Shown in pieces: positions 1 to 64,000 of a DNA stretch of 64,000 nucleotides. Both the position numbers and the translations under genes were made by a program. The stretch lies in the NCBI GenBank assembly GCA_017442315.1, contig JAFRZX010000035.1:1-64000 (forward strand), in the 5' to 3' direction. The notes under the pieces were generated by a model, which ran no database searches, had not been told where the DNA came from, and saw nothing but the letters and a program-made list of their open reading frames with translations. The stretch's first letter is position 1. Each line of letters opens with the position of its first letter. This DNA is from Bacteroidales bacterium. GTDB taxonomy: Bacteria; Bacteroidota; Bacteroidia; Bacteroidales; UBA932.

Positions 1-92
1 ACCGCCAGGTATGAACACATACCAAGGAAGTAGGCGAATATCATATTGTCGATGAAGATCGACTTTACAAATAAGCTAATATAATCTGCCAT
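1..92 (-). CDS. nqrE: Na+-translocating NADH:quinone reductase subunit E (5' part only)
   Basis: Partial gene; only about the first 30 codons lie in the window and the rest runs off the left edge. The ATG is at 90-92 on the minus strand. The translated start ([13 protein letters not shown], then [12 protein letters not shown]) matches the N-terminus of NqrE, a polytopic inner-membrane subunit; the FLGMC cysteine segment is typical of the NqrD/NqrE pair. It follows nqrD by 19 nt, in the usual nqrA-B-C-D-E-F order, so it belongs to the same operon. NqrE helps form the Na+ path and the membrane iron centre of the NQR respiratory pump. Confidence 0.9.
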
Positions 93-111
93 AGTTTTCT
101 TTAGTTATGTG

Positions 112-729
112 TTATTTTTCCTGAAGGTCCTTCTGGATTGATCTCTGAACCCATATGATGCATCCGAGGAGGATAAGCGCCATTGGAGGGAGAATCATAA
201 GACCATTGTTTACGTAGCCGAACTCATATACAGCCTGCGGGATGATCTGGAATCCGAGGAGTGTACCGCTTCCGAGAAGTTCGCGGAAGAAAGCTACGAT
301 CACGAGAATCATGGCATATCCGAGACCGTTACCTAGGCCGTCCATCAAAGATGCGAATGGCTTGTTGCCGAGCGCAAACGCCTCTATACGTCCCATGACG
401 ATACAGTTGGTGATGATAAGACCGATGTAGACAGACAGAGTCTTGCTGACACTGTATGCATATGCTTTGAGCACCTGGTCTACAAGGATTACCATGAGGG
501 CAACCACTACAAGCTGAACGATGATGCGGATACGGTTAGGAATCGTATTCCTGAGAAGAGAACATATAAGACTTGAGAGTCCGGTGACGATCATAACGGA
601 CAGACCCATTACAATTGCACCCTTAAGCTGTACTGTAACAGCAAGTGAAGAACAGATACCGAGGACAAGGACAGAAATAGGGTTGCCCTTGAATATCGGA
701 TTCAAAAATGTTTCCTTAATGTTAGCCAT
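112..729 (-). CDS. nqrD: Na+-translocating NADH:quinone reductase subunit D
   Basis: A 205-aa integral membrane protein of the RnfE/NqrD family, with about six hydrophobic segments. Family landmarks are LGICSSLAVT near residue 25, GLIITNCIVMGR near 105, and ASLMDGLGNGLGY near 125. The cysteine-bearing half-helices in LGICSSLAV and ITNCIVMG correspond to those that hold the 2Fe-2S centre between NqrD and NqrE in known NQR structures. It starts 3 nt after the nqrC stop, so the two are translationally coupled. Length matches the family. Confidence 0.95.
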   Translation of the reverse strand: MANIKETFLNPIFKGNPISVLVLGICSSLAVTVQLKGAIVMGLSVMIVTGLSSLICSLLRNTIPNRIRIIVQLVVVALMVILVDQVLKAYAYSVSKTLSVYIGLIITNCIVMGRIEAFALGNKPFASLMDGLGNGLGYAMILVIVAFFRELLGSGTLLGFQIIPQAVYEFGYVNNGLMILPPMALILLGCIIWVQRSIQKDLQEK

Positions 730-732
730 ATC

Positions 733-1524
733 TTATTCCTCCACTATGTTAGCTGGTTCAACTTCTGTAACTGGCTCAAGCTCACAGGTCTCGTTGATGA
801 CTGCCTCAGCAACGTCTTCTGCAGTGATGCCATTCTTTGCAAAATAGTTCTGATAGAAACCGAACCATTGGTTGAGGGTCTTGCCAAGTGCCTGAGATGT
901 GATTGTGGCACCTGATATTGCGTCAACTCCGTTATTCTCAGTCTGACGGTTTGCAGGTTTGGTCACTTCAAAGATGACTTCACCTTCACCGACTGTCTTT
1001 CCAACAAATGCTTCAGCGAATGAAGGCTCATCAGAAATCTTGGCACCCAGACCAGGAGTCTCACCCTTGTGTCCGAAACGGACTGCCTTGATTGTCTTAA
1101 GGTCGCCTTCAAGACCGACGTAACCCCAGATCGGTCCCCAGAGACCGGCACCGTAGCAAGGAACTACCGTCACTCCGTTTTTGAAGATGTATACAGGCAG
1201 AGCCTTAGGGTCTGCTGTGATCTGTCTCTTGAGGTCTGAGTTACCGTATACTTCGCACTCCTCAATATCGAGTGTGCCGACTTCCTCGCCGTTGATGTCA
1301 ACGAGGATTGCTGATTCGATCTCCTGCTTGTATGTATCAAGGATGTCCGCATCTTCCACTTCTGTAAAGGTGGCAGCAGTAAGAATCTGACTGATTGTGT
1401 CCTTCTTGACATTGGCATCCTGAGTAGGCTTTAGGTACATTGCTGCAAAAGCAAGAACCGCTGCGACTATCACAACGAGGATAATCGAATATATTACTGT
1501 ATATGTATTACTGTTTGTATTCAT
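733..1524 (-). CDS. nqrC: Na+-translocating NADH:quinone reductase subunit C
   Basis: A 263-aa protein with one N-terminal transmembrane helix (residues about 9-30) and a periplasmic FMN-binding domain. The SGATITSQALG motif near residue 205 is the flavin attachment site, where the threonine takes FMN through a phosphoester bond; ApbE would normally carry this out. GLWGPIWGYVG near residue 128 is also a family hallmark. The gene lies 13 nt after nqrB and 3 nt before nqrD. The C-terminus (about residues 235-263, acidic) extends past the conserved core. Confidence 0.95.
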   Translation of the reverse strand: MNTNSNTYTVIYSIILVVIVAAVLAFAAMYLKPTQDANVKKDTISQILTAATFTEVEDADILDTYKQEIESAILVDINGEEVGTLDIEECEVYGNSDLKRQITADPKALPVYIFKNGVTVVPCYGAGLWGPIWGYVGLEGDLKTIKAVRFGHKGETPGLGAKISDEPSFAEAFVGKTVGEGEVIFEVTKPANRQTENNGVDAISGATITSQALGKTLNQWFGFYQNYFAKNGITAEDVAEAVINETCELEPVTEVEPANIVEE

Positions 1525-1537
1525 ACCTTTATATATA

Positions 1538-2713
1538 TTAAGCGATTTTTACCTTCTTTGCTCTTCTCTTGATGGAACCCTCAATAACGTAGTGGTCGAT
1601 GAGAGGTGCAAAAGTGTTCATCAGGAGGATGGCAAGCATCATTCCTTCAGGGTAGCCGGGATTCCAGATGCGCACTGTAACAGCGAGAGCACCTACAAGG
1701 AAACCATAGATCCACTTTCCACATTCAGTCTGTGCTGAAGTCACAGGATCTGTTGCCATGAATACGGTTCCGAAAAGGAAACCACCCATCACGAGCTGAT
1801 AGTAACCTGGCAGGTCAGTAGCTCCGACTGCGTATCCTAGATATCCTATTGCAAGACCGCCAAGAACTGATGATACCATGATCTTCCAGCTTGCTACACC
1901 TGTCCAGAGAAGGAGGAATGCACCAAGTAGGATAGCTATCACAGAAGTCTCTCCAACAGATCCTGGTATTGTACCGATGATCATATCCCATAGTCTTGGT
2001 TCGAGGTTGGCAAGTGTAGGGTCAGCAAGAGGGGTAGCTCCTGAGAAACCGTCAACAAGACCGTTGCCGGCCTGGAATGCAACACCTTCGTTTACAAATC
2101 TCTCTACTCCGCCTGTCCATACAGTCTCGCCGGACATCTTGCTTGGATATGAGAAGAAGAGGAATGCACGTGTAAGGAGAGCAGGGTTCCAAATGTTCAT
2201 TCCTGTGCCTCCGAAGACTTCCTTACCGATGATCACTGCGAATGCAACTGCGATAGCAAGCATCCAAAGCGGAACATCAACAGGAACGATAAGCGGAATG
2301 AGCATACCTGAAACGAGGTATCCCTCGTTAACCTCATGACCCTGTATCTGGGCTGATACGAACTCGATGCCGAGACCTACAAGGTAAGATACGATATAAA
2401 GAGGAAGTACTTTTACGAGGCCATAAAGTACTATGTTCCAGAAGCCCCAGTCTGTGAGGCCGAATGCGAGTTTGTGCTGATATCCAACATTCCAGATACC
2501 GAAAAGCATTGCCGGAACGAGGGAGAGCACAACCATGATCATGACTCTCTTCAAGTCGACGCAGTCCCTTACGTGAGCGCCGCGGCGTGTCACAGTGTTG
2601 GGAACGAAAAGGAATGTCTCGAAAGCGTCGAATGTCGAATGAAGGAATCCGAGCTTGCCGCCTTTCTCAAAGGTCGGTTTGATCTTATCTACAAAATTTC
2701 TTAATCCGTTCAT
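1538..2713 (-). CDS. nqrB: Na+-translocating NADH:quinone reductase subunit B
   Basis: A 391-aa polytopic membrane subunit of the RnfD/NqrB family. The SGATPLA motif near residue 225 is the covalent FMN attachment site, and VFGGTGMNIWNPALLTRAFLF (about residues 165-185) is a strongly conserved NqrB segment. NqrB also holds riboflavin and the quinone site and is the main Na+ translocating subunit. The gene starts 11 nt after nqrA ends. Length is normal for the Bacteroidetes branch. Confidence 0.95.
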   Translation of the reverse strand: MNGLRNFVDKIKPTFEKGGKLGFLHSTFDAFETFLFVPNTVTRRGAHVRDCVDLKRVMIMVVLSLVPAMLFGIWNVGYQHKLAFGLTDWGFWNIVLYGLVKVLPLYIVSYLVGLGIEFVSAQIQGHEVNEGYLVSGMLIPLIVPVDVPLWMLAIAVAFAVIIGKEVFGGTGMNIWNPALLTRAFLFFSYPSKMSGETVWTGGVERFVNEGVAFQAGNGLVDGFSGATPLADPTLANLEPRLWDMIIGTIPGSVGETSVIAILLGAFLLLWTGVASWKIMVSSVLGGLAIGYLGYAVGATDLPGYYQLVMGGFLFGTVFMATDPVTSAQTECGKWIYGFLVGALAVTVRIWNPGYPEGMMLAILLMNTFAPLIDHYVIEGSIKRRAKKVKIA

Positions 2714-2724
2714 AATTCAAGGCT

Positions 2725-4080
2725 TTAGCACATTTCTTTCAACATGAGAGCGATACCGTCAGTGATGATCTGCTGGATGTAGATCTTTGACGGACATACG
2801 TATTCGCATAGCGCGAGATCTTCTTCAAGCACTTCATATATGCCGAACTTTTCCATCTTGTCGATGTCGTTGGCAAGACATGCCTTGAGAAGGTATACAG
2901 GATACAGGTCCATAGGAAGAACCTTTCCATAAGTGTCGTTAACGACAAATGCGCGAGGACCTCCGTGGAGGTTTGTGTCCATGTCATACTTCTTCTTAGG
3001 TGTGAGCCATGAGAAGTATGTGCGGGAAGCACTGAACAGAGCAGGTCTGCATGGTTTTGCCCAGCCGAGAAGCTCATACTTGTTGCCTTCCTCCAGAATG
3101 GTTACCTGATTGTCGAAGAAGCCAAGGAAACCTTCTGCACCGATGTTTGTTCCGGTGAGGACATCGCCACTGATGAAACGGAGATTGTCGGCAGTCTCAT
3201 AGAATTCCTTTATGTCTTTCATTGAAATGCCCGGCAGACCTTCAACGTAAGCAGGATTCAGAGCCTTAGGACCAGTGACGGCAATCTTTCTTCTGAGATC
3301 GTATTTTCCTGTATTGAAAAGCTTTCCGATAGCAGCCAGCATCAGCAGGGAAACTGTCCATACTGTCTCGCCTTTACGGATAGGTGAAATGTGGTGGATC
3401 TGGATTCCGACATTACCGGCAGGATGCTTTCCTGTGAAAGTGTGCTGGATGACATTTTCTATCTTATGGAAAGGCGTTCCGGAATAATTCTCTGAATTGA
3501 GGGAGAAGTGAACGCCTCCATCAGTGAGTTTCGTCAATGCATTGATGGCAGTCTGGATGTGTTCCATGTCATCTCTAAGAGCATATTCCGGGCTGGCAGC
3601 CAGAGGTGCTGTAGAAAATGCGGAAACAAAAATTGCCTTAGGCTTGGATTCAGGATCTGCTATGATTCCGTATGGCCTTTGAGTGATCGCCGGCCAAAGA
3701 CCTGCAGCAAGGAGGGATTCCTTTATCTGCTCGGCAGTCATTTCATTGACCTTCTTTACTCCGAAATCAACATACTCCTGTTTTGCATCAGCTTTGATGC
3801 GGACCTCAAGCAACTTTCTCTTTTCGCCTCTGACAACCTCTGCGACAGTTCCGCTTACCGGAGATGTGAAGAGGATGTTCTGAGACATCTTGTCAGCCAA
3901 AACAGGTGTTCCTGCCAGGACCTTGTCACCTTCCCTTACCAGAAGTTTCGGTACGAGATTTCTGAAGTCAGTCGGTTTTACGGCCACAACGTCAGGAACA
4001 ATCACCTTCTTGGTGTTCTGGGATGCCGTTCCATTGATCGGAAGGTCAAGACCCTTTTTCAAATAGATGTTGTTTGACAT
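2725..4080 (-). CDS. nqrA: Na+-translocating NADH:quinone reductase subunit A
   Basis: A 451-aa soluble subunit on the cytoplasmic face of the NQR complex. The protein opens with MSNNIYLKKGLDLPINGTA, the usual NqrA start, so I place the start at the ATG at 4078-4080. The frame is open a further 10 codons upstream to a TTG, but that extension has no family similarity. Residues about 30-110 form the barrel-sandwich (biotinyl/lipoyl-like) fold, with VSGTVAEVVRGEKR near residue 75. It is the first gene of the operon; a possible promoter lies about 40 nt upstream. Confidence 0.93.
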   Translation of the reverse strand: MSNNIYLKKGLDLPINGTASQNTKKVIVPDVVAVKPTDFRNLVPKLLVREGDKVLAGTPVLADKMSQNILFTSPVSGTVAEVVRGEKRKLLEVRIKADAKQEYVDFGVKKVNEMTAEQIKESLLAAGLWPAITQRPYGIIADPESKPKAIFVSAFSTAPLAASPEYALRDDMEHIQTAINALTKLTDGGVHFSLNSENYSGTPFHKIENVIQHTFTGKHPAGNVGIQIHHISPIRKGETVWTVSLLMLAAIGKLFNTGKYDLRRKIAVTGPKALNPAYVEGLPGISMKDIKEFYETADNLRFISGDVLTGTNIGAEGFLGFFDNQVTILEEGNKYELLGWAKPCRPALFSASRTYFSWLTPKKKYDMDTNLHGGPRAFVVNDTYGKVLPMDLYPVYLLKACLANDIDKMEKFGIYEVLEEDLALCEYVCPSKIYIQQIITDGIALMLKEMC

Positions 4081-4120
4081 TATATAAATCGTTTTGAGTA
4101 TTAATTTCAAAATGCGCCCG

Positions 4121-4128
4121 CGAAGATA
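4121..4128 (-). promoter_or_regulatory. Possible -7 element for the nqr operon
   Basis: On the minus strand this reads TATCTTCG, one base away from the Bacteroidetes -7 consensus TAnnTTTG, about 40 nt upstream of the nqrA ATG. No clear -33 TTTG was found at the expected distance, so this is a weak call. Confidence 0.4.
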
Positions 4129-4232
4129 GATAAATTTTCCCTATTTACGAAGTAAATTTTTCCTTTTTTAAGTCCTGATATCTTTTTGATAAAAAATAGA
4201 AACCGTTTCCTATGGAATTGGAATGTTTTATA

Positions 4233-4240
4233 TAATTTTG
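4233..4240 (+). promoter_or_regulatory. -7 promoter element for uvrD
   Basis: Reads TAATTTTG, a full match to the Bacteroidetes -7 consensus TAnnTTTG, ending 8 nt before the ATG at 4249, which implies a near-leaderless message. A perfect 11-nt palindrome, GAAACCGTTTC (4199-4209), lies 23 nt upstream and may be a regulator site. The -33 element is not obvious. Confidence 0.5.
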
Positions 4241-4248
4241 CATCCGTT

Positions 4249-6678
4249 ATGGAAAAGAGAGCGAGTGCTATTTTAGAGGGACTGAACCGTGAGCAGAAGG
4301 CTGCGGTAAGTTGTGTGGACGGACCTGTGCTGATAGTGGCTGGTGCCGGGTCCGGAAAGACGAAAGTCTTGACAAGCAGAATTGCGTATATTCTTGAAGG
4401 TGGGTGTGAACCATCTGAAATACTGGCACTTACCTTTACGAAGAAGGCTGCTTCTGAAATGAAGGAGAGGATTGCTTTGATGGTAGGGGAAAAGAAGGCC
4501 AGAAGGCTATATATGGGCACATTCCACTCAGTCTTCATCCGTTTCCTAAGGGAATATGCCGAGTCATTGGGATATCCTGCAGCCTTCACCATCTATGACA
4601 CAAGTGATTCTGTCAGTGCAATCAAGACATGTCTGAAGGAACTGCAGCTGGATGAAAAGATCTACAAGCCCAAAGATGTGCTTTCGCGCATATCCATGGC
4701 CAAGAACAACCTTGTAACAGCTGAAGCATATGCCAGAAACCCTACGGCCTTGCAGAATGACGCATCTTCAAGAAAACCGAGGATATGTGACATATATTGT
4801 CTTTACGCCAAAAAATGCAGACAGGCTGGGGTCATGGATTTTGATGACATTCTCCTGAATATGAATATACTGTTGCGTGACAATCCTGAAGCATTGAAGG
4901 AAATTTCTGATCGTTTCAAGTATATCATGGTTGATGAGTATCAGGATACCAACTTTGCTCAGTATCTGATTCTCAAAAAATTGAGTCAGTCACATCAGAA
5001 TATCTGTGTCGTAGGAGATGATTCACAATCAATCTATGCATTCCGTGGAGCCAAGATAGAGAATATCCTGAATTTCAAGAAGGATTATCCTCAGCATCAC
5101 ATTTTCCGTCTTGAGCAGAATTATCGTTCGACCAAAGTCATAGTTGAAGCTGCCAATTCATTGATTGCCAAGAATTCAGCCCGAATACCGAAAGAATGTT
5201 ATTCCATGGGAGATGACGGTGAAAAGATACGTCTGATCCAAGCATACACGGAACAGGAGGAGGCCCTTCTCATAGCTTCTTCCATTGTCAATAGGATTCA
5301 TTCTGAACATTCGGAATATCAGGACTTTGCCATACTTTACAGGACCAATGCCCAATCTCGCGCCCTTGAGGAGGCTTTGAGAAAAAGGAACCTTCCATAT
5401 GTCATATATTCCGGCAATTCGTTTTTTGAAAGAGCTGAAGTCAAGGATATGATGGCTTATATCAAGCTTGCGGTCAATCCGAACGACGACGAGTCTTTCA
5501 AAAGAATTGTCAATAAACCTGCCAGAGGTATCGGTGATACTTCACTTGCTGCCTTGACGGCAGCTGCCCACCATGGCAGCCAGTCATTGATGAAGACAGC
5601 ATATAGGGAAGACCTTGATTCATTCGGCCTCAAGCAGGCGGCAGTCCAGAAGATCCGTGCATTCTGCGACATGATGTGGAAGTTCACTCTCCGTGCAGTC
5701 AAGGAAGATGCATATAATGTAGCTGCTGCGCTGGCTATGGATTCCGGGTTGCTTCTGTCGTATAAGAGCGATACAAGCATAGAAGGTCAGTCCCGTCTGG
5801 CAAATATCGAAGAACTTCTCAACAGCATCAAGAACTACATTGAGGAAAAGCAGAACGAAATGTTTGAAGAGATGCAGGCGGATGGGACTGTCGGAGAGGG
5901 GGTTGAGTTGCATGCTTCGGATCTTCCTGTCGTTACCCTGGGTGATTATCTGGAGAATGTCTCTCTGCTTAGCAATGTTGATATGGAATCAGGTGACGAA
6001 GATTCCAACAGGGTTACTATGATGACTGTTCATTCCTCCAAAGGCTTGGAATTCCCATATGTTTATGTAGCAGGTATGGAAGAGAATATCTTTCCATCTG
6101 GAGGATTTCTTGCATCAGAGAGTGAAATCGAGGAGGAGAGGAGATTGTTTTACGTTGCTATGACCAGGGCTAAGAAGGCCGTGGCTTTTTCATTTGCTCA
6201 GACAAGGATGCGCAACGGTAAGCATGAATCCAATTCGCCAAGCCGTTTTGTCAGGGAAGTTGATTCAAAGTATATTGCAAATCCTTTGCGCAGTGATTTT
6301 GATGAGGATGCTGAAGAAAGACCTCGTCAGGCCTGGACCGGATGGACCGGGAAGAATACATATGGCAGAAGTGGAGCAGTAAGGACAGAAAAAGCTCCTG
6401 TAAAGCCAGTCTCCCGTCAGTTAAATCCATCTCCTGTTCCAGTACACCGGCCTTCGGTTGTTCAGAAAAGAGTACCGGATGCGGATTTTGAGCCTACTCC
6501 GATATTGAAACTGAAGGAAGGACAGAGAATCGAGCACAACAGGTTCGGTTTTGGGGAAATTCTTGAAATATCAGGGTCTGTCACGGATCTTAAGGCAAAA
6601 ATACGTTTTGATGACTATGGAGATAAGATACTTATTTTGAAATACGCAAAAATTCGCGCAATAGATATTGTCCAATAG
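4249..6678 (+). CDS. uvrD: ATP-dependent DNA helicase, UvrD/PcrA family
   Basis: An 809-aa superfamily 1A 3'-5' DNA helicase for nucleotide-excision and mismatch repair and for removing proteins from DNA. Walker A is AGAGSGKT at residues 31-38; the DEYQDTN Walker B is near residue 230, followed by VVGDDSQSIYAFRGA and QNYRS. Motifs V/VI appear as TVHSSKGLEF and VAMTRAKK. The last 60 residues (EGQRIEHNRFGFGEIL) match the PcrA-type C-terminal domain that binds RNA polymerase in other bacteria. The ATG at 4249 is chosen because homology starts there; the open frame extends 21 codons upstream but would overlap the promoter. Transcribed away from nqrA. Confidence 0.95.
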   Translation: MEKRASAILEGLNREQKAAVSCVDGPVLIVAGAGSGKTKVLTSRIAYILEGGCEPSEILALTFTKKAASEMKERIALMVGEKKARRLYMGTFHSVFIRFLREYAESLGYPAAFTIYDTSDSVSAIKTCLKELQLDEKIYKPKDVLSRISMAKNNLVTAEAYARNPTALQNDASSRKPRICDIYCLYAKKCRQAGVMDFDDILLNMNILLRDNPEALKEISDRFKYIMVDEYQDTNFAQYLILKKLSQSHQNICVVGDDSQSIYAFRGAKIENILNFKKDYPQHHIFRLEQNYRSTKVIVEAANSLIAKNSARIPKECYSMGDDGEKIRLIQAYTEQEEALLIASSIVNRIHSEHSEYQDFAILYRTNAQSRALEEALRKRNLPYVIYSGNSFFERAEVKDMMAYIKLAVNPNDDESFKRIVNKPARGIGDTSLAALTAAAHHGSQSLMKTAYREDLDSFGLKQAAVQKIRAFCDMMWKFTLRAVKEDAYNVAAALAMDSGLLLSYKSDTSIEGQSRLANIEELLNSIKNYIEEKQNEMFEEMQADGTVGEGVELHASDLPVVTLGDYLENVSLLSNVDMESGDEDSNRVTMMTVHSSKGLEFPYVYVAGMEENIFPSGGFLASESEIEEERRLFYVAMTRAKKAVAFSFAQTRMRNGKHESNSPSRFVREVDSKYIANPLRSDFDEDAEERPRQAWTGWTGKNTYGRSGAVRTEKAPVKPVSRQLNPSPVPVHRPSVVQKRVPDADFEPTPILKLKEGQRIEHNRFGFGEILEISGSVTDLKAKIRFDDYGDKILILKYAKIRAIDIVQ

Positions 6679-6697
6679 GTAAAATTTACTATCTTTG
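6668..6697 (+). promoter_or_regulatory. Strong promoter at the start of the non-coding region
   Basis: TTG at 6668-6670 and TATCTTTG at 6690-6697 are separated by 19 nt, the canonical Bacteroidetes -33/-7 arrangement. The -33 element falls inside the last codons of uvrD. Predicted transcription starts near 6704, and no credible ORF begins before 7352, so the product would be a non-coding RNA or a very long leader. Confidence 0.65.
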
Positions 6698-6703
6698 CGT
6701 CGA

Positions 6704-7125
6704 AGTTTTTCATAGTTTAAGTTTAGGTTAAGTAGCAGGGTGATCGCAGTGAATGCGATTGCCCTGTGAATTTTTCTGAGTGTCTGGATAGTAAGTCAGT
6801 TGCAAAAGTATGTATCTGAGTTCCGTGACAAGTTGAAGTCAGGAGTTGATGGCATGAGTCCGGTAAGGTAACGCGGTTGGCAACCATTTGGCGTATCTGC
6901 CAACTTCGGTGCTTATTGTTCACAAAAGACAGGCAGGACCTCTATATGTTTAAATTTTTATCAACATAAACCTCCGGCACCTGCAGTTCAAGCGTTTCAG
7001 GCGGCTCGACCATGGGGCAGTCCATGCGCTTGACTGTCTATCGATCTTTCTACCACCTTAAATATCCAGTCAGGAAGATTTCGGAAGGTTCAGATTGTCA
7101 ACCTACTATTTATGTTGATCCCTTA
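6704..7125 (+). ncRNA. Candidate structured non-coding RNA, family not recognised
   Basis: This stretch follows a well-formed promoter and holds no plausible gene but several nested inverted repeats. Stem 1: CAGGG 6736-6740 with CCCTG 6762-6766, enclosing ATCGCA 6743-6748 with TGCGAT 6754-6759. Stem 2: GTTGGCA 6876-6882 with TGCCAAC 6898-6904. Stem 3: GGTGC 6908-6912 with GCACC 6977-6981, enclosing TATGTT 6945-6950 with AACATA 6963-6968. Stem 4: TCAAGCG 6988-6994 with CGCTTGA 7027-7033. An 11-nt pairing, 6960-6970 with 7109-7119, competes with the inner stem of stem 3. I could not match it to tmRNA, RNase P, SRP or a known riboswitch. The 3' end is a guess; a T-rich run right after stem 1 could also end a shorter transcript. 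Confidence 0.45.
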
Positions 7126-7351
7126 TATTGGTCATGAACATGTATGATGATGTATGCCTGATAGATATAGGTATGGCGGGAATCATTTTAGTGGTGGGTA
7201 AAAAATAACATTCCGATAAAAAAGAGAAAAATCATCTATAAAAAACAGAAATTATTTCTTTTTCTTTTTTTTATATCCGTTTATTTCACTCTCCAGTATT
7301 TTTGGCTGTCCGTAATGTTGCGGATGTTAAAATTATGAGGAGAATGAAAAT
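7126..7351. other. AT-rich spacer upstream of the surface lipoprotein genes
   Basis: No gene seen. Positions about 7200-7290 are strongly AT-rich, with A-tracts followed by T-tracts. TATTTTTG at 7297-7304 fits the -7 consensus TAnnTTTG and could start the transcript for the gene at 7352, but no -33 element is apparent. Confidence 0.4.
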
Positions 7352-8464
7352 ATGAATGCGCAAAGTTTTATTGTTTCCAGAATCCGGGCCTTTTGTCTGG
7401 TTGTATCCTTGCTGTCTTTTTTTTCGTCATGCGGGAGTTTAGGTCTGGATAAAGATGAGGATGCTGACACAGGGGTGCTTAGGATATCATTTGCCTCTGA
7501 TCTGGATAGTGAGGTGCGCTCGGCTTTTGAACTGCCGGATACCAGTGATTTCATACTTACCGTCAAATCATCTGATGGCATTGTCATATATAATGGAAAT
7601 TACGGGGATTCTCCAGAAGCCATCAGTGTACCATCCGGCGGATATCTGGTAAGTGCAGTGTCATGCAGATTTGAAAAACCAGCTTTTGATAGTCCTCAGT
7701 TCGGTGATGAACAATATGTTGAAGTACCGGCAGGAGGAGTTATAAGTGTTAAGCTTGTCTGCAGTCAGATGAATAGCGGAGTACGGTTGAAAATTGATAC
7801 GGATTTTCTTGATGTATATCCGGACGGTGTCCTCTTCCTGAGCTCATCAAAAGGGAAACTGATGTATGGTTACACCGAGAAGCGCATAGCTTATTTTATG
7901 CCTGGTAGCATATCTCTGCTTTTCAGCAATGCCGGTAAAGATGAAGTGTTGCTGACAAAGAACCTTGCTCCTCAGCAGATGCTTACCATAACTGTTGATG
8001 TTGCAGCTGATGCCGGTGGCCAATCCGATAAATCAGGAAGGGTATCTGTTGCTGTAGATACTACGCGTGAATGGATTGACGAATCTCTTGTGATCGGTGG
8101 AGAATCTCAGGAAGGTAGTGATGCAGATGATGCAATGACTGTATATCAGGCAATAGGTGCAGCAGGTCAGAACGATGTGTGGGTAAGTGGATATATCGTA
8201 GGGGGAGACCTTACAGCCTCTTCTGCATCTTATCATATACCGTTTTCTTCGAGGACCTGTCTTTTGCTGGGGTCACGTTCCGTAATTACAGACAGGAATA
8301 CATGTATTGCAGTACAACTTCCATCCGGAAATGTTCGGGACAATCTCAATCTTGTTGATAATCAATGGCTTCTTGGGAGAAAAGTCTGTCTCAAAGGAAA
8401 TATAGTGGAGTCCTATTACGGGATTACCGGCCTGAAGGCTGTGACTGAATATGAAATTAATTGA
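7352..8464 (+). CDS. Surface lipoprotein, DUF4493-like with C-terminal DUF6359-like domain
   Basis: A 370-aa lipoprotein. The N-terminus has a signal peptide ending in a lipobox (FFSSC, Cys about 27) followed by an acidic stretch (DKDEDAD), as in exported Bacteroidetes lipoproteins. Residues about 40-230 resemble DUF4493, a beta-rich fimbrillin-type domain (GVLRISFASDL, then SDFILTVKSSDG and GGYLVSAVS). Residues about 265-370 (VYQAIGAAGQNDVWVSGYIVG to the end) resemble the small OB-like DUF6359 domain. Domain names are from memory. It overlaps or directly abuts the next gene, so the pair is probably co-transcribed. Function unknown; likely cell-surface binding or adhesion. Confidence 0.65.
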   Translation: MNAQSFIVSRIRAFCLVVSLLSFFSSCGSLGLDKDEDADTGVLRISFASDLDSEVRSAFELPDTSDFILTVKSSDGIVIYNGNYGDSPEAISVPSGGYLVSAVSCRFEKPAFDSPQFGDEQYVEVPAGGVISVKLVCSQMNSGVRLKIDTDFLDVYPDGVLFLSSSKGKLMYGYTEKRIAYFMPGSISLLFSNAGKDEVLLTKNLAPQQMLTITVDVAADAGGQSDKSGRVSVAVDTTREWIDESLVIGGESQEGSDADDAMTVYQAIGAAGQNDVWVSGYIVGGDLTASSASYHIPFSSRTCLLLGSRSVITDRNTCIAVQLPSGNVRDNLNLVDNQWLLGRKVCLKGNIVESYYGITGLKAVTEYEIN

Positions 8465-8480
8465 CACAAATTATATCGTT

Positions 8481-11400
8481 ATGAGTAAACATCTGTTCCT
8501 TTGCCTGATCCTGATGATTTATGTCTCATGTGCTGTCGGTGAACTCACCGGTACGCAGGAAATCTCTGATACCGTTCATGTGAATGTTTCGCTTCCTGAT
8601 GGAAGTGTTCCTGAATCACGTAGCATCCTTCCTGAAAAGACCATAGAAACTCTTGTTACAGATGTTACGCTGGCATCGTATTCTGATGACGGAATGCTGG
8701 TAGATGTGCGCTATTATGAAGGTTGTCCTTCTGCTATGGAGATCAATGTCCGGAAAAAGGGGCATTGCAGACTATATGCACTTGCCAATGCCGGAGATAT
8801 GCGTGCCGTATTTCCTGTCAGAGAGATACTGCTCCAGGAGCTGGTGGTTGAAGTTACTGATTATGAGACAGTGAGCAGACGTGGTATACCCATGTGCGGT
8901 AAAGTTATGTCAGTGAACGTAGCTGACGGTAATATAGGCATCCGGCTGGAGCGTTTGTTTGCAAAGGTATGTATGCGTATATTGCACGATGGTATCTATG
9001 GGGCTTCAGATGCTGCGTACGCGTATAATCTGTGTAATAAAAGCGCATATGTGCGTCAGGCTAACCGTGTACTGAAACCATTTGATTATTCCGGAAGTAG
9101 GGCGGTGAATGTGAATGATATTATGTCAGAATCGGATTTCATTCCGGACATGGATGACAGAAATGCTTATGAAGGTAATTTGAGTCAGTCTCAGTTAGGA
9201 CCAGGACCCGGTTATTTTCAAGATACTACATTCGTTTTTTATGTTCCGGAGAATATGCAGGGGGAACTTCTGCCGGATAATCAGGATCCTTTAAGAAAAG
9301 ATTATTCCGGCATATCAGATATAAATGGAACAAATTACGGTGAACTTTGCACTTATATGGAATTCAATGCACAGAGGATTAATAATGGTGTCGGATATTC
9401 AGGTTCTGTATGTTATCGTTATTATCTTGGTGATGACAATGTGTCAGATTTCAATGTCAGACGTAACAAAAGGTATGATATACAGCTTGAATTGACTGAA
9501 AAAGGTTTGTTTGCAGATAGCTGGAAAGTTACCCAAGGAAATGACTGGTCTGATTCCAGAGTATTGCGGTTTCTGGAAGAACCTTTTGTGGTATATAAAG
9601 GTCAGAGTGAAAATATTATGGTTCATTATCACCGTATGACCTCCTCTGTCACCTCTTCTCAAAAATATCCTGATGACTGGTATTATGAAATAGATGAAGG
9701 AGAATTAGCAGATGCAGGTGTGACTTTGACGTATGATCCTGATGTTCTGGTCAAGGGACAGAACGGTATGAACGACTATTGTATCGGAGTTTCGGCTTCT
9801 GAAGATGCCGTGTCAGGAATGGTATTCCCGATAAGGATCCTTTCATGGGATGGAGCATTGTCCGACTATGCTACTGTACAGGTGGCAGAAATGGGAAAAA
9901 TGAATGTTACATGGAGCTATTATCCTCAGTATGTGTCTCAATATGGGATCGTTACAGTCGGAGGAGTACCTGATGACAAGAAGCCAGTAGAACTGAATGG
10001 AGGTGGAATGTTTGAATACGCGCGGATAAATGATACGACTTTCCGGGTTGTTGCCGTCAAGGAGGGGGCGGGAGTGATGGTATTGAATAATTCCGATGGA
10101 ACACAGACTTGTGAAACCGCTTTCAATATAATGGCTCCTGTGCTTGATCTGTCAGAAAAAAGGATTTCGCTGAATCCCGATGGAAGGTCCAGATGCTTGA
10201 AGTTCGCATATCGTGATCATGTCGGTAACATGCTTGATAATATGGACGAATCGGCCTTTCACAGGTTTCTTATGCCGGTTCCGGCAAGTGATTGCCGTTA
10301 TTGCAGAATTGAATACAGTGATGATGAAACTTTGAACATGAGGATTGAAAGACTTTATGATGATGATGGAGTCATGATTGATGTAGGAACTGAAGAGTGT
10401 ATCCATTTTGCAGCACTGGCATGTTCCGGTGTTGCAGGAGAATCTTTGGATGTTTATTATGTTGATCCTTTCAAAAATATTGTGCCTCAGGATTTTGGAC
10501 GTATTGATGATTATAGTCTTTTTACGATGTCGGGAGTCCACCGGAAGATAAAGGAAAGTTTTCAGGACGAAGTCGCCTCCAATTCATATTTCAGGCTGAA
10601 AGCTCCGATACCGGATGCTGTTCCGGAAAGCATATCTGTTTCAATGAAACCTTCATGGCTGGTAAATTTCAGTTATCCGAATCAGGTCTTTATGATTGAC
10701 TATATCTATAATGAGGGTAAGGCATATTTCGATATTGTCATGAATGATGTGGATACCTCGACCAAGCATGGTGCCGGCAGGCATCAGGTTGTCTTGAATG
10801 TTACAAATTCAAATTCAGGAGAACAACTGGAATGTATCTGCGGGGGGATTGATGTCTTTGTCCATGCTTTATTGGGAGCTGAGGCGGAATTCGGTTGCAG
10901 ACAGTCGGACAGTGCAGTTCAGGGATTACCTTCATTTGCTGAAGTCTATAATATTCTGGCGGGCTCGTACATTTATTCTGATATGTCATCATCCATGATA
11001 TGTTACATGGATGTATCTGTTGATTTTGTGACTGATGTTTCCGGTATTAAGGTCTTTGCTGAAATGCAGGCAGCCGCTGAATCAATGACTAATGATTACA
11101 ATGCATTGGATATAGTGACTCCAGCTGTAAATGACGGATATAAGGATGTGCAGTCTGCTCTTCTCTATTCGGTCTGGGATGGGGATGCCTATAGAGTAAA
11201 TGCTGCTGGCGAACCATCCCGCCGGCGTATCGGACTTGGGAATATGTTGTATCGTGCATTGAAGATGCGCACTTATGCATCAGAACCATCTCTTGAAGTT
11301 TTGAAGGCAGAGTTCTTTGGCAGCATATCCGGAGCAGCATCTCCTGTTTACCGTCCTTCTTATTATGTACATGATATGACTGCAGGAGAGGATATGACTA

Positions 11401-11546
11401 AGAATCGGATATCGCGTTATGCTCCCTTTTACTTTTCGCCATCTTCCTTCCCTCAGTATAGAGATGCAGATGGAAATGGGTATCATGTCATACATTTTCT
11501 TGATGAAGTCGTTCCATCTGCAGAAGGGTGGGTAAATATGTTATAA
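8481..11546 (+). CDS. Large surface lipoprotein, DUF4906/fimbrillin-like
   Basis: A 1021-aa lipoprotein. I use the ATG at 8481 because it gives a clean signal peptide with lipobox (MIYVSC, Cys17); the frame is also open to an ATG at 8451 that overlaps the upstream gene. Residues about 30-350 look like the fimbrillin-type N-terminal part of DUF4906 proteins, with LERLFAKVCMRI resembling the usual strand of that fold. The remainder is beta-rich with Ig-like stretches and ends in a conserved-looking FSPSSFPQYRDADGNGYHVIHFLDE segment. No catalytic motif is seen. It is followed by the SusC promoter, so it may be a partner adhesin or binding protein of the downstream operon. Family call is tentative. 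Confidence 0.55.
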   Translation: MSKHLFLCLILMIYVSCAVGELTGTQEISDTVHVNVSLPDGSVPESRSILPEKTIETLVTDVTLASYSDDGMLVDVRYYEGCPSAMEINVRKKGHCRLYALANAGDMRAVFPVREILLQELVVEVTDYETVSRRGIPMCGKVMSVNVADGNIGIRLERLFAKVCMRILHDGIYGASDAAYAYNLCNKSAYVRQANRVLKPFDYSGSRAVNVNDIMSESDFIPDMDDRNAYEGNLSQSQLGPGPGYFQDTTFVFYVPENMQGELLPDNQDPLRKDYSGISDINGTNYGELCTYMEFNAQRINNGVGYSGSVCYRYYLGDDNVSDFNVRRNKRYDIQLELTEKGLFADSWKVTQGNDWSDSRVLRFLEEPFVVYKGQSENIMVHYHRMTSSVTSSQKYPDDWYYEIDEGELADAGVTLTYDPDVLVKGQNGMNDYCIGVSASEDAVSGMVFPIRILSWDGALSDYATVQVAEMGKMNVTWSYYPQYVSQYGIVTVGGVPDDKKPVELNGGGMFEYARINDTTFRVVAVKEGAGVMVLNNSDGTQTCETAFNIMAPVLDLSEKRISLNPDGRSRCLKFAYRDHVGNMLDNMDESAFHRFLMPVPASDCRYCRIEYSDDETLNMRIERLYDDDGVMIDVGTEECIHFAALACSGVAGESLDVYYVDPFKNIVPQDFGRIDDYSLFTMSGVHRKIKESFQDEVASNSYFRLKAPIPDAVPESISVSMKPSWLVNFSYPNQVFMIDYIYNEGKAYFDIVMNDVDTSTKHGAGRHQVVLNVTNSNSGEQLECICGGIDVFVHALLGAEAEFGCRQSDSAVQGLPSFAEVYNILAGSYIYSDMSSSMICYMDVSVDFVTDVSGIKVFAEMQAAAESMTNDYNALDIVTPAVNDGYKDVQSALLYSVWDGDAYRVNAAGEPSRRRIGLGNMLYRALKMRTYASEPSLEVLKAEFFGSISGAASPVYRPSYYVHDMTAGEDMTKNRISRYAPFYFSPSSFPQYRDADGNGYHVIHFLDEVVPSAEGWVNML

Positions 11547-11568
11547 AAATGTGATTGATATATTTTAT

Positions 11569-11599
11569 TTTGCTTAGGTTTTAAAAAAAACTAACTTTG
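11569..11599 (+). promoter_or_regulatory. Promoter of the first SusC/SusD operon
   Basis: TTTG at 11569-11572 and TAACTTTG at 11592-11599 are separated by exactly 19 nt, a near-perfect Bacteroidetes vegetative promoter. It lies 29 nt upstream of the SusC start. It implies the SusC operon can be transcribed apart from the two lipoprotein genes before it. No ECF sigma/anti-sigma pair adjoins this locus. Confidence 0.7.
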
Positions 11600-11628
11600 C
11601 GCGTTTTTTAAATACATAAAACTTACTG

Positions 11629-14568
11629 ATGAATAATTATTTAAAAGTATTTGCTGTTGCTTCTGCTCTTATGCTGTCATTGTCCATGACAGCTCAGACA
11701 GTTGTAAAGGTAAGTGGAGTTGTTACTTCTTATGAAGATGGACTTCCTATGGTAGGTGCAGCTGTTGTGGCTGGTCCGGGCAAAGGAGTGGTTACATCCT
11801 TGGATGGAGAGTATACGATAGAAGTTGCTCCTGGAACTGAAATAGTTTTCTCAAGTATCGGTTTTGTGGATGAAAAGGTAACCGTTCCTGCTGTAGCTTC
11901 TTTTAGGTATGACGTGTCTATGAGAGCTGAATCCATGAAGCTTGATGATGTGGTTGTTATTGCCTATGGAGTGCGAAAGAAGGGAACGGTAGCAGGTTCT
12001 GTATCTACAGTGAAGTCCGAAAAGTTGGAGAACACTCCTACAGCGGCCTTTGACCAGGCTCTTCAGGGTCAGGTGGCAGGACTGACTGTCCTTTCTGCAA
12101 CAGGAGAACCAAGTGCATCCGCAACTATGACGATCCGTGGTACTAATTCCATCAATTCCGGTACTGCTCCTCTTTATATTCTTGATGGAGTATCTATTTC
12201 AGCATCGGATTTCAATACAATCAATCCAGCCGATATAGAAAGCATGTCTGTATTGAAAGACGCATCCTCTACTTCAATTTATGGCGCCCGTGCTGCAAAT
12301 GGTGTGATTGTGATTACAACAAAGCGTGGACGTAATCAGGATCGTCCGAATGTGAATTACCGTATGCAGATGGGATGGTCGGATCTCGCTCATGGCAATT
12401 GGGATCTGATGAATACGGAGGAGAGGATACGGTATGAGAAGGAATTGGGTTTGACAGCAGGTCAGGATTATGCCTGGCTTTCTAGGACTGATGTCAATTG
12501 GATGGATGTTGTGTTTAATGATTCTGCGATGCTCCAAAGTCATGAATTGTCTGTGTCCGGAGCGACAGAAACCACAAATTATTATTTTTCAGGAGGATAC
12601 TATGATCAGAAGGGAATTGCCCCCGGCTCACAGTTTACACGTTATTCAATGCGCTTCAATCTTGAACAGCAGATGGGAAAGTGGCTTAAGATGGGGACAA
12701 ATACCATGTTCAACTATCAGGATATCCAGCAGGCAGATGAAGGGGATTACACATTGGTTACACCAATATCAGCTGCCCGTTTCATGCTTCCTTACTGGAA
12801 CCCATACAAGGCGGATGGCTCTCTCGCATCAATAAATGACGGTTCATGGTCAGGAGCCGGACAGAATCCCCTTGAATGGTTGGAAAATAATCCTCTTGCA
12901 TACAAGAAATATAAGGTATTTTCGACAGTGTTTGCAGAATTTACCTTATATCGTAATCTTACGTTCAAGTCTCAGTTCGGGGTGGATTTTTCTCATACGA
13001 CAGGTTTCAGCCAGTCGTATCCTGATTATGATCCGAATCAGGGTGAGGGAAAGGCTGCCAGAAGTTCCAGTGATGGTCTGAATCTTCAGTGGGGCAATAC
13101 CTTGACATACCGCTTCGATGTGGATGATACTCATGACTTCAATTTTCTTCTCGGACATGAGTGGCAGAACTACCATATGGAGGCGTTCAGTGTCAGTACA
13201 GCCGGTCAGAACAATTCTCTCCTTACGGATATTTCTACTGGAACCAGAGCAACATCATGGTCAAGTACATCCGATTCGGATTACTCCCGTGTGTCCTTCT
13301 TCGGACGTGGAGAATACAATTATTCAGACCGATATTACGCGGAGCTCTCAATAAGGACTGACGGGTCCTCAAGATTCGGAAAGAATAACAGATGGGGACT
13401 TTTCGGTGCAGTCGGCTTCATGTGGAATCTTCGTAATGAAGACTTCCTGTCACGAAGTCGTAATTGGCTTACAAGAGCTCAGATTGCATTTAGTACAGGT
13501 ACATCCGGAAATTCGGAAATACCCAATTATGAACATCTTGCATTAGTCGGAGGAGCATCTGATTATGTCGGTGATGCTGGTGTTGCGCCGATTCAACCTG
13601 GTAATGAGAACCTTACATGGGAAAATACATGGACAACCAATATAGCTTTACATTTTGGATTCTGGGACAGGCTTGATGTGGATGTGGAATTCTACAATAA
13701 GAAAACGACTGATATGCTTATGGCAGTGCCGTTGGCATATTCCCAGTCCAACGGTTACGGTTACAGATGGGATAATGTAGGTGCCATGGTAAATCGTGGA
13801 ACAGAACTCAATCTCGCTGCAATATTGCTTGATATCAAGAATATCCGCTGGTCGGTAAATGCAAATGTGGGATACAATCACAACAGACTTACTGAACTGT
13901 ATAATGGCGTTGATGAATATGAGACTTCGAATACAAGTACCAAACTGATAGTAGGTCACCCTGTTGGAGAGTTCTATATGAATCGTTATGCTGGTGTGAA
14001 TCCGGCAAATGGAGATGCGTTGTGGTATGACAAGGATGGAAATATAACCAATGAACTTCGTGATGAAGACAAGGTTCTGGTCGGAAAAACTTATCATGCT
14101 CCTTGGCAAGGTGGATTCGGAACTTCTTTTTCTTGGCGAGGTCTGAGCTTGAGTGCGCAGTTCAGTTGGGTAGGTGATAGATGGATGGTAAACAATGACA
14201 GATATTTTGACGAGTCCAATGGACGTTTCATGACTTATAATCAGTCAAAAAGACTGCTTGACCGCTGGAAACAACCCGGTGATGTGACAGATATACCGCG
14301 TCATGGGGAGTATACGGAGTTTGATACCAGGCTACTTGAGGATGCATCATTCCTCAGATTGAAGAATCTGATGCTCTCTTATTCGCTTCCAAAGGAACTC
14401 TTGAAGAAGACCGGATTCATCAGAGGACTCAGGGTTTATGCACAGGGTCAGAACCTGTTGACATTCACAAAGTTCTCCGGACTTGATCCAGAAGGCGTAA
14501 GCAATATATATCAGGCTCAGTATCCGATGTCTCGCCAATATACATTCGGACTGGATATAATGTTCTAG
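11629..14568 (+). CDS. SusC/RagA-family TonB-linked outer-membrane transporter
   Basis: A 979-aa TonB-dependent transporter. Signal peptide (about residues 1-22, ending SMTAQ), a carboxypeptidase-D regulatory-like domain (about 25-100, with VGAAVVAGPGKGVVTSLDGEYTI), the SusC linker LDDVVVIAYGVRKK, a plug domain (ATMTIRGTNSINSG, then PLYILDGVSI and IYGARAANGVIVITTKRG), and a 22-strand-type barrel ending in FGLDIMF. There is no STN domain, so it is unlikely to signal to an anti-sigma factor. With the SusD gene 4 nt downstream it forms the lidded import complex. The presence of a protease and absence of glycosidases in the operon suggest a peptide or protein substrate, as for RagAB. Confidence 0.95.
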   Translation: MNNYLKVFAVASALMLSLSMTAQTVVKVSGVVTSYEDGLPMVGAAVVAGPGKGVVTSLDGEYTIEVAPGTEIVFSSIGFVDEKVTVPAVASFRYDVSMRAESMKLDDVVVIAYGVRKKGTVAGSVSTVKSEKLENTPTAAFDQALQGQVAGLTVLSATGEPSASATMTIRGTNSINSGTAPLYILDGVSISASDFNTINPADIESMSVLKDASSTSIYGARAANGVIVITTKRGRNQDRPNVNYRMQMGWSDLAHGNWDLMNTEERIRYEKELGLTAGQDYAWLSRTDVNWMDVVFNDSAMLQSHELSVSGATETTNYYFSGGYYDQKGIAPGSQFTRYSMRFNLEQQMGKWLKMGTNTMFNYQDIQQADEGDYTLVTPISAARFMLPYWNPYKADGSLASINDGSWSGAGQNPLEWLENNPLAYKKYKVFSTVFAEFTLYRNLTFKSQFGVDFSHTTGFSQSYPDYDPNQGEGKAARSSSDGLNLQWGNTLTYRFDVDDTHDFNFLLGHEWQNYHMEAFSVSTAGQNNSLLTDISTGTRATSWSSTSDSDYSRVSFFGRGEYNYSDRYYAELSIRTDGSSRFGKNNRWGLFGAVGFMWNLRNEDFLSRSRNWLTRAQIAFSTGTSGNSEIPNYEHLALVGGASDYVGDAGVAPIQPGNENLTWENTWTTNIALHFGFWDRLDVDVEFYNKKTTDMLMAVPLAYSQSNGYGYRWDNVGAMVNRGTELNLAAILLDIKNIRWSVNANVGYNHNRLTELYNGVDEYETSNTSTKLIVGHPVGEFYMNRYAGVNPANGDALWYDKDGNITNELRDEDKVLVGKTYHAPWQGGFGTSFSWRGLSLSAQFSWVGDRWMVNNDRYFDESNGRFMTYNQSKRLLDRWKQPGDVTDIPRHGEYTEFDTRLLEDASFLRLKNLMLSYSLPKELLKKTGFIRGLRVYAQGQNLLTFTKFSGLDPEGVSNIYQAQYPMSRQYTFGLDIMF

Positions 14569-14572
14569 GAAT

Positions 14573-16090
14573 ATGGGAAAGATGATGAATATTTATAGGT
14601 TATTGATGAAGATGACGGCTTTTGCTGCTGTTGTCGCGGGACTTTCGTCTTGTCTGGAGAAGATACCGGGAGATTATATACCGGAGAATGAAGGAATGAA
14701 GACCTTTGACGATGCCGAGCAGACCTTGACAGGTATATATACCGCATACATGAGCAGTGGCCTTTATAGTGGTTACCTTACACTTTGTCCTGATATTCAG
14801 GCTGACCTGGTCTATGCAGTGCAGGGTAATACCAACCGGTTCGGAACTCATTGGCTATGGGATATCAGGTCCACCAATGCAGAGATTGAAGCCGTATATG
14901 CTTCTCTATATACGGTCATAAGCAGATGTAACTTCTATCTTGATAAGGTAGTTGATTTACGTAAGACTTTAATCGACGATGAAGAAATCGAGTATCTGGA
15001 TTATTATACGGGAGAAGTGTATTGCGCCAGAGCTCTTGCTTATTCGGAACTTATAAAATGTTTCTGTAAGGCATATGATCCGGCAACCGCAGCCGATGAA
15101 CTTGGGGTCGTGCTGGCTGATACTTATTTCGGTGAGAAACCGGTAAAACGTGCAAGTCTGTATGAGTCATATCAGTTCGTTCTGAGGGATCTGGAAAAGG
15201 CTGAAGCCCTCTTGGATGAAGACAACGATGGCTTTGATTCACCATATTTTACAAATGCTGCGGCTCATGCCATACATGCGAGAGTCGCGTTGTATATGCA
15301 GGATTGGTCTACTGCAGTCAGGGAATCGACTGTACTGATTGAGTCGGATGCTTTTGCTTTAGCTAGTGTAAGGAGCTATGCAACATCTTCTCAGACTCTG
15401 TTTGATTATATGTGGACCAATGATTCTTCATACGAAAACATCTGGAGAATAGGATATACTGCTACCTCGTATGGAGCACCGCAGGGAGCTGTCTTCCTCA
15501 ATTTTACAAATGATTACTATTATTACTATCCTGATTATGTACCTGCACAATGGGTGCTTGATCTGTATGGGTCTGCTGATATGAGATACCAGGCATATTT
15601 TGCTACACTTCAGACGGGATATTCCCATCAACTGACCTGGCCATTGCTTGTCAAGTATTATGGAAACGAGTCATTGAGGACCAATATGGTCTACCATGTC
15701 AATATGCCTAAACCGCTTCGTCTGGCAGAACAGTATCTTATCAGAGCAGAGGCATATTGCAGGATGGGCAGTTATGCTGCAGCATCTGCTGACCTTACAT
15801 CTTTGCGTCAGACCAGATATTCCACAGGTGGAAATCTTTCGGTAAATGCTTCGAACTGGCTTGAAACAATTTCAGACGAAAGAGTCCGGGAGCTGTATAT
15901 GGAAGGATTCCGTCTTCATGACCTGAAGCGATGGGGAAAAGGATTCAAGAGGACACCACAGTCTCATACACAAGTTGAGGGTAGCTCAATGGAGATAAAG
16001 GCTGATGATCCTTTGTTTGTGTGGCCTATACCTAACCATGAGCTCTCTGCCCCAGGTTCTTCAGTACAGCCAAATGAAAGTAACAGATAA
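14573..16090 (+). CDS. SusD/RagB-family surface substrate-binding lipoprotein
   Basis: A 505-aa SusD-like lipoprotein, the lid of the transporter encoded just upstream. Signal peptide with lipobox GLSSC (Cys about 27). Family features include AEQTLTGIYTAY near residue 45, the TPR-like helical core, RLAEQYLIRAEAYCRMGSYAAA near residue 385, ISDERVRELYMEGFRLHDLKRWGKG near 435, and a C-terminal FVWPIPNHEL. An alternative start is the ATG at 14582. It sits 4 nt after SusC. Confidence 0.95.
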   Translation: MGKMMNIYRLLMKMTAFAAVVAGLSSCLEKIPGDYIPENEGMKTFDDAEQTLTGIYTAYMSSGLYSGYLTLCPDIQADLVYAVQGNTNRFGTHWLWDIRSTNAEIEAVYASLYTVISRCNFYLDKVVDLRKTLIDDEEIEYLDYYTGEVYCARALAYSELIKCFCKAYDPATAADELGVVLADTYFGEKPVKRASLYESYQFVLRDLEKAEALLDEDNDGFDSPYFTNAAAHAIHARVALYMQDWSTAVRESTVLIESDAFALASVRSYATSSQTLFDYMWTNDSSYENIWRIGYTATSYGAPQGAVFLNFTNDYYYYYPDYVPAQWVLDLYGSADMRYQAYFATLQTGYSHQLTWPLLVKYYGNESLRTNMVYHVNMPKPLRLAEQYLIRAEAYCRMGSYAAASADLTSLRQTRYSTGGNLSVNASNWLETISDERVRELYMEGFRLHDLKRWGKGFKRTPQSHTQVEGSSMEIKADDPLFVWPIPNHELSAPGSSVQPNESNR

Positions 16091-16101
16091 TGCCTTAGAA
16101 T

Positions 16102-17004
16102 ATGAACAGGGTCTTTAAAATATTTTATTCAGTATTCTTCCTCATGTCTTTGATCGGATGTAAAGAAGAATATGTGATGTATTCCGATGCTGAATACATC
16201 ATGTTTGCAGATACTCTGTCTGTATATCCTGTCCAAAAGGATGTGGAGTGGTTTGCAATACCTGTCGTTTCAACAGTGAAAAAGGATTATGACCGTACAA
16301 TCGGAGTTGAGATTATAGACAAAGGTAGTAACGCGATAGAGAACAGACACTATAGACTGCAGTCCAATACCGTGACTATAAAGGCGGGAGATACTAGGGC
16401 AGATGTCTTGGTTCATGGATATTATGATAATATCGAGCCCGATGATTCCATTGGTTTTCAGCTGCGTCTGGTCATGAAGGAAAAGCTGGTTATGCCCCTA
16501 TATGGTGACAGGACGAAAGCAGTTTTGAAGAAATGCTGTCCATTCGATATAAATGAATTTACAGGGTATTGCGTTCTGACCTCAATGTTTCTTTATGACT
16601 ATAGCATTACCGGAAAGTATCAGAGGCTTATATATACGGAAAGACATCCTTCGCGTGACAATATGATAATATGCCGTGACTGGATTCGTGACGGGTATGA
16701 TGTTACCATGACATTCCATTCATCTGATGTCATGAATCCGATTGTGACTATGGATGAAGGTCAGGTGGCCAGTGATGAAGGATCTTTTTTCGGAACTGTG
16801 CATGGGGATGACCATATACTTGTAAGGAACAGCAGCATATATGATTCGGTATACTATACATGTGGCCGTTACTTGTATATCTGGACAGAGATGTATGTAT
16901 CTGATCTGGGTGAACCAGTCGGAACTGTGGGACATTTCTATAATATAATGGAGTGGATAACTGATGAAGAGGCGGAAAGGCTGAGGAATGAAGAAGGTAT
17001 GTAG
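16102..17004 (+). CDS. Surface lipoprotein, DUF4843/DUF4984-like
   Basis: A 300-aa lipoprotein with lipobox SLIGC (Cys20) followed by KEE, an export-type acidic tail. Residues about 30-140 (VPVQ-type strands, NRHYRLQSNTVTIKAGDTRADVLV) look like the beta-sandwich DUF4843 domain common next to SusD; the C-terminal half resembles DUF4984. The gene starts 11 nt after SusD, where SusE/SusF-like binding proteins usually lie, so a surface binding role is likely. Domain numbers are from memory; the substrate is unknown. Confidence 0.6.
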   Translation: MNRVFKIFYSVFFLMSLIGCKEEYVMYSDAEYIMFADTLSVYPVQKDVEWFAIPVVSTVKKDYDRTIGVEIIDKGSNAIENRHYRLQSNTVTIKAGDTRADVLVHGYYDNIEPDDSIGFQLRLVMKEKLVMPLYGDRTKAVLKKCCPFDINEFTGYCVLTSMFLYDYSITGKYQRLIYTERHPSRDNMIICRDWIRDGYDVTMTFHSSDVMNPIVTMDEGQVASDEGSFFGTVHGDDHILVRNSSIYDSVYYTCGRYLYIWTEMYVSDLGEPVGTVGHFYNIMEWITDEEAERLRNEEGM

Positions 17005-17009
17005 ATTAT

Positions 17010-19403
17010 ATGATTATGAAAACAAATAACATATTTAAAAGCATTATGCTGCTAGCTGCAGCTATGTTTTCAATCGTTTCATGTGAGGAAACGATTGAAC
17101 CTGGTTCGGAAACTGTCGAGCCGGAGTTTCCGGAACTTGTCAAGGATTCAAATGTAGAAGCAGGAAGTTTCATTACATTGACCTTTTCGGCCAATATGGA
17201 TTATGTTGTGTCTGTTCCTAAAGATAATCTGCTTTGGTTCTGGATACAGGATGGGGCATTTGAAGTGGATAGACTATCCGGAAAGGTAGAGCCGGGACAG
17301 AAGGTCAAGGTTACCGTCAGAATCGGTGTGTCGGATATAGAGGAGTTTGATGTCAATCGGTCCTGTAAGGTTACTCTGACTATGGGGGGACGTTCTGAAG
17401 TCATAGCTGAGTATATGCGTCCAGCTAAGGAAAGGGTCTTGAATGTTTATGCCGCCAGATGTGAAAATGGAGAGTTCGTAAAAGATCAGTCAGGTAATTA
17501 TGAGTATATCATTTCTGATGAGGCTACGGCGGTGGAGCTTATCTGGTCTGCAGAAGATGCCGATTTCAGAATGCCTTTGAAGGTTGATTCCAATATTGAC
17601 TGGACGATCATGCTCCCGGATTGGGCTGAAGTCATAGGAATGCCCGAATCTGCGACAGGAGTTCATGAAATTGTGCTGACAGGAGCTTCTTTGTCCGAGG
17701 TTTCTGGAAATGTCGCATTTATGCAGGATGATGTGCTGCTCAAGGAACTGGAAGTATCAGTATCATCTTGTGCTGAGGTTGCAGTGTTTTCGGCGGAATT
17801 CGATGAGGTCGGAGGATTTGTATATGACGAAGCGGGAGAATCTGTCTATACGGATGAGTCTGTGGATGCATTGTCATTGGTATGGCCAGGTACTGATTAC
17901 CGTATGCCTGTCAGGATTGATTCAAAATGTGACTGGAGTATTGAACTTCCTGAATGGCTTACAGTAAGATATGATGGAGATGAGCCTGAGAACAAGAGAG
18001 GGACAGTGTATCTTACCTTCGTTGGAAATCCTCTTTATTATCCTATGGAAGATACGACAGAAGATGTTGTGTTCAGCTATGAGGGACAGCTGGTGCACAA
18101 GGTCTCAGTGACGATACCAGGGTCTGGAGACAGGTTCTCCTATGGAATTGATATGTCTTTGACTTCTTGGGAGTTCAATGCTGATGCCGAGTTGCTTACT
18201 ACATTAGGATATCAGGATATTCCGGCGACAGCATGGTTCAGCGGGACAAAGAATGCATCTGTAGTTGTTGTCGAGACGGCTGATGGAAAGATGGTCCGCG
18301 AAAATCCATCATGGTTGAAAACAGATGTTCAGGCTTATGTTTCTGGGGCCGATGTGCTTCAGCATAGGACAGTCACAGTGCGTCCTGAACTTAACGATGG
18401 CCCGGAACGTAGTGCTCTGGTATTGTTCTGTATGGATACATATCAGGCAGAAGATTGGTTTGGGGCGGACGGAAGCCTTAAGGAGGACATGGGTGCATAT
18501 GCTGTATCTCTCGTACAGTATGGAAGTGATCTTGAATATGTTACAATGCTTAGTTCAGAAGATGATATGGCATGGGCTGGGGTCATGTTTGCTAAATCTG
18601 AAAATCCTAGACTTTATGTCGATTCAAAATTTGGAGCTACTGATTATGCATATGAGCTTACCTACACAAATGAATATGCCAGCGATGGGGCTATGATGTC
18701 TTTCTCAAAGGCATATGACAGCTATAAGGTCTTCAATGCAGCCAAGACAGACAAGACTTCAGATGAAAAGTTCTGGCTGTCATTCGTCGGAAGCGAAGAT
18801 AAGAAGTCAGGAACTGTTAAAATGGATTATGATACCCAGATAGAGGGATATCTGGTATTCTATGATGCAGAAGGCAATACATTGGCTGTAATAAAGTGCA
18901 CATATGATCCCGAAATTGAGATCGGACCTAAGATTACCGCGGAGTTTACAGTACAATCTGCTGCGGATGCTGCCGAAAAAGGTTATACGTTGGAGCATTT
19001 GACCCAGGGTGAACTGTTTGATATGTACAATGATGGTCATACTCCACTTTATCATCTGAGGTATACTTCTGAAGGTTCACCTATGAAAGTGATTCTTTCT
19101 TCAGTGATAAAGACCCATACTGTTTCTCCTGAAGTCCTTAAATCCTGTTTCCTTGTTAATGGAAAGGTTTTCGACTCATATTTCGGCGTTACCGATAATC
19201 TGTTGGGAGAAGTTGAGCCGGATGCAGAAGGGGCCGTGGAAATACATATGTCTATGCCTGACAATATCAGCGAACTGATTCAGGCTTATCCTAATGAACT
19301 CTCGCAGTGTACGTCAACGATGATCAGAGGTGTAATGAATTTCACAAAGGCAAACGGCGATATAGTTATGATTCTTTTATGTACTCTAGATCTGTCTGAA
19401 TAA
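17010..19403 (+). CDS. Surface lipoprotein with tandem Ig/BACON-like repeats, DUF5003-like
   Basis: A 797-aa lipoprotein with lipobox FSIVSC (Cys25) and an acidic tail. Residues about 141-255 and 256-375 form a visible internal duplication: each unit has a xEFxxxxGxxxY start, a LIW or LVW step, then FRMPLKVDSNIDWTI or YRMPVRIDSKCDWSI, and a PDWAEV or PEWLTV edge. The SNxDWTIxLPxW pattern is BACON-like. The C-terminal half resembles DUF5003. The ATG at 17016 is an equally good start. It overlaps the next gene by 1 nt (TAATG). No enzymatic motif; probably a surface binding protein. Confidence 0.55.
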   Translation: MIMKTNNIFKSIMLLAAAMFSIVSCEETIEPGSETVEPEFPELVKDSNVEAGSFITLTFSANMDYVVSVPKDNLLWFWIQDGAFEVDRLSGKVEPGQKVKVTVRIGVSDIEEFDVNRSCKVTLTMGGRSEVIAEYMRPAKERVLNVYAARCENGEFVKDQSGNYEYIISDEATAVELIWSAEDADFRMPLKVDSNIDWTIMLPDWAEVIGMPESATGVHEIVLTGASLSEVSGNVAFMQDDVLLKELEVSVSSCAEVAVFSAEFDEVGGFVYDEAGESVYTDESVDALSLVWPGTDYRMPVRIDSKCDWSIELPEWLTVRYDGDEPENKRGTVYLTFVGNPLYYPMEDTTEDVVFSYEGQLVHKVSVTIPGSGDRFSYGIDMSLTSWEFNADAELLTTLGYQDIPATAWFSGTKNASVVVVETADGKMVRENPSWLKTDVQAYVSGADVLQHRTVTVRPELNDGPERSALVLFCMDTYQAEDWFGADGSLKEDMGAYAVSLVQYGSDLEYVTMLSSEDDMAWAGVMFAKSENPRLYVDSKFGATDYAYELTYTNEYASDGAMMSFSKAYDSYKVFNAAKTDKTSDEKFWLSFVGSEDKKSGTVKMDYDTQIEGYLVFYDAEGNTLAVIKCTYDPEIEIGPKITAEFTVQSAADAAEKGYTLEHLTQGELFDMYNDGHTPLYHLRYTSEGSPMKVILSSVIKTHTVSPEVLKSCFLVNGKVFDSYFGVTDNLLGEVEPDAEGAVEIHMSMPDNISELIQAYPNELSQCTSTMIRGVMNFTKANGDIVMILLCTLDLSE

Positions 19404-21949
19404 TGATGAATTGCATGTATAAGATAAATATATTGACATTTCTAGTGATCTTCACGCTCTTGTCGTTAACAGGCTGTTCCAAGATGGAAGAGGCAGACAA
19501 TCGTGAGATGGAATACGGATATGTCCAGTTCAAGGTCTATAAGGCTGGAACTAAGGCAGAAGAGATTGATTATCTGCATGATATAGGAAAGGTCAAGATA
19601 ACCATGTATTCCGGTGAGAATATGATATCACAGACTCTCGTCATGAATTCTTATGATGATGCGAGTGCTGAATACGGTATCAGAAGTGATAAACTCAAAT
19701 TGCTTGCAGGAGATTATCAGATCAATAGGTTCACATTGTTTGACAAGCTCGACAATCCTGTTTATAATGGTATGCCGGCGGAAGGGGATGCGGTATTGCG
19801 GATTGTTCCAGGAGGACTTGTCGTCTATGATCTTTTCGCGGATGTCGTTGCACGCGGAAAGGTGAGGTTCTCTTTGGTAAAGGATATGTCTGCTTTCGAG
19901 AATAATCCGATGGTGAAGTCTCCGACAAGGCAATATACCTTTGATGAGGCCTCATATGTGACGCTGATATTGTCCAGAAACAACAGATCTGATACCCTTG
20001 CAATGATACCTACGGATTTTTCTGTTCATTTTGCTGAAAATGACGATCCTTCAGATGGATATCAGACATCTTCGATGGTATGTGACAGCTTGTTTACAAT
20101 GAGGGCAGGAGAGTATCAGATAAAATCATACTCTGTATTCGATTCAAGCAAAAGACTGCTGGAAATAAATTCAGAGGTAAAATCTTCATTTGTTGTCACA
20201 GATAATGGACTCACAGATGCGGAAGTTCCTGTAACTCTTTATGAGTCAGATGAGTATATCAAAGATTATTATGCTCTTTATCTTATATGGAAGTCTTTGA
20301 ACGGTGAGGACTGGTACTATCAGGGTGAGGACTATTCGACAGGAATGAATTGGAATTTCAATAAGGATCCTGATCTGTGGGGCAGTCAACCCGGCGTTTC
20401 TCTGCATTCAAACGGACGTGTGGCGGTTCTGAATCTCAGCGGATTCGGCTTTTATGGTGATATGTCGGAAGCATTGGGACAGCTTACTGAACTCGAACAG
20501 CTTAATCTGGGTACTCACAATGATTTCAACCAGAGCGCATATGATCCTCATGTCACTACCCAGATGTCTGAACCAATAGCCCGCGCATTGGCTGAAAATG
20601 GTATTTTCATTCCAGAAACATCTCTTTATGAGCATATGACTGAATCCCAGATCATAGAACCGGGAACCGGAGCTACCAGGATTCATCCGAAAGATGTTGT
20701 ACATGGAAAGCTGAACAATGGATTGAAGAGTCTTCCGTCAACTATCGGCGCATTGACTAAACTATCATCTTTATATATAGCCAATGGTGAATTGTCTCAT
20801 TTGCCGGATGAGTTGGTTAATCTTGTCTCATGCAAGGATCTTGAGATATACAATTGCCCTGAAATGAAAGAGTTCCCTATGGTGATCGCTGAAATGCCTG
20901 CTTTGGAATCATTGAATCTGGCCAATAACAGACAGTGGTCGGAGTCAGAGGCTCTGAAAGGCTTTAAGGCCTTGGCATGCGGACCTTCGCGCGAGAAGAT
21001 AGAAATCCTGTATTTCAATGAAAATAATCTGAGTGTCATTCCAAAGGAAATCTGCAATATGAAGAAACTCGGTCTGATTGATTTTGCTTCAAACAATATT
21101 GCAGAAATAGAGGTTCCTTGGGGAAATGACATCAAACCAGTTCAGATCTATCTGGATAATAACCGTTTGTCATCTTTTCCAGTGGATGATAAAGGAGTAT
21201 TCTGTTATATGGAGGATACGGAAACCTTTTCAGTCAAGAACAACCTCTTTACAGAATTCCCTAATATATTTGATTCCGGTTCTCTGTATGCGATAGTCTC
21301 GATTGATTTTTCTTATAATCATATCAGTTCTTTTCCTGACGACTTCAAGGGGGTGTATGTCGAGACGCTGACAATAGCAAACAATCCGGAACTGACCAAA
21401 TATCCTGTTGAACTGGCAAAGTCCAATTCCAAGATAATGAACATCAATTTCCGAGGCTGCAACATTAACGAGATACCTGAAGGTTCGTTTGAGTATGAGA
21501 ATGCCATCTATCTCTATTCTTTTGATCTTTCATACAATGACCTGAGCGATCTGCCATATGAAATGCATGCTGGCAATATGCCTTATCTGTATGGTGTAGA
21601 TCTGTCATATAACAGATTCTCATCATTCCCGTGGGAACCGCTTGACAGCCAGTATCTGACTGTAATGGCAATCAGAGGACAGCGTGATGAGGATGGAAGG
21701 CGCTGTCTGTCGGAATGGCCGCAAGGAATCTACAATCATAGGGGATTGCGCGGTTTCTACATAGGCTCAAATAATCTTGGTAAGATAGATGATACCATAT
21801 CTACCTTGTGTTATTATCTGGATATCAGTGACAATCCAAATATCGTGTTTGATGCGTCCGATATCTGTTATGCATATCAGCAAGGTGCTTATATCCTTAT
21901 CTATGATAAGACGCAGAATATCAGGAATTGTGAAATCATGCTTCAGTAA
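19403..21949 (+). CDS. Leucine-rich-repeat surface lipoprotein, DUF4458-like N-terminus
   Basis: An 848-aa lipoprotein with lipobox SLTGC (Cys25) followed by SKMEEAD. Residues about 35-290 contain two related beta domains (each with a GDYQINRFTLFD or GEYQIKSYSVFD signature) that I recall as DUF4458. From about residue 290 the protein has a linker (YYALYLIWKSLNGEDWYYQ) and then irregular leucine-rich repeats such as TKLSSLYIANGELSHLPDEL and IEILYFNENNLSVIPKEI. Leucine-rich repeats usually bind proteins. It overlaps the preceding gene by 1 nt and is followed by a second repeat protein. Confidence 0.65.
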   Translation: MMNCMYKINILTFLVIFTLLSLTGCSKMEEADNREMEYGYVQFKVYKAGTKAEEIDYLHDIGKVKITMYSGENMISQTLVMNSYDDASAEYGIRSDKLKLLAGDYQINRFTLFDKLDNPVYNGMPAEGDAVLRIVPGGLVVYDLFADVVARGKVRFSLVKDMSAFENNPMVKSPTRQYTFDEASYVTLILSRNNRSDTLAMIPTDFSVHFAENDDPSDGYQTSSMVCDSLFTMRAGEYQIKSYSVFDSSKRLLEINSEVKSSFVVTDNGLTDAEVPVTLYESDEYIKDYYALYLIWKSLNGEDWYYQGEDYSTGMNWNFNKDPDLWGSQPGVSLHSNGRVAVLNLSGFGFYGDMSEALGQLTELEQLNLGTHNDFNQSAYDPHVTTQMSEPIARALAENGIFIPETSLYEHMTESQIIEPGTGATRIHPKDVVHGKLNNGLKSLPSTIGALTKLSSLYIANGELSHLPDELVNLVSCKDLEIYNCPEMKEFPMVIAEMPALESLNLANNRQWSESEALKGFKALACGPSREKIEILYFNENNLSVIPKEICNMKKLGLIDFASNNIAEIEVPWGNDIKPVQIYLDNNRLSSFPVDDKGVFCYMEDTETFSVKNNLFTEFPNIFDSGSLYAIVSIDFSYNHISSFPDDFKGVYVETLTIANNPELTKYPVELAKSNSKIMNINFRGCNINEIPEGSFEYENAIYLYSFDLSYNDLSDLPYEMHAGNMPYLYGVDLSYNRFSSFPWEPLDSQYLTVMAIRGQRDEDGRRCLSEWPQGIYNHRGLRGFYIGSNNLGKIDDTISTLCYYLDISDNPNIVFDASDICYAYQQGAYILIYDKTQNIRNCEIMLQ

Positions 21950-21964
21950 TCGGGAGAAATCATT

Positions 21965-23602
21965 ATGAGATTGGAAAGAATATTTGTTTTTCTTGCTGCA
22001 GCCTCTTTAATGGCTGCATGCGTCAGGACTCCTGAAGTGGAATTTGGAGTTGACACGGATGAACTGTATGTTCCTGCTGAAGGTGGAGTCAGGGTTGTTA
22101 ATCTATCTATAGACGGACAGTGGGTGGCGAGTACATCAAAGCCATGGATAACCTTTTCGCCTGCTAATGGCAGGGGATCGATGGAGTGTAAGGTAAGCAT
22201 AGATTCGACCCTTCTGTTTGAAAAGCGCAGGGATACGATAAGGATCCAGAATGTCAATACATTAGAAATAAGGGAGTTCTATGTCGAACAGGATGGATTT
22301 GAGCATCAGATAACCTTGAAGAATACCAGAGTGGATATCGAGGACTTTGCTGAATATGATAAAAGGTATTTTGAAGTGGAGGTCATGGCTAATGTCGAAT
22401 TTGATGCTGTGCTTTCAGAAGAAGCCCGTTCATGGCTGTCATTTTCCGAATTCAAGCTTGACCTTGATAGAGGAGCGAGACCTCGCAGATCTGTCATAAG
22501 GTTTGATTGGAAAGTGAATTCCCGCGATTATGAGAGAATTGCTGATGTTGTCTTCGTTCCTAAGAATGATGCTCCTCTCGGCATACATGAAGGATTGAAG
22601 GTTGTTCAGAAGGCGGCTCTGCCCATACCTGTCGGTACTCATGAAGGTGACTCTCTTGCACTGATAGCGATAAACCGTGCTTTAGGCGGTTTTGCGGAGT
22701 GGGATACGTCAGAAAGGCTTGAACATTGGGATTATGTAAAACTTGATGAGAACGGGCGTGTCAAGGGCGTACAGTTCTTTCTCTTCAAGACAAAAGAGCC
22801 TATCCCATATGAGGTGCAGTATCTTACAGCTGCAGAGGAACTGATATTCTTCTCCAATGCCAACCACCAGCTCAACAGTCTTGATACAGGTGAGTGGATC
22901 ACTAAGCTGACGCAGCTCAAGCGCCTTACGATAAGTGCTTATGGGCTCACAAGCCTTCATCCGGATTTTGTCAATCTTAAGAATCTTGAATATCTGAATC
23001 TGAGTTCAAACTGTTTTCAGGAGATTCCTGATATGCTGACTCCAGATAATTTTCCTAATCTTCATTCCTTGCATCTGAATGCGAGCAGGCGTAATGCAGT
23101 GTCAGATCTCAGCAATGATATCAGGGAAGATATTGGAGGATTTGTCGATGACGATCTTTCAACCGAGAAAGGAATGCGCAGCTTCAAGAGGCTTCTTAAA
23201 TGGGAAAAGCTTGACACAATACGTCTGTCAATAAACTATCTTCAGGGTGAGCTGCCGGATATGCGTGATGAGGGATTGGAATGTTGGACATTTGAGGAAC
23301 TGAAGGATTCTCTGGATGTCGGACTTACGGAATTGCCGGAAAATATGAGAGATCTGCCTAAGGTTCTTCCTAATGCAACTTACTTTGCCATCAATGGTAA
23401 CCGCCTCTCAGGAAAAATACCGGATTGGATGTTGTATCATCCTAAAATGGATTTGTGGATTCCATTCTCTCTTGTGTTCCCTCAGGATGGAAAAGACCGA
23501 AAGGGAACCAATGCCGGTTTTGACAATGAGCCGGCTAGTCTGGAATATTATTATGAATATTACGTCAATAAGAAATATAACACATACAGCAATCAGGAAT
23601 AA
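21965..23602 (+). CDS. BACON-domain leucine-rich-repeat surface lipoprotein
   Basis: A 545-aa lipoprotein with lipobox LMAAC (Cys19). Residues about 25-110 form a BACON-type beta domain (VPAEGGVRVVNLSIDGQW, then KPWITFSPANGRGS). A second beta domain spans about 110-215. From about residue 220 the sequence has the start of a plant-type LRR protein (ALIAINRALGG, AEWDTSERLEHWDYV) and repeats such as TQLKRLTISAYGLTSLHPDF and LEYLNLSSNCFQEIPDML. The stop overlaps the start of the protease gene (TAATG at 23600-23604), so the two are translationally coupled. Role inferred as protein binding at the surface. Confidence 0.65.
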   Translation: MRLERIFVFLAAASLMAACVRTPEVEFGVDTDELYVPAEGGVRVVNLSIDGQWVASTSKPWITFSPANGRGSMECKVSIDSTLLFEKRRDTIRIQNVNTLEIREFYVEQDGFEHQITLKNTRVDIEDFAEYDKRYFEVEVMANVEFDAVLSEEARSWLSFSEFKLDLDRGARPRRSVIRFDWKVNSRDYERIADVVFVPKNDAPLGIHEGLKVVQKAALPIPVGTHEGDSLALIAINRALGGFAEWDTSERLEHWDYVKLDENGRVKGVQFFLFKTKEPIPYEVQYLTAAEELIFFSNANHQLNSLDTGEWITKLTQLKRLTISAYGLTSLHPDFVNLKNLEYLNLSSNCFQEIPDMLTPDNFPNLHSLHLNASRRNAVSDLSNDIREDIGGFVDDDLSTEKGMRSFKRLLKWEKLDTIRLSINYLQGELPDMRDEGLECWTFEELKDSLDVGLTELPENMRDLPKVLPNATYFAINGNRLSGKIPDWMLYHPKMDLWIPFSLVFPQDGKDRKGTNAGFDNEPASLEYYYEYYVNKKYNTYSNQE

Positions 23603-25635
23603 TGGCAATGGTAAATAATATGAAATCGCTGACCGTACTTTTCATTGCGGTGGTGTTGGCATCATGTTCGGTTGATGTTCAGGAACCTGTATTGCCTGAA
23701 CCGTCGTCGTCTATACCGAAATTGACTGCTGATGTAGTCAAAGGACAGGTTCTGGTGCGTTTCGATGAGAGGGTGGCTTCCGTTCTTGACAAGGCAGGAC
23801 TCACTAAAAGTGGTCATGGCAACACTCTTTCCTGTTCTGGGATCCTCAGTGTGGACAGAATCTTGGAAATGCTTGACGGATATACAATAGAAAGAGTCTT
23901 TCCGGTTGATTCACGGACTGAAGACAATGCTCGCGAATCAGGTCTGCATCTTTGGTATATAGTGCGTTTCGATGAAGAAATACCAATCGATAAAGTCGCT
24001 TCGGAACTTTCCATGCTTGGTGAGGTCAGCCGTGTGGAATATAATCATAGGCTTAAAAGAGCCTCAGAACGAAAGGCTGTACCTCTTTCTGTTGAAAGAT
24101 TGCAGCAGTTGAAGGCTTCATCCGGAAATGCGTTCAATGATCCGCTTTTGTCTGATCAGTGGAATCTGGTCAACAATGGGGATCTCCGTCAGACAAAATT
24201 CCTCAAGGATGCGGATGTACAGGTGGAAAAGGCATGGCATGAACTTGATTGCACAGGTGATCCGTCTATCATCGTGGCTGTACTTGATGAAGGGGTCTTT
24301 GTTGACCATCCGGATCTGAAGGAAAGCATGTGGGTGAATGAGGGAGAAATATGGAGATCCGTTGAGGATAATGATGGCAATGGGTATGCAGGAGACCTTC
24401 ATGGCTACAACTTTGTCGAGTCCACAGGTGTGATATCAACAGAAAGCAGGTATGATACAGGTCATGGAAGCCATGTGGCCGGAGTCATAGCGGCTGCCAA
24501 CAATAACGGTGTGGGCATAAGTTCCATAGCGGGTGGCAATGGCTCGCTTCCGGGTGTGAAGATAATGTCATGCCAGATCTTTTCCGGTGCTTATGCAGGA
24601 ACTGTCCTGGAAGAGGTCAGAGCAATCAAGTATGCGGCAGACAATGGTGCTGTAATACTTCAGTGCAGTTGGGGATACATTTCTGGTGCGGCAAATCCAT
24701 ATGAATGGACACCTCAATATGCTACGGATCAGGAGTGGGAGACATATAATGTCCTTGAAAAGCATGCTTTGGATTATTTTATACATAATGCTGGTTCACC
24801 GGATGGTGTGATTGATGGTGGTATTGCTGTTTTTGCTGGCGGAAACGAATCTGCTCCTGCGGCCAGCTATCCTGGTGCGTATCCTGATTATGTGGCAGTG
24901 TCTGCTACGGCAGGAGACTTTACACCGGCTGTATACACCAACTATGGTCCAGGCACTACAATAGCGGCTCCTGGCGGAGATCAGGATTACTATTGGGATT
25001 ATGTGGATGAGTCGCATAAGATAGGCGAGATAGGATGTATTCTTTCTACTTTGCCATATCATATCAGTGAAACCGGCTATGGATATATGGAGGGAACTTC
25101 CATGGCATGTCCTCATGTTTCTGGTGTCGCTGCACTCGGATTGTCTTATGCTGCGCAGTTGAGGCGTCATTTCAAGGCTGAAGATTTCATCAGGCTTCTT
25201 TATGAAACCGCACTCCCTATTGATGAGTATATGACGGGAACAAAGTATTATAAGAAATATGTCATAGACTTGCTGGAGTCAGCTCCGATGATGCAGCTCG
25301 ATCTGAATTCTTTCAAAGGAAAGATGGGATATGGGCAGGTGAATGCATTCGGCCTGCTGAAGGCGGTTGAAGGAGCTGGTGTGGAAATGACATTCCCTAA
25401 TCTGTATGTGACTGTTGGGGAAAAAGTGACTGTAAGTCCTTCCATGTATATGGATGGAAGTGGTTTTTCTGTCAAAGTTGAGAATGAAGGCATTGCATCA
25501 GCCCGTATGGATGGTGAGGTGATGATAGTTGAGGGCCTCAGTTCAGGGCAGACAGCCGCTTCAGTCACAGGTTCCCGTACTGACAGATTTGTAATTACTG
25601 TAAGTGAGAATGCCGGTGGTAACGGATGGCTGTAG
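23602..25635 (+). CDS. Subtilisin-family (S8) serine protease, lipoprotein
   Basis: A 677-aa secreted peptidase with signal peptide and lipobox VLASC near residue 22. A fervidolysin-like propeptide covers about residues 45-150 (KGQVLVRFDE, LHLWYIVRFDEEIP, RVEYNH). The catalytic domain has Asp229 in VLDEGVFVDHPD, His288 in GHGSHVAG, the oxyanion Asn415 in FAGGNES, and Ser500 in GTSMACPHVSG, so all four key residues are present. A C-terminal beta domain (about 590-677) follows. The gene is coupled to the LRR gene upstream, and is the only enzyme recognised in this operon. It may trim proteins held by the LRR lipoproteins for SusC/SusD uptake. Confidence 0.88.
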   Translation: MAMVNNMKSLTVLFIAVVLASCSVDVQEPVLPEPSSSIPKLTADVVKGQVLVRFDERVASVLDKAGLTKSGHGNTLSCSGILSVDRILEMLDGYTIERVFPVDSRTEDNARESGLHLWYIVRFDEEIPIDKVASELSMLGEVSRVEYNHRLKRASERKAVPLSVERLQQLKASSGNAFNDPLLSDQWNLVNNGDLRQTKFLKDADVQVEKAWHELDCTGDPSIIVAVLDEGVFVDHPDLKESMWVNEGEIWRSVEDNDGNGYAGDLHGYNFVESTGVISTESRYDTGHGSHVAGVIAAANNNGVGISSIAGGNGSLPGVKIMSCQIFSGAYAGTVLEEVRAIKYAADNGAVILQCSWGYISGAANPYEWTPQYATDQEWETYNVLEKHALDYFIHNAGSPDGVIDGGIAVFAGGNESAPAASYPGAYPDYVAVSATAGDFTPAVYTNYGPGTTIAAPGGDQDYYWDYVDESHKIGEIGCILSTLPYHISETGYGYMEGTSMACPHVSGVAALGLSYAAQLRRHFKAEDFIRLLYETALPIDEYMTGTKYYKKYVIDLLESAPMMQLDLNSFKGKMGYGQVNAFGLLKAVEGAGVEMTFPNLYVTVGEKVTVSPSMYMDGSGFSVKVENEGIASARMDGEVMIVEGLSSGQTAASVTGSRTDRFVITVSENAGGNGWL

Positions 25636-25636
25636 G

Positions 25637-26416
25637 ATGTTCGTGACAAGACTCATATCGTTTCTTGTGCTTCTGGTAGCGGGAGGCTTATGTGCATCTG
25701 CTCAGCTCAGGATGGTGGATAAGGAAAAACTGGAAAGAGTTTCTTCTCCGGTTTTGTCACAGGATTCGGCAGCATTCGCATTTGAAATCAGACGCATAGC
25801 AGCAGAACCTATCAATGAAGATGACGGGCCGAAGACATTCCGTTACCCGTTCCGAAATGATGGAGACAAGGAAATCAGTATTGACAGGATAGTGACTTCT
25901 TGCTCATGTGTTACAGCAGTTTGTCCGGTAAGCATCATTGCACCCGGAGAATCCTCAGAAGTCATTGTGACATATTACCCTAAAGGACATGTCGGAAGAT
26001 TTGAACGTCGGATATACTTGTATTCCAGCAGTGACGACAATCCTGTTGCTGTGCTGCGGCTCAGTGTGGATGTAGACAGTGGAAGAGATGTTTCAGCTGA
26101 TTGGCCTGTAAGGATGGGACCCATACGGCTGAGACATGCAGAGATCACTTTCAGGTCGGGGACGAAGGCAGTTGAGACTATCAGCTTCATCAATCTAAGC
26201 GGGCATCCTCTGAATATTGAATGTGAAGAAGCATTTATGCCGGATTGTCTGCGGTTCCATACGGAGCCGGATATCGTTCCTGATGGTCAGGAAGGAGAAA
26301 TGGTGATTTCTTACGATCCGTCTGCGGGGAAATCCCGTGATGTGGTCATATTGATGCTGAAAGGCTTGGGCCTGCCTCCTTCAGCTTCATCATTACTTGT
26401 TAAGTTTGATAATTAA
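25637..26416 (+). CDS. DUF1573 family secreted protein
   Basis: A 259-aa protein with a Sec signal peptide (ending LCASAQ). I use the ATG at 25637, which lies 1 nt after the protease stop; the open frame extends upstream into the protease gene. Residues about 60-160 match DUF1573, an Ig-like (ASPM/SPD-2/hydin type) domain, with the characteristic IVTSCSCVTA cysteine motif, APGESSEVIVTYYP and GHVGRFERRIYLYS. A second similar beta unit fills the C-terminus. Its role is unknown; such proteins are common in Bacteroidetes envelopes. Confidence 0.75.
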   Translation: MFVTRLISFLVLLVAGGLCASAQLRMVDKEKLERVSSPVLSQDSAAFAFEIRRIAAEPINEDDGPKTFRYPFRNDGDKEISIDRIVTSCSCVTAVCPVSIIAPGESSEVIVTYYPKGHVGRFERRIYLYSSSDDNPVAVLRLSVDVDSGRDVSADWPVRMGPIRLRHAEITFRSGTKAVETISFINLSGHPLNIECEEAFMPDCLRFHTEPDIVPDGQEGEMVISYDPSAGKSRDVVILMLKGLGLPPSASSLLVKFDN

Positions 26417-26430
26417 AACAAATTCGATAT

Positions 26431-26877
26431 ATGAAGAAAATATTGATAGTGTTTGCAACAGTGTTTACATTTCTGGCTGCGTGCGAGAAAAAGGACGATG
26501 CGCCGGTGTATCTGGAAGTCAATGCCAACAATATATCAGGTACATGGATGCTTGTCCGATGGAACGGATCAGCACTCGCAGAAGGCACATATGTGTATTT
26601 GGATATTGTCAGAAACGGAAGAACATACACTATGTATCAGAATGTAGACAGTTTTGCTGATGTACCGCATGTGGTGACAGGGTCTTATTATCTTTATACA
26701 GAACCGGACAAGGGAACACTGATACGTGGTGATTATGATTATGATTCGGGAGAATGGAAGCACAGATATATCATCCGGGATCTGACTCAGGACAGCATGG
26801 TCTGGATTGCTGAGGATGATCCGGAATATGTGCAGTCATTCAGCAGGATATCAGACCTGCCTTTTACCAACAAATGA
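26431..26877 (+). CDS. Small lipoprotein, lipocalin-like
   Basis: A 148-aa lipoprotein with lipobox FLAAC (Cys18) followed by EKKDDAP, a strongly acidic tail typical of surface-exported lipoproteins. The mature part has the lipocalin-like pattern NNISGTWMLVRWNG, then repeated beta strands (YVYLDIVRNGRTYTMYQ, GSYYLYTEPDKGTLIRGDY) and a final DSMVWIAEDD strand, as in the small calycin-like domains of Bacteroides. It is the last gene of the operon, 14 nt after the DUF1573 gene. Function unknown. Confidence 0.6.
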   Translation: MKKILIVFATVFTFLAACEKKDDAPVYLEVNANNISGTWMLVRWNGSALAEGTYVYLDIVRNGRTYTMYQNVDSFADVPHVVTGSYYLYTEPDKGTLIRGDYDYDSGEWKHRYIIRDLTQDSMVWIAEDDPEYVQSFSRISDLPFTNK

Positions 26878-26880
26878 TGA

Positions 26881-26911
26881 TTGCCATAAGATTTTTACCA
26901 ATATATCTTTG
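26881..26911 (+). promoter_or_regulatory. Promoter of the stand-alone TonB-dependent receptor
   Basis: TTG at 26881-26883 and TATCTTTG at 26904-26911 with 20 nt between them fit the Bacteroidetes consensus. It starts just after the stop of the lipocalin-like gene and lies about 49 nt before the receptor ATG, so the receptor is probably its own transcription unit. Confidence 0.65.
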
Positions 26912-26959
26912 CACTCTGAAATAAGTCCACGAATTAGTATTGAATCAGTTTCTTAATAG

Positions 26960-29251
26960 ATGATGAAGAAATTTTTTATTGCATCAGTCTGCATGCTTGC
27001 AGTTTTATTTCTAGCAGGTGCAGCTGAGCGTAGGGTATCAGAGGCAAGTGTTCATGGCCATGTGTTGGATAAGGATACCGGTGAGCATGTGCCGTTTTTG
27101 TTAGTGTCTTTGAAAGGTACTACAATAGCGACGACAACTGGCGACAGCGGACATTATTTTCTTGAACATCTTCCTGAGGGAAAGTTTATTCTTCAGGTCT
27201 CCGGCATAGGATATAAGACGTCTGAAATTGAAGTCGAACTCAAGGATGGAATATCCCTGGAAGTTAATTTCCAGCTTGAGGAGGATGTCGTTCTGCTTGA
27301 TGGTGTAGTTGTATCGGCCAATCGCAGCGAGACAACCAGACGTATGGCTCCCACTCTGGTGAATGTCGTGAATATGGATACATATGACAAGGTCAATGCA
27401 ACTTCTTTGTCTCAGGGCCTTGTTTTTCAGCCGGGGGTCCGCGTGGAGAACAACTGTCAGAACTGCAGCTACCAGCAGGTAAGAATCAATGGACTGGATG
27501 GCCCATATACTCAGATACTGATAGATTCCCGTCCTGTATTCAGCGCTCTTGCCGGTGTTTACGGAATAGAGCAGTTACCTGCCAACATGGTGGATAGGGT
27601 AGAAGTCATGCGTGGTGGCGGATCAGCCCTTTTCGGGTCCTCAGCAATAGCAGGTACAATAAATATAATCACGAGGGAGCCGGTAAGGAATTCGGCATCG
27701 ATATCACATTCCATAAGCAGCCTTAACGGTACTGGAGCATTCGACAATAACACATCTCTGAATGCCTCATTGGTGACAGAAGATAACAAGATGGGTATTG
27801 CAGTCTTTGGTCAGAATCGTCATAAGGACGGATATGACCATGATGGAGACGGATTTACGGAACTGACGGAAATGAACGGACAGACTCTTGGCATGCGCGG
27901 ATATATCAAGACCGGATTATACAGCAAACTTACTGCAGAATACCATCATCTTCAGGAATACAGGCGTGGAGGTGACAATCTCCATCTCCCTCCCCATGAA
28001 GTTATGATTGCCGAACAGGTGCGCCATGGCATAAATACCGGTTCATTGAAGTATGAATGGTTCTCCCGTGATGAACGCCATCGTTTCAATGTATTCGGAT
28101 CCGTACAGCATATCAACCGTGAGAGTTATTATGGAGCAGGCATGGACCCGGATGCTTATGGAGAAACAGAAGATCTGACATGGGTCATTGGTGGACAGTA
28201 TGTCCATAAGTTCGAGAACTGCATCTTCATGCCTGCAGATCTTACTGCCGGTGTAGAATACAATCAGGATCATCTGGAAGACAATATGTGGGGATACAAC
28301 AGGGTTATTGATCAGGTTGTGCGTATTGGCAGTATGTATCTTCAGAATGAATGGAAGAACGCAAAATGGAGTTTCCTGCTAGGAGGACGTCTTGACAAGC
28401 ATAATCTTATTGACGGCATGATTTTCAGTCCAAGAGCCAATCTGAGATATAATCCGGTAGAGAATGTCAATCTGCGTGCCAGTTATTCATTTGGATTCCG
28501 TGCTCCTCAGGCCTTTGATGAAGACCTTCATATAGATAATGTTGGAGGAACAGTTTCGATGATACGTCTGGCAGATGACCTTCGTGTGGAGAAATCTCAA
28601 AGTGTCAGCATTTCAGCAGATATTTATCATTCATGGGGCAGCTGGCAGGGCAATATCCTTGTCGAGGGCTTCTTTACAGATCTTTCTGATGTGTTTGCCC
28701 TGACTGAGACCGGCTATGAAAACGGTGTGCTGATAAAGGAACGAAGAAATGAATCCGGTGCACAAGTCTACGGAGGAAATATCGAGGGTAAGATTGCATA
28801 TAAAAGTTTATGGCAGTTTCAGGCCGGGGTTACCTTCCAGAATTCAGCCTATAAGGAGGCCCGTGCATGGGCTGACGATGTTGAGGCTACTGCTGCAATG
28901 TTCCGTACGCCTGATTTCTATGGTTATTTCGTCACCTCCTGCAATCCTTTGAAGCGGCTGATGCTGTCTCTCAGCGGAACATATACAGGAAGCATGCTTG
29001 TTGAGCATCATGCCGGATGGATTGATTCCAACCGTACGGAGAAGACTCCGGGATTCTTTGACATGAATTTCAAGGCGGCATATGATTTCAAGTTATATAA
29101 TAATATCAAGCTTCAGTTGAATGCCGGTGTACAGAACATATTCAATGCTTTCCAGAATGATTTCGATCAGGGACCTGACCGTGATTCAGGTTACATCTAT
29201 GGACCTGCTGCTCCGAGAAGTTTCTATCTGGGTGTCAAACTGAGCTATTGA
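26960..29251 (+). CDS. TonB-dependent outer-membrane receptor (metal, haem or corrinoid type)
   Basis: A 763-aa receptor, shorter than SusC proteins and with no SusD partner. Signal peptide (about 1-22), a carboxypeptidase-regulatory-like domain (about 30-110, VHGHVLDKDTGEHVPFLLVSL), a plug (about 115-235) with INGLDGPYTQILIDSRPV and a canonical VEVMRGGGSALFGSSAIAGTINIITREP segment, and a barrel ending FYLGVKLSY. A CQNC motif in the plug (VENNCQNCSYQQVRI) precedes INGLDG and could bind metal. This architecture fits FepA/BtuB/HmuR-like receptors for iron chelates, haem or cobalamin; the ligand cannot be told from the sequence. Confidence 0.85.
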   Translation: MMKKFFIASVCMLAVLFLAGAAERRVSEASVHGHVLDKDTGEHVPFLLVSLKGTTIATTTGDSGHYFLEHLPEGKFILQVSGIGYKTSEIEVELKDGISLEVNFQLEEDVVLLDGVVVSANRSETTRRMAPTLVNVVNMDTYDKVNATSLSQGLVFQPGVRVENNCQNCSYQQVRINGLDGPYTQILIDSRPVFSALAGVYGIEQLPANMVDRVEVMRGGGSALFGSSAIAGTINIITREPVRNSASISHSISSLNGTGAFDNNTSLNASLVTEDNKMGIAVFGQNRHKDGYDHDGDGFTELTEMNGQTLGMRGYIKTGLYSKLTAEYHHLQEYRRGGDNLHLPPHEVMIAEQVRHGINTGSLKYEWFSRDERHRFNVFGSVQHINRESYYGAGMDPDAYGETEDLTWVIGGQYVHKFENCIFMPADLTAGVEYNQDHLEDNMWGYNRVIDQVVRIGSMYLQNEWKNAKWSFLLGGRLDKHNLIDGMIFSPRANLRYNPVENVNLRASYSFGFRAPQAFDEDLHIDNVGGTVSMIRLADDLRVEKSQSVSISADIYHSWGSWQGNILVEGFFTDLSDVFALTETGYENGVLIKERRNESGAQVYGGNIEGKIAYKSLWQFQAGVTFQNSAYKEARAWADDVEATAAMFRTPDFYGYFVTSCNPLKRLMLSLSGTYTGSMLVEHHAGWIDSNRTEKTPGFFDMNFKAAYDFKLYNNIKLQLNAGVQNIFNAFQNDFDQGPDRDSGYIYGPAAPRSFYLGVKLSY

Positions 29252-29266
29252 TGAGATATGTTTATT

Positions 29267-29305
29267 GAAAAGCGCGCTGCGGTTATGAACCGTAGCGCGC
29301 TTTTC
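29267..29305. terminator. Bidirectional intrinsic terminator between the receptor gene and dnaK
   Basis: An 18-bp stem (29267-29284 with 29288-29305, one G-T wobble) with a 3-nt ATG loop. The stem starts GAAAA and ends TTTTC, so it carries an A-tract on one side and a T-tract on the other, and serves both convergent genes. Confidence 0.85.
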
Positions 29306-29354
29306 TTCAGTATATATAGATACTCTTTTGTTCCGTTAATGGAACATCTGCTTG

Positions 29355-31250
29355 TTACTGCTCGTCAACTCCTTGATCGTCAGCACCCTGAGGACCTGCC
29401 TGTCCGTTGAATGGACCTTGCTGAGCTCCTGGCTGAGGACCAGCCTGAGCAGCCTTTGCCATATCCTCGGATGCAGCATGCCATGCAGCTTCGAGTTCTG
29501 CGTTGTACTTGTCGATATCTGTAAGGTTCTTGGCCTCTACAGCAGTCTTGAGTGAGTTCATGGCGCTTTCGATAGCATTCTTCTTTTCTGCAGGTATCTT
29601 GTCGCCGTACTCCTTGAGGTTCTTCTCTGTCTGGAAGCACATTGCATCAGCATTGTTGATCTTGTCGATGCGGTCTTTTTCAGCCTTGTCTGCAGCTTCA
29701 TTTGCCTTTGCCTCATCCCTCATTCTCTTGATTTCATCTTCAGAAAGTCCAGATGATGCTTCGATGCGGATGTTCTGTTCCTTGCCAGTAGCCTTATCCT
29801 TAGCCGATACGTTGAGGATACCGTTTGCGTCGATATCGAAGGTCACTTCAATCTGAGGTACGCCTCTAGGTGCAGGAGCAATTCCGTCGAGGATGAAGTT
29901 ACCGATGAGCTTGTTGTCCTTTGCCATCGGACGCTCTCCCTGGAGTACATGTACGTCTACTGCAGGCTGATTATCGGCAGCTGTAGAGAATACCTGTGAC
30001 TTCTTGGTCGGGATTGTTGTATTCGCTTCGATGAGTTTTGTCATCACTCCACCGAGTGTCTCGATACCGAGTGAAAGCGGTGTAACATCAAGAAGAAGCA
30101 CGTCCTTTACATCTCCAGCAAGCACACCACCCTGGATGGCAGCACCCATTGCTACAACTTCGTCTGGGTTTACGCTCTTGTTCGGAGCCTTTCCGAAGAA
30201 TTTCTCAACTACCGCCTGTATTGCAGGTATACGTGTAGATCCTCCTACGAGAAGCACTTCATTAATGTCAGATGCTGAAAGTCCGGCATCACTGAGGGCC
30301 TTGCGGCATGGCTCCACTGTCTTCTGGATGAGGTTGTCTGCCAACTGCTCGAACTTGGCTCTTGTCAGAGTCTTCACGAGGTGCTTAGGAACACCGTCTA
30401 CAGGCATAATGTAAGGAAGGTTGATTTCTGTGGAAGTCTGGCTTGAAAGCTCTATCTTGGCCTTCTCAGCAGCTTCCTTAAGTCTCTGTAGGGCCATCGG
30501 GTCTTTCTTAAGGTCGATGCCGCTGTTCTCTGCAGCAAATTCGGAAGCAAGCCAGTCGATGATCACCTGGTCGAAGTCATCACCTCCGAGGTGGGTATCT
30601 CCATTGGTAGAAAGAACCTCGAACACGCCGTCTCCAAGCTCCATGATAGAGATATCGAATGTACCGCCGCCAAGGTCGTATACAGCCACCTTCATATCCT
30701 TGTTCTGCTTGTCAAGACCATAGGCCAGAGCTGCTGCCGTAGGCTCGTTGATGATACGTTTAACATCAAGTCCTGCAATCTTGCCGGCTTCCTTTGTAGC
30801 CTGGCGCTGTGAGTCCGAGAAGTATGCAGGAACTGTAATGACAGCTTCTGTAACTTCCTGACCAAGATATTCTTCAGCTGTCTTCTTCATCTTCTGAAGA
30901 ATCATGGCTGAAATTTCCTGTGGTGAATAAAGTCGTCCGTCTATATCAACTCTAGGAGTGTTGTTTTCACCCTTTACAACCTTATATGGAACACGTGCTG
31001 CATCTGATGCAACCTGATCATAAGTCTCACCCATGAATCTCTTTATTGAGAATACGGTCTTGTGAGGGTTAGTGATTGCCTGACGTTTTGCAGGATTACC
31101 TATCTTTCTTTCGCCTCCGTCTGTGAATGCTACAACGGAAGGAGTTGTTCTCTGACCTTCATTATTGATGATGACAGTAGGTTCGTTACCTTCCATCACA
31201 GCTACGCATGAGTTGGTGGTTCCAAGGTCAATTCCAATGATTTTTCCCAT
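29355..31250 (-). CDS. dnaK: Molecular chaperone DnaK (Hsp70)
   Basis: A 631-aa Hsp70 chaperone. Start at the ATG at 31248-31250, giving [15 protein letters not shown]; the frame is open 10 codons further up without homology. ATPase motifs: [31 protein letters not shown], and [12 protein letters not shown] near residue 340. The substrate-binding domain begins near residue 390 ([16 protein letters not shown]). The tail is rich in Gly, Gln and Ala and ends GVDEQ. No dnaJ or grpE adjoins it and no CIRCE element is visible upstream; instead there are repeated TGTCA motifs at 31397-31409. Confidence 0.98.
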
Positions 31251-31396
31251 AATTACTATAATTTTAAAATTTACTTTCAATTCAGTCTCTTGTCTCTGCT
31301 CCGGTGTGCGCCTTTGCGAAACCTGCAGATCCGTGGCAATTTCAGCCGCCCGGATAATAACGAAACCTATGCCAATGCCTTCAATGGAAAAATATA

Positions 31397-31409
31397 TGTC
31401 AAAATGTCA
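31397..31409. promoter_or_regulatory. TGTCA repeat upstream of dnaK
   Basis: TGTCA at 31397-31401 and again at 31405-31409; the minus strand (dnaK direction) reads TGACATTTTGACA. It resembles the perfect palindrome TGACATAATGTCA upstream of the htrA gene (56972-56984), agreeing at 10 of 13 positions. It lies between dnaK and the divergent pseudouridine synthase gene. A role in stress control is only inferred. Confidence 0.35.
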
Positions 31410-31485
31410 GTTTTTGTCTGCCAAATGAATGGAAGTAATGACATATTTACTATTTTTGCGGCTGCTTTTCTAAGCATATGAATCT

Positions 31486-32214
31486 ATGATATATCGTGAA
31501 CTGCCGCTTGAGGAATTCAATGACCTCGCATCAAGAATACTGTATGAAGACAATCACCTTCTTGTCGTGAACAAGAAAGTAGGGGAAATCGTACAGGGTG
31601 ACAAGACCGGAGATGAGCCGTTGAGCGAAAAGTATAAGGCATTCATCGCTCAGCGTGATGCAAAGCCTGGGCTGGTATTCATGGGACTTCCACACCGTCT
31701 TGATCGTCCTGTCAGCGGTATTACCGTCTTAGCCAAGACTTCAAAGGCTTTGGAGCGTATGAATGCGATGTTCAGGAATTCAGACGTACACAAATTCTAT
31801 TGGGCTCTCGTCTGCAATGCTCCTCTTCAGGAAGAGGGACATCTGGAAGATATGCTGTGGCGCAATGAAAAGCAGAACAAGTCCTATGTCTGCCGTCCTG
31901 GAGCTGCACGAAAGGATGCCAGACTTGCCCGGCTCAACTACAGGCAGATATCAAGAACAGAGCGTTATTGGCTTCTTGAAGTGGAACTCCTTACAGGACG
32001 CCACCATCAGATCCGTTGTCAGCTTTCCAATATGGGATGTCCTATAAAAGGAGACCTTAAATACGGATCTCCGCGATCCAATCCTGACGGAGGAATATCT
32101 CTTCACGCACGCCGCATCACTTTCCTGCATCCGGTAAAAAAAGAACCGGTCACCATTGAGGCACCGGTTCCTTCTTCCTGGAAAGGTATATACCAGTCGG
32201 AAATCACAATTTAA
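31486..32214 (+). CDS. RluA-family RNA pseudouridine synthase
   Basis: A 242-aa enzyme that would isomerise uridine to pseudouridine in rRNA or tRNA. The catalytic motif is HRLDRPVSG near residue 70, with the Asp as nucleophile; further family blocks are LYEDNHLLVVNKKVG near residue 20, KFYWALV near 105, and ELLTGRHHQIRCQLSNMGCPIKGDLKYG near 165-190. No S4 domain is present, which fits the short RluA/RluC-like catalytic-only type. TATTTTTG at 31451-31458 may be its -7 element. The exact RNA target is unknown. Confidence 0.9.
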   Translation: MIYRELPLEEFNDLASRILYEDNHLLVVNKKVGEIVQGDKTGDEPLSEKYKAFIAQRDAKPGLVFMGLPHRLDRPVSGITVLAKTSKALERMNAMFRNSDVHKFYWALVCNAPLQEEGHLEDMLWRNEKQNKSYVCRPGAARKDARLARLNYRQISRTERYWLLEVELLTGRHHQIRCQLSNMGCPIKGDLKYGSPRSNPDGGISLHARRITFLHPVKKEPVTIEAPVPSSWKGIYQSEITI

Positions 32215-32234
32215 ATCCGATCTCTGGTCTGGAG

Positions 32235-33635
32235 CTATATTTCCATCTTCTTCCTCTTCCAGTTAAGGATAGGAAGCAGGAATGCTATTACTGCAGCCCC
32301 TACCCAGAAGATGGAGACATATGTAAAGTCGTATTGCAGGATTTCTCCTGTTACTGCATCCTTGACTGCATTTCCGTCGATCAGCCATCCGCTGATGACG
32401 TTCATCAGACCGGCTGCAATATATGATGCCAGACCGACTATGCCCAGGGCTGCACCTGTAGCTTTGCGGGGAACCAGGTCGACTGCCATCAGGCCACCAA
32501 CGAAGCAGATGAGCACGCCGATTGCGATTCCGAACAGTGACATTGCCAGAATATTCACCAGCCATCCGTCACCTCCATAGAGGAACAAGACGAGGGCTAC
32601 AGATTCCATGATGCCGGCAGTCAGGGCCGGCCACTTCCTGTCACCCTTGAAGACAGTATCGGAAATCCATCCGGCGCACACCGTACCGAGAATTCCGGCT
32701 ACGGTATTCACCGCAATTATCATCGCAGCTTCTTCCAGTCCGAATCCTTTTACTTTCTGCAGAAAGAACATACCCCATTCGTTGATTGCATATCGACTCA
32801 TGTACATGAATGCACTTGAGAGGGCAAGAATCCATACTCCAGGGTTACGCAACACCGCTTTCTGAATCCGTCCGGCATCGGCTTTCGAGACTTCTTCTTC
32901 CTTGGAAGCTTCCTGCTTTTCTCCTGCCAGCACCTCTATGGAAGGAAGACCTTTGCTTTCGGGAGTATCATGGAGCCAGAGCATTATCAGGATGACTCCT
33001 ACCACTCCAGCTATTGCAGCTCCGAAGAATCCCCACTGCCATCCGGCTGCTGAAACCAGCAGACTTACGAATATGAAGGAGAGGCCTTCACCGAAGTTAT
33101 GGGAGGCACTGAAGAAGCCATAGAAGGTACCTCTGATCCTAAGAGGAAACCATCTTGACAATGATATTATGGCCGGTGCTGCTCCCATTGACTGCGACCA
33201 CCCGTTTATGGCCCACATCACAGCAAATGTTACGAGCATTACAGAACTTGCTACACCAGCTGCGCCGTCACTCATTCCTAATATCCCCATGACAAAGTTT
33301 GCCACTGCGGAGACGATAAGTCCCGTAGCCATGAACTTCTTTATATTGCTGTGATCAGCAAGGAAACCATTAACAAACTTTCCGGCAGCATATGCCCAGT
33401 ACAGACATGCTCCAATAAGTCCAAGTTGGGTGGCATTGAGGAAACCGCTGTCAATGATAGGTTGTTTCATCACGTTGAGTGACGTGCGGCAGACATAGTA
33501 TAGACTGTATCCCAGTGTTCCTGCAATGAAGGCCTGGATACGAAGTTTCTTGTAATATCCGTCAATCTTTTCTGCCGGTACTTTTACTCCGGAAGGTTGA
33601 CTGGTTTTATAGAATGATAATAGTCTTTTGAACAT
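32235..33635 (-). CDS. MFS transporter, organophosphate:Pi antiporter (OPA; GlpT/UhpT/UhpC-like)
   Basis: A 466-aa inner-membrane transporter with about twelve hydrophobic segments. The start (YYKKLRIQAFIAGTLGYSLYYVCRTSLNVMKQPI) and the NGWSQSMGAAPAIISLSRWFP block near residue 145 match the OPA family, which exchanges glycerol-3-phosphate or hexose phosphates for phosphate. A hydrophilic loop of about 30 residues (EVLAGEKQEASKEEEVSKADAG) splits the two halves. It is the last gene of the minus-strand run that includes four phosphodiester-glycosidase-type genes, which would release phosphorylated products. A 73-bp repeat element separates it from that run, so co-transcription is uncertain. Confidence 0.85.
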   Translation of the reverse strand: MFKRLLSFYKTSQPSGVKVPAEKIDGYYKKLRIQAFIAGTLGYSLYYVCRTSLNVMKQPIIDSGFLNATQLGLIGACLYWAYAAGKFVNGFLADHSNIKKFMATGLIVSAVANFVMGILGMSDGAAGVASSVMLVTFAVMWAINGWSQSMGAAPAIISLSRWFPLRIRGTFYGFFSASHNFGEGLSFIFVSLLVSAAGWQWGFFGAAIAGVVGVILIMLWLHDTPESKGLPSIEVLAGEKQEASKEEEVSKADAGRIQKAVLRNPGVWILALSSAFMYMSRYAINEWGMFFLQKVKGFGLEEAAMIIAVNTVAGILGTVCAGWISDTVFKGDRKWPALTAGIMESVALVLFLYGGDGWLVNILAMSLFGIAIGVLICFVGGLMAVDLVPRKATGAALGIVGLASYIAAGLMNVISGWLIDGNAVKDAVTGEILQYDFTYVSIFWVGAAVIAFLLPILNWKRKKMEI

Positions 33636-33655
33636 TGAATGATAAAATTTGTGTC

Positions 33656-33728
33656 ATAGATTGCCATGTCAGAACTTCATCCCTCTTCACGCTGTCATTG
33701 TGAGGATCGGAGCGACGTGGCAATCTAT
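33656..33728. repeat. MITE-like palindromic intergenic element
   Basis: A 73-bp element bounded by perfect 11-bp terminal inverted repeats, ATAGATTGCCA (33656-33666) and TGGCAATCTAT (33718-33728). Its right half (TGTCATTGTGAGGATCGG then AGCGACGTGGCAATC) resembles the widespread GATTGCCACGTCGCTNCGCTCCTCGCAATGACA intergenic repeat that I recall from many bacterial genomes. No ORF inside. Only one copy was found in this window. Confidence 0.6.
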
Positions 33729-33736
33729 ACATATTG

Positions 33737-35464
33737 TCAGTACACTACTATAAGATTAGGTACAGAGCGCTCTCCCTCGTGGTCGAACTTCTTGTTGTCA
33801 TAAGGGTGGTTTATGACCCCTGTCTTCTCTGTCCAGAGGGTTGTCGAACCGCCTCCGTCAAGGTTGATCGCATTGGTCATCCCCAGCATATGGCAAATAT
33901 ATGCTGTCTCATAGATAGTTGCTCCGTCAGCTTTGCCTTTGAAACGTCCGTCTATCACCAGCAGATAGGCGTTGCCCTCGTCGTCTGTTCCGAACGCGGC
34001 ACGAGGATGACGCTTGTCATAGAACTGGGCCGATGAATAATGTGTCCTGATCTTCGAGCCCTGCTTCTGTTCCTGAAGCATAGCCTCTATATTGGCTCCG
34101 TCAACCTTGTCACCTGTCAGAAGAGGAACCGCAATCGATCCATCTACGACCAGAAGCGGACCGGATGCCATAGCCTGATCCCAACCTTCACTGACGGCGT
34201 CATACTGCGTGGTGTCGGAAGCTGTATCGATTACTGCTTTCCTGCCCTTGCGGTCCTTCAGACCCATCAGGCCGTCAACGCGGTAGAGTTCCGTAGGATG
34301 AGTATATCCCAGCCTATCATTCTCTTCACGGAAATACACTGAAGGAATCCTCTGCTTCACATGGAAGTAGCCGCCGTTCAGGGCGAAGGCCGCACCGATT
34401 TCCTTGCCTATCTCACTTGGCTTGCCGGCAGTTTCACCCGGTCTGTGAAGGATATCGGTACTGAACTTTTTCATAGGATACTTCACCACGCAGATGCTCT
34501 GGGTAGAGTAGAACATCGGAATCTGGGCATACATGGCCTGAGCGCCTTTGCCAAGGTCTGTTATCTCCCATGATGCATTCACGAATTCGAGCGAGTCCTT
34601 TCCTGAGTTGTCAGGCTGAGGCAGCTCGCCCAGCAGAATAAGCCTTGCAGTATCAAGCTGCGCCGGCTCGCCATAGCATTCGAACATCATGATGCCGTCA
34701 TAACCATTCTCCTTTATGCCGGCCCAGAGAGCCTTATTGTTTATCAGACCTTTGCCTGGTATGAGGTGTCTTTCGTCGGCAAAGTCATAGTCTGACAGAT
34801 GCACTGTCCTTATCTTCCCTTTAGCAACAGCCTTGAGGTAGTCCTCATGGCTCTGATAGAGAAGATGATTGGTGTCAAAGCAAAGTCCGACCTCATCATA
34901 TCCTTCAATCAGTTTCATCATCTCCTCGCCGTTCTGACCAAGGCATGTACGTGGAAGGTTCTCCACGCAGAGGACTGCACCGATTTCCTTGGCGACTGGT
35001 GCCAGTTCTCCGATAGAGGCATGGCTGTTTGCAAGGCGCTGTTCCCTTTCAACCGGTGTAATCGGCTCCGAACTCGGATGAAGAACCAGATACTGTGGCT
35101 GGAAGACTCCGGCCACACGCATCATATCCTTCATATACTGCACATTTTCCGCCCTTTTGCTGTCGTCCAGTACGGAAATATCAAGCTTGCGGGAATATGG
35201 CATATGTACCGACCACACCTTGAGTCCTGAAGCATCAATATCCGCTTTCAAGGCAGCAGCCCTGTCACGGACTCCGGCAGTGTCCTTCCCGATCACATTG
35301 TTCATTGTGACCTCAATGTAGTCCAGCCCGCCGGCCTTGTTCTCCTTCATGGACTCAAGACCGAATCCGGTCCAGCGGCCAATGGATTTGCCGATAGGTG
35401 GTTCTCCTGCCCTTGCCCCGACAAAGGACAAGAGGCAGAAGATGATCAAAATTATACGATTCAT
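33737..35464 (-). CDS. Secreted fusion of sugar-isomerase-like TIM barrel and phosphodiester glycosidase (NAGPA)
   Basis: A 575-aa protein with a Sec signal peptide (about 1-19, ending VGARA). Residues about 20-285 form an AP-endonuclease-2-type TIM barrel as in sugar phosphate isomerase/epimerases (VHMPYSRKLDISV, YLVLHPSSEP, VLCVENLPRTCLGQ, GLCFDTNHLLY, VHLSDYD, GIMMFECYGE), with metal-binding-type Glu, Asp and His residues in place. Residues about 320-575 are an NAGPA domain, the fold of the enzyme that uncovers mannose-6-phosphate by cutting GlcNAc-1-phosphodiesters: AFALNGGYF, PRAAFGTDDEGNAYLLVIDGR and NAINLDGGGSTTLW. The end of the gene is 9 nt from the MITE-like element. It follows the BACON-NAGPA gene by 6 nt. 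Confidence 0.85.
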   Translation of the reverse strand: MNRIILIIFCLLSFVGARAGEPPIGKSIGRWTGFGLESMKENKAGGLDYIEVTMNNVIGKDTAGVRDRAAALKADIDASGLKVWSVHMPYSRKLDISVLDDSKRAENVQYMKDMMRVAGVFQPQYLVLHPSSEPITPVEREQRLANSHASIGELAPVAKEIGAVLCVENLPRTCLGQNGEEMMKLIEGYDEVGLCFDTNHLLYQSHEDYLKAVAKGKIRTVHLSDYDFADERHLIPGKGLINNKALWAGIKENGYDGIMMFECYGEPAQLDTARLILLGELPQPDNSGKDSLEFVNASWEITDLGKGAQAMYAQIPMFYSTQSICVVKYPMKKFSTDILHRPGETAGKPSEIGKEIGAAFALNGGYFHVKQRIPSVYFREENDRLGYTHPTELYRVDGLMGLKDRKGRKAVIDTASDTTQYDAVSEGWDQAMASGPLLVVDGSIAVPLLTGDKVDGANIEAMLQEQKQGSKIRTHYSSAQFYDKRHPRAAFGTDDEGNAYLLVIDGRFKGKADGATIYETAYICHMLGMTNAINLDGGGSTTLWTEKTGVINHPYDNKKFDHEGERSVPNLIVVY

Positions 35465-35470
35465 TTTACA

Positions 35471-36532
35471 TTATTGTTTTCTGACGATGGCAAGACCGTT
35501 TGGTACTTCTCTTTCCGTTGAAGTGCCATCCGTATCCTTTGGCTTGTTTATATAGCTGTAGTCAGTGTATGTCGTACCATCTTCACTACTCCTTTTTATA
35601 AAGATTGAAGATCCGCCTCCGTCCAGGTTTATTGCATTATATGCCCCTGCTGCTATCATTATCTCAGCAAGATCATAATACTTTGCACCATATGACCAGG
35701 AGTTATCTCTTCCATCTATGACAAGTAGATAGACAGTCTTACCGTCTTCAGAGACACCTACGGCTGTTCTTGGCTGATAATCATCGCTGTCGTTTCCATA
35801 GACTTCTCCGTATGCAACCAATCTTTGGCGACCACCGACTGCCTCCTGTATCTGCGATTTCAAGTTGGCGTACTGGCCCTGGTTCATAATCATGGCTGTG
35901 CCGTCTTGCTTGATAGCGAATACGGTGTTATAATTCTCCTGATAGAACGAATCCTTCAGGCAGACACCGTTTCTATAGCAGACGCCTTGAAGGAGGTTGT
36001 TGTCAGCAGTACGGAAAAAGTCTCCGTTTACTCCTCCAAGCACAGTCCACGACGCATTGTCTTCCTGCATTGCAGCAAACTGTTTCCTTATGGTCTGCAG
36101 GACAGTTGTGCTTGCAGATGTCGACTTGATGCTAGAGTTGGCATTGTCAGCACAACTGACAGCAATGGTCACGTCTCCCGAAAGATCAACCTCGTACATA
36201 TACATGGCCATCGGGTAGTTCGTTCCGGCCTGCTGGCCCTTGAACTGCATCTGAAGCATGCCTACGTTATCATTGATCAGGGTGTAGCTGTCGGATGTCA
36301 CTTTTGTGATGAAGTCGGTGTAGTACGCAATCTCTCTTGCTTTTGCATATACTGCACCTTTGAATATTGATGCATCCACATCCTGAGTGACAGTGACTTT
36401 ATAATATCTTCCGTTGAGTACTGCATATATCAGTGCTTCGCGGGAACGTGTACCGGTATTCACTTCCGCGTTGAAAGTGAATCCGGTGCTGGTCTTCTTC
36501 AGATCTGTCAGCCAGCTGGCTGTGGAGGACAC
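35471..36532 (-). CDS. BACON-phosphodiester glycosidase module without its own signal peptide
   Basis: A 353-aa reading from the GTG at 36530-36532, but the frame is open up to 36613, directly after the TGA that ends the beta-helix gene, and in the same frame as that gene. The extra 27 codons (TTDSIKADPAGGTYTVGV and so on) complete a BACON domain, so the module begins at the TGA, not at the GTG. The NAGPA domain follows: GGVNGDFF, PRTAVGVSEDGKTVYLLVIDGR, NAINLDGGGSSIF; all the motifs kept in active relatives are present. Its paralogue at 39456-40967 has a signal peptide and lipobox, while this one has none. It is therefore best read as the second half of an interrupted beta-helix-BACON-NAGPA protein, made by readthrough or no longer exported. 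Confidence 0.7.
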   Translation of the reverse strand: MSSTASWLTDLKKTSTGFTFNAEVNTGTRSREALIYAVLNGRYYKVTVTQDVDASIFKGAVYAKAREIAYYTDFITKVTSDSYTLINDNVGMLQMQFKGQQAGTNYPMAMYMYEVDLSGDVTIAVSCADNANSSIKSTSASTTVLQTIRKQFAAMQEDNASWTVLGGVNGDFFRTADNNLLQGVCYRNGVCLKDSFYQENYNTVFAIKQDGTAMIMNQGQYANLKSQIQEAVGGRQRLVAYGEVYGNDSDDYQPRTAVGVSEDGKTVYLLVIDGRDNSWSYGAKYYDLAEIMIAAGAYNAINLDGGGSSIFIKRSSEDGTTYTDYSYINKPKDTDGTSTEREVPNGLAIVRKQ

Positions 36533-36613
36533 TGTCCAGCTGCTTGAGCTGGAAGTGACCCCTACAGTGTATGTTCCACCGGCTGGATCTGCCTTGATGG
36601 AGTCAGTTGTCAG

Positions 36614-36616
36614 TCA
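36614..36616 (-). other. Single in-frame TGA between beta-helix and BACON-NAGPA modules
   Basis: The minus strand reads GAC ATG TGA CTG ACA ACT GAC TCC, with no frame change. Removing this one stop would give a continuous lipoprotein of about 1264 aa (39265 to 35471) carrying fimbrillin-like, beta-helix, BACON and NAGPA parts. The first base after the stop is C, a context known to favour some UGA readthrough. Confidence 0.7.
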
Positions 36617-39265
36617 CATGTCTGCAGCTGCCGAAGTAGCAGCCCATGCACCGATTACATTTCCTGTACGCTCGTTGCCAAGCTGGTCTACTGCAAGCAC
36701 TGATGCAGGTACATTTGCGCTTGCAAGAGCAGCAAGTTCAGCAGGACTCATACCTCCTGTAATGGCAGGGTTGCTCTCAGGAAGAAGGAGTGGGCAGACA
36801 CCGTCAGCATTCAGAGCACCGAGCATAGTGCTGTAGTCGAAAGTGTTTGCGCCTGCATTAGTGCCGTCAGCATTATAATATGTAGTACCGTTCTGACAAT
36901 AATACTGCTTTCTCACTCCATTGCTCCCATTATTGACATTATATTTGTCATTAGAGCCTATATTATTTGCAATCAATGAGTTATAAAGATTTATTACACT
37001 ACCGGCATTTTCTGCGTACACGGCATAATGCCCTCCTGTACTATGATTCTTTGTAATAGTACAGCTGATGAGGTCTACAGTGGTTACATTGGCAGCATTG
37101 CCCGAATATGCCAGCACAGCAGTTCCGTGAGCCGAATTCTGTGTGTCATTATTATGGAATGTTGTATTTACACATGAAACGTTAGCGCCACCCGTTCCTG
37201 TTGTTCGTGCATAGATGGCACCGCCACGTCCTTTTGCACTGTTGCTGTCAAAAAGGCTGTTTGTAATGACCACATTGTCGGCATATGTAGAAGATGCCAG
37301 CACGTAAATTGTTCCCCAACTTGTATTGGTATTTCCTTTCCAGATGCAGCGGTCAAACTTATTTGTGGTTTCAATTTTTCCAGCCTTGATTATTGTTGCA
37401 GCTTCCTTCTTTCCTATATTGTTGGTGAAGCTACAGTTCTGATATGTCGCACTTGCATCCTCTGACATAAGCACACCACCCATTGCTGCACCTCCTGTAT
37501 TACCACTCATAACAGAGTTTTTGATAGTAACACCTGAAACATTCAGCAACTTCATGATTGCACCTTCCTTTGATGTGTTGTTGGAAATCACACAATTATC
37601 AAGAGTAGCATTCAATGTCTGACCTGCTGTTGCTGTTCTGAGGTATGCACCACCGCCATAGGTTGTTGCTGTGTTATTTGTAATTGTTACATTCGACACA
37701 TTTGCAGTCATCTGGGCACCAGCAGACAGGTAGAGATACAGGCCAGCAGCATTGTTGGCGGTGTTGTTGGAGATTTCCGAGTCGCTGAATGTGAGTTCAG
37801 AACCGTCTGTGAACCATACTGTTCCGTTTGCACTGGCAGTGTTTTCTGTGAAAGAGCAGTTCTTGATGTCAACCTTTGAGTTTGAACCGTAGATACCTGT
37901 TGCATTTACTGTTTTGTTTCCTGTGAATGTCATGTCGGAAAGCGACAGTTCTGTACCTACGGCAGCCATAGCACCAGTGTAGTTTTCAAGATTGGTCTCA
38001 TTTATCTGCCAACCGCCTTTGACATTGGTCGATGCGGCCTTGGTAACTGTAAAGCCTGACATCTTCACTGACTTGCCTGCAACCTTAGGGGCAGCCACCA
38101 GTACAACATGGTTACATACGTCGTTACCGCTGAGAATTGTCTTGTTTGCGACAGGATTGCAGATGCTTCCGCCAGCAGCAGGGTATCCTCCGATGATGGT
38201 CACGTTCTTATCGACGATGAACGCTTTGTGTGCAGCCTCCGTAGCTGTAGTTACTTCCGCTGCAACATTGTCATCTGCATCCACAACCTTTCCCGAAATG
38301 AAAGTATCAGGAACATAAGTACCGGCTCCGACGTAGATCACGTCGCCGTCCTTTGCCTTGCTGAGGGCATTTGAAAGGGTAGTGGCGCTTGCCCAGCTAA
38401 GTCCGTCTGCTTCGGTAGTACCGCTTTCTGTCACATACCATACTCCGCCTTCGATTGCAACAGTGAATACTTTTACCGTTGCTGCCTCGATTACGTTGAT
38501 AGAGTTGGATTTCCTGATGAATACATTTCCATGCTCGTTGGCTCCTTCGTGGTTGCTGTTGTGGAAATATATGGAGAAGTCCTCATAGCTTCCAGTCGGA
38601 ACAGGTATATAAAACTTCATGTCTGTCGCTGCTGTCAAAGCATCGAACTTCATGTCCACATATGATCCGTCTTCGTCGTTTTCACCAGCCTTGAGAATAC
38701 CCTCATACTCATAAGTGGTGATACCTGATATGTCCAGCTTTGATGTGTAGAATCTGAAGGCATCAGTACCTGCCGGCACATTCTTTACGTCAAATGCAAA
38801 GAGTCCGCCGGCATGGGTGAATGAAGCCTTGCCATCAGTGATGACAGCTACCATAGGACCCATTACCTGTCCCTCATTCCACTCGTATTCGTTTGGAAGA
38901 TAGACACGTGGCTGGCCTGTTGAATTGACAACCGTATGGTTGGCGTGTGACGGATATATAGCCCATTCTGAGATTGTCTCTCCATTGTGGAGGGTTCCCT
39001 TGAATTCAGCTGAAGTTGCGCCGTCAGTTCCTGTATATACGAACTCCCTGTATACTCCTGAAGATGTGAGAACTGAAATCTTGTCGCCGTTGCTCCATGT
39101 AAGCTTGGTGTATGCATCGTCGATACCTACCTTAGTTTCAGGAATCTTGGCTGTAAGTACGGAGTTATACTCTATTTCTTCAGTTACCGGAGCATCCAGT
39201 TCCGGTTTTGCGCAGCTGAAGAGCACAGCAGCTGCAAGTGATATGAGAATGAATGTCTTTTTCAT
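36614..39265 (-). CDS. Right-handed beta-helix surface lipoprotein with fimbrillin-like N-terminus
   Basis: An 883-aa lipoprotein; start at the ATG at 39263-39265, which gives a signal peptide with lipobox VLFSC (Cys18). Residues about 30-310 look fimbrillin-like (TKVGIDDAYTKLTWSNGDKISVL, GGLFAFDVKNVP, YIPVPTGSYEDFSIYF). Residues about 320-870 are parallel beta-helix repeats with many Asn ladders (NNTANNAAGLYLYL, NNTATTYGGGAYLRT, NNTSKEGAIMKLL) and a choice-of-anchor-Q-type C-terminus (AVDQLGNERTGNVIGAW). The stop is TGA at 36614-36616, after which the same frame stays open for 380 codons. Beta-helices of this kind include polysaccharide lyases and binding proteins; no catalytic residues could be assigned. 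Confidence 0.75.
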   Translation of the reverse strand: MKKTFILISLAAAVLFSCAKPELDAPVTEEIEYNSVLTAKIPETKVGIDDAYTKLTWSNGDKISVLTSSGVYREFVYTGTDGATSAEFKGTLHNGETISEWAIYPSHANHTVVNSTGQPRVYLPNEYEWNEGQVMGPMVAVITDGKASFTHAGGLFAFDVKNVPAGTDAFRFYTSKLDISGITTYEYEGILKAGENDEDGSYVDMKFDALTAATDMKFYIPVPTGSYEDFSIYFHNSNHEGANEHGNVFIRKSNSINVIEAATVKVFTVAIEGGVWYVTESGTTEADGLSWASATTLSNALSKAKDGDVIYVGAGTYVPDTFISGKVVDADDNVAAEVTTATEAAHKAFIVDKNVTIIGGYPAAGGSICNPVANKTILSGNDVCNHVVLVAAPKVAGKSVKMSGFTVTKAASTNVKGGWQINETNLENYTGAMAAVGTELSLSDMTFTGNKTVNATGIYGSNSKVDIKNCSFTENTASANGTVWFTDGSELTFSDSEISNNTANNAAGLYLYLSAGAQMTANVSNVTITNNTATTYGGGAYLRTATAGQTLNATLDNCVISNNTSKEGAIMKLLNVSGVTIKNSVMSGNTGGAAMGGVLMSEDASATYQNCSFTNNIGKKEAATIIKAGKIETTNKFDRCIWKGNTNTSWGTIYVLASSTYADNVVITNSLFDSNSAKGRGGAIYARTTGTGGANVSCVNTTFHNNDTQNSAHGTAVLAYSGNAANVTTVDLISCTITKNHSTGGHYAVYAENAGSVINLYNSLIANNIGSNDKYNVNNGSNGVRKQYYCQNGTTYYNADGTNAGANTFDYSTMLGALNADGVCPLLLPESNPAITGGMSPAELAALASANVPASVLAVDQLGNERTGNVIGAWAATSAAADM

Positions 39266-39290
39266 ATTGTAAAAAAATGTTATGATTAGA

Positions 39291-39431
39291 TTACCATGCT
39301 CCTTCAGAAGGATTATAATCCTGAAGATCCGAGCATTCCTGAGTTGCATCTGTGTATGATGCGCAAAGAATTCCTTCAATAAGCATATTGCATATGCCTA
39401 TTGTTGGAGAAATATAGCTTTTCTTTTCCAT
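39291..39431 (-). CDS. 46-residue peptide of unknown function
   Basis: ATG at 39429-39431 to TAA at 39291-39293. It starts MEKKSYISPTIGICNMLIEG and ends in a polar tail (QECSDLQDYNPSEGAW). I recognise the pattern (M-K-x-Y-I-x-P start, short hydrophobic middle with Glu, polar Gly/Trp end) as that of many short uncharacterised Bacteroidetes peptides, from memory only. Three cysteines are present. It sits in the operon, 24 nt after the BACON-NAGPA gene and 25 nt before the beta-helix gene, where a long gap would otherwise be unexplained. Confidence 0.5.
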   Translation of the reverse strand: MEKKSYISPTIGICNMLIEGILCASYTDATQECSDLQDYNPSEGAW

Positions 39432-39455
39432 TTTGTAGTTATTTAATTGATAGAA

Positions 39456-40967
39456 TTATTTCTGTATGATAGCCAGTCCGTTGACTACAGCTCTTTCTGT
39501 GATGGCTCCGTCCTTTTTGGAGCGAGGTTCGTTCCTCAGCTCAAATCCTGCAGACGAATTGACTGCAAATGTTGACGATCCGCCACCGTCAAGGTTGATT
39601 CCGTTGTATGCTCCCATGGCCTTGAGAATCCTTCCGAGTTCAGAATAGTCGGCTCCATTGCTGTGGCTCTCCTTTCTTCCGTCCATGACGAGTATGATTA
39701 CCTTGTTTCTGTCGGCAGAGACTCCAATTGCTGTACGTGGGTCTGTCTTACTGCTTGCCTTCGCTGTGGTCACTGCACCTGATGTCAGTACTTCCTGTCT
39801 TCCTCCAATCGCTTCCTGAATGTCGCTTTTCACGTTCTGGTATGCGGATTGTGTCAGGATGCGTGCCGTGCCGTCCTTCATGATGGCGAACACAGTACAA
39901 TGCTTATCGTGAAAGCTATCCTTGAGGCAGACACCTCTCTTGTACATCACGCCCTGCAGCAGGTTGTTGGCACTTTCTGCGCTTATGTCGCTGCTGCCGA
40001 GGAAAAAGTCTCCGTTGACACCGCCGTACACTTCTTTGCCTCTGCTTGTCTTAATGGCAGCAAGCTGATCCCTTACCGTCTGGAGTCCTGTAACTTCTTC
40101 TGAAGTTGCCTTTATTTCGGAATCGTCATCGTTCCTGCTAGTTGCAGCTATTGTGACATCTCCGTCAATCTTCACTTCAAAGATGTATGCATAATATGGC
40201 AGAACGCTCCCGCTTACCTTGCTGGTGTATTTGATTTCCAGAACATCGACACCCTCTGTCGGTGAGTAGCTTCTGTCAGTTGTAACGATGTTAACCAAGT
40301 CTCCTGTGTTGTACGCAAAGCGGCGGCCCATAGGAGTGCTAGCACCTGCGAAGATTGAATTGTCGTTCTTCTGGCTTACTTTGATGGTGACTTTCTCAGT
40401 AGCAGTGCTTATGCTGACCTCACCATTCTGAGTAACTCCCGAATAGTTTACATCTGTGCTTATTACAAGTGCCGAAGAGTTCTTCTTGGTTGCTGTAACC
40501 CAGTCAGGATGTCCGCTTATTTCCCAGTTTGCCGGAGAACTTACGGTAATCTCTTCCTCTCCACCGGTCACTTCAAATTCTACGGATTCTTTTCCTGTCT
40601 TCAGTCCTCCTGCTGATGCAGCCTGACGTACTGTAAGTTCATGAATGTCTTCTGTACCTTGAATGAGAAATGCTATCTTCCCGTCTCTTGAAGTCTCAGA
40701 AGGATTGGCAGCTACCTTGAATGATATTATATCGGCAGCTTGTGCCGTGACATCGGTTATCCAGTCAGTCCTGGATGTTGGTGTATATTCTACGTCTGAT
40801 ATCAGCATCGCAGTGAATTCACCTCCGGCGGAGCTTACCATAACCGGGTTTTCGGCAAACATGAATGAGTATTCCTTCTGCTGCTCATCAGGATTTTCAC
40901 CATTGCAGGATATCATGCTTCCTGCAATGGTGATGGCCAATAACATATTTAGTAGAAGATCTTTCAT
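39456..40967 (-). CDS. Lipoprotein with tandem BACON domains and phosphodiester glycosidase (NAGPA)
   Basis: A 503-aa lipoprotein with lipobox SMISC (Cys21) and an acidic tail. Two BACON-type domains cover about residues 35-120 (VSSAGGEFTAMLISDVEYTP, DWITDV) and 120-205 (GGEEEITVSSPANWEISGHPDWV). The NAGPA domain fills about 225-503, with GGVNGDFFLG, PRTAIGVSADRNKVIILVMDGRK and NGINLDGGGSSTFAV; the motifs found in active family members are intact. It is predicted to cut sugar-1-phosphodiester bonds at the surface or in the periplasm. It follows a beta-helix gene, with an inverted repeat in the 62-nt gap. Confidence 0.85.
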   Translation of the reverse strand: MKDLLLNMLLAITIAGSMISCNGENPDEQQKEYSFMFAENPVMVSSAGGEFTAMLISDVEYTPTSRTDWITDVTAQAADIISFKVAANPSETSRDGKIAFLIQGTEDIHELTVRQAASAGGLKTGKESVEFEVTGGEEEITVSSPANWEISGHPDWVTATKKNSSALVISTDVNYSGVTQNGEVSISTATEKVTIKVSQKNDNSIFAGASTPMGRRFAYNTGDLVNIVTTDRSYSPTEGVDVLEIKYTSKVSGSVLPYYAYIFEVKIDGDVTIAATSRNDDDSEIKATSEEVTGLQTVRDQLAAIKTSRGKEVYGGVNGDFFLGSSDISAESANNLLQGVMYKRGVCLKDSFHDKHCTVFAIMKDGTARILTQSAYQNVKSDIQEAIGGRQEVLTSGAVTTAKASSKTDPRTAIGVSADRNKVIILVMDGRKESHSNGADYSELGRILKAMGAYNGINLDGGGSSTFAVNSSAGFELRNEPRSKKDGAITERAVVNGLAIIQK

Positions 40968-40986
40968 TTATGCTTTGTATTATGTG

Positions 40987-41022
40987 TTGCCACAACGTAT
41001 TTGCTGTTATACGTTGTGGCAA
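40987..41022. other. Intercistronic hairpin between beta-helix and BACON-NAGPA genes
   Basis: A perfect 14-bp stem, TTGCCACAACGTAT (40987-41000) with ATACGTTGTGGCAA (41009-41022), and an 8-nt loop. It starts 7 nt after the stop of the upstream gene in the direction of transcription. There is no T-run after it on the minus strand, so an mRNA-stabilising or processing element, or a leaky terminator, is more likely than full termination. Confidence 0.6.
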
Positions 41023-41029
41023 TGTTGAT

Positions 41030-43591
41030 TTACTGTGTTACACATGCACCTGCTACGGTTCCGTTGCGTGTTGCACCGAGCTGGTCCTTTCCTAGGATTT
41101 CTGCGCTGACAAGATCATTTGCAAGTCCCTTGAGATCAGCTGAAGGCATACCGTAGGTGAGTGCAGGGTTATTGGTTCCGACAAGCTTCATCACGCTTCC
41201 ATCGAATGCTCCTACCATTGTCTTGTAGTCGAATGCCGGTGTGACAGCGGTTATATTGCCGTCTGCTCCATAGTAGTCTGCACTTGTGAATGTATACTTG
41301 CAGTTAAGGTCTCCAGCCTTGATCTTGATGTCCTCGTAGACATTGTCAAAGGTTCTGAGGTTGCCGGCGATGATGTTGTTATATGCATTGACAGTGAGTG
41401 GCGCAGCTTCAAGGCAGATGGCACCGGCTCTGTCTTTATTTGATGCATAGTTGCAGGTGTTGCCTACAATGGTGTTGCTGATGATGTTTGCCGTAATGTT
41501 CTTGTACACATTGATTGCGCAACCGATATTGTTTGCCGTATTGTTATTGAATGTACAGTTAACGACGTTGAGTTCGCAGTTTCCTTTGTCACCTCTGCAC
41601 CATACTGTACCTTTTCCTCCGGAATAGTTGTCTGCTAATACGGTATTGAGGATAGTCAGCTTGTATGCGGCTCCGTCAGAGTTGGTATAAGCATAGATTG
41701 CTGAGCCACCCTTTCCGGCTGCAAGGGTGTTGTCGGTGAATGAGCATCCGTTGAAGACAACATCGGAATTGTCATATATGAGCACTATGCCATTGTTGCT
41801 TCCTTCGTTCTTCGATATCTCGCAGCCGTTGAATGAAACATTGGCGTTGAGGACATGGAATGCCGCGCCCATGGCACTCTTGTTGCCTGATATGGTACAA
41901 TCTGTAAATGTCGCCTCGAGTCCATGGATGTTGCTTCCGTCTCTCACATAAAGACCTCCGTGGTTTGAAGTCGCACGGTTGTAGGAAATCACGGTGTTTC
42001 TTATGTCTGCCTTCAGTGTGGCATTCTCCCCGATGTTGAGGTACAGACCTCCGACAATCGCTTCGCTTGAGTTTCCTGAGATTTCGCATCCGTCCATATT
42101 TACTTCACAACCGTTGTCAAACCATGCACCTGCGCAGTTTGATGAGGATGCGTTATCTGTAACGGTGCAGCCGGTCATTGTCACCTTTGCATGATAACCG
42201 AAGATACCTGCTGCCTGGAAACCATTGTTTTCGTTTACAGTCACATTCTTGAGTTCAACCTCAGTGTTGATGAGACCGAGTCCAGCCGCTTTGTTGCCTA
42301 CAAGTGCAACCGCGTCGTCCTCTTCGCCATAAACGAGACCGTAGGTGTTCTCTTCCATGTTGTAACCGTTGGTTATTGTGATTCCTTCTATAACCACCTT
42401 TTCACCTGCTGTCTTAGGCGCACCTACTACCATCACGTGCCAGCTCTTGCCGTCTCCGTCAAGGATGGTCTTGTTGACAGAAGCGTCAGCGATTGCACCT
42501 TCTGCAGGAGATGCAGGGTAGCCTCCTATGATGGTAACATTGCGCTTCACTTCAAATCCGTTATGTGCATCTGAGAGTATTATTTCTTCCTCTGAAGCAT
42601 ATGGAAGAGCCTTTGTCGGCTTGTAGGTACCTGCAGCAATGTGGATTGTTGAACCTGCCATTGCATTTTCAAGAGCATAGTCCAATGTTGTCGGCTCGCT
42701 CCATTTTGCACCGTTGCTTGTAGCGGATGCATTGGCAGTTACGTAGTATGCACGTGGGAATGAGTTCATGTCCATCTCGAATGCTACAGGGACTACTGTA
42801 CCTGTCTTGAAACCGTCGGCATCGTTGTATGACTTGAATGTTTCATCCAGGCCTGCTGTGTATGTCATCTCCTTTACAGTTTCGTATACGAGTGTTATGT
42901 CAAGTCCACCTTCCACTTTGAACCAGCCTACAGGTATGTCCACTGACCCGCCTGCAGTGAGGTCCATAGCAGTGTTGAATGTCAGCTCTACCATTTCTGC
43001 GTCATTGTTTACAGCAACGCTGCCTTCTGCTGCATTTACAGTGTATGTTCCTGCTATTGCACCTTCCGCTACTGTGGCACCGTCATGAGCCTTCACGATG
43101 ATCTTCTCAATGCTGATCGGGTGAACAGGAAGGCTTACTCTCAGCACTGAAGCAAGCGGTTTGAAGGTAAGTGCCAGCGAATTGTTCTGCGGGGCATTCA
43201 TAGTATATGCATACATCGGAATTGACGCAGAACTTTTGCCGTCTTTCAATACCTGGTCTCCGGAAATTCGGAATGCACCACGAGCTGATGAGCAGTTGAA
43301 GTATGCAGAAACAGGATTGTTTCCGATGACTTCTGCTGTAAGTTTTCCGTCATCAGAGAATTTTGCTGATTTACCGGAAGTTATGGCTGTGAAGTCATAT
43401 GACTTGTCACCGCATGCTACCTTGATTTCATCACCTGTCGACCATTCAGGTATGAGTACACCATCGGTGACAGCTACAATGGTCAGGCCTTCTGCCTGAG
43501 CTTCTTCTCCGTTTTCAAGCTCCTTTTGGCATGATGTCATTGCGACTACAGCGAGGAGTGAAACAAGTAAAGTCTTTAATGTCTTTTTCAT
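41030..43591 (-). CDS. Right-handed beta-helix surface lipoprotein with fimbrillin-like N-terminus
   Basis: An 853-aa lipoprotein with lipobox AMTSC (Cys21) followed by QKELENGEE, an export-type tail. Residues about 35-290 resemble fimbrillin-like domains (PEWSTGDEIKVACGDKSYDF, NSLALTFKPLASVLRVSLP, GGSVDIPVGWFKV). Residues about 300-840 are parallel beta-helix repeats (YYVTANASATSNGAKWSEPTT at the entry, then ladders such as GNKSAMGAAFHVLNANVSF and NNTANNIGCAINVYKN), ending KDQLGATRNGTVAGAC as in choice-of-anchor-Q proteins. It is a paralogue of 36614-39265. No catalytic motif assigned; surface glycan binding or cleavage is possible. Confidence 0.75.
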   Translation of the reverse strand: MKKTLKTLLVSLLAVVAMTSCQKELENGEEAQAEGLTIVAVTDGVLIPEWSTGDEIKVACGDKSYDFTAITSGKSAKFSDDGKLTAEVIGNNPVSAYFNCSSARGAFRISGDQVLKDGKSSASIPMYAYTMNAPQNNSLALTFKPLASVLRVSLPVHPISIEKIIVKAHDGATVAEGAIAGTYTVNAAEGSVAVNNDAEMVELTFNTAMDLTAGGSVDIPVGWFKVEGGLDITLVYETVKEMTYTAGLDETFKSYNDADGFKTGTVVPVAFEMDMNSFPRAYYVTANASATSNGAKWSEPTTLDYALENAMAGSTIHIAAGTYKPTKALPYASEEEIILSDAHNGFEVKRNVTIIGGYPASPAEGAIADASVNKTILDGDGKSWHVMVVGAPKTAGEKVVIEGITITNGYNMEENTYGLVYGEEDDAVALVGNKAAGLGLINTEVELKNVTVNENNGFQAAGIFGYHAKVTMTGCTVTDNASSSNCAGAWFDNGCEVNMDGCEISGNSSEAIVGGLYLNIGENATLKADIRNTVISYNRATSNHGGLYVRDGSNIHGLEATFTDCTISGNKSAMGAAFHVLNANVSFNGCEISKNEGSNNGIVLIYDNSDVVFNGCSFTDNTLAAGKGGSAIYAYTNSDGAAYKLTILNTVLADNYSGGKGTVWCRGDKGNCELNVVNCTFNNNTANNIGCAINVYKNITANIISNTIVGNTCNYASNKDRAGAICLEAAPLTVNAYNNIIAGNLRTFDNVYEDIKIKAGDLNCKYTFTSADYYGADGNITAVTPAFDYKTMVGAFDGSVMKLVGTNNPALTYGMPSADLKGLANDLVSAEILGKDQLGATRNGTVAGACVTQ

Positions 43592-43608
43592 GATATGATT
43601 ATTAGTTG

Positions 43609-45351
43609 TTATAATGCATAGGAACCAATAGTTTTCCTTGTCCTTTCCTGACCATTCTGATCCTTGGCTGCAAGGTTTGCATCACAGTCGGCTATTTCGT
43701 AAGCGAGGGCGCTCAGTTCTGAGGCGCTCATACCCTGATCTACTGCTGGATTGTCAGCGCTTTCAACCAATGCGAATGATTTTGTGAGCGAATTGTGCCA
43801 GTAGTCCAGTGAGCCGAGCATTGTGGATGCATTGAATGACCACCCGCTGACTGCCGAACCTTCAGAGTTGAGTAGAGCCGATCCGATGATTGAAATCTGC
43901 TTTGAAACCTGGCTTTCAGAAGCCTGTGCTGTTCCGCCGTATTCAATCTCAGTGCTGTTAGCAGATATGATACAATTATAGATTGTTGCTGTAGGTGTCA
44001 TATTATTCATCCATATTCCGCCACCTTTAGTTGCTGTGTTGCCTGTGATCGTACAGCTTATCAGTTTTGCATTTGCTCCTACCGCTGATGTTCCGTAGAC
44101 TGCGATGGCTCCACCGCTTCCTGACCTGTTGTCTGCGAATGTGCAGTTGACAAATACGGCGTCAGCACCTCTGGCGTTGCCTTCGCGCAGATATGCTCCT
44201 CCACCGAGCTTTCCTCCTTTGGCGTTGTCATTTCCGATGAATGATGAGTTGTAGATGCGTGATTTACCGCCTACGCCATAGTAGCCCGCACAAGCAAGGT
44301 CGGCCCTGTTGTTCGAGACAGTGCAGTCGTACATTGTGACATCACCTTCATTCCATATTCCTCCACCGTTTCCAGTTACGCTGTTTGCGTTGAAAGTACA
44401 TTTGTCGAATACTACATTCGCTCCATAGGCGATGATGCAGCCTCCAGCGTATGCTCCTGAGTTTTCTGTAATACGGCAATTTGTCATTTCTACGTTGGAT
44501 ACACCGATACAGAGTCCTGCACCTTCTCCTGCGTCGAATGTGGATTCTCCCGCATAACGGTATATTTCCTTGTTCTTGCTGTGTCCCTTGCCATCCTGGA
44601 TGGTAAGATTCTTCAGCACGACTTTATTGGCATCGTTCTTTACAGCTGACACTACGACCACATGGTATGCCTGAGTGGTTCCGAGGTTACCGCTGAGGAT
44701 TGTTTCGTTTGCCGGGTCTGCAACAGCTCCTGTTACTGCATCAGCAGGATAGCCTCCTTCAATAGTGAAGTTGCTGTGGATGTCGAATGTCTTCTCTTCC
44801 TCAGCCTCTCCTCCTGATATGAGGGCTACCGGTGTATATGTACCGGCTGCAAGCAGGATCACATCACCGTCGCCTGCTGCATCGAGAGCTGTCGGCAGGG
44901 TTGTTGCTTCTTCCCAAGAAGCTCCTGATGCAAGTCCGTCGCCATCTGCCTTGACATGATATGTGATTGATTCAGAGGCTTCTGCAGGGGCCTGTATGAT
45001 TGTCATTTCAGCCTTGCTGTCTTCAGTGATCCATGCAGTCAATATCGCTGTCCTCTCTTCACGCAGACGGTTCCTGGCTATTTTTACAGTAATCTCTCCG
45101 CCTTCGTTTCCATTGGTGACAGGAATGCTGACCCATGCAACGCTGCTCTTGATGCGCCATGGCAGATTGGAGTTCAGTGTTATGGTAAGCTCTCCTCCGC
45201 CTTTTTCTATTGACATGCTCTCTTCAGCGAATGATATGGCCGGAGTTTCAGGAGTGAATCCGGTCTCATCTATCTGATTGAGACATCCCGTAACTGCACC
45301 GACAGTCATCAGGATAAATAAAATGCTGTATATCTTTTTCATCATTGTCAT
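43609..45351 (-). CDS. BACON-beta-helix surface lipoprotein
   Basis: A 580-aa lipoprotein with lipobox AVTGC (Cys23; the ATG at 45345 is an alternative start). Residues about 35-120 form a BACON domain (IEKGGGELTITLNSNLPWRI, ARNRLREERTAILTAW). Residues about 130-570 form the same type of beta-helix as its two paralogues (YHVKADGDGLASGASWEEATTLPTAL entry, GNGGGIWNEGDVTMYDC, ATKGGGIWMNN) and end KDQNGQERTRKTIGSYAL. It therefore swaps the fimbrillin-like N-terminus of the others for a BACON domain. It starts 1 nt after the degenerate NAGPA gene stops. Confidence 0.75.
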   Translation of the reverse strand: MTMMKKIYSILFILMTVGAVTGCLNQIDETGFTPETPAISFAEESMSIEKGGGELTITLNSNLPWRIKSSVAWVSIPVTNGNEGGEITVKIARNRLREERTAILTAWITEDSKAEMTIIQAPAEASESITYHVKADGDGLASGASWEEATTLPTALDAAGDGDVILLAAGTYTPVALISGGEAEEEKTFDIHSNFTIEGGYPADAVTGAVADPANETILSGNLGTTQAYHVVVVSAVKNDANKVVLKNLTIQDGKGHSKNKEIYRYAGESTFDAGEGAGLCIGVSNVEMTNCRITENSGAYAGGCIIAYGANVVFDKCTFNANSVTGNGGGIWNEGDVTMYDCTVSNNRADLACAGYYGVGGKSRIYNSSFIGNDNAKGGKLGGGAYLREGNARGADAVFVNCTFADNRSGSGGAIAVYGTSAVGANAKLISCTITGNTATKGGGIWMNNMTPTATIYNCIISANSTEIEYGGTAQASESQVSKQISIIGSALLNSEGSAVSGWSFNASTMLGSLDYWHNSLTKSFALVESADNPAVDQGMSASELSALAYEIADCDANLAAKDQNGQERTRKTIGSYAL

Positions 45352-45352
45352 T

Positions 45353-46276
45353 TTAATATTGTAAGATCACAAGTCCGTTTCCTACTGATGGCTCAAGTCC
45401 CATATTGCTAGGCTTGTTGATCATCTCGAAAAGATTCAGTGAGTCTTCATTGCGTTGGAATGCAGATACATTGTCTCCTTTGTTAAGTGTCATTGCGTTG
45501 CATGCTCCGCAACCTTTAAGGACCTTGGCAAGATCGTCACAGCTGATACCGTTGGAATAGAAGAAGTCACCGCCGTCCACTGCAACCAGATATACTGTGT
45601 TTCCACCTTCATCCACTCCTACAGCAGTCCTGGCAGTAGCATCGGCATCGGTTTGAGCCAGAATGTAGCCGTTCTGCAGGAGCATGGAGCTTCCGCTGAC
45701 TCCTTCTGTGATCTTGTCTTTCCTGCTGTCGAATTCTGATGCTTCAAGACATTGTGCTGAACCATCCTTCATTATAGCGAAGAAAGCCTTGTCAGTTCCA
45801 ATTTTAGATGTGTGTGCTTTTCCATTGTGATAGAGCAGGCCTTTAGGTGCACCTGTGTCGGCTGAAAATGCGCTTCCGCTTATACCTCCCATAACCAGAT
45901 ATGTTCCCTGGTTCTCTATGGCAGCAGCTTGTGCTGTAAGTTTCTCGGATGTACTGAATTTCATGTCATCTCCAGGTACGCATACCTGGACCATGGCAGG
46001 TGCAAGCTCTATCCTGTAGATGTACATCTGCATTGCATGGCTGGATGAATTCAGATAGCCCATGCTCAGAAGGCTTACACCATCCATTATCTTGGTCTGA
46101 GTGTCATACTTCACGTGCGTGATATAATCTTCCGAACCATTGACAATCATCTGGCCGAATTCAGTAGATGCGCTGCGTGTATAGTAATCTGGTTTGTCGA
46201 ACTCATCCTTTCCGCATCCGAAAGCGACGGCAAGCATGAGTGCAGCACTTGTAAATTTGACTATAATATGTTTCAT
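45353..46276 (-). CDS. Degenerate NAGPA-fold lipoprotein, likely a binding protein
   Basis: A 307-aa lipoprotein with lipobox AVAFGC (Cys21) followed by GKDEFDKPD. The ATG at 46276 is used; a TTG three codons up is less likely. It aligns along its length with the BACON-NAGPA proteins (YITHVKYDTQT, AMQMYIYRIELA, AFFAIMKDGSAQ, ARTAVGVDEGGNTVYLVAVDGGD), but key motifs are changed: NGDFF is SGSAF, and LDGGGSS is LNKGDNVS. It should be catalytically dead. It lies directly downstream of SusD, the position of surface glycan-binding proteins in such operons, which suggests an enzyme fold reused for binding. Confidence 0.7.
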   Translation of the reverse strand: MKHIIVKFTSAALMLAVAFGCGKDEFDKPDYYTRSASTEFGQMIVNGSEDYITHVKYDTQTKIMDGVSLLSMGYLNSSSHAMQMYIYRIELAPAMVQVCVPGDDMKFSTSEKLTAQAAAIENQGTYLVMGGISGSAFSADTGAPKGLLYHNGKAHTSKIGTDKAFFAIMKDGSAQCLEASEFDSRKDKITEGVSGSSMLLQNGYILAQTDADATARTAVGVDEGGNTVYLVAVDGGDFFYSNGISCDDLAKVLKGCGACNAMTLNKGDNVSAFQRNEDSLNLFEMINKPSNMGLEPSVGNGLVILQY

Positions 46277-46289
46277 GTCTCTCAATCGT

Positions 46290-47561
46290 TTAGTAGCCAG
46301 GATTCTGGGTAAGATTTCCGTTTACTTTTCTTTCTGCTTCAGGAATTGGCATGAGGGTCTGGTATTCCAGAATACCGAGAGTCTCCACTGCTTTGCCAAG
46401 TCTTACTAGATCGTACCACCTGTGTCCTTCACACAGAAGTTCAAGTCTTCTTTCCTGAAGTATTGCATCTATGAATTCTGCTTCTGTTGCAGGATATACT
46501 GCAGGAAGACCGCGGAATGCCCTGAGTTCGTTCAGACGCGGCAGACCATTGGCAAGTCCCTGTGCTTCAGCGCTTATCAGATACATTTCTCCAAGACGGG
46601 ATATTACAACAGGGTCTGTACCTTTCTGACCGCTTGGATATTTGTTGATGAAGTTCAGGTTGTCCATGGTGGTGATTGAAATCTCTTTTCTGTTGTCCTC
46701 GTCGGCATACATGTTCATTACCTCTTTTGCCGGAGCATATACATAGCTTCCTGAATTAGGATGATTGTATGAGTAGAACAGTGTACTTATTGCAATGCTT
46801 GATTCGATTGTCAGACAAGAGAATGCGAATATTACTTCGTTGTTATGTCCTCCTCTGAAAATCTTGTCGTATGAATCAAGTCCGTATCTTGCATCAGCGA
46901 TGAGGGATTCTGCCAGTCTTGCGGCTTCTGCCTTGTTGCCTGTATAGAGAGCGACTCTGGCTTTAAGTGCCTTTGCTGCATCGGATGAAAGATAATTCTG
47001 ACTTACAGGTGTACCTAGAAGGTTGATAGCCATGTCAAGTTCTTCGATGATGAACTGCCATACTTCTGCAGCTGGTGTGCGTGATACCTTTTCATCTGTG
47101 TTGAACCTCATCAGAGGTACATCACCATATCTTGTTACAAGACACATGTGGATGTATGCACGGAAATAATGGCATTCTCCAAGAACAACGTTCTTTTCAT
47201 TTCCTTCAGGCAGCTCCTGAGCGATGGAAAATACATTGTTTACCTGCATCAGGGCTTTGTAATAGCCTTGCCATGCATCTTCCATGAGAGCGTTATTGCC
47301 GCTTGAAAGTGAATTGATAAGGTCGAGTGAATTTGTGCTCTGCTTTGTAGTGAGTTCTCCTCCGAACAGATCGAACATTATGTATGATTCTGTTCCCGGA
47401 CGCTCCTGGACATTGCAGTACATACCGCTTCTGAGTGCCTCTATATCTTTGGTGTCAACTGATCCCGGAGACACTGCCGAATGCGGATTCAGTTCCAGCA
47501 TACTGTTGCATGATATGGCAGACAGTATTGAAAGAATTGATATTATTATATTGCGTTTCAT
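46290..47561 (-). CDS. SusD-family surface substrate-binding lipoprotein
   Basis: A 423-aa SusD-like lipoprotein, shorter than the other SusD in the window. Lipobox SAISC (Cys18). Family features: IEALRSGMYCNVQ near residue 45, EDAWQGYYKALMQVNNVFSIA near residue 95, LGECHYFRAYIHMCLVTRYGDVPLM near 130, VISRLGEMYLISAEAQGLANG near 325, and LQERRLELLCEGHRWYDLVRLGKA near 370. It starts 12 nt after SusC ends. Together they form the import complex of the phosphodiester-glycosidase locus. Confidence 0.95.
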   Translation of the reverse strand: MKRNIIISILSILSAISCNSMLELNPHSAVSPGSVDTKDIEALRSGMYCNVQERPGTESYIMFDLFGGELTTKQSTNSLDLINSLSSGNNALMEDAWQGYYKALMQVNNVFSIAQELPEGNEKNVVLGECHYFRAYIHMCLVTRYGDVPLMRFNTDEKVSRTPAAEVWQFIIEELDMAINLLGTPVSQNYLSSDAAKALKARVALYTGNKAEAARLAESLIADARYGLDSYDKIFRGGHNNEVIFAFSCLTIESSIAISTLFYSYNHPNSGSYVYAPAKEVMNMYADEDNRKEISITTMDNLNFINKYPSGQKGTDPVVISRLGEMYLISAEAQGLANGLPRLNELRAFRGLPAVYPATEAEFIDAILQERRLELLCEGHRWYDLVRLGKAVETLGILEYQTLMPIPEAERKVNGNLTQNPGY

Positions 47562-47573
47562 ATTCTGACGGGA

Positions 47574-50500
47574 TTAGAAGGTTATGTTTACTCCGAGCTT
47601 GTAGATACGTGGAGAAGGCACTCCATATTGGTCTATACCTATCTTTGACGGATCCAGGCTTGTTGAAATCTCAGGGTCCCATCCTCTGTATCTGCTGATC
47701 AGTGCAAGGTTTTCTCCCTGAACGAATACTCTGGCGCTCTTCATTTTCATTGCATCTGTCCACTTCTGAGGAAGAGTGTAGGAGAGCATCACTGATTTCA
47801 GCTTGATGAATGAAGCATCCTGAAGATAATAGGTCGATGCCTTGCTGTTGTTGCCGTGGTATGAGTAGATGGCACGCGGATATGCATTTGTGCTGCCCGG
47901 ACCTGTCCATCTGTTGTCGCACCATTCCTGAAGGAGACCCTGGTAGTTACCCATTCGGGTAGGACCTGCCATCCATCCTGCATATATGTCAGCACCATAG
48001 CTGTATGTGAAGAATACGCTGAGGTTCAATCCTTTCCATGAGAATGAGTTGTTCCAACCTCCTGCAAAATCAGGGTTAGGTGAACCGACCATTATGCGGT
48101 CAGAGTCATTTATCAGGCCGTTCCCGTCCAAGTCATAGTATTTTATATCTCCGGCTCTAACGCCCATGTCATATTGAGGGGCAGGAACTTCTCCGTCATA
48201 CTGGTAGATGCCATCAAACTGCAACAGATAGAATGAGCCTACTTCTTCGCCTACCTTGAGTGCATGATTGGATCCTATCGGCACAATGTCTTCGTTGAGA
48301 AGTTTGGTGAGCTTATTCTTGTTGTGAGCTATGTTGAATGATGAACTCCAATGGACCGGGCCGAGGTCTACATGTGTGTTGAGAGTGAACTCCACTCCAT
48401 AGTTCCTCATCGATCCGATGTTGGCCAGCATCGATGTCTGTCCTGAAGTAGCATGCATTGGCATGTTGTAGAGAAGGTTACCTGTGTTTTTCAGGTATGT
48501 GTCGAATATCATGTTCACCTTTCCGTTGAGGAATGAAAGGTCAAAACCGAAGTCATATTGGTCAGCTGTTTCCCACGTAAGGTTCTCATTTCCTTTAGAG
48601 CTGACAGCGATTCCACTGATTCCGCCATAGTTGGATCCTCCGCTGATCAGAGGCATCCATCCATAGTTGCTGATACCGTCCTGGTTACCGGTCTTTCCGT
48701 AGCTGAGGCGCAGCTTGAAGTCTGTTGACGGTGAATTCCAGAAATCTTCCTTTGAAATGTTCCATCCGAGGGATACTGAAGGGAATACACCCCAACGGCA
48801 CTGAGGTGCGAAACGGCTTGAACCGTCGGCACGTACTGTGGCATTGAGCACGTATCTGTCTTTCCATGATACATTTGCACGTCCATACCATGATTCCATG
48901 GCATATTCTGAGAGACCTCCTGTCACACCAGCTATTTCTGCTGCAACGCCGATTGTGTCGAATGAAGGAGAAGGGAAGCCTTGGGCATCTATACTGTTAG
49001 AACGTGAACTGGTCTTCTGGAATGAATGTCCTGCCATTGCACCGAATGTCCAGTCACCCCATGTCTTGTCATAGTTGAGATAGGTCTCAATAAGATTGCT
49101 CATGAGGAAACGGTTTTTCTCTATGATACGTCCGCCGTTTTCCTTATAAGGGTGATTTGAGTTATAGTAAAGATAGTCAAGTGTGTATCCTGCGTCGGTG
49201 TTGAAGGATGCCTTGAATTTGAGTCCGTCTATGATGGTCGCTTCTGCCCAGATCGCTCCAAGGTATCTGGCATTGTCCACATACGATGTCTGTTCGGACA
49301 GTATCTGTACCGGATTGTGACGGGAAAGTTCATTCGTTCCTCCGAGGAAATAGTCACCGTCGGTTTTGTACGGTCTGTCGAACGGACGCTGTTCAACGGC
49401 ACGTGCGACGATAGTCGAACCTATGTCGGCACCAGGAACACGGTTGTTCTTCATGTAGTTGCCGCTCATGTTCGCTCCGACGTTGAGCCATTTGGCAACC
49501 TGATGTGTCAGATTTACCTTGAGGTTGACCTTTGTAATGTCGTTGGTCTTGATGACACCTTCCTGATAAGCGAAGTTCGCTCCTACGTAGATCTTTGTCT
49601 TGTTGGTTCCGCCGGTGAATGAAAGGTCTGCGCTATGTGACATTCCCAGTCTTGTGATGACATCAAGCCAGTCTGTATCAGGAAGTCCTGCATATGGATT
49701 GCGGATGTGCTGTATGTAGCTGCTGTTTCCTGGGGTATAGCCGTTCTGACGGTTATAATTGTCTATACCTTCATTATATACTTCTATCCAGGACTCCGAA
49801 TCCGCATATCTGATTCTGTTCCTGTTGTTGAATTCAGATATACCGAAGTTATAGTTGACCTTGATTTCTGATTTACCTTCGCGTCCCTGCTTTGTGGTTA
49901 TCAGGATTACACCGTTTGTTCCTCTTGAACCGTAGATTGCTGCAGATGCTGCATCCTTCAGCACTTCAATGGATTCTATGTCGCTGAGGTTCAGTACGGA
50001 AAGTGAACTCAGGTCTTCTCCGAAACTGTAGAGTGAACCGCTTTCGTTATTGAGAGGAATTCCATCTATGACATATAGAGGCTGGTTGCTTGCGCTCAGA
50101 GAGCTTGAGCCTCGTATGCTCATTCTTTCTGAAGTACCGAGGTTACCAGAACATGTCGAAATATTTACACCCGCAACTCTACCTTGAAGAAGTTCAGTAG
50201 GGGAGAGAGCAGTGCGGGCAGAATTTTCATCCGGTTTGAATGATGTAATGGCATTTGTGACGAGTTCTCTTCTCTGGGAACCGTATGCTACTACTACAAC
50301 GTCGTCCAATACATTTGCATCAGAAGCAAGTGTTACATCAATCTGCTGTGAAGGATTCTGGACAGTGATGTATTGGGTCGCCATTCCGAGATAGGCGATT
50401 TCCAGAGTGACAGGAGCCGGTTGTCTGCAATCCAGAGAAAAATTACCGTCCAGGTCCGTGATTGCCCCGTTTTGTGTGCCCTTGACTATGACAGATGCTC

Positions 50501-50876
50501 CGATTACCGGTAGTCCGATTTCATCTTTGACGCATCCTTTTACATAGGCATTGGATTTTGATGTTTCTGCTTTGGGAGGGGCAGATTTAGTTATGGAAAT
50601 GATGTCTCCGTCAATGGTATATGATACTTCGGAACCGGAGAACACAGCATCCAGCACAGTGCGGATGTCAGCCTTCCGTACATTTATGCTGATAGGTCTG
50701 TCTACATTTACCTCACTTGAACGTATCGAGAATGAGTATCCATAGTCTTTCTGGATCTTCTCGATCACTTCCCTTATTGGCGTATCCTCAGCTTTCAGGG
50801 TTATCTCCTGAGCTTTCATGGAGACAGCCATGAACAAAGAAAGCGCAATAATCAAAGGTTTCTTCAGGTAGTCCAT
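47574..50876 (-). CDS. SusC-family TonB-linked outer-membrane transporter with STN signalling domain
   Basis: An 1100-aa transporter. After the signal peptide (about 1-22) comes an STN domain (about 25-95: ITLKAEDTPIREVIEKI, DADIRTVLDAVFSGSEVSY-type strand-helix pattern), which in this family contacts a FecR-like anti-sigma factor. A carboxypeptidase-regulatory-like domain follows (about 110-195, KGTQNGAITDLDGNFSL), then VLDDVVVVAYG, the plug (SIRGSSSLSASNQPLYVIDGIPL, IYGSRGTNGVILITTKQG) and the barrel, ending YKLGVNITF. The STN domain fits the ECF sigma and FecR genes directly upstream. Confidence 0.95.
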   Translation of the reverse strand: MDYLKKPLIIALSLFMAVSMKAQEITLKAEDTPIREVIEKIQKDYGYSFSIRSSEVNVDRPISINVRKADIRTVLDAVFSGSEVSYTIDGDIISITKSAPPKAETSKSNAYVKGCVKDEIGLPVIGASVIVKGTQNGAITDLDGNFSLDCRQPAPVTLEIAYLGMATQYITVQNPSQQIDVTLASDANVLDDVVVVAYGSQRRELVTNAITSFKPDENSARTALSPTELLQGRVAGVNISTCSGNLGTSERMSIRGSSSLSASNQPLYVIDGIPLNNESGSLYSFGEDLSSLSVLNLSDIESIEVLKDAASAAIYGSRGTNGVILITTKQGREGKSEIKVNYNFGISEFNNRNRIRYADSESWIEVYNEGIDNYNRQNGYTPGNSSYIQHIRNPYAGLPDTDWLDVITRLGMSHSADLSFTGGTNKTKIYVGANFAYQEGVIKTNDITKVNLKVNLTHQVAKWLNVGANMSGNYMKNNRVPGADIGSTIVARAVEQRPFDRPYKTDGDYFLGGTNELSRHNPVQILSEQTSYVDNARYLGAIWAEATIIDGLKFKASFNTDAGYTLDYLYYNSNHPYKENGGRIIEKNRFLMSNLIETYLNYDKTWGDWTFGAMAGHSFQKTSSRSNSIDAQGFPSPSFDTIGVAAEIAGVTGGLSEYAMESWYGRANVSWKDRYVLNATVRADGSSRFAPQCRWGVFPSVSLGWNISKEDFWNSPSTDFKLRLSYGKTGNQDGISNYGWMPLISGGSNYGGISGIAVSSKGNENLTWETADQYDFGFDLSFLNGKVNMIFDTYLKNTGNLLYNMPMHATSGQTSMLANIGSMRNYGVEFTLNTHVDLGPVHWSSSFNIAHNKNKLTKLLNEDIVPIGSNHALKVGEEVGSFYLLQFDGIYQYDGEVPAPQYDMGVRAGDIKYYDLDGNGLINDSDRIMVGSPNPDFAGGWNNSFSWKGLNLSVFFTYSYGADIYAGWMAGPTRMGNYQGLLQEWCDNRWTGPGSTNAYPRAIYSYHGNNSKASTYYLQDASFIKLKSVMLSYTLPQKWTDAMKMKSARVFVQGENLALISRYRGWDPEISTSLDPSKIGIDQYGVPSPRIYKLGVNITF

Positions 50877-50900
50877 GTTTTTTGATGAGTTGTTAGTATG

Positions 50901-51905
50901 TTAATTATTAGGTGAAATCACGATTGTGTCATGTTTCTTTGATATTATCATTGTGTCGTTGCTGTTCAAAGCCTTGAGAATCTTTTCCAACCCTTCGTTG
51001 TGGATGAATGAGGCATAGTACTGTGTCTTGGCAAGTGTGTCATCCTCAATCAGAATCTCTACGTCAAAATGTCTTTCCAGATCTTCGGCGATATCTTTCA
51101 GACTCTGGTTTATGAAGCGTATGTTATGGTTGTTTTGCCATGCGCCATATGTGGCGGTGTTGATACGATAATCTTCGACAGTGCCGAATGTTTTGTTATA
51201 TCGTATGAGGTCTCCCGGAACAAGTACTCTTGAGAAACCGTTTTTATCGTCTGTGTCTTCGATACTGACGCTTCCGCTGATGAGTGCGACTTCAATATTA
51301 TCTCTTTCGGCGAATGCCTTGACTCCGAATTGTGTACCATGAACCTTTACGTTCATACCGGAAGCTGATACAATGAACGGTTTCTTCCTGTCGGTTGTAA
51401 CGTCTGCGAAGATTTCGCCGTCTATGTAGATAGTGCGTGTTTCTGAATCAAATCTTGAAGGGTAGAGAACCTTGGTGTCGGAATTCAGCCATAACGATGT
51501 GCCGTCCGGGAGTATGATCCGTTCTGTTTCGCCTCTTTTGGCATATGCCTCGTACCATTGTACGGGCTCCTTCGGCTTCAGGACCATCAGGAATACAGCA
51601 AGTACGGCTGCTGCGGCTGTTGCGCCGAACCAGCCGAACATCCTTTTTGTTTTCTGAAGTTTCTTGCGATGGGTTTCTTCCCTGTCTATGAATATGTCCA
51701 GGTATCTCTCCGAACGTCTGAGACTTTCCTGATCGTCATCAGGTGCAGAATTGTCGAGAAGACGTTCAAATATCTTATCGTAGCATGGATCTGCGATGTT
51801 GTCTGTCAGCCATGAGCGTACGATGGTTTCTTCTTCTTTTGAGCATTGACTGTCCATATATCTGTCAAGGACAGTCAGCAGTTCATTCATTGATTTATTC
51901 TCCAT
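50901..51905 (-). CDS. FecR-family anti-sigma factor
   Basis: A 334-aa inner-membrane protein. N-terminal cytoplasmic helical region (about 1-85) that would hold the sigma factor, one transmembrane helix (about 88-108, MFGWFGATAAAAVLAVFLMV), then the periplasmic FecR domain (about 120-220: KRGETERIILPDGTSLWLNSDTKV, GEIFADVT, VHGTQFGVKAF) and a DUF4974-type C-terminal domain (about 255-330: NQSLKDIAEDLERHFDVEI, LEKILKAL) that meets the STN domain of SusC. It lies between the sigma gene and SusC, the standard order for this signalling trio. Confidence 0.93.
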   Translation of the reverse strand: MENKSMNELLTVLDRYMDSQCSKEEETIVRSWLTDNIADPCYDKIFERLLDNSAPDDDQESLRRSERYLDIFIDREETHRKKLQKTKRMFGWFGATAAAAVLAVFLMVLKPKEPVQWYEAYAKRGETERIILPDGTSLWLNSDTKVLYPSRFDSETRTIYIDGEIFADVTTDRKKPFIVSASGMNVKVHGTQFGVKAFAERDNIEVALISGSVSIEDTDDKNGFSRVLVPGDLIRYNKTFGTVEDYRINTATYGAWQNNHNIRFINQSLKDIAEDLERHFDVEILIEDDTLAKTQYYASFIHNEGLEKILKALNSNDTMIISKKHDTIVISPNN

Positions 51906-51968
51906 ACCATATAGTTAACATATATAGTATGCAGAAATGAAGAAAATACGTAAAAAAATCTGCACTTT

Positions 51969-52541
51969 TTACCAAAGTGCCATAACAATAAGAAGAATTG
52001 ATATTGGGAGGTGTTCCCTTATATATGAAAGTGAGTTTTCTATATGCTTTTCTACAGTACGTACGGATATGCCCAGTTGTTCTGCAATTTCAGCATTGGA
52101 GAGTTTCTGGGTGCGGCTCATCTCGAATATGTTTCTCCTCTTTTCCGGCATTGATGCGACAATCCGTTCGATCTTCTTTTCCATATCCCTGAAAGATAGG
52201 ATGTTGTCTACATTTACAGTATTGTCGACAATGTCTACCTCAAGATTTTCTGTCTTATTCTTGAATTCGCTTCTCAAGTAATAATATATCTCGTTCCTGA
52301 CAGCTATCAGGATGTAGTTCTTGAGGCTTCTGTTCTCGTCTAGCCTTTCTCTAAGTACCCAGATGCGCATGAACACATTCTGAATGAGATCCTCCGCAAC
52401 GTAGCTGTCTTTAAGCATACGTTTGGCAAACGAAAGAAAAATGGGATAATAGTGCTCGAACAAACATTTGAATGCACTTTTATCACTGTTTTTCAATCGC
52501 AGAATCAAACTCTTTTCGTCTATAATTCCGGATGTGTTCAT
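51969..52541 (-). CDS. ECF-type RNA polymerase sigma factor
   Basis: A 190-aa sigma factor of the Bacteroidetes SusC-linked ECF group. Region 2 covers about residues 20-85 (KCLFEHYYPIFLSFAKRMLKDSYVAEDLIQNVFMRIWVLRE, with interruptions), and region 4 about 125-178 (MPEKRRNIFEMSRTQKLSN, then AEIAEQLGISVRTVEKHI as the helix-turn-helix). It is the first gene of the minus-strand locus. With the FecR and STN-SusC genes it should switch on the operon when substrate binds. A vegetative promoter sits almost at its ATG. Confidence 0.93.
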   Translation of the reverse strand: MNTSGIIDEKSLILRLKNSDKSAFKCLFEHYYPIFLSFAKRMLKDSYVAEDLIQNVFMRIWVLRERLDENRSLKNYILIAVRNEIYYYLRSEFKNKTENLEVDIVDNTVNVDNILSFRDMEKKIERIVASMPEKRRNIFEMSRTQKLSNAEIAEQLGISVRTVEKHIENSLSYIREHLPISILLIVMALW

Positions 52542-52545
52542 TGTG

Positions 52546-52575
52546 CAAATATACGATATTTCAGTTACTCTGCAA
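52546..52575 (-). promoter_or_regulatory. Promoter of the ECF sigma gene, predicted leaderless
   Basis: On the minus strand TTG (52573-52575) and TATATTTG (52546-52553) are spaced by 19 nt, a full Bacteroidetes consensus. Only 4 nt separate it from the ATG at 52539-52541, so the transcript would begin at or next to the start codon. The -33 element lies inside the end of the thioredoxin gene. Confidence 0.6.
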
Positions 52576-53026
52576 GAAGAATACTGTCAATCTCTGATTT
52601 GAATCTGTCTTTGCTTCTGGCTCCTGCAGTCATGACTGGCATTCCATCTGACGGTATGTAGAGTATTGCAGGTATCGAGCTGATATTCAGCATTTTCGCA
52701 AGTTCTCTGTTCTTGTCTATGTCTACTTTATAGATTACGATATGGTCAGCATATTCGATTGCAAGTTCATCAAGAACCGGCGCTATCCTCCGGCAGGGGC
52801 CGCACCATGTGGCTGTAAAATCTACAATTGCCGGTTTGTCTCCAAGGTATACCGGCTCTTTGTCTGAAATATCATATACCTTCTGCTTGAATTCTTCTGT
52901 ATTGAGCTCAATCACTTTTCCGCTGTTCTTATGTTTGTTCATATCGGTCCTGGCTCCTGCCCTTCCGCATGAAATCAGCGTGAGGAGTATCGCTGATGCT
53001 GCAAGTGTTTTGTATAGATTGATCAT
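52565..53026 (-). CDS. Thioredoxin-like lipoprotein
   Basis: A 153-aa protein with lipobox TLISC (Cys20), so membrane-anchored and facing the periplasm or surface. The thioredoxin fold spans about residues 40-150, with the active site WCGPC at 74-78 (in VDFTATWCGPCRRIAP) and the cis-proline in ISSIPAI near residue 118. It likely reduces or isomerises disulfides in envelope proteins. It ends 24 nt before the ECF sigma start; the sigma gene has its own promoter, so a functional link is not implied. Confidence 0.88.
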   Translation of the reverse strand: MINLYKTLAASAILLTLISCGRAGARTDMNKHKNSGKVIELNTEEFKQKVYDISDKEPVYLGDKPAIVDFTATWCGPCRRIAPVLDELAIEYADHIVIYKVDIDKNRELAKMLNISSIPAILYIPSDGMPVMTAGARSKDRFKSEIDSILLAE

Positions 53027-53176
53027 GATGCCTTAATTTTGAAATGTAAATATAGTAATAATCTTTTCAAATCGAATGCCTTTTATATTCAATCAGAGAA
53101 TTTTATGTCTGGAGTCATGCCGCTGAAGCTGTTTGGATTTTTAGACAGATTCCGAATTAAATAGGAAACAGTTTCT

Positions 53177-53184
53177 TATCTTTG
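53177..53184 (+). promoter_or_regulatory. -7 promoter element for the binding-protein gene
   Basis: Reads TATCTTTG, a full match to TAnnTTTG, ending 15 nt before the ATG at 53200. A perfect palindrome GAAACAGTTTC (53165-53175) ends one base upstream of it, a position suited to repressor binding. No clear -33 element. Confidence 0.5.
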
Positions 53185-53199
53185 GGAAAATATTTCAGG

Positions 53200-54240
53200 A
53201 TGAAACGTTTTTTCATATTGCTGTCTCTTTATGCAGTCTTGTCGGGATGTGGTCATCGGAACCAGGAGACGGCTGTGTCTTCATGTCGCTTTGCGGAATA
53301 TTTCGATATATCTGATGACGGAAAGGTAGTGCTGTTCTCTCCATACGATGACAGACATGATACCTTATATATATATAAGCCTTTTGATAATCTGGTCTGC
53401 ATGTCTTCTACTCATGTTGCAGGACTTTCGGCAATAGGTGCGGATTCTGTGATTACTGCTGTTTCAGGTCTTGATTATATTTGTGCCGGGAGGCTGAAGG
53501 AGGCTGGTGTCTTCGATGTGGGCTATGAATCTTCAATGGATTTTGAAAGGATTGTATCGTTGCATCCTGATGCCGTTCTTGCCTATACCGTCTCTGGTGC
53601 AGAACCACAGTACATTACGAAACTCAGGTCGTTGGGGATACCTGTGCTTGTTCTCTATGACCATCTTGAAAGCCACCCTCTTGCTCGTGCGGAGTATATC
53701 CGCCTTTATGGAGCACTGACCGGGCGGCAGCATGTTGCTGATTCAATATTCAGCTGTGTCTGTGAAAGATATCTTGCTATAGCTGAGACAAGCAGAACAC
53801 ATTCTACCGGAGTTAAGGTTCTTATGAATATTCCCTATGGGGATCTGTGGTATGTACCGGGCGGAAACAGCTATATGGCGCGTCTTGTGCAGGATGCGGG
53901 CGGTGAAGTGCTTGGTGCAAAGAAAGGACAGTCCGCTTCACGTGTCATTTCTCTGGAATATGCCTGGTCTCTGTCCCGTGAGGCTGATATCTGGCTGAAT
54001 CCTGGCTACTGTTCTACCAGAAGGCAGCTTGAGTCTGTCCATCAGCTCTTCCCGTTTTTCGGTCCTCTGGCAGATGGTCTGCCTGTATATAACAACACCC
54101 TCAGAATGAGTCCTGAGGGTGGAAATGATTTTTTTGAAACTGGTTCTGTGCGTCCGGACCTTATTTTAGCGGATCTGACCGCTATCTTTGACGGGACCTA
54201 TTCGCAGGAGAATGGAAATTTCTTTATCCGTCTGGATTAG
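53200..54240 (+). CDS. ABC-transporter substrate-binding lipoprotein (BtuF/FhuD/FepB-like)
   Basis: A 346-aa lipoprotein with lipobox VLSGC (Cys17). The ATG at 53200 is chosen; a TTG at 53182 lies inside the -7 element. It has the two-lobed periplasmic-binding-protein pattern for iron chelates or corrinoids: STHVAGLSAIGADSVITAVSG, then YESSMDFERIVSLHPDAVLAYT, then LGIPVLVLYDHLESHPLARAEYIRLYGALTG, and a C-terminal VRPDLILADLTAIFDG. No permease or ATPase gene is nearby, so partners must lie elsewhere. Its stop codon overlaps that of the convergent gene at 54237. Confidence 0.82.
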   Translation: MKRFFILLSLYAVLSGCGHRNQETAVSSCRFAEYFDISDDGKVVLFSPYDDRHDTLYIYKPFDNLVCMSSTHVAGLSAIGADSVITAVSGLDYICAGRLKEAGVFDVGYESSMDFERIVSLHPDAVLAYTVSGAEPQYITKLRSLGIPVLVLYDHLESHPLARAEYIRLYGALTGRQHVADSIFSCVCERYLAIAETSRTHSTGVKVLMNIPYGDLWYVPGGNSYMARLVQDAGGEVLGAKKGQSASRVISLEYAWSLSREADIWLNPGYCSTRRQLESVHQLFPFFGPLADGLPVYNNTLRMSPEGGNDFFETGSVRPDLILADLTAIFDGTYSQENGNFFIRLD

Positions 54241-54797
54241 AATATCAGTTTCATATCGAACAGAGTGTTTTCACAGAATGTGGCCTTTAAATTAACCACC
54301 TCATCCGTTCTGCATGCCAGAAGCTCGGCTGGAGCCAGTTCGACGGCAATAATGTCGCCTATCCGTATGGATGTGAGTTCAGATGCCCTGCATATTGCGT
54401 CTTCCACATCGGCGTTCCCTTCAGCATGACTCTTCCATATTGGTGTTCCGTCTTTTATCACTTCGTATAGGTTGTCTTTGTTTTCTGCTACCAAGGGGTT
54501 GTACATCGGAAAAGGAAGCAGCGATGTGTGGTCTGCACAGGATAGGAATGCTATGTTTCCAGCGGATACTTTCCCGCAATATAGCAATGCACCGAAACCT
54601 ATTGCATCGAAATAGCGCGCGGCAAATTTCTGTTTTATGCATTTACCTGCCTTGCAGGCTCTTGCAAACGTTATAGGAGTCCAATATATCTCGCTGATGC
54701 AATCAGGGCAGTAGAAGTCCTTGTTTTCCCTTTCCCAAGTGGTGTCAGGACGGCAGTAGCACAGATCGTTCCCGTGTGGCTTTACAATTATGTTCAT
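54237..54797 (-). CDS. Divergent fumarylacetoacetate-hydrolase-fold protein, probably inactive
   Basis: A 186-aa protein. The pattern KPHGNDLCY, FYCPDCISEIYWTPITFARACKAGKCIKQKFAARYFDAIGFG follows the core of small FAH-family enzymes (KPD-x, F-x-PD, E-x-E, R-x-GK-x-I, KFA-x-RY-x-D-x-I-x-x-G), and the end (TSIRIGDIIAVELAP) fits their (M/T)-x-L-x-x-GD-x-I block. The acidic E-x-E metal ligands of active FAH proteins appear replaced (YWTP). Ten cysteines are present. It follows the exonuclease gene by 1 nt. Function unknown; the family link is my own alignment by eye. Confidence 0.45.
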   Translation of the reverse strand: MNIIVKPHGNDLCYCRPDTTWERENKDFYCPDCISEIYWTPITFARACKAGKCIKQKFAARYFDAIGFGALLYCGKVSAGNIAFLSCADHTSLLPFPMYNPLVAENKDNLYEVIKDGTPIWKSHAEGNADVEDAICRASELTSIRIGDIIAVELAPAELLACRTDEVVNLKATFCENTLFDMKLIF

Positions 54798-54798
54798 T

Positions 54799-55716
54799 TT
54801 ATTCGTTCCCTTGTGAAAACAGATCCCCTAAACTCTCGAAAGGCGTGTATCCTCTTGTCTTTGGGACATTTGTTACCTTCCTTTCCTGGAAAGCGGCTTT
54901 TTTCTCCGCTTCAAATTGTGCTTTCAGGAGATTGAACTGCCTTTTCGTATCCAGTGTGAAGTCTCCGTTGTCTATCCATGCAAAGTATGACGGTTCGCTG
55001 AAATAAACTTCACGAGCAGTCTTGCCTTTGTGTTTTCCAAAACTGATTACTGGTTCATCCTTGTCGTTGAGGATCAGTCTGCCGGCATAGTCCACCGTTC
55101 TTTGTTTGGTGGAGAATTTTGAGAGCTTGTCTATGTTGTTCTCTATCCTTGGGTCTGCAGCATATCTGTCCAGCTGTCCTTTCAGGACTTCATATGTTGC
55201 CAGGGTATCTGCCTCGGCAGCGTGGGCATTCTCTAGTTCCTGACCGCAGTAAAACTGGTAGGCCGCCTTGAGTGTCCTCGGTTCCATTGCATGGAATATG
55301 TTCTGTACATCTACCATCTTCATTGCATGGAGATCGATATCGAGCTGTTTGTCGGTATGTCTGCGGACGCGCTCAATCTCTTCGGCCAGCATCGGCAGGT
55401 CGAATTTTGCTGAATTGAAGCCGGCCAGATCGCTTCCGGTCAGCCACTGGACCACTTCATCGGATATCTGAAGGAATGTAGGGCAGTCTGCAAGGTCTTC
55501 GGCACTTATGCCATGCACAGCCTGCGCTGACGGATTGATCATCCTCTGGCATCCGTTCTCATAGTCCCATGGTTTTACTCTCCAGGTCTTGATTCTCTGT
55601 TCACCACCTGGCATTATCTTGACAAAGCAGAGCTCAATGATCGAGTCTGATGCGATATTGAGCCCTGTGCTTTCTATGTCAAAAAACAATAAAGGTCTTT
55701 CGAGGTTAAGTTCCAT
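54799..55716 (-). CDS. DnaQ-like 3'-5' exonuclease with C-terminal DUF3820-like domain
   Basis: A 305-aa protein. Exonuclease domain (about 8-185) with the DEDD residues in LLFFDIESTGLN (Exo I), LAGFNSAKFDLPML (Exo II) and AHAAEADTLATYEVL (Exo III, DEDDh type). Residues about 225-260 (PVISFGKHKGKTAREVYFSEPSYFAWI, in two parts) match the small DUF3820 module often found with such nucleases. Its ATG overlaps the dnaN stop by 1 nt, so the clamp and this nuclease are co-translated; a proofreading or repair role is likely. Confidence 0.85.
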   Translation of the reverse strand: MELNLERPLLFFDIESTGLNIASDSIIELCFVKIMPGGEQRIKTWRVKPWDYENGCQRMINPSAQAVHGISAEDLADCPTFLQISDEVVQWLTGSDLAGFNSAKFDLPMLAEEIERVRRHTDKQLDIDLHAMKMVDVQNIFHAMEPRTLKAAYQFYCGQELENAHAAEADTLATYEVLKGQLDRYAADPRIENNIDKLSKFSTKQRTVDYAGRLILNDKDEPVISFGKHKGKTAREVYFSEPSYFAWIDNGDFTLDTKRQFNLLKAQFEAEKKAAFQERKVTNVPKTRGYTPFESLGDLFSQGNE

Positions 55717-56837
55717 TACGAAATCATTATCGGCATTATGATTCCACAGATCTTTTCACTGTCTTCCTCATCTTCTGCAGGTACTATAAGTGCAGCACGT
55801 TTGCTGTCGAGGAACTTCATCACGATCTCACCGCAGTTCATGTTGGAGAGGATTTCAATGATGAACGGAGATTTGAATCCTATTGTAAGTTCTTCTCCGT
55901 CATATTGGCACTGTATGGTTTCATGTGCGGCAATGGAGAATCCCAGATCCTGGGCTGAGATCATCAGGTTTCCGTTCTTGAGATCGAATTTTATGTGGTT
56001 TGATGCCTTGTTTGAGCATACGGAAACGCGACGGACTGTATTGAGCAGCTGTGTTCTGTTGATCCTCAGGATATTGGAGTTGTTCTGCGGGATTACGTCG
56101 CGGTATTTTGGATATTTGCCAACTACCAGACGGCAGATCACTACTGTCTGTCCGAATGAGAATACTGCATTCTTGGAGTCGAATGTAATGTCGACGGTTT
56201 CAACATCCTTTCCGATGATGGCTTTCAGGATTCCAGCCGGTTTCTTGTGGAGGATGAAGGAGGCTTTTTCCGATGCCTTCACATCTGCTGTGGTGTAGCA
56301 TATGAGTTTGTGTGAGTCTGATGCCACCAGTGTTGTTGATGATGTGTCGATGTCAAACAGGATACCGTTCATTGCAGGACGGATTTCATCGTCAGCCGTT
56401 GCATATATTGTGCTGGAGATTCCTTCGGTCAGGCTATGGGCAGGGAACTGTATGCGTACAGCTGTTTCATCGGTCCCGGCAATCTCAGGATAATCTTCTG
56501 CAGGAAAGTATGGGAGAGTGGATTCTCCGCTTGCCCAGCTGCATACGAATGAACTTTCACTTGATGTGTTGATTGTGAGAGGCTGGTCCGGCAGTTCCTT
56601 GAGAAGATCCATCATGTGTTTGGCAGGAACTGCTATTCTTCCTTCTTCTATGGTGCTTTCCACCTCAATCAGTGTCCTGAGTGTCAGCTCCGAATCGGAT
56701 GCAGTGATCTCAAGTGTCCTGTCTTTCAGGACGAATAGGAAATTTTCAAGAATTGGAAGAGGAGATTTTGCCGGAATAGCCTTGGCTACAGCCATGACTC
56801 CTTTAAGCAACTCTGAACTTGAAATGATAAGTTTCAT
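55716..56837 (-). CDS. dnaN: DNA polymerase III beta sliding clamp
   Basis: A 373-aa clamp of three repeated domains that tethers the replicative polymerase to DNA. The ATG at 56835-56837 gives MKLIISSSELLKGVMAVAKAI, the usual start; the frame is open 16 codons further up. Recognisable blocks are PILENFLFVLKD near residue 28, SDSHKLICYTTA near 170, and the C-terminal IVPAEDEEDSEKICGIIMPI. Length is normal. It begins an operon with the DnaQ-like nuclease. TATATTTG on the minus strand at 56904-56911 is a likely -7 element. Confidence 0.95.
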   Translation of the reverse strand: MKLIISSSELLKGVMAVAKAIPAKSPLPILENFLFVLKDRTLEITASDSELTLRTLIEVESTIEEGRIAVPAKHMMDLLKELPDQPLTINTSSESSFVCSWASGESTLPYFPAEDYPEIAGTDETAVRIQFPAHSLTEGISSTIYATADDEIRPAMNGILFDIDTSSTTLVASDSHKLICYTTADVKASEKASFILHKKPAGILKAIIGKDVETVDITFDSKNAVFSFGQTVVICRLVVGKYPKYRDVIPQNNSNILRINRTQLLNTVRRVSVCSNKASNHIKFDLKNGNLMISAQDLGFSIAAHETIQCQYDGEELTIGFKSPFIIEILSNMNCGEIVMKFLDSKRAALIVPAEDEEDSEKICGIIMPIMIS

Positions 56838-56903
56838 AATTATGCTGTTTTGATTGATTATATTCTTATTTCCGTTATACCGCATTACGGCATATTAAGC
56901 CAA

Positions 56904-56911
56904 CAAATATA
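56904..56911 (-). promoter_or_regulatory. -7 promoter element for dnaN
   Basis: Minus strand reads TATATTTG, a full match to TAnnTTTG, about 67 nt upstream of the dnaN ATG. The -33 element is not clear. Confidence 0.45.
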
Positions 56912-56971
56912 TAAATTATTTCTGAAGCGGATGGCATATTTTTTGAAAAATATGCACCGTTTTTTAAACTG

Positions 56972-56984
56972 TGACATAATGTCA
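56972..56984. promoter_or_regulatory. Palindrome TGACATAATGTCA upstream of htrA
   Basis: A perfect 6+1+6 inverted repeat in the divergent dnaN-htrA gap, 76 nt before the htrA ATG. It resembles the TGACATTTTGACA motif upstream of dnaK. It could be a stress-regulator site. Confidence 0.4.
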
Positions 56985-57060
56985 GCAAAAAGTGGGCTGA
57001 AATGTCGGAATGAAAGGACATGATGCAGCTTATTTACATGAATATGATTTTTTTGATAAT

Positions 57061-58503
57061 ATGAAACGTGGTATTTTAATTACATTGCTTTCCGCTTTGG
57101 CGGGAGGTTTGACCGCTTATGCGGTAGTTGCAGGTATGGCATCGTCAGACGGTGCTTCATCAGATGTACAGTATAATGATGACACAATGTTCCGGACTGT
57201 GAACCTTATGCAGGATAATTGGCCTGACTTTACATATGCGGCTGAAAATGCAGTTGATGCTGTTGTATATGTGAAGGTGACATCAAAATCATCATCTTCC
57301 CAGCAGATTCCGAATTCGATCTTTGATTTCTTTTTCGGATTTCCGCAAGGAGGAGCACCTCAGCAGCGGGAGAGGGTAGGAAGCGGTTCCGGTGTAATTA
57401 TCCGTGAGGATGGCTACATTGTGACCAATAATCATGTTATTGATGGAGCCACTGAGATAGAGGTGACACTGAACAGCAACCAGACTTATGAGGCAGAACT
57501 TATCGGTACGGATCCGGCTACTGATGTGGCTCTTTTGAAAATTGATGCCACAGGACTTCCGTCCATTCCTTTCGGTGATTCAGACAAACTCAGGCTTGGT
57601 GAGTGGGTGATAGCAATCGGTTCTCCTTATGACCTCCGTTCCACTATCACTGCCGGTATTGTGAGTGCAAAGGGTCGTTCCATGCCGAATTATTCAGGAG
57701 AATACAAGATCGAATCCTTCATCCAGACGGATGCTGCAGTCAATCCGGGCAACAGTGGGGGAGCGCTTGTCGACAAGGCTGGCAATCTGGTGGGTATTAA
57801 CACTGCAATAATCTCCCAGACTGGTTCCTATACCGGATATTCCTTTGCTGTTCCTTCCAATATAGTGAAGAAGATTGTGTATGACCTGATGGATTTCGGA
57901 AGCGTCAAGAGGGCGGTGCTTGGAATAACGATGCAGCCTATTGATGATAAAATTGCAGACGAACTGAAACTTTCTTCAAGAAACGGCGTATATATTGTTG
58001 GAGTTTCCAAAAGTGGGGCGGCAGATCAGGCTGGAGTGGAGGCAGGAGATATCCTGCTGGCCATTGATTCTACCAGAATCGTAGGGACAGCGTCGGTGCA
58101 GGAAGCTGTCAGCAGATTCTCACCGGGCGATAAGGCCGTGCTTACTGTATTGAGGAATGGCAAGGAAAAGCAGCTTGCTGTCACTTTCAAGGGTACATCT
58201 CAGGAAAACGGAACGGTGTCAGATGATGGCTCTGTCGCTTTCTACGGCTGTACTATCAAGGAAGCTTCTGCTGACAGACTTGAGAAATTGGGTATCAGAC
58301 ATGGTGTGGAGATTGTAGAACTCGGTCCAGGAAAGCTGATGGAGGCTGGTGCTGTCAAGGGATTCGTTATCCAATATGTCAATGACCAACCGGTCAAGAC
58401 CCCTCAGGATGTCATTGATGTTGTGAAGAAATCAAAGAGATCTGTCCTTCTTGAAGGAGTTACTCCAAGTGGGAGAACCGGTTTCCTTGGTTTCGGATTA
58501 TAG
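57061..58503 (+). CDS. htrA: Periplasmic Do-family serine protease (HtrA/DegP)
   Basis: A 480-aa envelope protease and chaperone. The ATG at 57061 gives MKRGILITLLSALAGG, a signal-anchor; the frame is open 17 codons upstream. Catalytic triad: His125 in TNNHVIDGA, Asp155 in TDVALLKI, Ser232 in NPGNSGGAL. A long LA loop with FDFFFGFPQGGAPQQRERVG precedes the core. Two PDZ domains follow (about 280-370, GVYIVGVSKSGAADQAGVEAGD, and about 390-475). It degrades misfolded envelope proteins, fitting a cell with many exported proteins. Confidence 0.95.
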   Translation: MKRGILITLLSALAGGLTAYAVVAGMASSDGASSDVQYNDDTMFRTVNLMQDNWPDFTYAAENAVDAVVYVKVTSKSSSSQQIPNSIFDFFFGFPQGGAPQQRERVGSGSGVIIREDGYIVTNNHVIDGATEIEVTLNSNQTYEAELIGTDPATDVALLKIDATGLPSIPFGDSDKLRLGEWVIAIGSPYDLRSTITAGIVSAKGRSMPNYSGEYKIESFIQTDAAVNPGNSGGALVDKAGNLVGINTAIISQTGSYTGYSFAVPSNIVKKIVYDLMDFGSVKRAVLGITMQPIDDKIADELKLSSRNGVYIVGVSKSGAADQAGVEAGDILLAIDSTRIVGTASVQEAVSRFSPGDKAVLTVLRNGKEKQLAVTFKGTSQENGTVSDDGSVAFYGCTIKEASADRLEKLGIRHGVEIVELGPGKLMEAGAVKGFVIQYVNDQPVKTPQDVIDVVKKSKRSVLLEGVTPSGRTGFLGFGL

Positions 58504-58527
58504 TGGTAATTAACAATTTAAAATATA

Positions 58528-59388
58528 ATGAGACAGCTAAAGATCACTAAGTCAATTACAAATCGTGAAAGTGCTTCGCTTGATAAGTATCTTCAGGAAA
58601 TAGGAAGGGAGGAACTGATTACAGTTGAGGAAGAGGTTGAACTTGCACAAAGAATCCGTAAAGGGGACCAGCAGGCACTAGAGAAACTGACCAGAGCGAA
58701 TCTCCGCTTTGTGGTTTCTGTTGCGAAACAATATCAGAATCAGGGACTGAGTCTTCCCGACCTCATCAATGAAGGCAATCTGGGACTTATTAAGGCTGCT
58801 GAAAAGTTCGATGAGACCAGAGGATTCAAATTCATTTCTTATGCTGTCTGGTGGATACGTCAATCTATCCTTCAAGCGCTTGCAGAGCAGTCCAGGATTG
58901 TCCGTCTGCCTTTGAATCAGGTGGGTTCCTTGAACAAGATCAATAAGGCATTGTCAAAGTTCGAGCAGGAGAATGAGCGTATGCCTTCTAGTGAGGAACT
59001 TTCGGAAATGATTGATGTTCCGAAGGATAAGATTGCAGATACTCTCAGGGTTTCAGGACGTCATGTGTCTGTGGATGCTCCTTTTGTAGAGGGAGAGGAC
59101 AACAGTCTGCTTGATGTGCTTGTCAATAATGACTCTCCAAGTGCGGACCGAGGTCTTGTTAACGAGTCTCTCAATAAGGAGATTGAAAGGGCTCTTTCTA
59201 CTCTGGCTACCCGTGAAAGAGAAATAATCAAGTCTTTCTTCGGTATAGGGTGTCAGGAGATGACATTGGAGGAAATAGGTGAGCGTTTCGGCCTCACAAG
59301 AGAACGTGTCCGTCAGATCAAGGAGAAAGCAATACGTAAACTTAAGAATAATTCGAGAAGCAAACTTTTGAAAAGCTATTTAGGATAA
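58528..59388 (+). CDS. rpoD: Primary RNA polymerase sigma factor (sigma-70/SigA type)
   Basis: A 286-aa sigma-70, the short Bacteroidetes primary form that lacks the long region 1.1. Region 1.2 ([16 protein letters not shown]), region 2 ([28 protein letters not shown], then [15 protein letters not shown]), region 3 and region 4.2 ([28 protein letters not shown]) are all in place. This class reads the TAnnTTTG promoters seen through the window. It sits 24 nt after htrA and its stop abuts the argS start. Confidence 0.95.
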
Positions 59389-61179
59389 ATGACACCAGAA
59401 AATTTCATCATATCTAAAGCGTCTGAAGCAATTCAGACGCTTTACGGCGTTCAAGTGCCGGAGGCTCAGCTTCAGGTGCAGGTTACACGTAAGGAATTTG
59501 AAGGCGACTACACTCTTGTGGTGTTCCCGCTGTTAAAGCTATCAAAGACTACTCCGGAGAATACTGGAAATGCCATAGGAGAATGGCTTAAGACCAATGT
59601 CCCGGAAATTGCCGCGTACAATACTGTCAAGGGATTTCTTAATCTGTCCTTTTCAGAGGTGTATTGGAACAATGTCTTTGCCGGAATCGCCATGTCGGAG
59701 GATTTCGGTCAGCTCCCATCAACAGGAAAGACCATAATGGTGGAGTATTCTTCGCCAAATACAAACAAGCCGCTTCATTTAGGCCATATACGTAATAACC
59801 TGCTTGGATCTTCTGTAGCCAAACTGTTGGAGGCATGCGGTCATAACGTCATGAAGGTTAATCTTGTAAATGACAGAGGTATCCATATCTGCAAGTCCAT
59901 GTATGCATGGACGGTTCTGGGTAATGGTGAGACTCCTCAGTCCAGCGGCAAGAAGGGAGACCATCTGGTCGGAGATTATTATGTGGCTTTCAATAATCTG
60001 TATAAGAAGGAAGTTGATGAACTTGTTGCCGGAGGCATGACCAAGGAGGAGGCAGAGAAGAATGCTCCGTCATTGAAGGCGGCCCAGGAGATGCTCTTCA
60101 AGTGGGAGCAGGGAGACGAGGAAACTGTCGCACTTTGGAAGACAATGAACGGATGGGTTTACGAGGGTTTTGACAAGACCTACTCCGATCTAGGCATCAG
60201 TTTCGACAGGACATACTATGAGTCTCAGACCTATCTGTTTGGTAAAGCCTTAGTACAGAAAGGTTTGGAGTCAGGTATCTTTGAAACTCAGGATGATGGT
60301 TCTGTTTGGTGTGACCTTACGGCTGACGGGCTGGACAGGAAGCTTCTTCTTAGAGGTGACGGTACATCTGTCTATATGACACAGGATCTGGGAACTGCAG
60401 AACAGCGTTTTTCTGAATATAATCTTGATGAGCATATCTATGTGGTTGGAAATGAACAGAATTACCATTTCCAGGTGCTCAAGCTCATTCTTGGTAAACT
60501 TGGTTTCGATTGGGCGGACAGCATATATCATCTTTCTTACGGAATGGTTGAACTTCCTGAAGGCAAGATGAAATCACGCGAGGGTACTGTTGTAGATGCA
60601 GACGATCTGATTGCGGATATGTACAATACTGCGAAGGATACATCGCTGGAGCTCGGCAAGATTGATAATATGTCTGAGGCTGAACAGGATGCGCTGTTCC
60701 GTATGATCAGTCTTGGTGCGTTGAAGTATTTTATCCTTAAAGTCGATCCAAGGAAGACTATGCTTTTCGATCCTAAGGAATCCATAGATTTCAATGGAAA
60801 CACAGGACCTTTCATACAGTATACTCATGCACGTATCCGTTCTATTCTGAGAAAGGCGGACGAGAAGGGTATTTCTTATGGTGCGGAAGCTGTGAAGCCT
60901 GATTCAGTCCTGACGGCGAAGGAAGTGCGTATCATAAAGATCCTCAATACGTTCCCTGCGAAAATGGCAGAGGCTGGAATGGCTCATTCTCCGGCAGTCA
61001 TTGCCAATTATGCATATGAGCTGGCTAAGGAGTTCAATCAGTATTATCATGATACTCCTATCCTGCGAGAAGAGAATTCTGCGCTTCTTAGCTACCGCCT
61101 TGTCCTTATTGACACAATTGCTAAGGTCCTTGTTAAGGCTATGTCTGTTCTCGGAATTACTCTTCCAGAAAGGATGTAA
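59389..61179 (+). CDS. argS: Arginyl-tRNA synthetase
   Basis: A 596-aa class I aminoacyl-tRNA synthetase charging tRNA-Arg. The N-terminal additional domain (about 1-105) precedes the HIGH-type motif HLGHIRNN within SSPNTNKPLHLGHIRNNLLG near residue 123. The KMSKS equivalent is GKMKSREGTVV near residue 390, and the DALR anticodon-binding domain fills the C-terminus (RIIKILNTFPAKMAEAG). It starts immediately after the rpoD stop and overlaps the next start by 1 nt (TAATG). Confidence 0.97.
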   Translation: MTPENFIISKASEAIQTLYGVQVPEAQLQVQVTRKEFEGDYTLVVFPLLKLSKTTPENTGNAIGEWLKTNVPEIAAYNTVKGFLNLSFSEVYWNNVFAGIAMSEDFGQLPSTGKTIMVEYSSPNTNKPLHLGHIRNNLLGSSVAKLLEACGHNVMKVNLVNDRGIHICKSMYAWTVLGNGETPQSSGKKGDHLVGDYYVAFNNLYKKEVDELVAGGMTKEEAEKNAPSLKAAQEMLFKWEQGDEETVALWKTMNGWVYEGFDKTYSDLGISFDRTYYESQTYLFGKALVQKGLESGIFETQDDGSVWCDLTADGLDRKLLLRGDGTSVYMTQDLGTAEQRFSEYNLDEHIYVVGNEQNYHFQVLKLILGKLGFDWADSIYHLSYGMVELPEGKMKSREGTVVDADDLIADMYNTAKDTSLELGKIDNMSEAEQDALFRMISLGALKYFILKVDPRKTMLFDPKESIDFNGNTGPFIQYTHARIRSILRKADEKGISYGAEAVKPDSVLTAKEVRIIKILNTFPAKMAEAGMAHSPAVIANYAYELAKEFNQYYHDTPILREENSALLSYRLVLIDTIAKVLVKAMSVLGITLPERM

Positions 61180-62900
61180 TGCAAAACAGCATGATACCGA
61201 CCTCTGCGAAAGAGGTCAAGGCTTTAGGATGGGATTACATCGATGTGATCCTGTTTACGGGTGATGCGTTTATCGATCACCCGTCTTTTGGTACTGCTGT
61301 GATAGCAAGATGGCTGCAGAAACATGGGTATCGTGTGGCAGTGGTGCCTCAGCCCAACTGGAGGGATGACCTTAGGGATTTTCGCAAATTGGGAACTCCA
61401 AGACTTTATTTCGGAGTTAATTCTGGAGCCATGGATTCAATGGTCAACCATTATACAGCATCCAAACGCCTCAGGAGTGATGATGCCTATACACCTGAAG
61501 GCAGGGCGGGACAAAGGCCTGACTATGCAGTTACTGTCTATACGCGTATATTGAAGCAGCTTTATCCGGACATCCCTGTCATTATTGGTGGAATTGAGGC
61601 CTCGTTGCGCCGTCTTACCCATTATGACTATTGGCAGGATTCTCTGAAGCCCTCCATATTGGTAGAAAGCGGCGCGGACTGGCTTTGCTATGGGATGGGA
61701 GAAAGGACGATTCTGGAATTCACCAGAGCTGTAGAGGCCGGGAGGAATATAGCTGACATACGCCGTATTCCTCAGCTTGGATTCTATATGGATGGAAGGT
61801 GCAGGGTCAAGGATGCCGTCATTCTCAATTCGTATGAGAGGTGCTGCAAGGATAAGGTGGCGTTTGCCGAGAATTTCCATGTCATAGAGACATATGCCAA
61901 TATGCTTAATCCGCCGGTTCTGGTTGAACCAGTCGGTCAGGGATTCGTTCAGATCAATCCGACATGGCCTCCTGCAACCCAGCAGGAAATGGATTCGTTC
62001 TGGGATCTTCCATATACCAGACTGCCTCATCCAAGATATAAAGGGAAGCATATACCGGCATTCGAGATGATAAAGTTTTCTGTCAATACTCATCGTGGAT
62101 GTTTCGGTGGATGTAATTTCTGTACGATTGCCGCTCACCAGGGGAAGTTCATACAGTCTCGGAGTGAAGAGTCCATATTGAAGGAAATAGCTGCTCTGAA
62201 TGACCTGCCGGGATTTGCAGGGAATATTTCTGATGTAGGAGCTCCTACGGCAAACATGTATGGTATGAAGGGAAAGGATCAGACATTATGTGCGAAGTGC
62301 AGGCGTAAGTCATGCCTTTTTCCGTCTCCATGCCGTAATCTTGACCGTTCACATGCCAGGCTGCTGGATTTATATGCAAAGATAGCAGCCGTAAAAGGAG
62401 TAAGACATGCCTACATAGGCAGCGGCATACGATATGATCTTTTTCTCGATGAAAAAGGTTTTGTGGATGAATCATCCTATCCTTATTTTGAGGAACTGAT
62501 ACTGAAGCATACTTCAGGCCGTCTGAAGGTTGCTCCAGAACACACAGAGGATGCCGTACTTAAACTTATGGCTAAACCATCGTTCCGGTTGTTTGAACGT
62601 CTCAGGAAGGAGTTTGACAAAGTTGTTTCGTCAAGTGGAAGAAATTGTGAACTCGTGCCGTATTTCATATCGGGACATCCTGGCTGCGGAATGAAGGAAA
62701 TGCAACGCCTTGCAGGAAATCCGGCACTCAAGGGACTATATATGGATCAGGTGCAGGATTTTACTCCAACTCCTATGACGACATCATCTGTGATGTTCTA
62801 TACAGGCATGGATCCTAAAAATCTTCAGAAACTGTTTGTAGAGAGAGACATAGAACGTAAAAAGGCTCAGAAATCATTCTTTTTTCGTCGAGGAAAATAG
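61179..62900 (+). CDS. YgiQ-family radical SAM protein
   Basis: A 573-aa protein of the UPF0313/YgiQ group. N-terminal cobalamin-binding-like domain (about 15-200: DVILFTGDAFIDHPSFGTAVIARWLQ in two parts, VIIGGIEASLRRLTHYDYW). The radical SAM cluster motif is CxxxCxxC in HRGCFGGCNFCTIAAHQGK near residue 308. A second cysteine cluster (CAKCRRKSC, then CRN) near residue 370 is typical of the family. The C-terminus carries DQVQDFTPTPMT and is shorter than in E. coli YgiQ. Substrate unknown. Confidence 0.9.
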   Translation: MQNSMIPTSAKEVKALGWDYIDVILFTGDAFIDHPSFGTAVIARWLQKHGYRVAVVPQPNWRDDLRDFRKLGTPRLYFGVNSGAMDSMVNHYTASKRLRSDDAYTPEGRAGQRPDYAVTVYTRILKQLYPDIPVIIGGIEASLRRLTHYDYWQDSLKPSILVESGADWLCYGMGERTILEFTRAVEAGRNIADIRRIPQLGFYMDGRCRVKDAVILNSYERCCKDKVAFAENFHVIETYANMLNPPVLVEPVGQGFVQINPTWPPATQQEMDSFWDLPYTRLPHPRYKGKHIPAFEMIKFSVNTHRGCFGGCNFCTIAAHQGKFIQSRSEESILKEIAALNDLPGFAGNISDVGAPTANMYGMKGKDQTLCAKCRRKSCLFPSPCRNLDRSHARLLDLYAKIAAVKGVRHAYIGSGIRYDLFLDEKGFVDESSYPYFEELILKHTSGRLKVAPEHTEDAVLKLMAKPSFRLFERLRKEFDKVVSSSGRNCELVPYFISGHPGCGMKEMQRLAGNPALKGLYMDQVQDFTPTPMTTSSVMFYTGMDPKNLQKLFVERDIERKKAQKSFFFRRGK

Positions 62901-62919
62901 AAAAAAAGTGCTTTCAGTG

Positions 62920-62950
62920 TTGCTGAATTGAAAAAAATGTCCTACACTTG
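62920..62950 (+). promoter_or_regulatory. Promoter of the small acidic protein gene
   Basis: TTG at 62920-62922 and TACACTTG at 62943-62950, spaced by 20 nt, fit the consensus with one mismatch in the -7 element. It lies 43 nt before the ATG at 62994. Confidence 0.5.
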
Positions 62951-62993
62951 CACCGTATTTCTAAATGCTAACAGTACATTATAAATAACAGAT

Positions 62994-63341
62994 ATGTCGA
63001 CAACACCAAAGAGGAGGGCGGTATGTAGTTTTGAAAATATGTCAGAAGAGCTGACAGCCGCATTTGCAGAAAAATATCCTAAGGGATATGCAGATTATTT
63101 TCAGGATCTGGTAAAGTATGACAAGCCGGATGGAACGTCTTTTTATGCTGTGACGGTGGAGATTCCGGATGCAATATATCTTGTCAAGATAAAGGTAAAG
63201 ACTGATGATGCAGAAGACATCGAGCGTTGGCTTGATGGCGAGGATGGTGATGATGGAGATGGAAATGATGGCGAAAGTCTGCCGGATGATAATATCTCCC
63301 AGTATTCTAACGGTGATGACGATCCGGCTGATGGAGAATAA
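62994..63341 (+). CDS. Small acidic protein of unknown function
   Basis: A 115-aa cytosolic protein with no signal peptide. Residues about 1-75 seem folded (FENMSEELTAAFAEKYPKGYADYFQDL, in a helix, then SFYAVTVEIPDAIYLVKIKVK as strands); residues about 80-115 are almost all Asp, Gly, Asn and Glu and should be disordered. It has its own promoter and is followed by a strong terminator, so it is a single-gene unit. I think similar proteins occur across Bacteroidales, but I know of no assigned function. Confidence 0.65.
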   Translation: MSTTPKRRAVCSFENMSEELTAAFAEKYPKGYADYFQDLVKYDKPDGTSFYAVTVEIPDAIYLVKIKVKTDDAEDIERWLDGEDGDDGDGNDGESLPDDNISQYSNGDDDPADGE

Positions 63342-63379
63342 GATTGCGGTGTTGACCGTACCCGGTACTATATTTTGAT

Positions 63380-63419
63380 GTGACCCCCAAATGTTGGATA
63401 AAAAACTTTTGGGGGTCAC
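63380..63419. terminator. Intrinsic terminator after the small acidic protein gene
   Basis: A 12-bp stem, GTGACCCCCAAA (63380-63391) with TTTGGGGGTCAC (63408-63419), and a 16-nt loop. It lies 38 nt after the gene. The following T-run is short (CATTTTAAC). Confidence 0.75.
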
Positions 63420-63447
63420 GTCATTTTAACAGGCCGGGAATTTTTTA

Positions 63448-63455
63448 TATATTTG
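63448..63455 (+). promoter_or_regulatory. -7 promoter element for the ClC channel gene
   Basis: Reads TATATTTG, a full match to TAnnTTTG, 19 nt before the ATG at 63475. No clear -33 element. Confidence 0.5.
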
Positions 63456-63474
63456 TGCGCTTTACTTGACAAGT

Positions 63475-64000
63475 ATGAAGACCAGGTTTGCTGTTAGAGA
63501 TATTCTTGTTCCGTTGCGTCAGTTCCTGAGCCGGCTTCGTGAAAGAGATGTGATGATAATCCTTTCACTGTTTGTGGGTATCGCTTGCGGATTCGCAGCT
63601 GTGACACTCAAGTTTGCTATTAAGTTCATTCATCAATCCATAACATCATGGTTTGATGGTATGGCATATAACTTCTTGTATATCATATATCCTGGAGTAG
63701 GTATGCTGCTGGCTATGCTGTTTGTCAGATATGTGATCAAGGATAACATCGGACATGGAGTTACAAAAGTACTTGTAGCTGTATCTAAGAACGAGTCCAA
63801 GATACGACCTCACAATATGTGGTCTTCGATGCTCGCATCTTCTGTCACAATCGGATTCGGAGGATCTGTCGGAGCCGAGGCTCCTATAGTATATACGGGT
63901 GCTGCCATAGGTTCAAATGTAGCCAGATATATGGGACTCTCGTATAAGAATATGACGATTCTGTTGGGGTGCGGTGCTGCCGGTGCCGTCGCCGGAATCT
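63475..64000 (+). CDS. ClC-family chloride channel/transporter (5' part only)
   Basis: Partial gene cut by the right edge; about 175 codons are present. It starts MKTRFAVRDILVPLRQFL and has hydrophobic segments from about residue 24 on (MIILSLFVGIACGFAAVTLKF, in a helix). The anion-pathway block appears as GFGGSVGAEAPIVYTGAAIGS, the Bacteroidetes version of the ClC GREGP region with GAEAP, followed by LLGCGAAGAVAGI. Proteins of this type in the group usually continue with CBS domains; that part is outside the window. Confidence 0.9.
   Translation, partial: MKTRFAVRDILVPLRQFLSRLRERDVMIILSLFVGIACGFAAVTLKFAIKFIHQSITSWFDGMAYNFLYIIYPGVGMLLAMLFVRYVIKDNIGHGVTKVLVAVSKNESKIRPHNMWSSMLASSVTIGFGGSVGAEAPIVYTGAAIGSNVARYMGLSYKNMTILLGCGAAGAVAGI

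What the first reader, a model, noticed from the sequence alone, without database searches (positions are those of the whole stretch)
32235..52541. SusC/SusD locus built around phosphodiester glycosidases and beta-helix lipoproteins
Seen: ECF sigma, FecR, STN-SusC, SusD, then four NAGPA-fold genes, three beta-helix genes, and an OPA transporter, with no classical glycoside hydrolase. Known: NAGPA enzymes cut sugar-1-phosphodiester bonds; OPA transporters move glycerol phosphate or hexose phosphates. Inference: the locus may take up and process a phosphodiester-bearing glycan, such as teichoic-acid-like polymers, phosphoglycan capsules, or GlcNAc-1-P-modified glycoproteins. I know of no characterised polysaccharide utilisation locus of this kind.
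Basis: partly seen in the sequence, partly recalled or inferred. Interest (0 to 1): 0.8.

Follow-up and report, generated by a model that had tools for sequence, protein, structure and literature searches.

The report
SusC/SusD locus of phosphodiester glycosidases
This gut bacterium carries an uptake locus that pairs a nutrient-importing outer-membrane pump with relatives of the human enzyme that uncovers the mannose-6-phosphate tag; one of these relatives has lost its family's key residues and probably now only binds the food molecule.

Summary
In detail: 32235-52541 (minus strand) encodes ECF sigma, FecR, STN-SusC, SusD, NAGPA-family proteins, beta-helix-type proteins and an OPA-type permease, with no glycoside hydrolase. 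Details change the picture. (1) The last NAGPA is fused to a TIM barrel. (2) The NAGPA just after SusD has lost family motifs, as in 11 of 11 related loci whose SusD is at least 57% identical; these form one clade. (3) The third NAGPA and a helix gene are halves of one 1262-aa protein in the nearest relative, split here by an in-frame TGA. (4) Synteny is real: NAGPA directly follows SusD in 35 of 44 loci analysed, but this SusD is largely confined to one genus, and the OPA gene is kept in only part of the loci. Best reading: a SusCD uptake system for a molecule with sugar-1-phosphodiester bonds, with a dead NAGPA as surface binder, intact NAGPAs as cutters and, in some loci, an OPA permease for a phosphorylated product. 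The substrate is unknown; teichoic acid is one guess. Closest known: Flavobacterium phosphate utilisation systems (PusCD), which also have ECF/FecR genes and polygalacturonase-like lipoproteins but, in the text searched, no NAGPA. New variant of a known kind.

The parts
51969..52541 (-). ECF sigma factor (P0012)
   Evidence: Pfam Sigma70_r2 1.3e-14, Sigma70_r4_2 2.3e-14
50901..51905 (-). FecR anti-sigma protein (P0011)
   Evidence: FecR 2.9e-17, FecR_C 3.9e-13
47574..50876 (-). SusC with N-terminal STN domain (P0010)
   Evidence: STN, CarbopepD_reg_2, Plug
46290..47561 (-). SusD lipoprotein (P0009)
   Evidence: SusD_RagB 4.3e-24; homologs at E<=1e-60 in 38 of 250 genus genomes, own included, and in 1 of 295 order genomes, the own one
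45353..46285 (-). NAGPA-family lipoprotein without the family's motifs, predicted pseudoenzyme and surface binder (P0008; likely start at 46276)
   Evidence: NAGPA 2.8e-21; DGR and LDGGGS lost here and in 11 of 11 loci with SusD >=57% identical; degenerate rows one clade 100/99; pN 0.243, pS 0.757 against L102
43609..45351 (-). BACON + beta-helix-type lipoprotein, helix3 (P0007)
   Evidence: BACON 1.2e-05; POMP_repeat over cut-off; profile A3 to 1RU4
41030..43591 (-). beta-helix-type lipoprotein, helix2 (P0006)
   Evidence: no Pfam family; 29% identity to P0007 in A3
39456..40967 (-). 2x BACON + NAGPA lipoprotein, motifs intact (P0005)
   Evidence: BACON 1.7e-07, NAGPA 1.4e-30; phmmer to 3OHG 3.9e-22
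36614..39379 (-). beta-helix-type lipoprotein, helix1 (P0004; likely start at 39265); N-terminal part of a split gene
   Evidence: 58.6% identity to residues 10-882 of a 1262-aa protein in L102
35471..36532 (-). BACON + NAGPA without signal peptide (P0003); C-terminal part of the same split gene, same frame after an in-frame TGA
   Evidence: 63.8% identity to residues 910-1262 of the L102 protein; NAGPA 2.3e-34; TGA
33737..35464 (-). TIM barrel (AP_endonuc_2) fused to NAGPA (P0002)
   Evidence: AP_endonuc_2 1.2e-35 and NAGPA 2.4e-32; full-length fusion in L036, L037, L038, L039 at 85, 85, 73, 66%; seven motif patterns all found in 6 of 8 TIM domains scanned
32235..33635 (-). OPA-type MFS permease (P0001)
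   Evidence: MFS_1 1.2e-42; GlpT 1PW4 1.8e-48; GlpT, UhpT and PgtP cut-offs not met

Best explanation
A SusC/SusD uptake system for a molecule held together or decorated by sugar-1-phosphodiester bonds. Steps: (1) ECF sigma, FecR and STN-SusC switch the operon on when substrate is bound (inferred from the domain set). (2) At the surface the NAGPA lipoprotein that has lost its motifs, encoded right after SusD where surface glycan-binding proteins are often encoded (recalled), holds the substrate with its old cleft; the BACON/beta-helix lipoproteins help (inferred; the motif loss is shown). (3) Intact NAGPA lipoprotein(s) cut sugar-1-phosphodiester bonds, leaving a free sugar and a phosphate on the other side (activity inferred from the family). 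(4) SusCD imports fragments; the TIM barrel-NAGPA protein finishes them, in the periplasm in the window strain (inferred from the lack of a lipobox). (5) Where present, the OPA permease takes a small organophosphate (glycerol phosphate or hexose phosphate type) into the cytoplasm. With no glycoside hydrolase in the locus, the backbone is more likely phosphodiester-linked, or the substrate small, than an ordinary glycan with phosphate side groups.
For: NAGPA directly after SusD on the same strand in 35 of 44 loci analysed (five pairs of the 35 have identical NAGPAs). Gene order kept over 39-83% SusD identity. Motif loss sits in the SusD+1 copy: window plus 11 of 11 loci with SusD >=57%, while 23 of the 24 other SusD+1 NAGPAs are intact by a DGG test; another copy with DGGGS is present in each such locus whose contig reaches it: window, L102, L105, L107, L108, L109, L036, L038, L040. 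Solved uncovering enzymes (6PKI, 6PKG, 6PKU) have NG, RTA-G, DGQ and INLDGGGS at the same places. In five genus genomes 9 of 14 NAGPA sites lie within 10 kb of a SusD against 16.4% coverage (binomial 8e-5), 4 of 9 (p 0.046) without the two genomes already known to carry this SusD clade. Companion phosphoesterases in relatives: purple acid phosphatase-like genes in L036, L037, L038, L105, EEP-type by BLAST in 13 of the 40 loci L102-L141, histidine phosphatase in L110. OPA next to NAGPA in L063, L065 and L048, and a SusCD-TIM-GDPD-OPA locus L052.
Against: No activity, binding or expression data. Seven of the nine loci without NAGPA after SusD have a GDSL esterase there, with GH3 near in six, so NAGPA is not indispensable to this SusCD clade. 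OPA is kept in only part of the loci; of 39 OPA genes located in the 40 OPA sites fetched, 2 had NAGPA next door. Outside the genus NAGPA is mostly not beside SusCD: 3 of 29 sites (SusC/D by BLAST only and some contigs short, so a lower bound). In L106-L109 the NGD part of the motif set is still there. ECF and FecR genes also occur in phosphate-starvation loci, so they do not speak for substrate sensing alone. Folds were not modelled.
Confidence: 0.45

Rival explanations
1. Phosphate scavenging: the locus is a gut counterpart of the Flavobacterium phosphate utilisation systems, gathering organic phosphorus from mixed phosphodiesters (lipid head groups, nucleic acids), with sugar a by-product.
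For: PUS loci pair SusCD-like PusCD with phosphodiesterases or phosphatases instead of CAZymes, and PUSIII/IV have abundant lipoproteins modelled on a polygalacturonase; PUSI has an ECF sigma factor and PUSIII a sigma factor with a FecR-like regulator (PMC8115612; passages and section 16). Relatives here hold PAP-like, EEP-type, GDPD and histidine phosphatase genes.
Against: NAGPA leaves the phosphate on the other partner rather than freeing it (recalled for the human enzyme); the 12 window proteins include no phosphomonoesterase family; NAGPA is not mentioned in the PUS paper's main text.
Confidence: 0.28
2. NAGPA domains in this genus act on something other than sugar phosphates, or mainly bind; the locus takes up an ordinary or peptide-linked glycan processed by enzymes encoded elsewhere.
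For: [quoted passage not shown] the SusD+1 NAGPA looks like a binder; 7 relatives have a GDSL esterase instead, 6 of them with GH3; BACON and TIG/NHL domains abound.
Against: In the window three NAGPA copies keep the motifs; phosphoesterase genes recur beside them.
Confidence: 0.23
3. Chance or assembly neighbourhood: unrelated surface genes lying together.
For: The window is a draft-genome contig and one gene is split by a stop.
Against: Same order in many separate assemblies.
Confidence: 0.02

Closest known systems
Flavobacterium phosphate utilisation systems PUSI-IV / PusCD (PMC8115612; abstract, passages and section 16 seen)
   Same: SusCD-like pair beside phosphodiesterases or phosphatases instead of CAZymes; ECF sigma (PUSI) and sigma + FecR-like genes (PUSIII); polygalacturonase-like lipoproteins (PUSIII/IV); inner-membrane organophosphate transporters reported
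   Different: induced by phosphate depletion; phosphodiesterases of PF00149, PF16670 and PhoA types; NAGPA, PF09992 and DUF2233 do not occur in the main text; here repeated NAGPA, one of them without motifs, and a TIM-NAGPA fusion
SusC/D loci without CAZymes but with phosphodiesterases (Lapebie 2019, PMC6499787; one passage seen, main text searched for NAGPA: none)
   Different: PF09992 not counted there; nucleic acids suggested as target
Uncovering enzyme NAGPA (6PKI, 6PKG, 6PKU) and DUF2233 structure 3OHG
   Same: profile A2 hits 3OHG at 5.5e-43 and 6PKI at 5.9e-18; motifs shared by P0005, P0003 and P0002
   Different: BACON, beta-helix or TIM fusions; P0008 lacks motifs; substrate unknown
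Levan and dextran utilisomes of B. thetaiotaomicron (PMC7618045; abstract and passages seen)
   Same: surface binding protein and surface enzyme assemble on SusCD
   Different: ordinary glycans and glycoside hydrolases; the levan binding protein has Ig-like domains and its own levan-binding domain, not the enzyme's fold

Membership tests
Polysaccharide utilisation locus | tandem SusC/SusD pair | tested here: met
Polysaccharide utilisation locus | linked CAZyme (glycoside hydrolase or lyase) | tested here: not met
   no GH/PL family over cut-off in the 12 proteins; CAZy itself not searched
Polysaccharide utilisation locus | dedicated sensor-regulator genes | tested here: met
   ECF + FecR + STN domain on SusC
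Phosphate utilisation system (PUS) | SusCD-like pair beside phosphodiesterase or phosphatase genes | tested here: met
   NAGPA family, in place of PF00149/PhoA types
Phosphate utilisation system (PUS) | induction by phosphate depletion | not testable with these tools
   needs transcriptomics
NAGPA / uncovering enzyme (PF09992) | profile match over curated cut-off | tested here: met
   all four proteins
NAGPA / uncovering enzyme (PF09992) | NG-F, R(T/A)A-G, DGR, LDGGGS motifs | tested here: met
   met in P0002, P0003, P0005; see next row for P0008
Catalytically competent NAGPA, P0008 alone | same motifs | tested here: not met
   GGISGSAF, VDGG, LNKGDNVS
NAGPA / uncovering enzyme (PF09992) | phosphodiester glycosidase activity | not testable with these tools
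   needs enzyme assays
GlpT / UhpT / PgtP | NCBIfam curated cut-off | tested here: not met
   best 240.6 of 407.75 bits; GlpT 219.5 of 632.55: OPA-like only
CbiR cobamide phosphodiesterase | NCBIfam equivalog cut-off | tested here: not met
   50.9 of 105 bits
Xylose isomerase-like / endonuclease IV TIM barrel | PF01261 match and kept His/Asp/Glu motifs | tested here: met
   1.2e-35; all seven patterns in window, L036-L040; 5 of 7 in L052, 3 of 7 in L051; ligand roles recalled
Right-handed beta-helix | fold | tested here: inconclusive
   sequence support only; no model

The most novel reading that the evidence does not exclude
A class of 'phosphodiester-glycan utilisomes', largely confined to one genus of gut Bacteroidales, in which the enzyme encoded next to SusD, a relative of the lysosomal uncovering enzyme, was turned into a surface substrate-binding protein in a clade whose operons hold further active copies, and in which a TIM barrel-NAGPA fusion and, in some loci, an OPA permease complete a route that imports the phosphorylated half of each cut bond without any glycoside hydrolase.
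Probability: 0.33. Interest if true: 0.72.

Novelty: new variant of a known kind. Interest (0 to 1): 0.55.

Why it matters
Bacterial NAGPA domains are common and, as far as I recall, almost uncharacterised. A conserved locus that ties them to a dedicated importer, a paralogue without motifs and, in part, a phosphate-ester permease gives a concrete handle on what they cut, and would extend Bacteroidota foraging from glycosidic to sugar-phosphodiester bonds (capsules, teichoic acids, phosphoglycans). The enzyme-to-binder change is a testable evolutionary series.

Tried and rejected
Promoter/terminator scan at shuffle level (32 against 31.2, 14 against 15.2); the sigma-70 consensus does not describe Bacteroidota promoters (recalled), so not used. 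OPA as a diagnostic partner: rejected, since most OPA sites fetched in the family sit beside other genes. TIM barrel as an isomerase or as CbiR: not decided. The idea that the NAGPA-SusCD link is general in Bacteroidales: not supported, 3 of 29 sites outside the genus, though L148 (another family) repeats ECF-FecR-SusC-SusD-NAGPA. ECF/FecR as an argument against the phosphate-scavenging rival: dropped on checking, because PUS loci have such genes too; I lowered the best explanation from 0.50 to 0.45, raised that rival from 0.22 to 0.28 and lowered the novel case from 0.35 to 0.33 for that reason. Ten paper searches (24: 0 papers; 25: 25 of 2,509 listed; 31: 4; 32: 9 listed of 10; 45: 15 of 933; 46: 3 listed of 4; 72: 9; 73: 4; 81: 12 of 111; 103: 10 of 54) showed no title or abstract start about a SusCD/NAGPA locus; the library lacks most subscription papers, and Das 2013 on DUF2233 is not held. 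Structure prediction never ran.
Full report
Observation. The twelve genes are present, on one strand, at the stated coordinates, and Pfam confirms ECF sigma, FecR, STN-SusC, SusD, four PF09992 domains and an MFS permease. None of the twelve proteins has a glycoside hydrolase match over a curated cut-off. The permease belongs to the OPA group by NCBIfam ranking and its PDB hit GlpT 1PW4 (E 1.8e-48), but meets no GlpT, UhpT or PgtP cut-off. The beta-helix claim rests on POMP repeats in two of the three proteins, about 29% identity among them and a profile hit to pectate lyase 1RU4 over 52 positions (E 7.7e-5). The structure server was full at all thirteen attempts, so the fold is not modelled.

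(a) P0002 (33737-35464) is a fusion of a xylose isomerase/endonuclease IV-type TIM barrel with NAGPA. Full-length fusions occur in L036, L037, L038 and L039 at 85, 85, 73 and 66% identity; in L040 the TIM barrel stands alone. Seven patterns around residues that correspond to metal ligands in this superfamily (roles recalled) are all found in 6 of 8 TIM domains scanned; L052 and L051 gave 5 and 3 of the 7. The nearest solved relative by sequence is MJ1311 3WQO (2.5e-11); CbiR is the top NCBIfam name but below its cut-off. (b) P0004 and P0003 are in one frame, parted by a TGA; in the nearest relative, L102, they are one 1262-aa helix-BACON-NAGPA protein. Whether the stop is natural or an assembly error is unknown. 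(c) P0008, the NAGPA just downstream of SusD, lacks the family motifs: GVNGDFF reads GGISGSAF, DGR reads DGG, LDGGGSS reads LNKGDNVS. Solved uncovering enzymes have NG, RTA-G, DGQ and INLDGGGS at these places.

Synteny. SusD homologs at E<=1e-60 occur in 38 of 250 genomes of the genus, the own genome included, and in 1 of 295 of the order, the own genome; L040, labelled Alistipes, suggests the clade is not wholly confined to the genus. I fetched 40 of the 44 other SusD sites and added four loci held already (L036, L038, L040, L059). The next gene after SusD on the same strand is NAGPA in 35 of these 44 loci; five pairs among the 35 have identical NAGPAs. The nine others have an EEP-type gene (L059, L111) or a GDSL esterase (seven). 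L036, L038, L040, L102 and L105 repeat SusC-SusD-NAGPA-helix-helix-NAGPA; L107-L109 do so at 58% SusD identity. The TIM barrel and OPA are narrower: both in the window, L037 and L040; TIM with two other MFS genes near by in L038; TIM without OPA in the 1.3 kb and 0.45 kb held after it in L036 and L039; TIM at a contig end in L105; neither in L142-L144.

A pseudoenzyme series. All 11 loci with SusD at least 57% identical to the window's, and the window itself, have an NAGPA after SusD without DGR and DGGGS; in four of them (L106-L109) the NGD motif is still there. Of the 24 other SusD+1 NAGPAs 23 are intact by a DGG test (L129 reads DGGGF) and one, L113, is degenerate. In a tree of 48 rows the window and ten of these loci (L105 left out as a copy of L036) form one clade at 100/99, and L113 is a separate loss. 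Each degenerate locus whose contig reaches far enough has at least one more NAGPA with DGGGS: window, L102, L105, L107, L108, L109, L036, L038, L040; L103, L104 and L106 end first. P0008 and its L102 ortholog differ at 24.3% of nonsynonymous and 75.7% of synonymous sites, so the protein is under constraint (synonymous sites are saturated). Constraint, motif loss and a place where surface glycan-binding proteins are often encoded (recalled) suggest that it now binds. Binding is inferred.

Is the NAGPA-SusCD link more than chance? In five genus genomes, 11 of 17 NAGPA genes (one of the 17 below the Pfam cut-off) and 9 of 14 sites lie within 10 kb of one of 105 SusD matches, which cover 16.4% of about 11.8 Mb (binomial p 8e-5); within 5 kb it is 8 of 14 sites against 9% (8e-6) (sizes rounded). 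I picked the five genomes, and two (G284, G285) were already known to carry this SusD clade; without them it is 4 of 9 sites, p 0.046, so the excess outside this clade is modest. Outside the genus the link is weak: NAGPA occurs in 27 of 119 order genomes searched, own included and one below the cut-off, and 3 of 29 sites fetched have SusC/SusD in the stretch by BLAST (some stretches end at contig ends, and a 473-aa SusC-like ORF in L166 was not counted). One of the three, L148, is ECF-FecR-SusC-SusD-NAGPA in another family.

Company kept. Purple acid phosphatase-like genes in L036 (Pfam), L105, L037 and L038 (100, 87 and 53% identical to it); GDSL-GxDLY esterase in L038 and L040; EEP-type genes by BLAST in 13 of the 40 loci L102-L141, over the Pfam cut-off in L059, in one of two L118 genes scanned and in L124; TIG/NHL lipoproteins; histidine phosphatase in L110. 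OPA lies next to NAGPA in L063 and L065, 2 of 39 OPA genes located in 40 sites fetched, and in L048. L052 has FecR-SusC-SusD-propeller-TIM-unknown-GDPD-OPA, and L097/L098 the same without TIM. GDPD with OPA there points to glycerol phosphate as one possible cargo. The own genome's fifth NAGPA (C43, 69% to the P0002 domain) sits with GDSL, GH3, GH127-like and metallophosphoesterase genes.

Mechanism. My reading is given under best explanation; the shown steps are gene content, order, motif loss and constraint, and the rest is inference. A lipobox-like pattern near the N-terminus was found in P0004-P0009 of ten proteins scanned; in P0002 the pattern matched only inside the first hydrophobic stretch, which I do not count. 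That suggests membrane-anchored P0004-P0009 and a soluble periplasmic P0002; in L038 and L039 the P0002 ortholog starts with a lipobox-like sequence, so its place may vary.

Comparison with the known. [quoted passage not shown] Lidbury 2020 (PMC8115612, passages and section 16) describes Pi-induced PusCD loci with phosphodiesterases and polygalacturonase-like lipoproteins; its table also lists an ECF sigma factor in PUSI and sigma and FecR-like genes in PUSIII, so the window locus resembles PUS more than I first thought. NAGPA, PF09992 and DUF2233 do not occur in the main text of either paper. White 2023 (PMC7618045, abstract and passages) shows that surface lipoproteins assemble on SusCD. Ten paper searches (several lists capped) showed no SusCD/NAGPA locus. 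So this is a new variant of a known kind.

Organism. An unnamed Bacteroidales draft genome of 2.8 Mb in 173 contigs; named relatives come from sheep colon, goat cecum, water buffalo colon, an uncultured Bacteroidales record and one 'Alistipes sp. Zagget8' record. I suspect a Cryptobacteroides-like genus from its size and species richness; that is a guess and was not tested.

Noticed in passing
window 11629-16090 (neighbours 7352-25635): A second SusC/SusD pair with DUF4493/DUF6359, DUF4906, DUF4984, LRR and subtilase proteins and no CAZyme among the nine proteins scanned: looks like a protein- or peptide-directed SusCD locus.
   Followed up: partly
window 36614-36616: In-frame TGA splitting a helix-BACON-NAGPA gene that is intact in L102.
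   Followed up: partly
L117, L118, L119: These distant SusCD-NAGPA loci lie next to dnaK; in the window dnaK (29355-31280) is also close by, on the other side of the locus.
   Followed up: no
L052; L097 and L098: SusC-SusD-PQQ propeller-(TIM)-unknown 342 aa-GDPD-OPA: a likely glycerophosphodiester uptake locus.
   Followed up: partly
L114, L121, L126, L132, L133, L134, L136 (and L113): A SusCD subclade that has an opposite-strand GDSL-GxDLY esterase after SusD in place of NAGPA, with GH3 in six of the seven; L113 still has a degenerate NAGPA before the same genes, as if caught in the loss.
   Followed up: partly
window 52565-53026: Thioredoxin lipoprotein 23 bases upstream of the ECF gene, same strand; perhaps co-transcribed.
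   Followed up: no
L162-L169: Eight NAGPA proteins of 1385-1421 aa, one per genome, in other Bacteroidales families, with no SusCD pair counted near by: a different NAGPA role.
   Followed up: no
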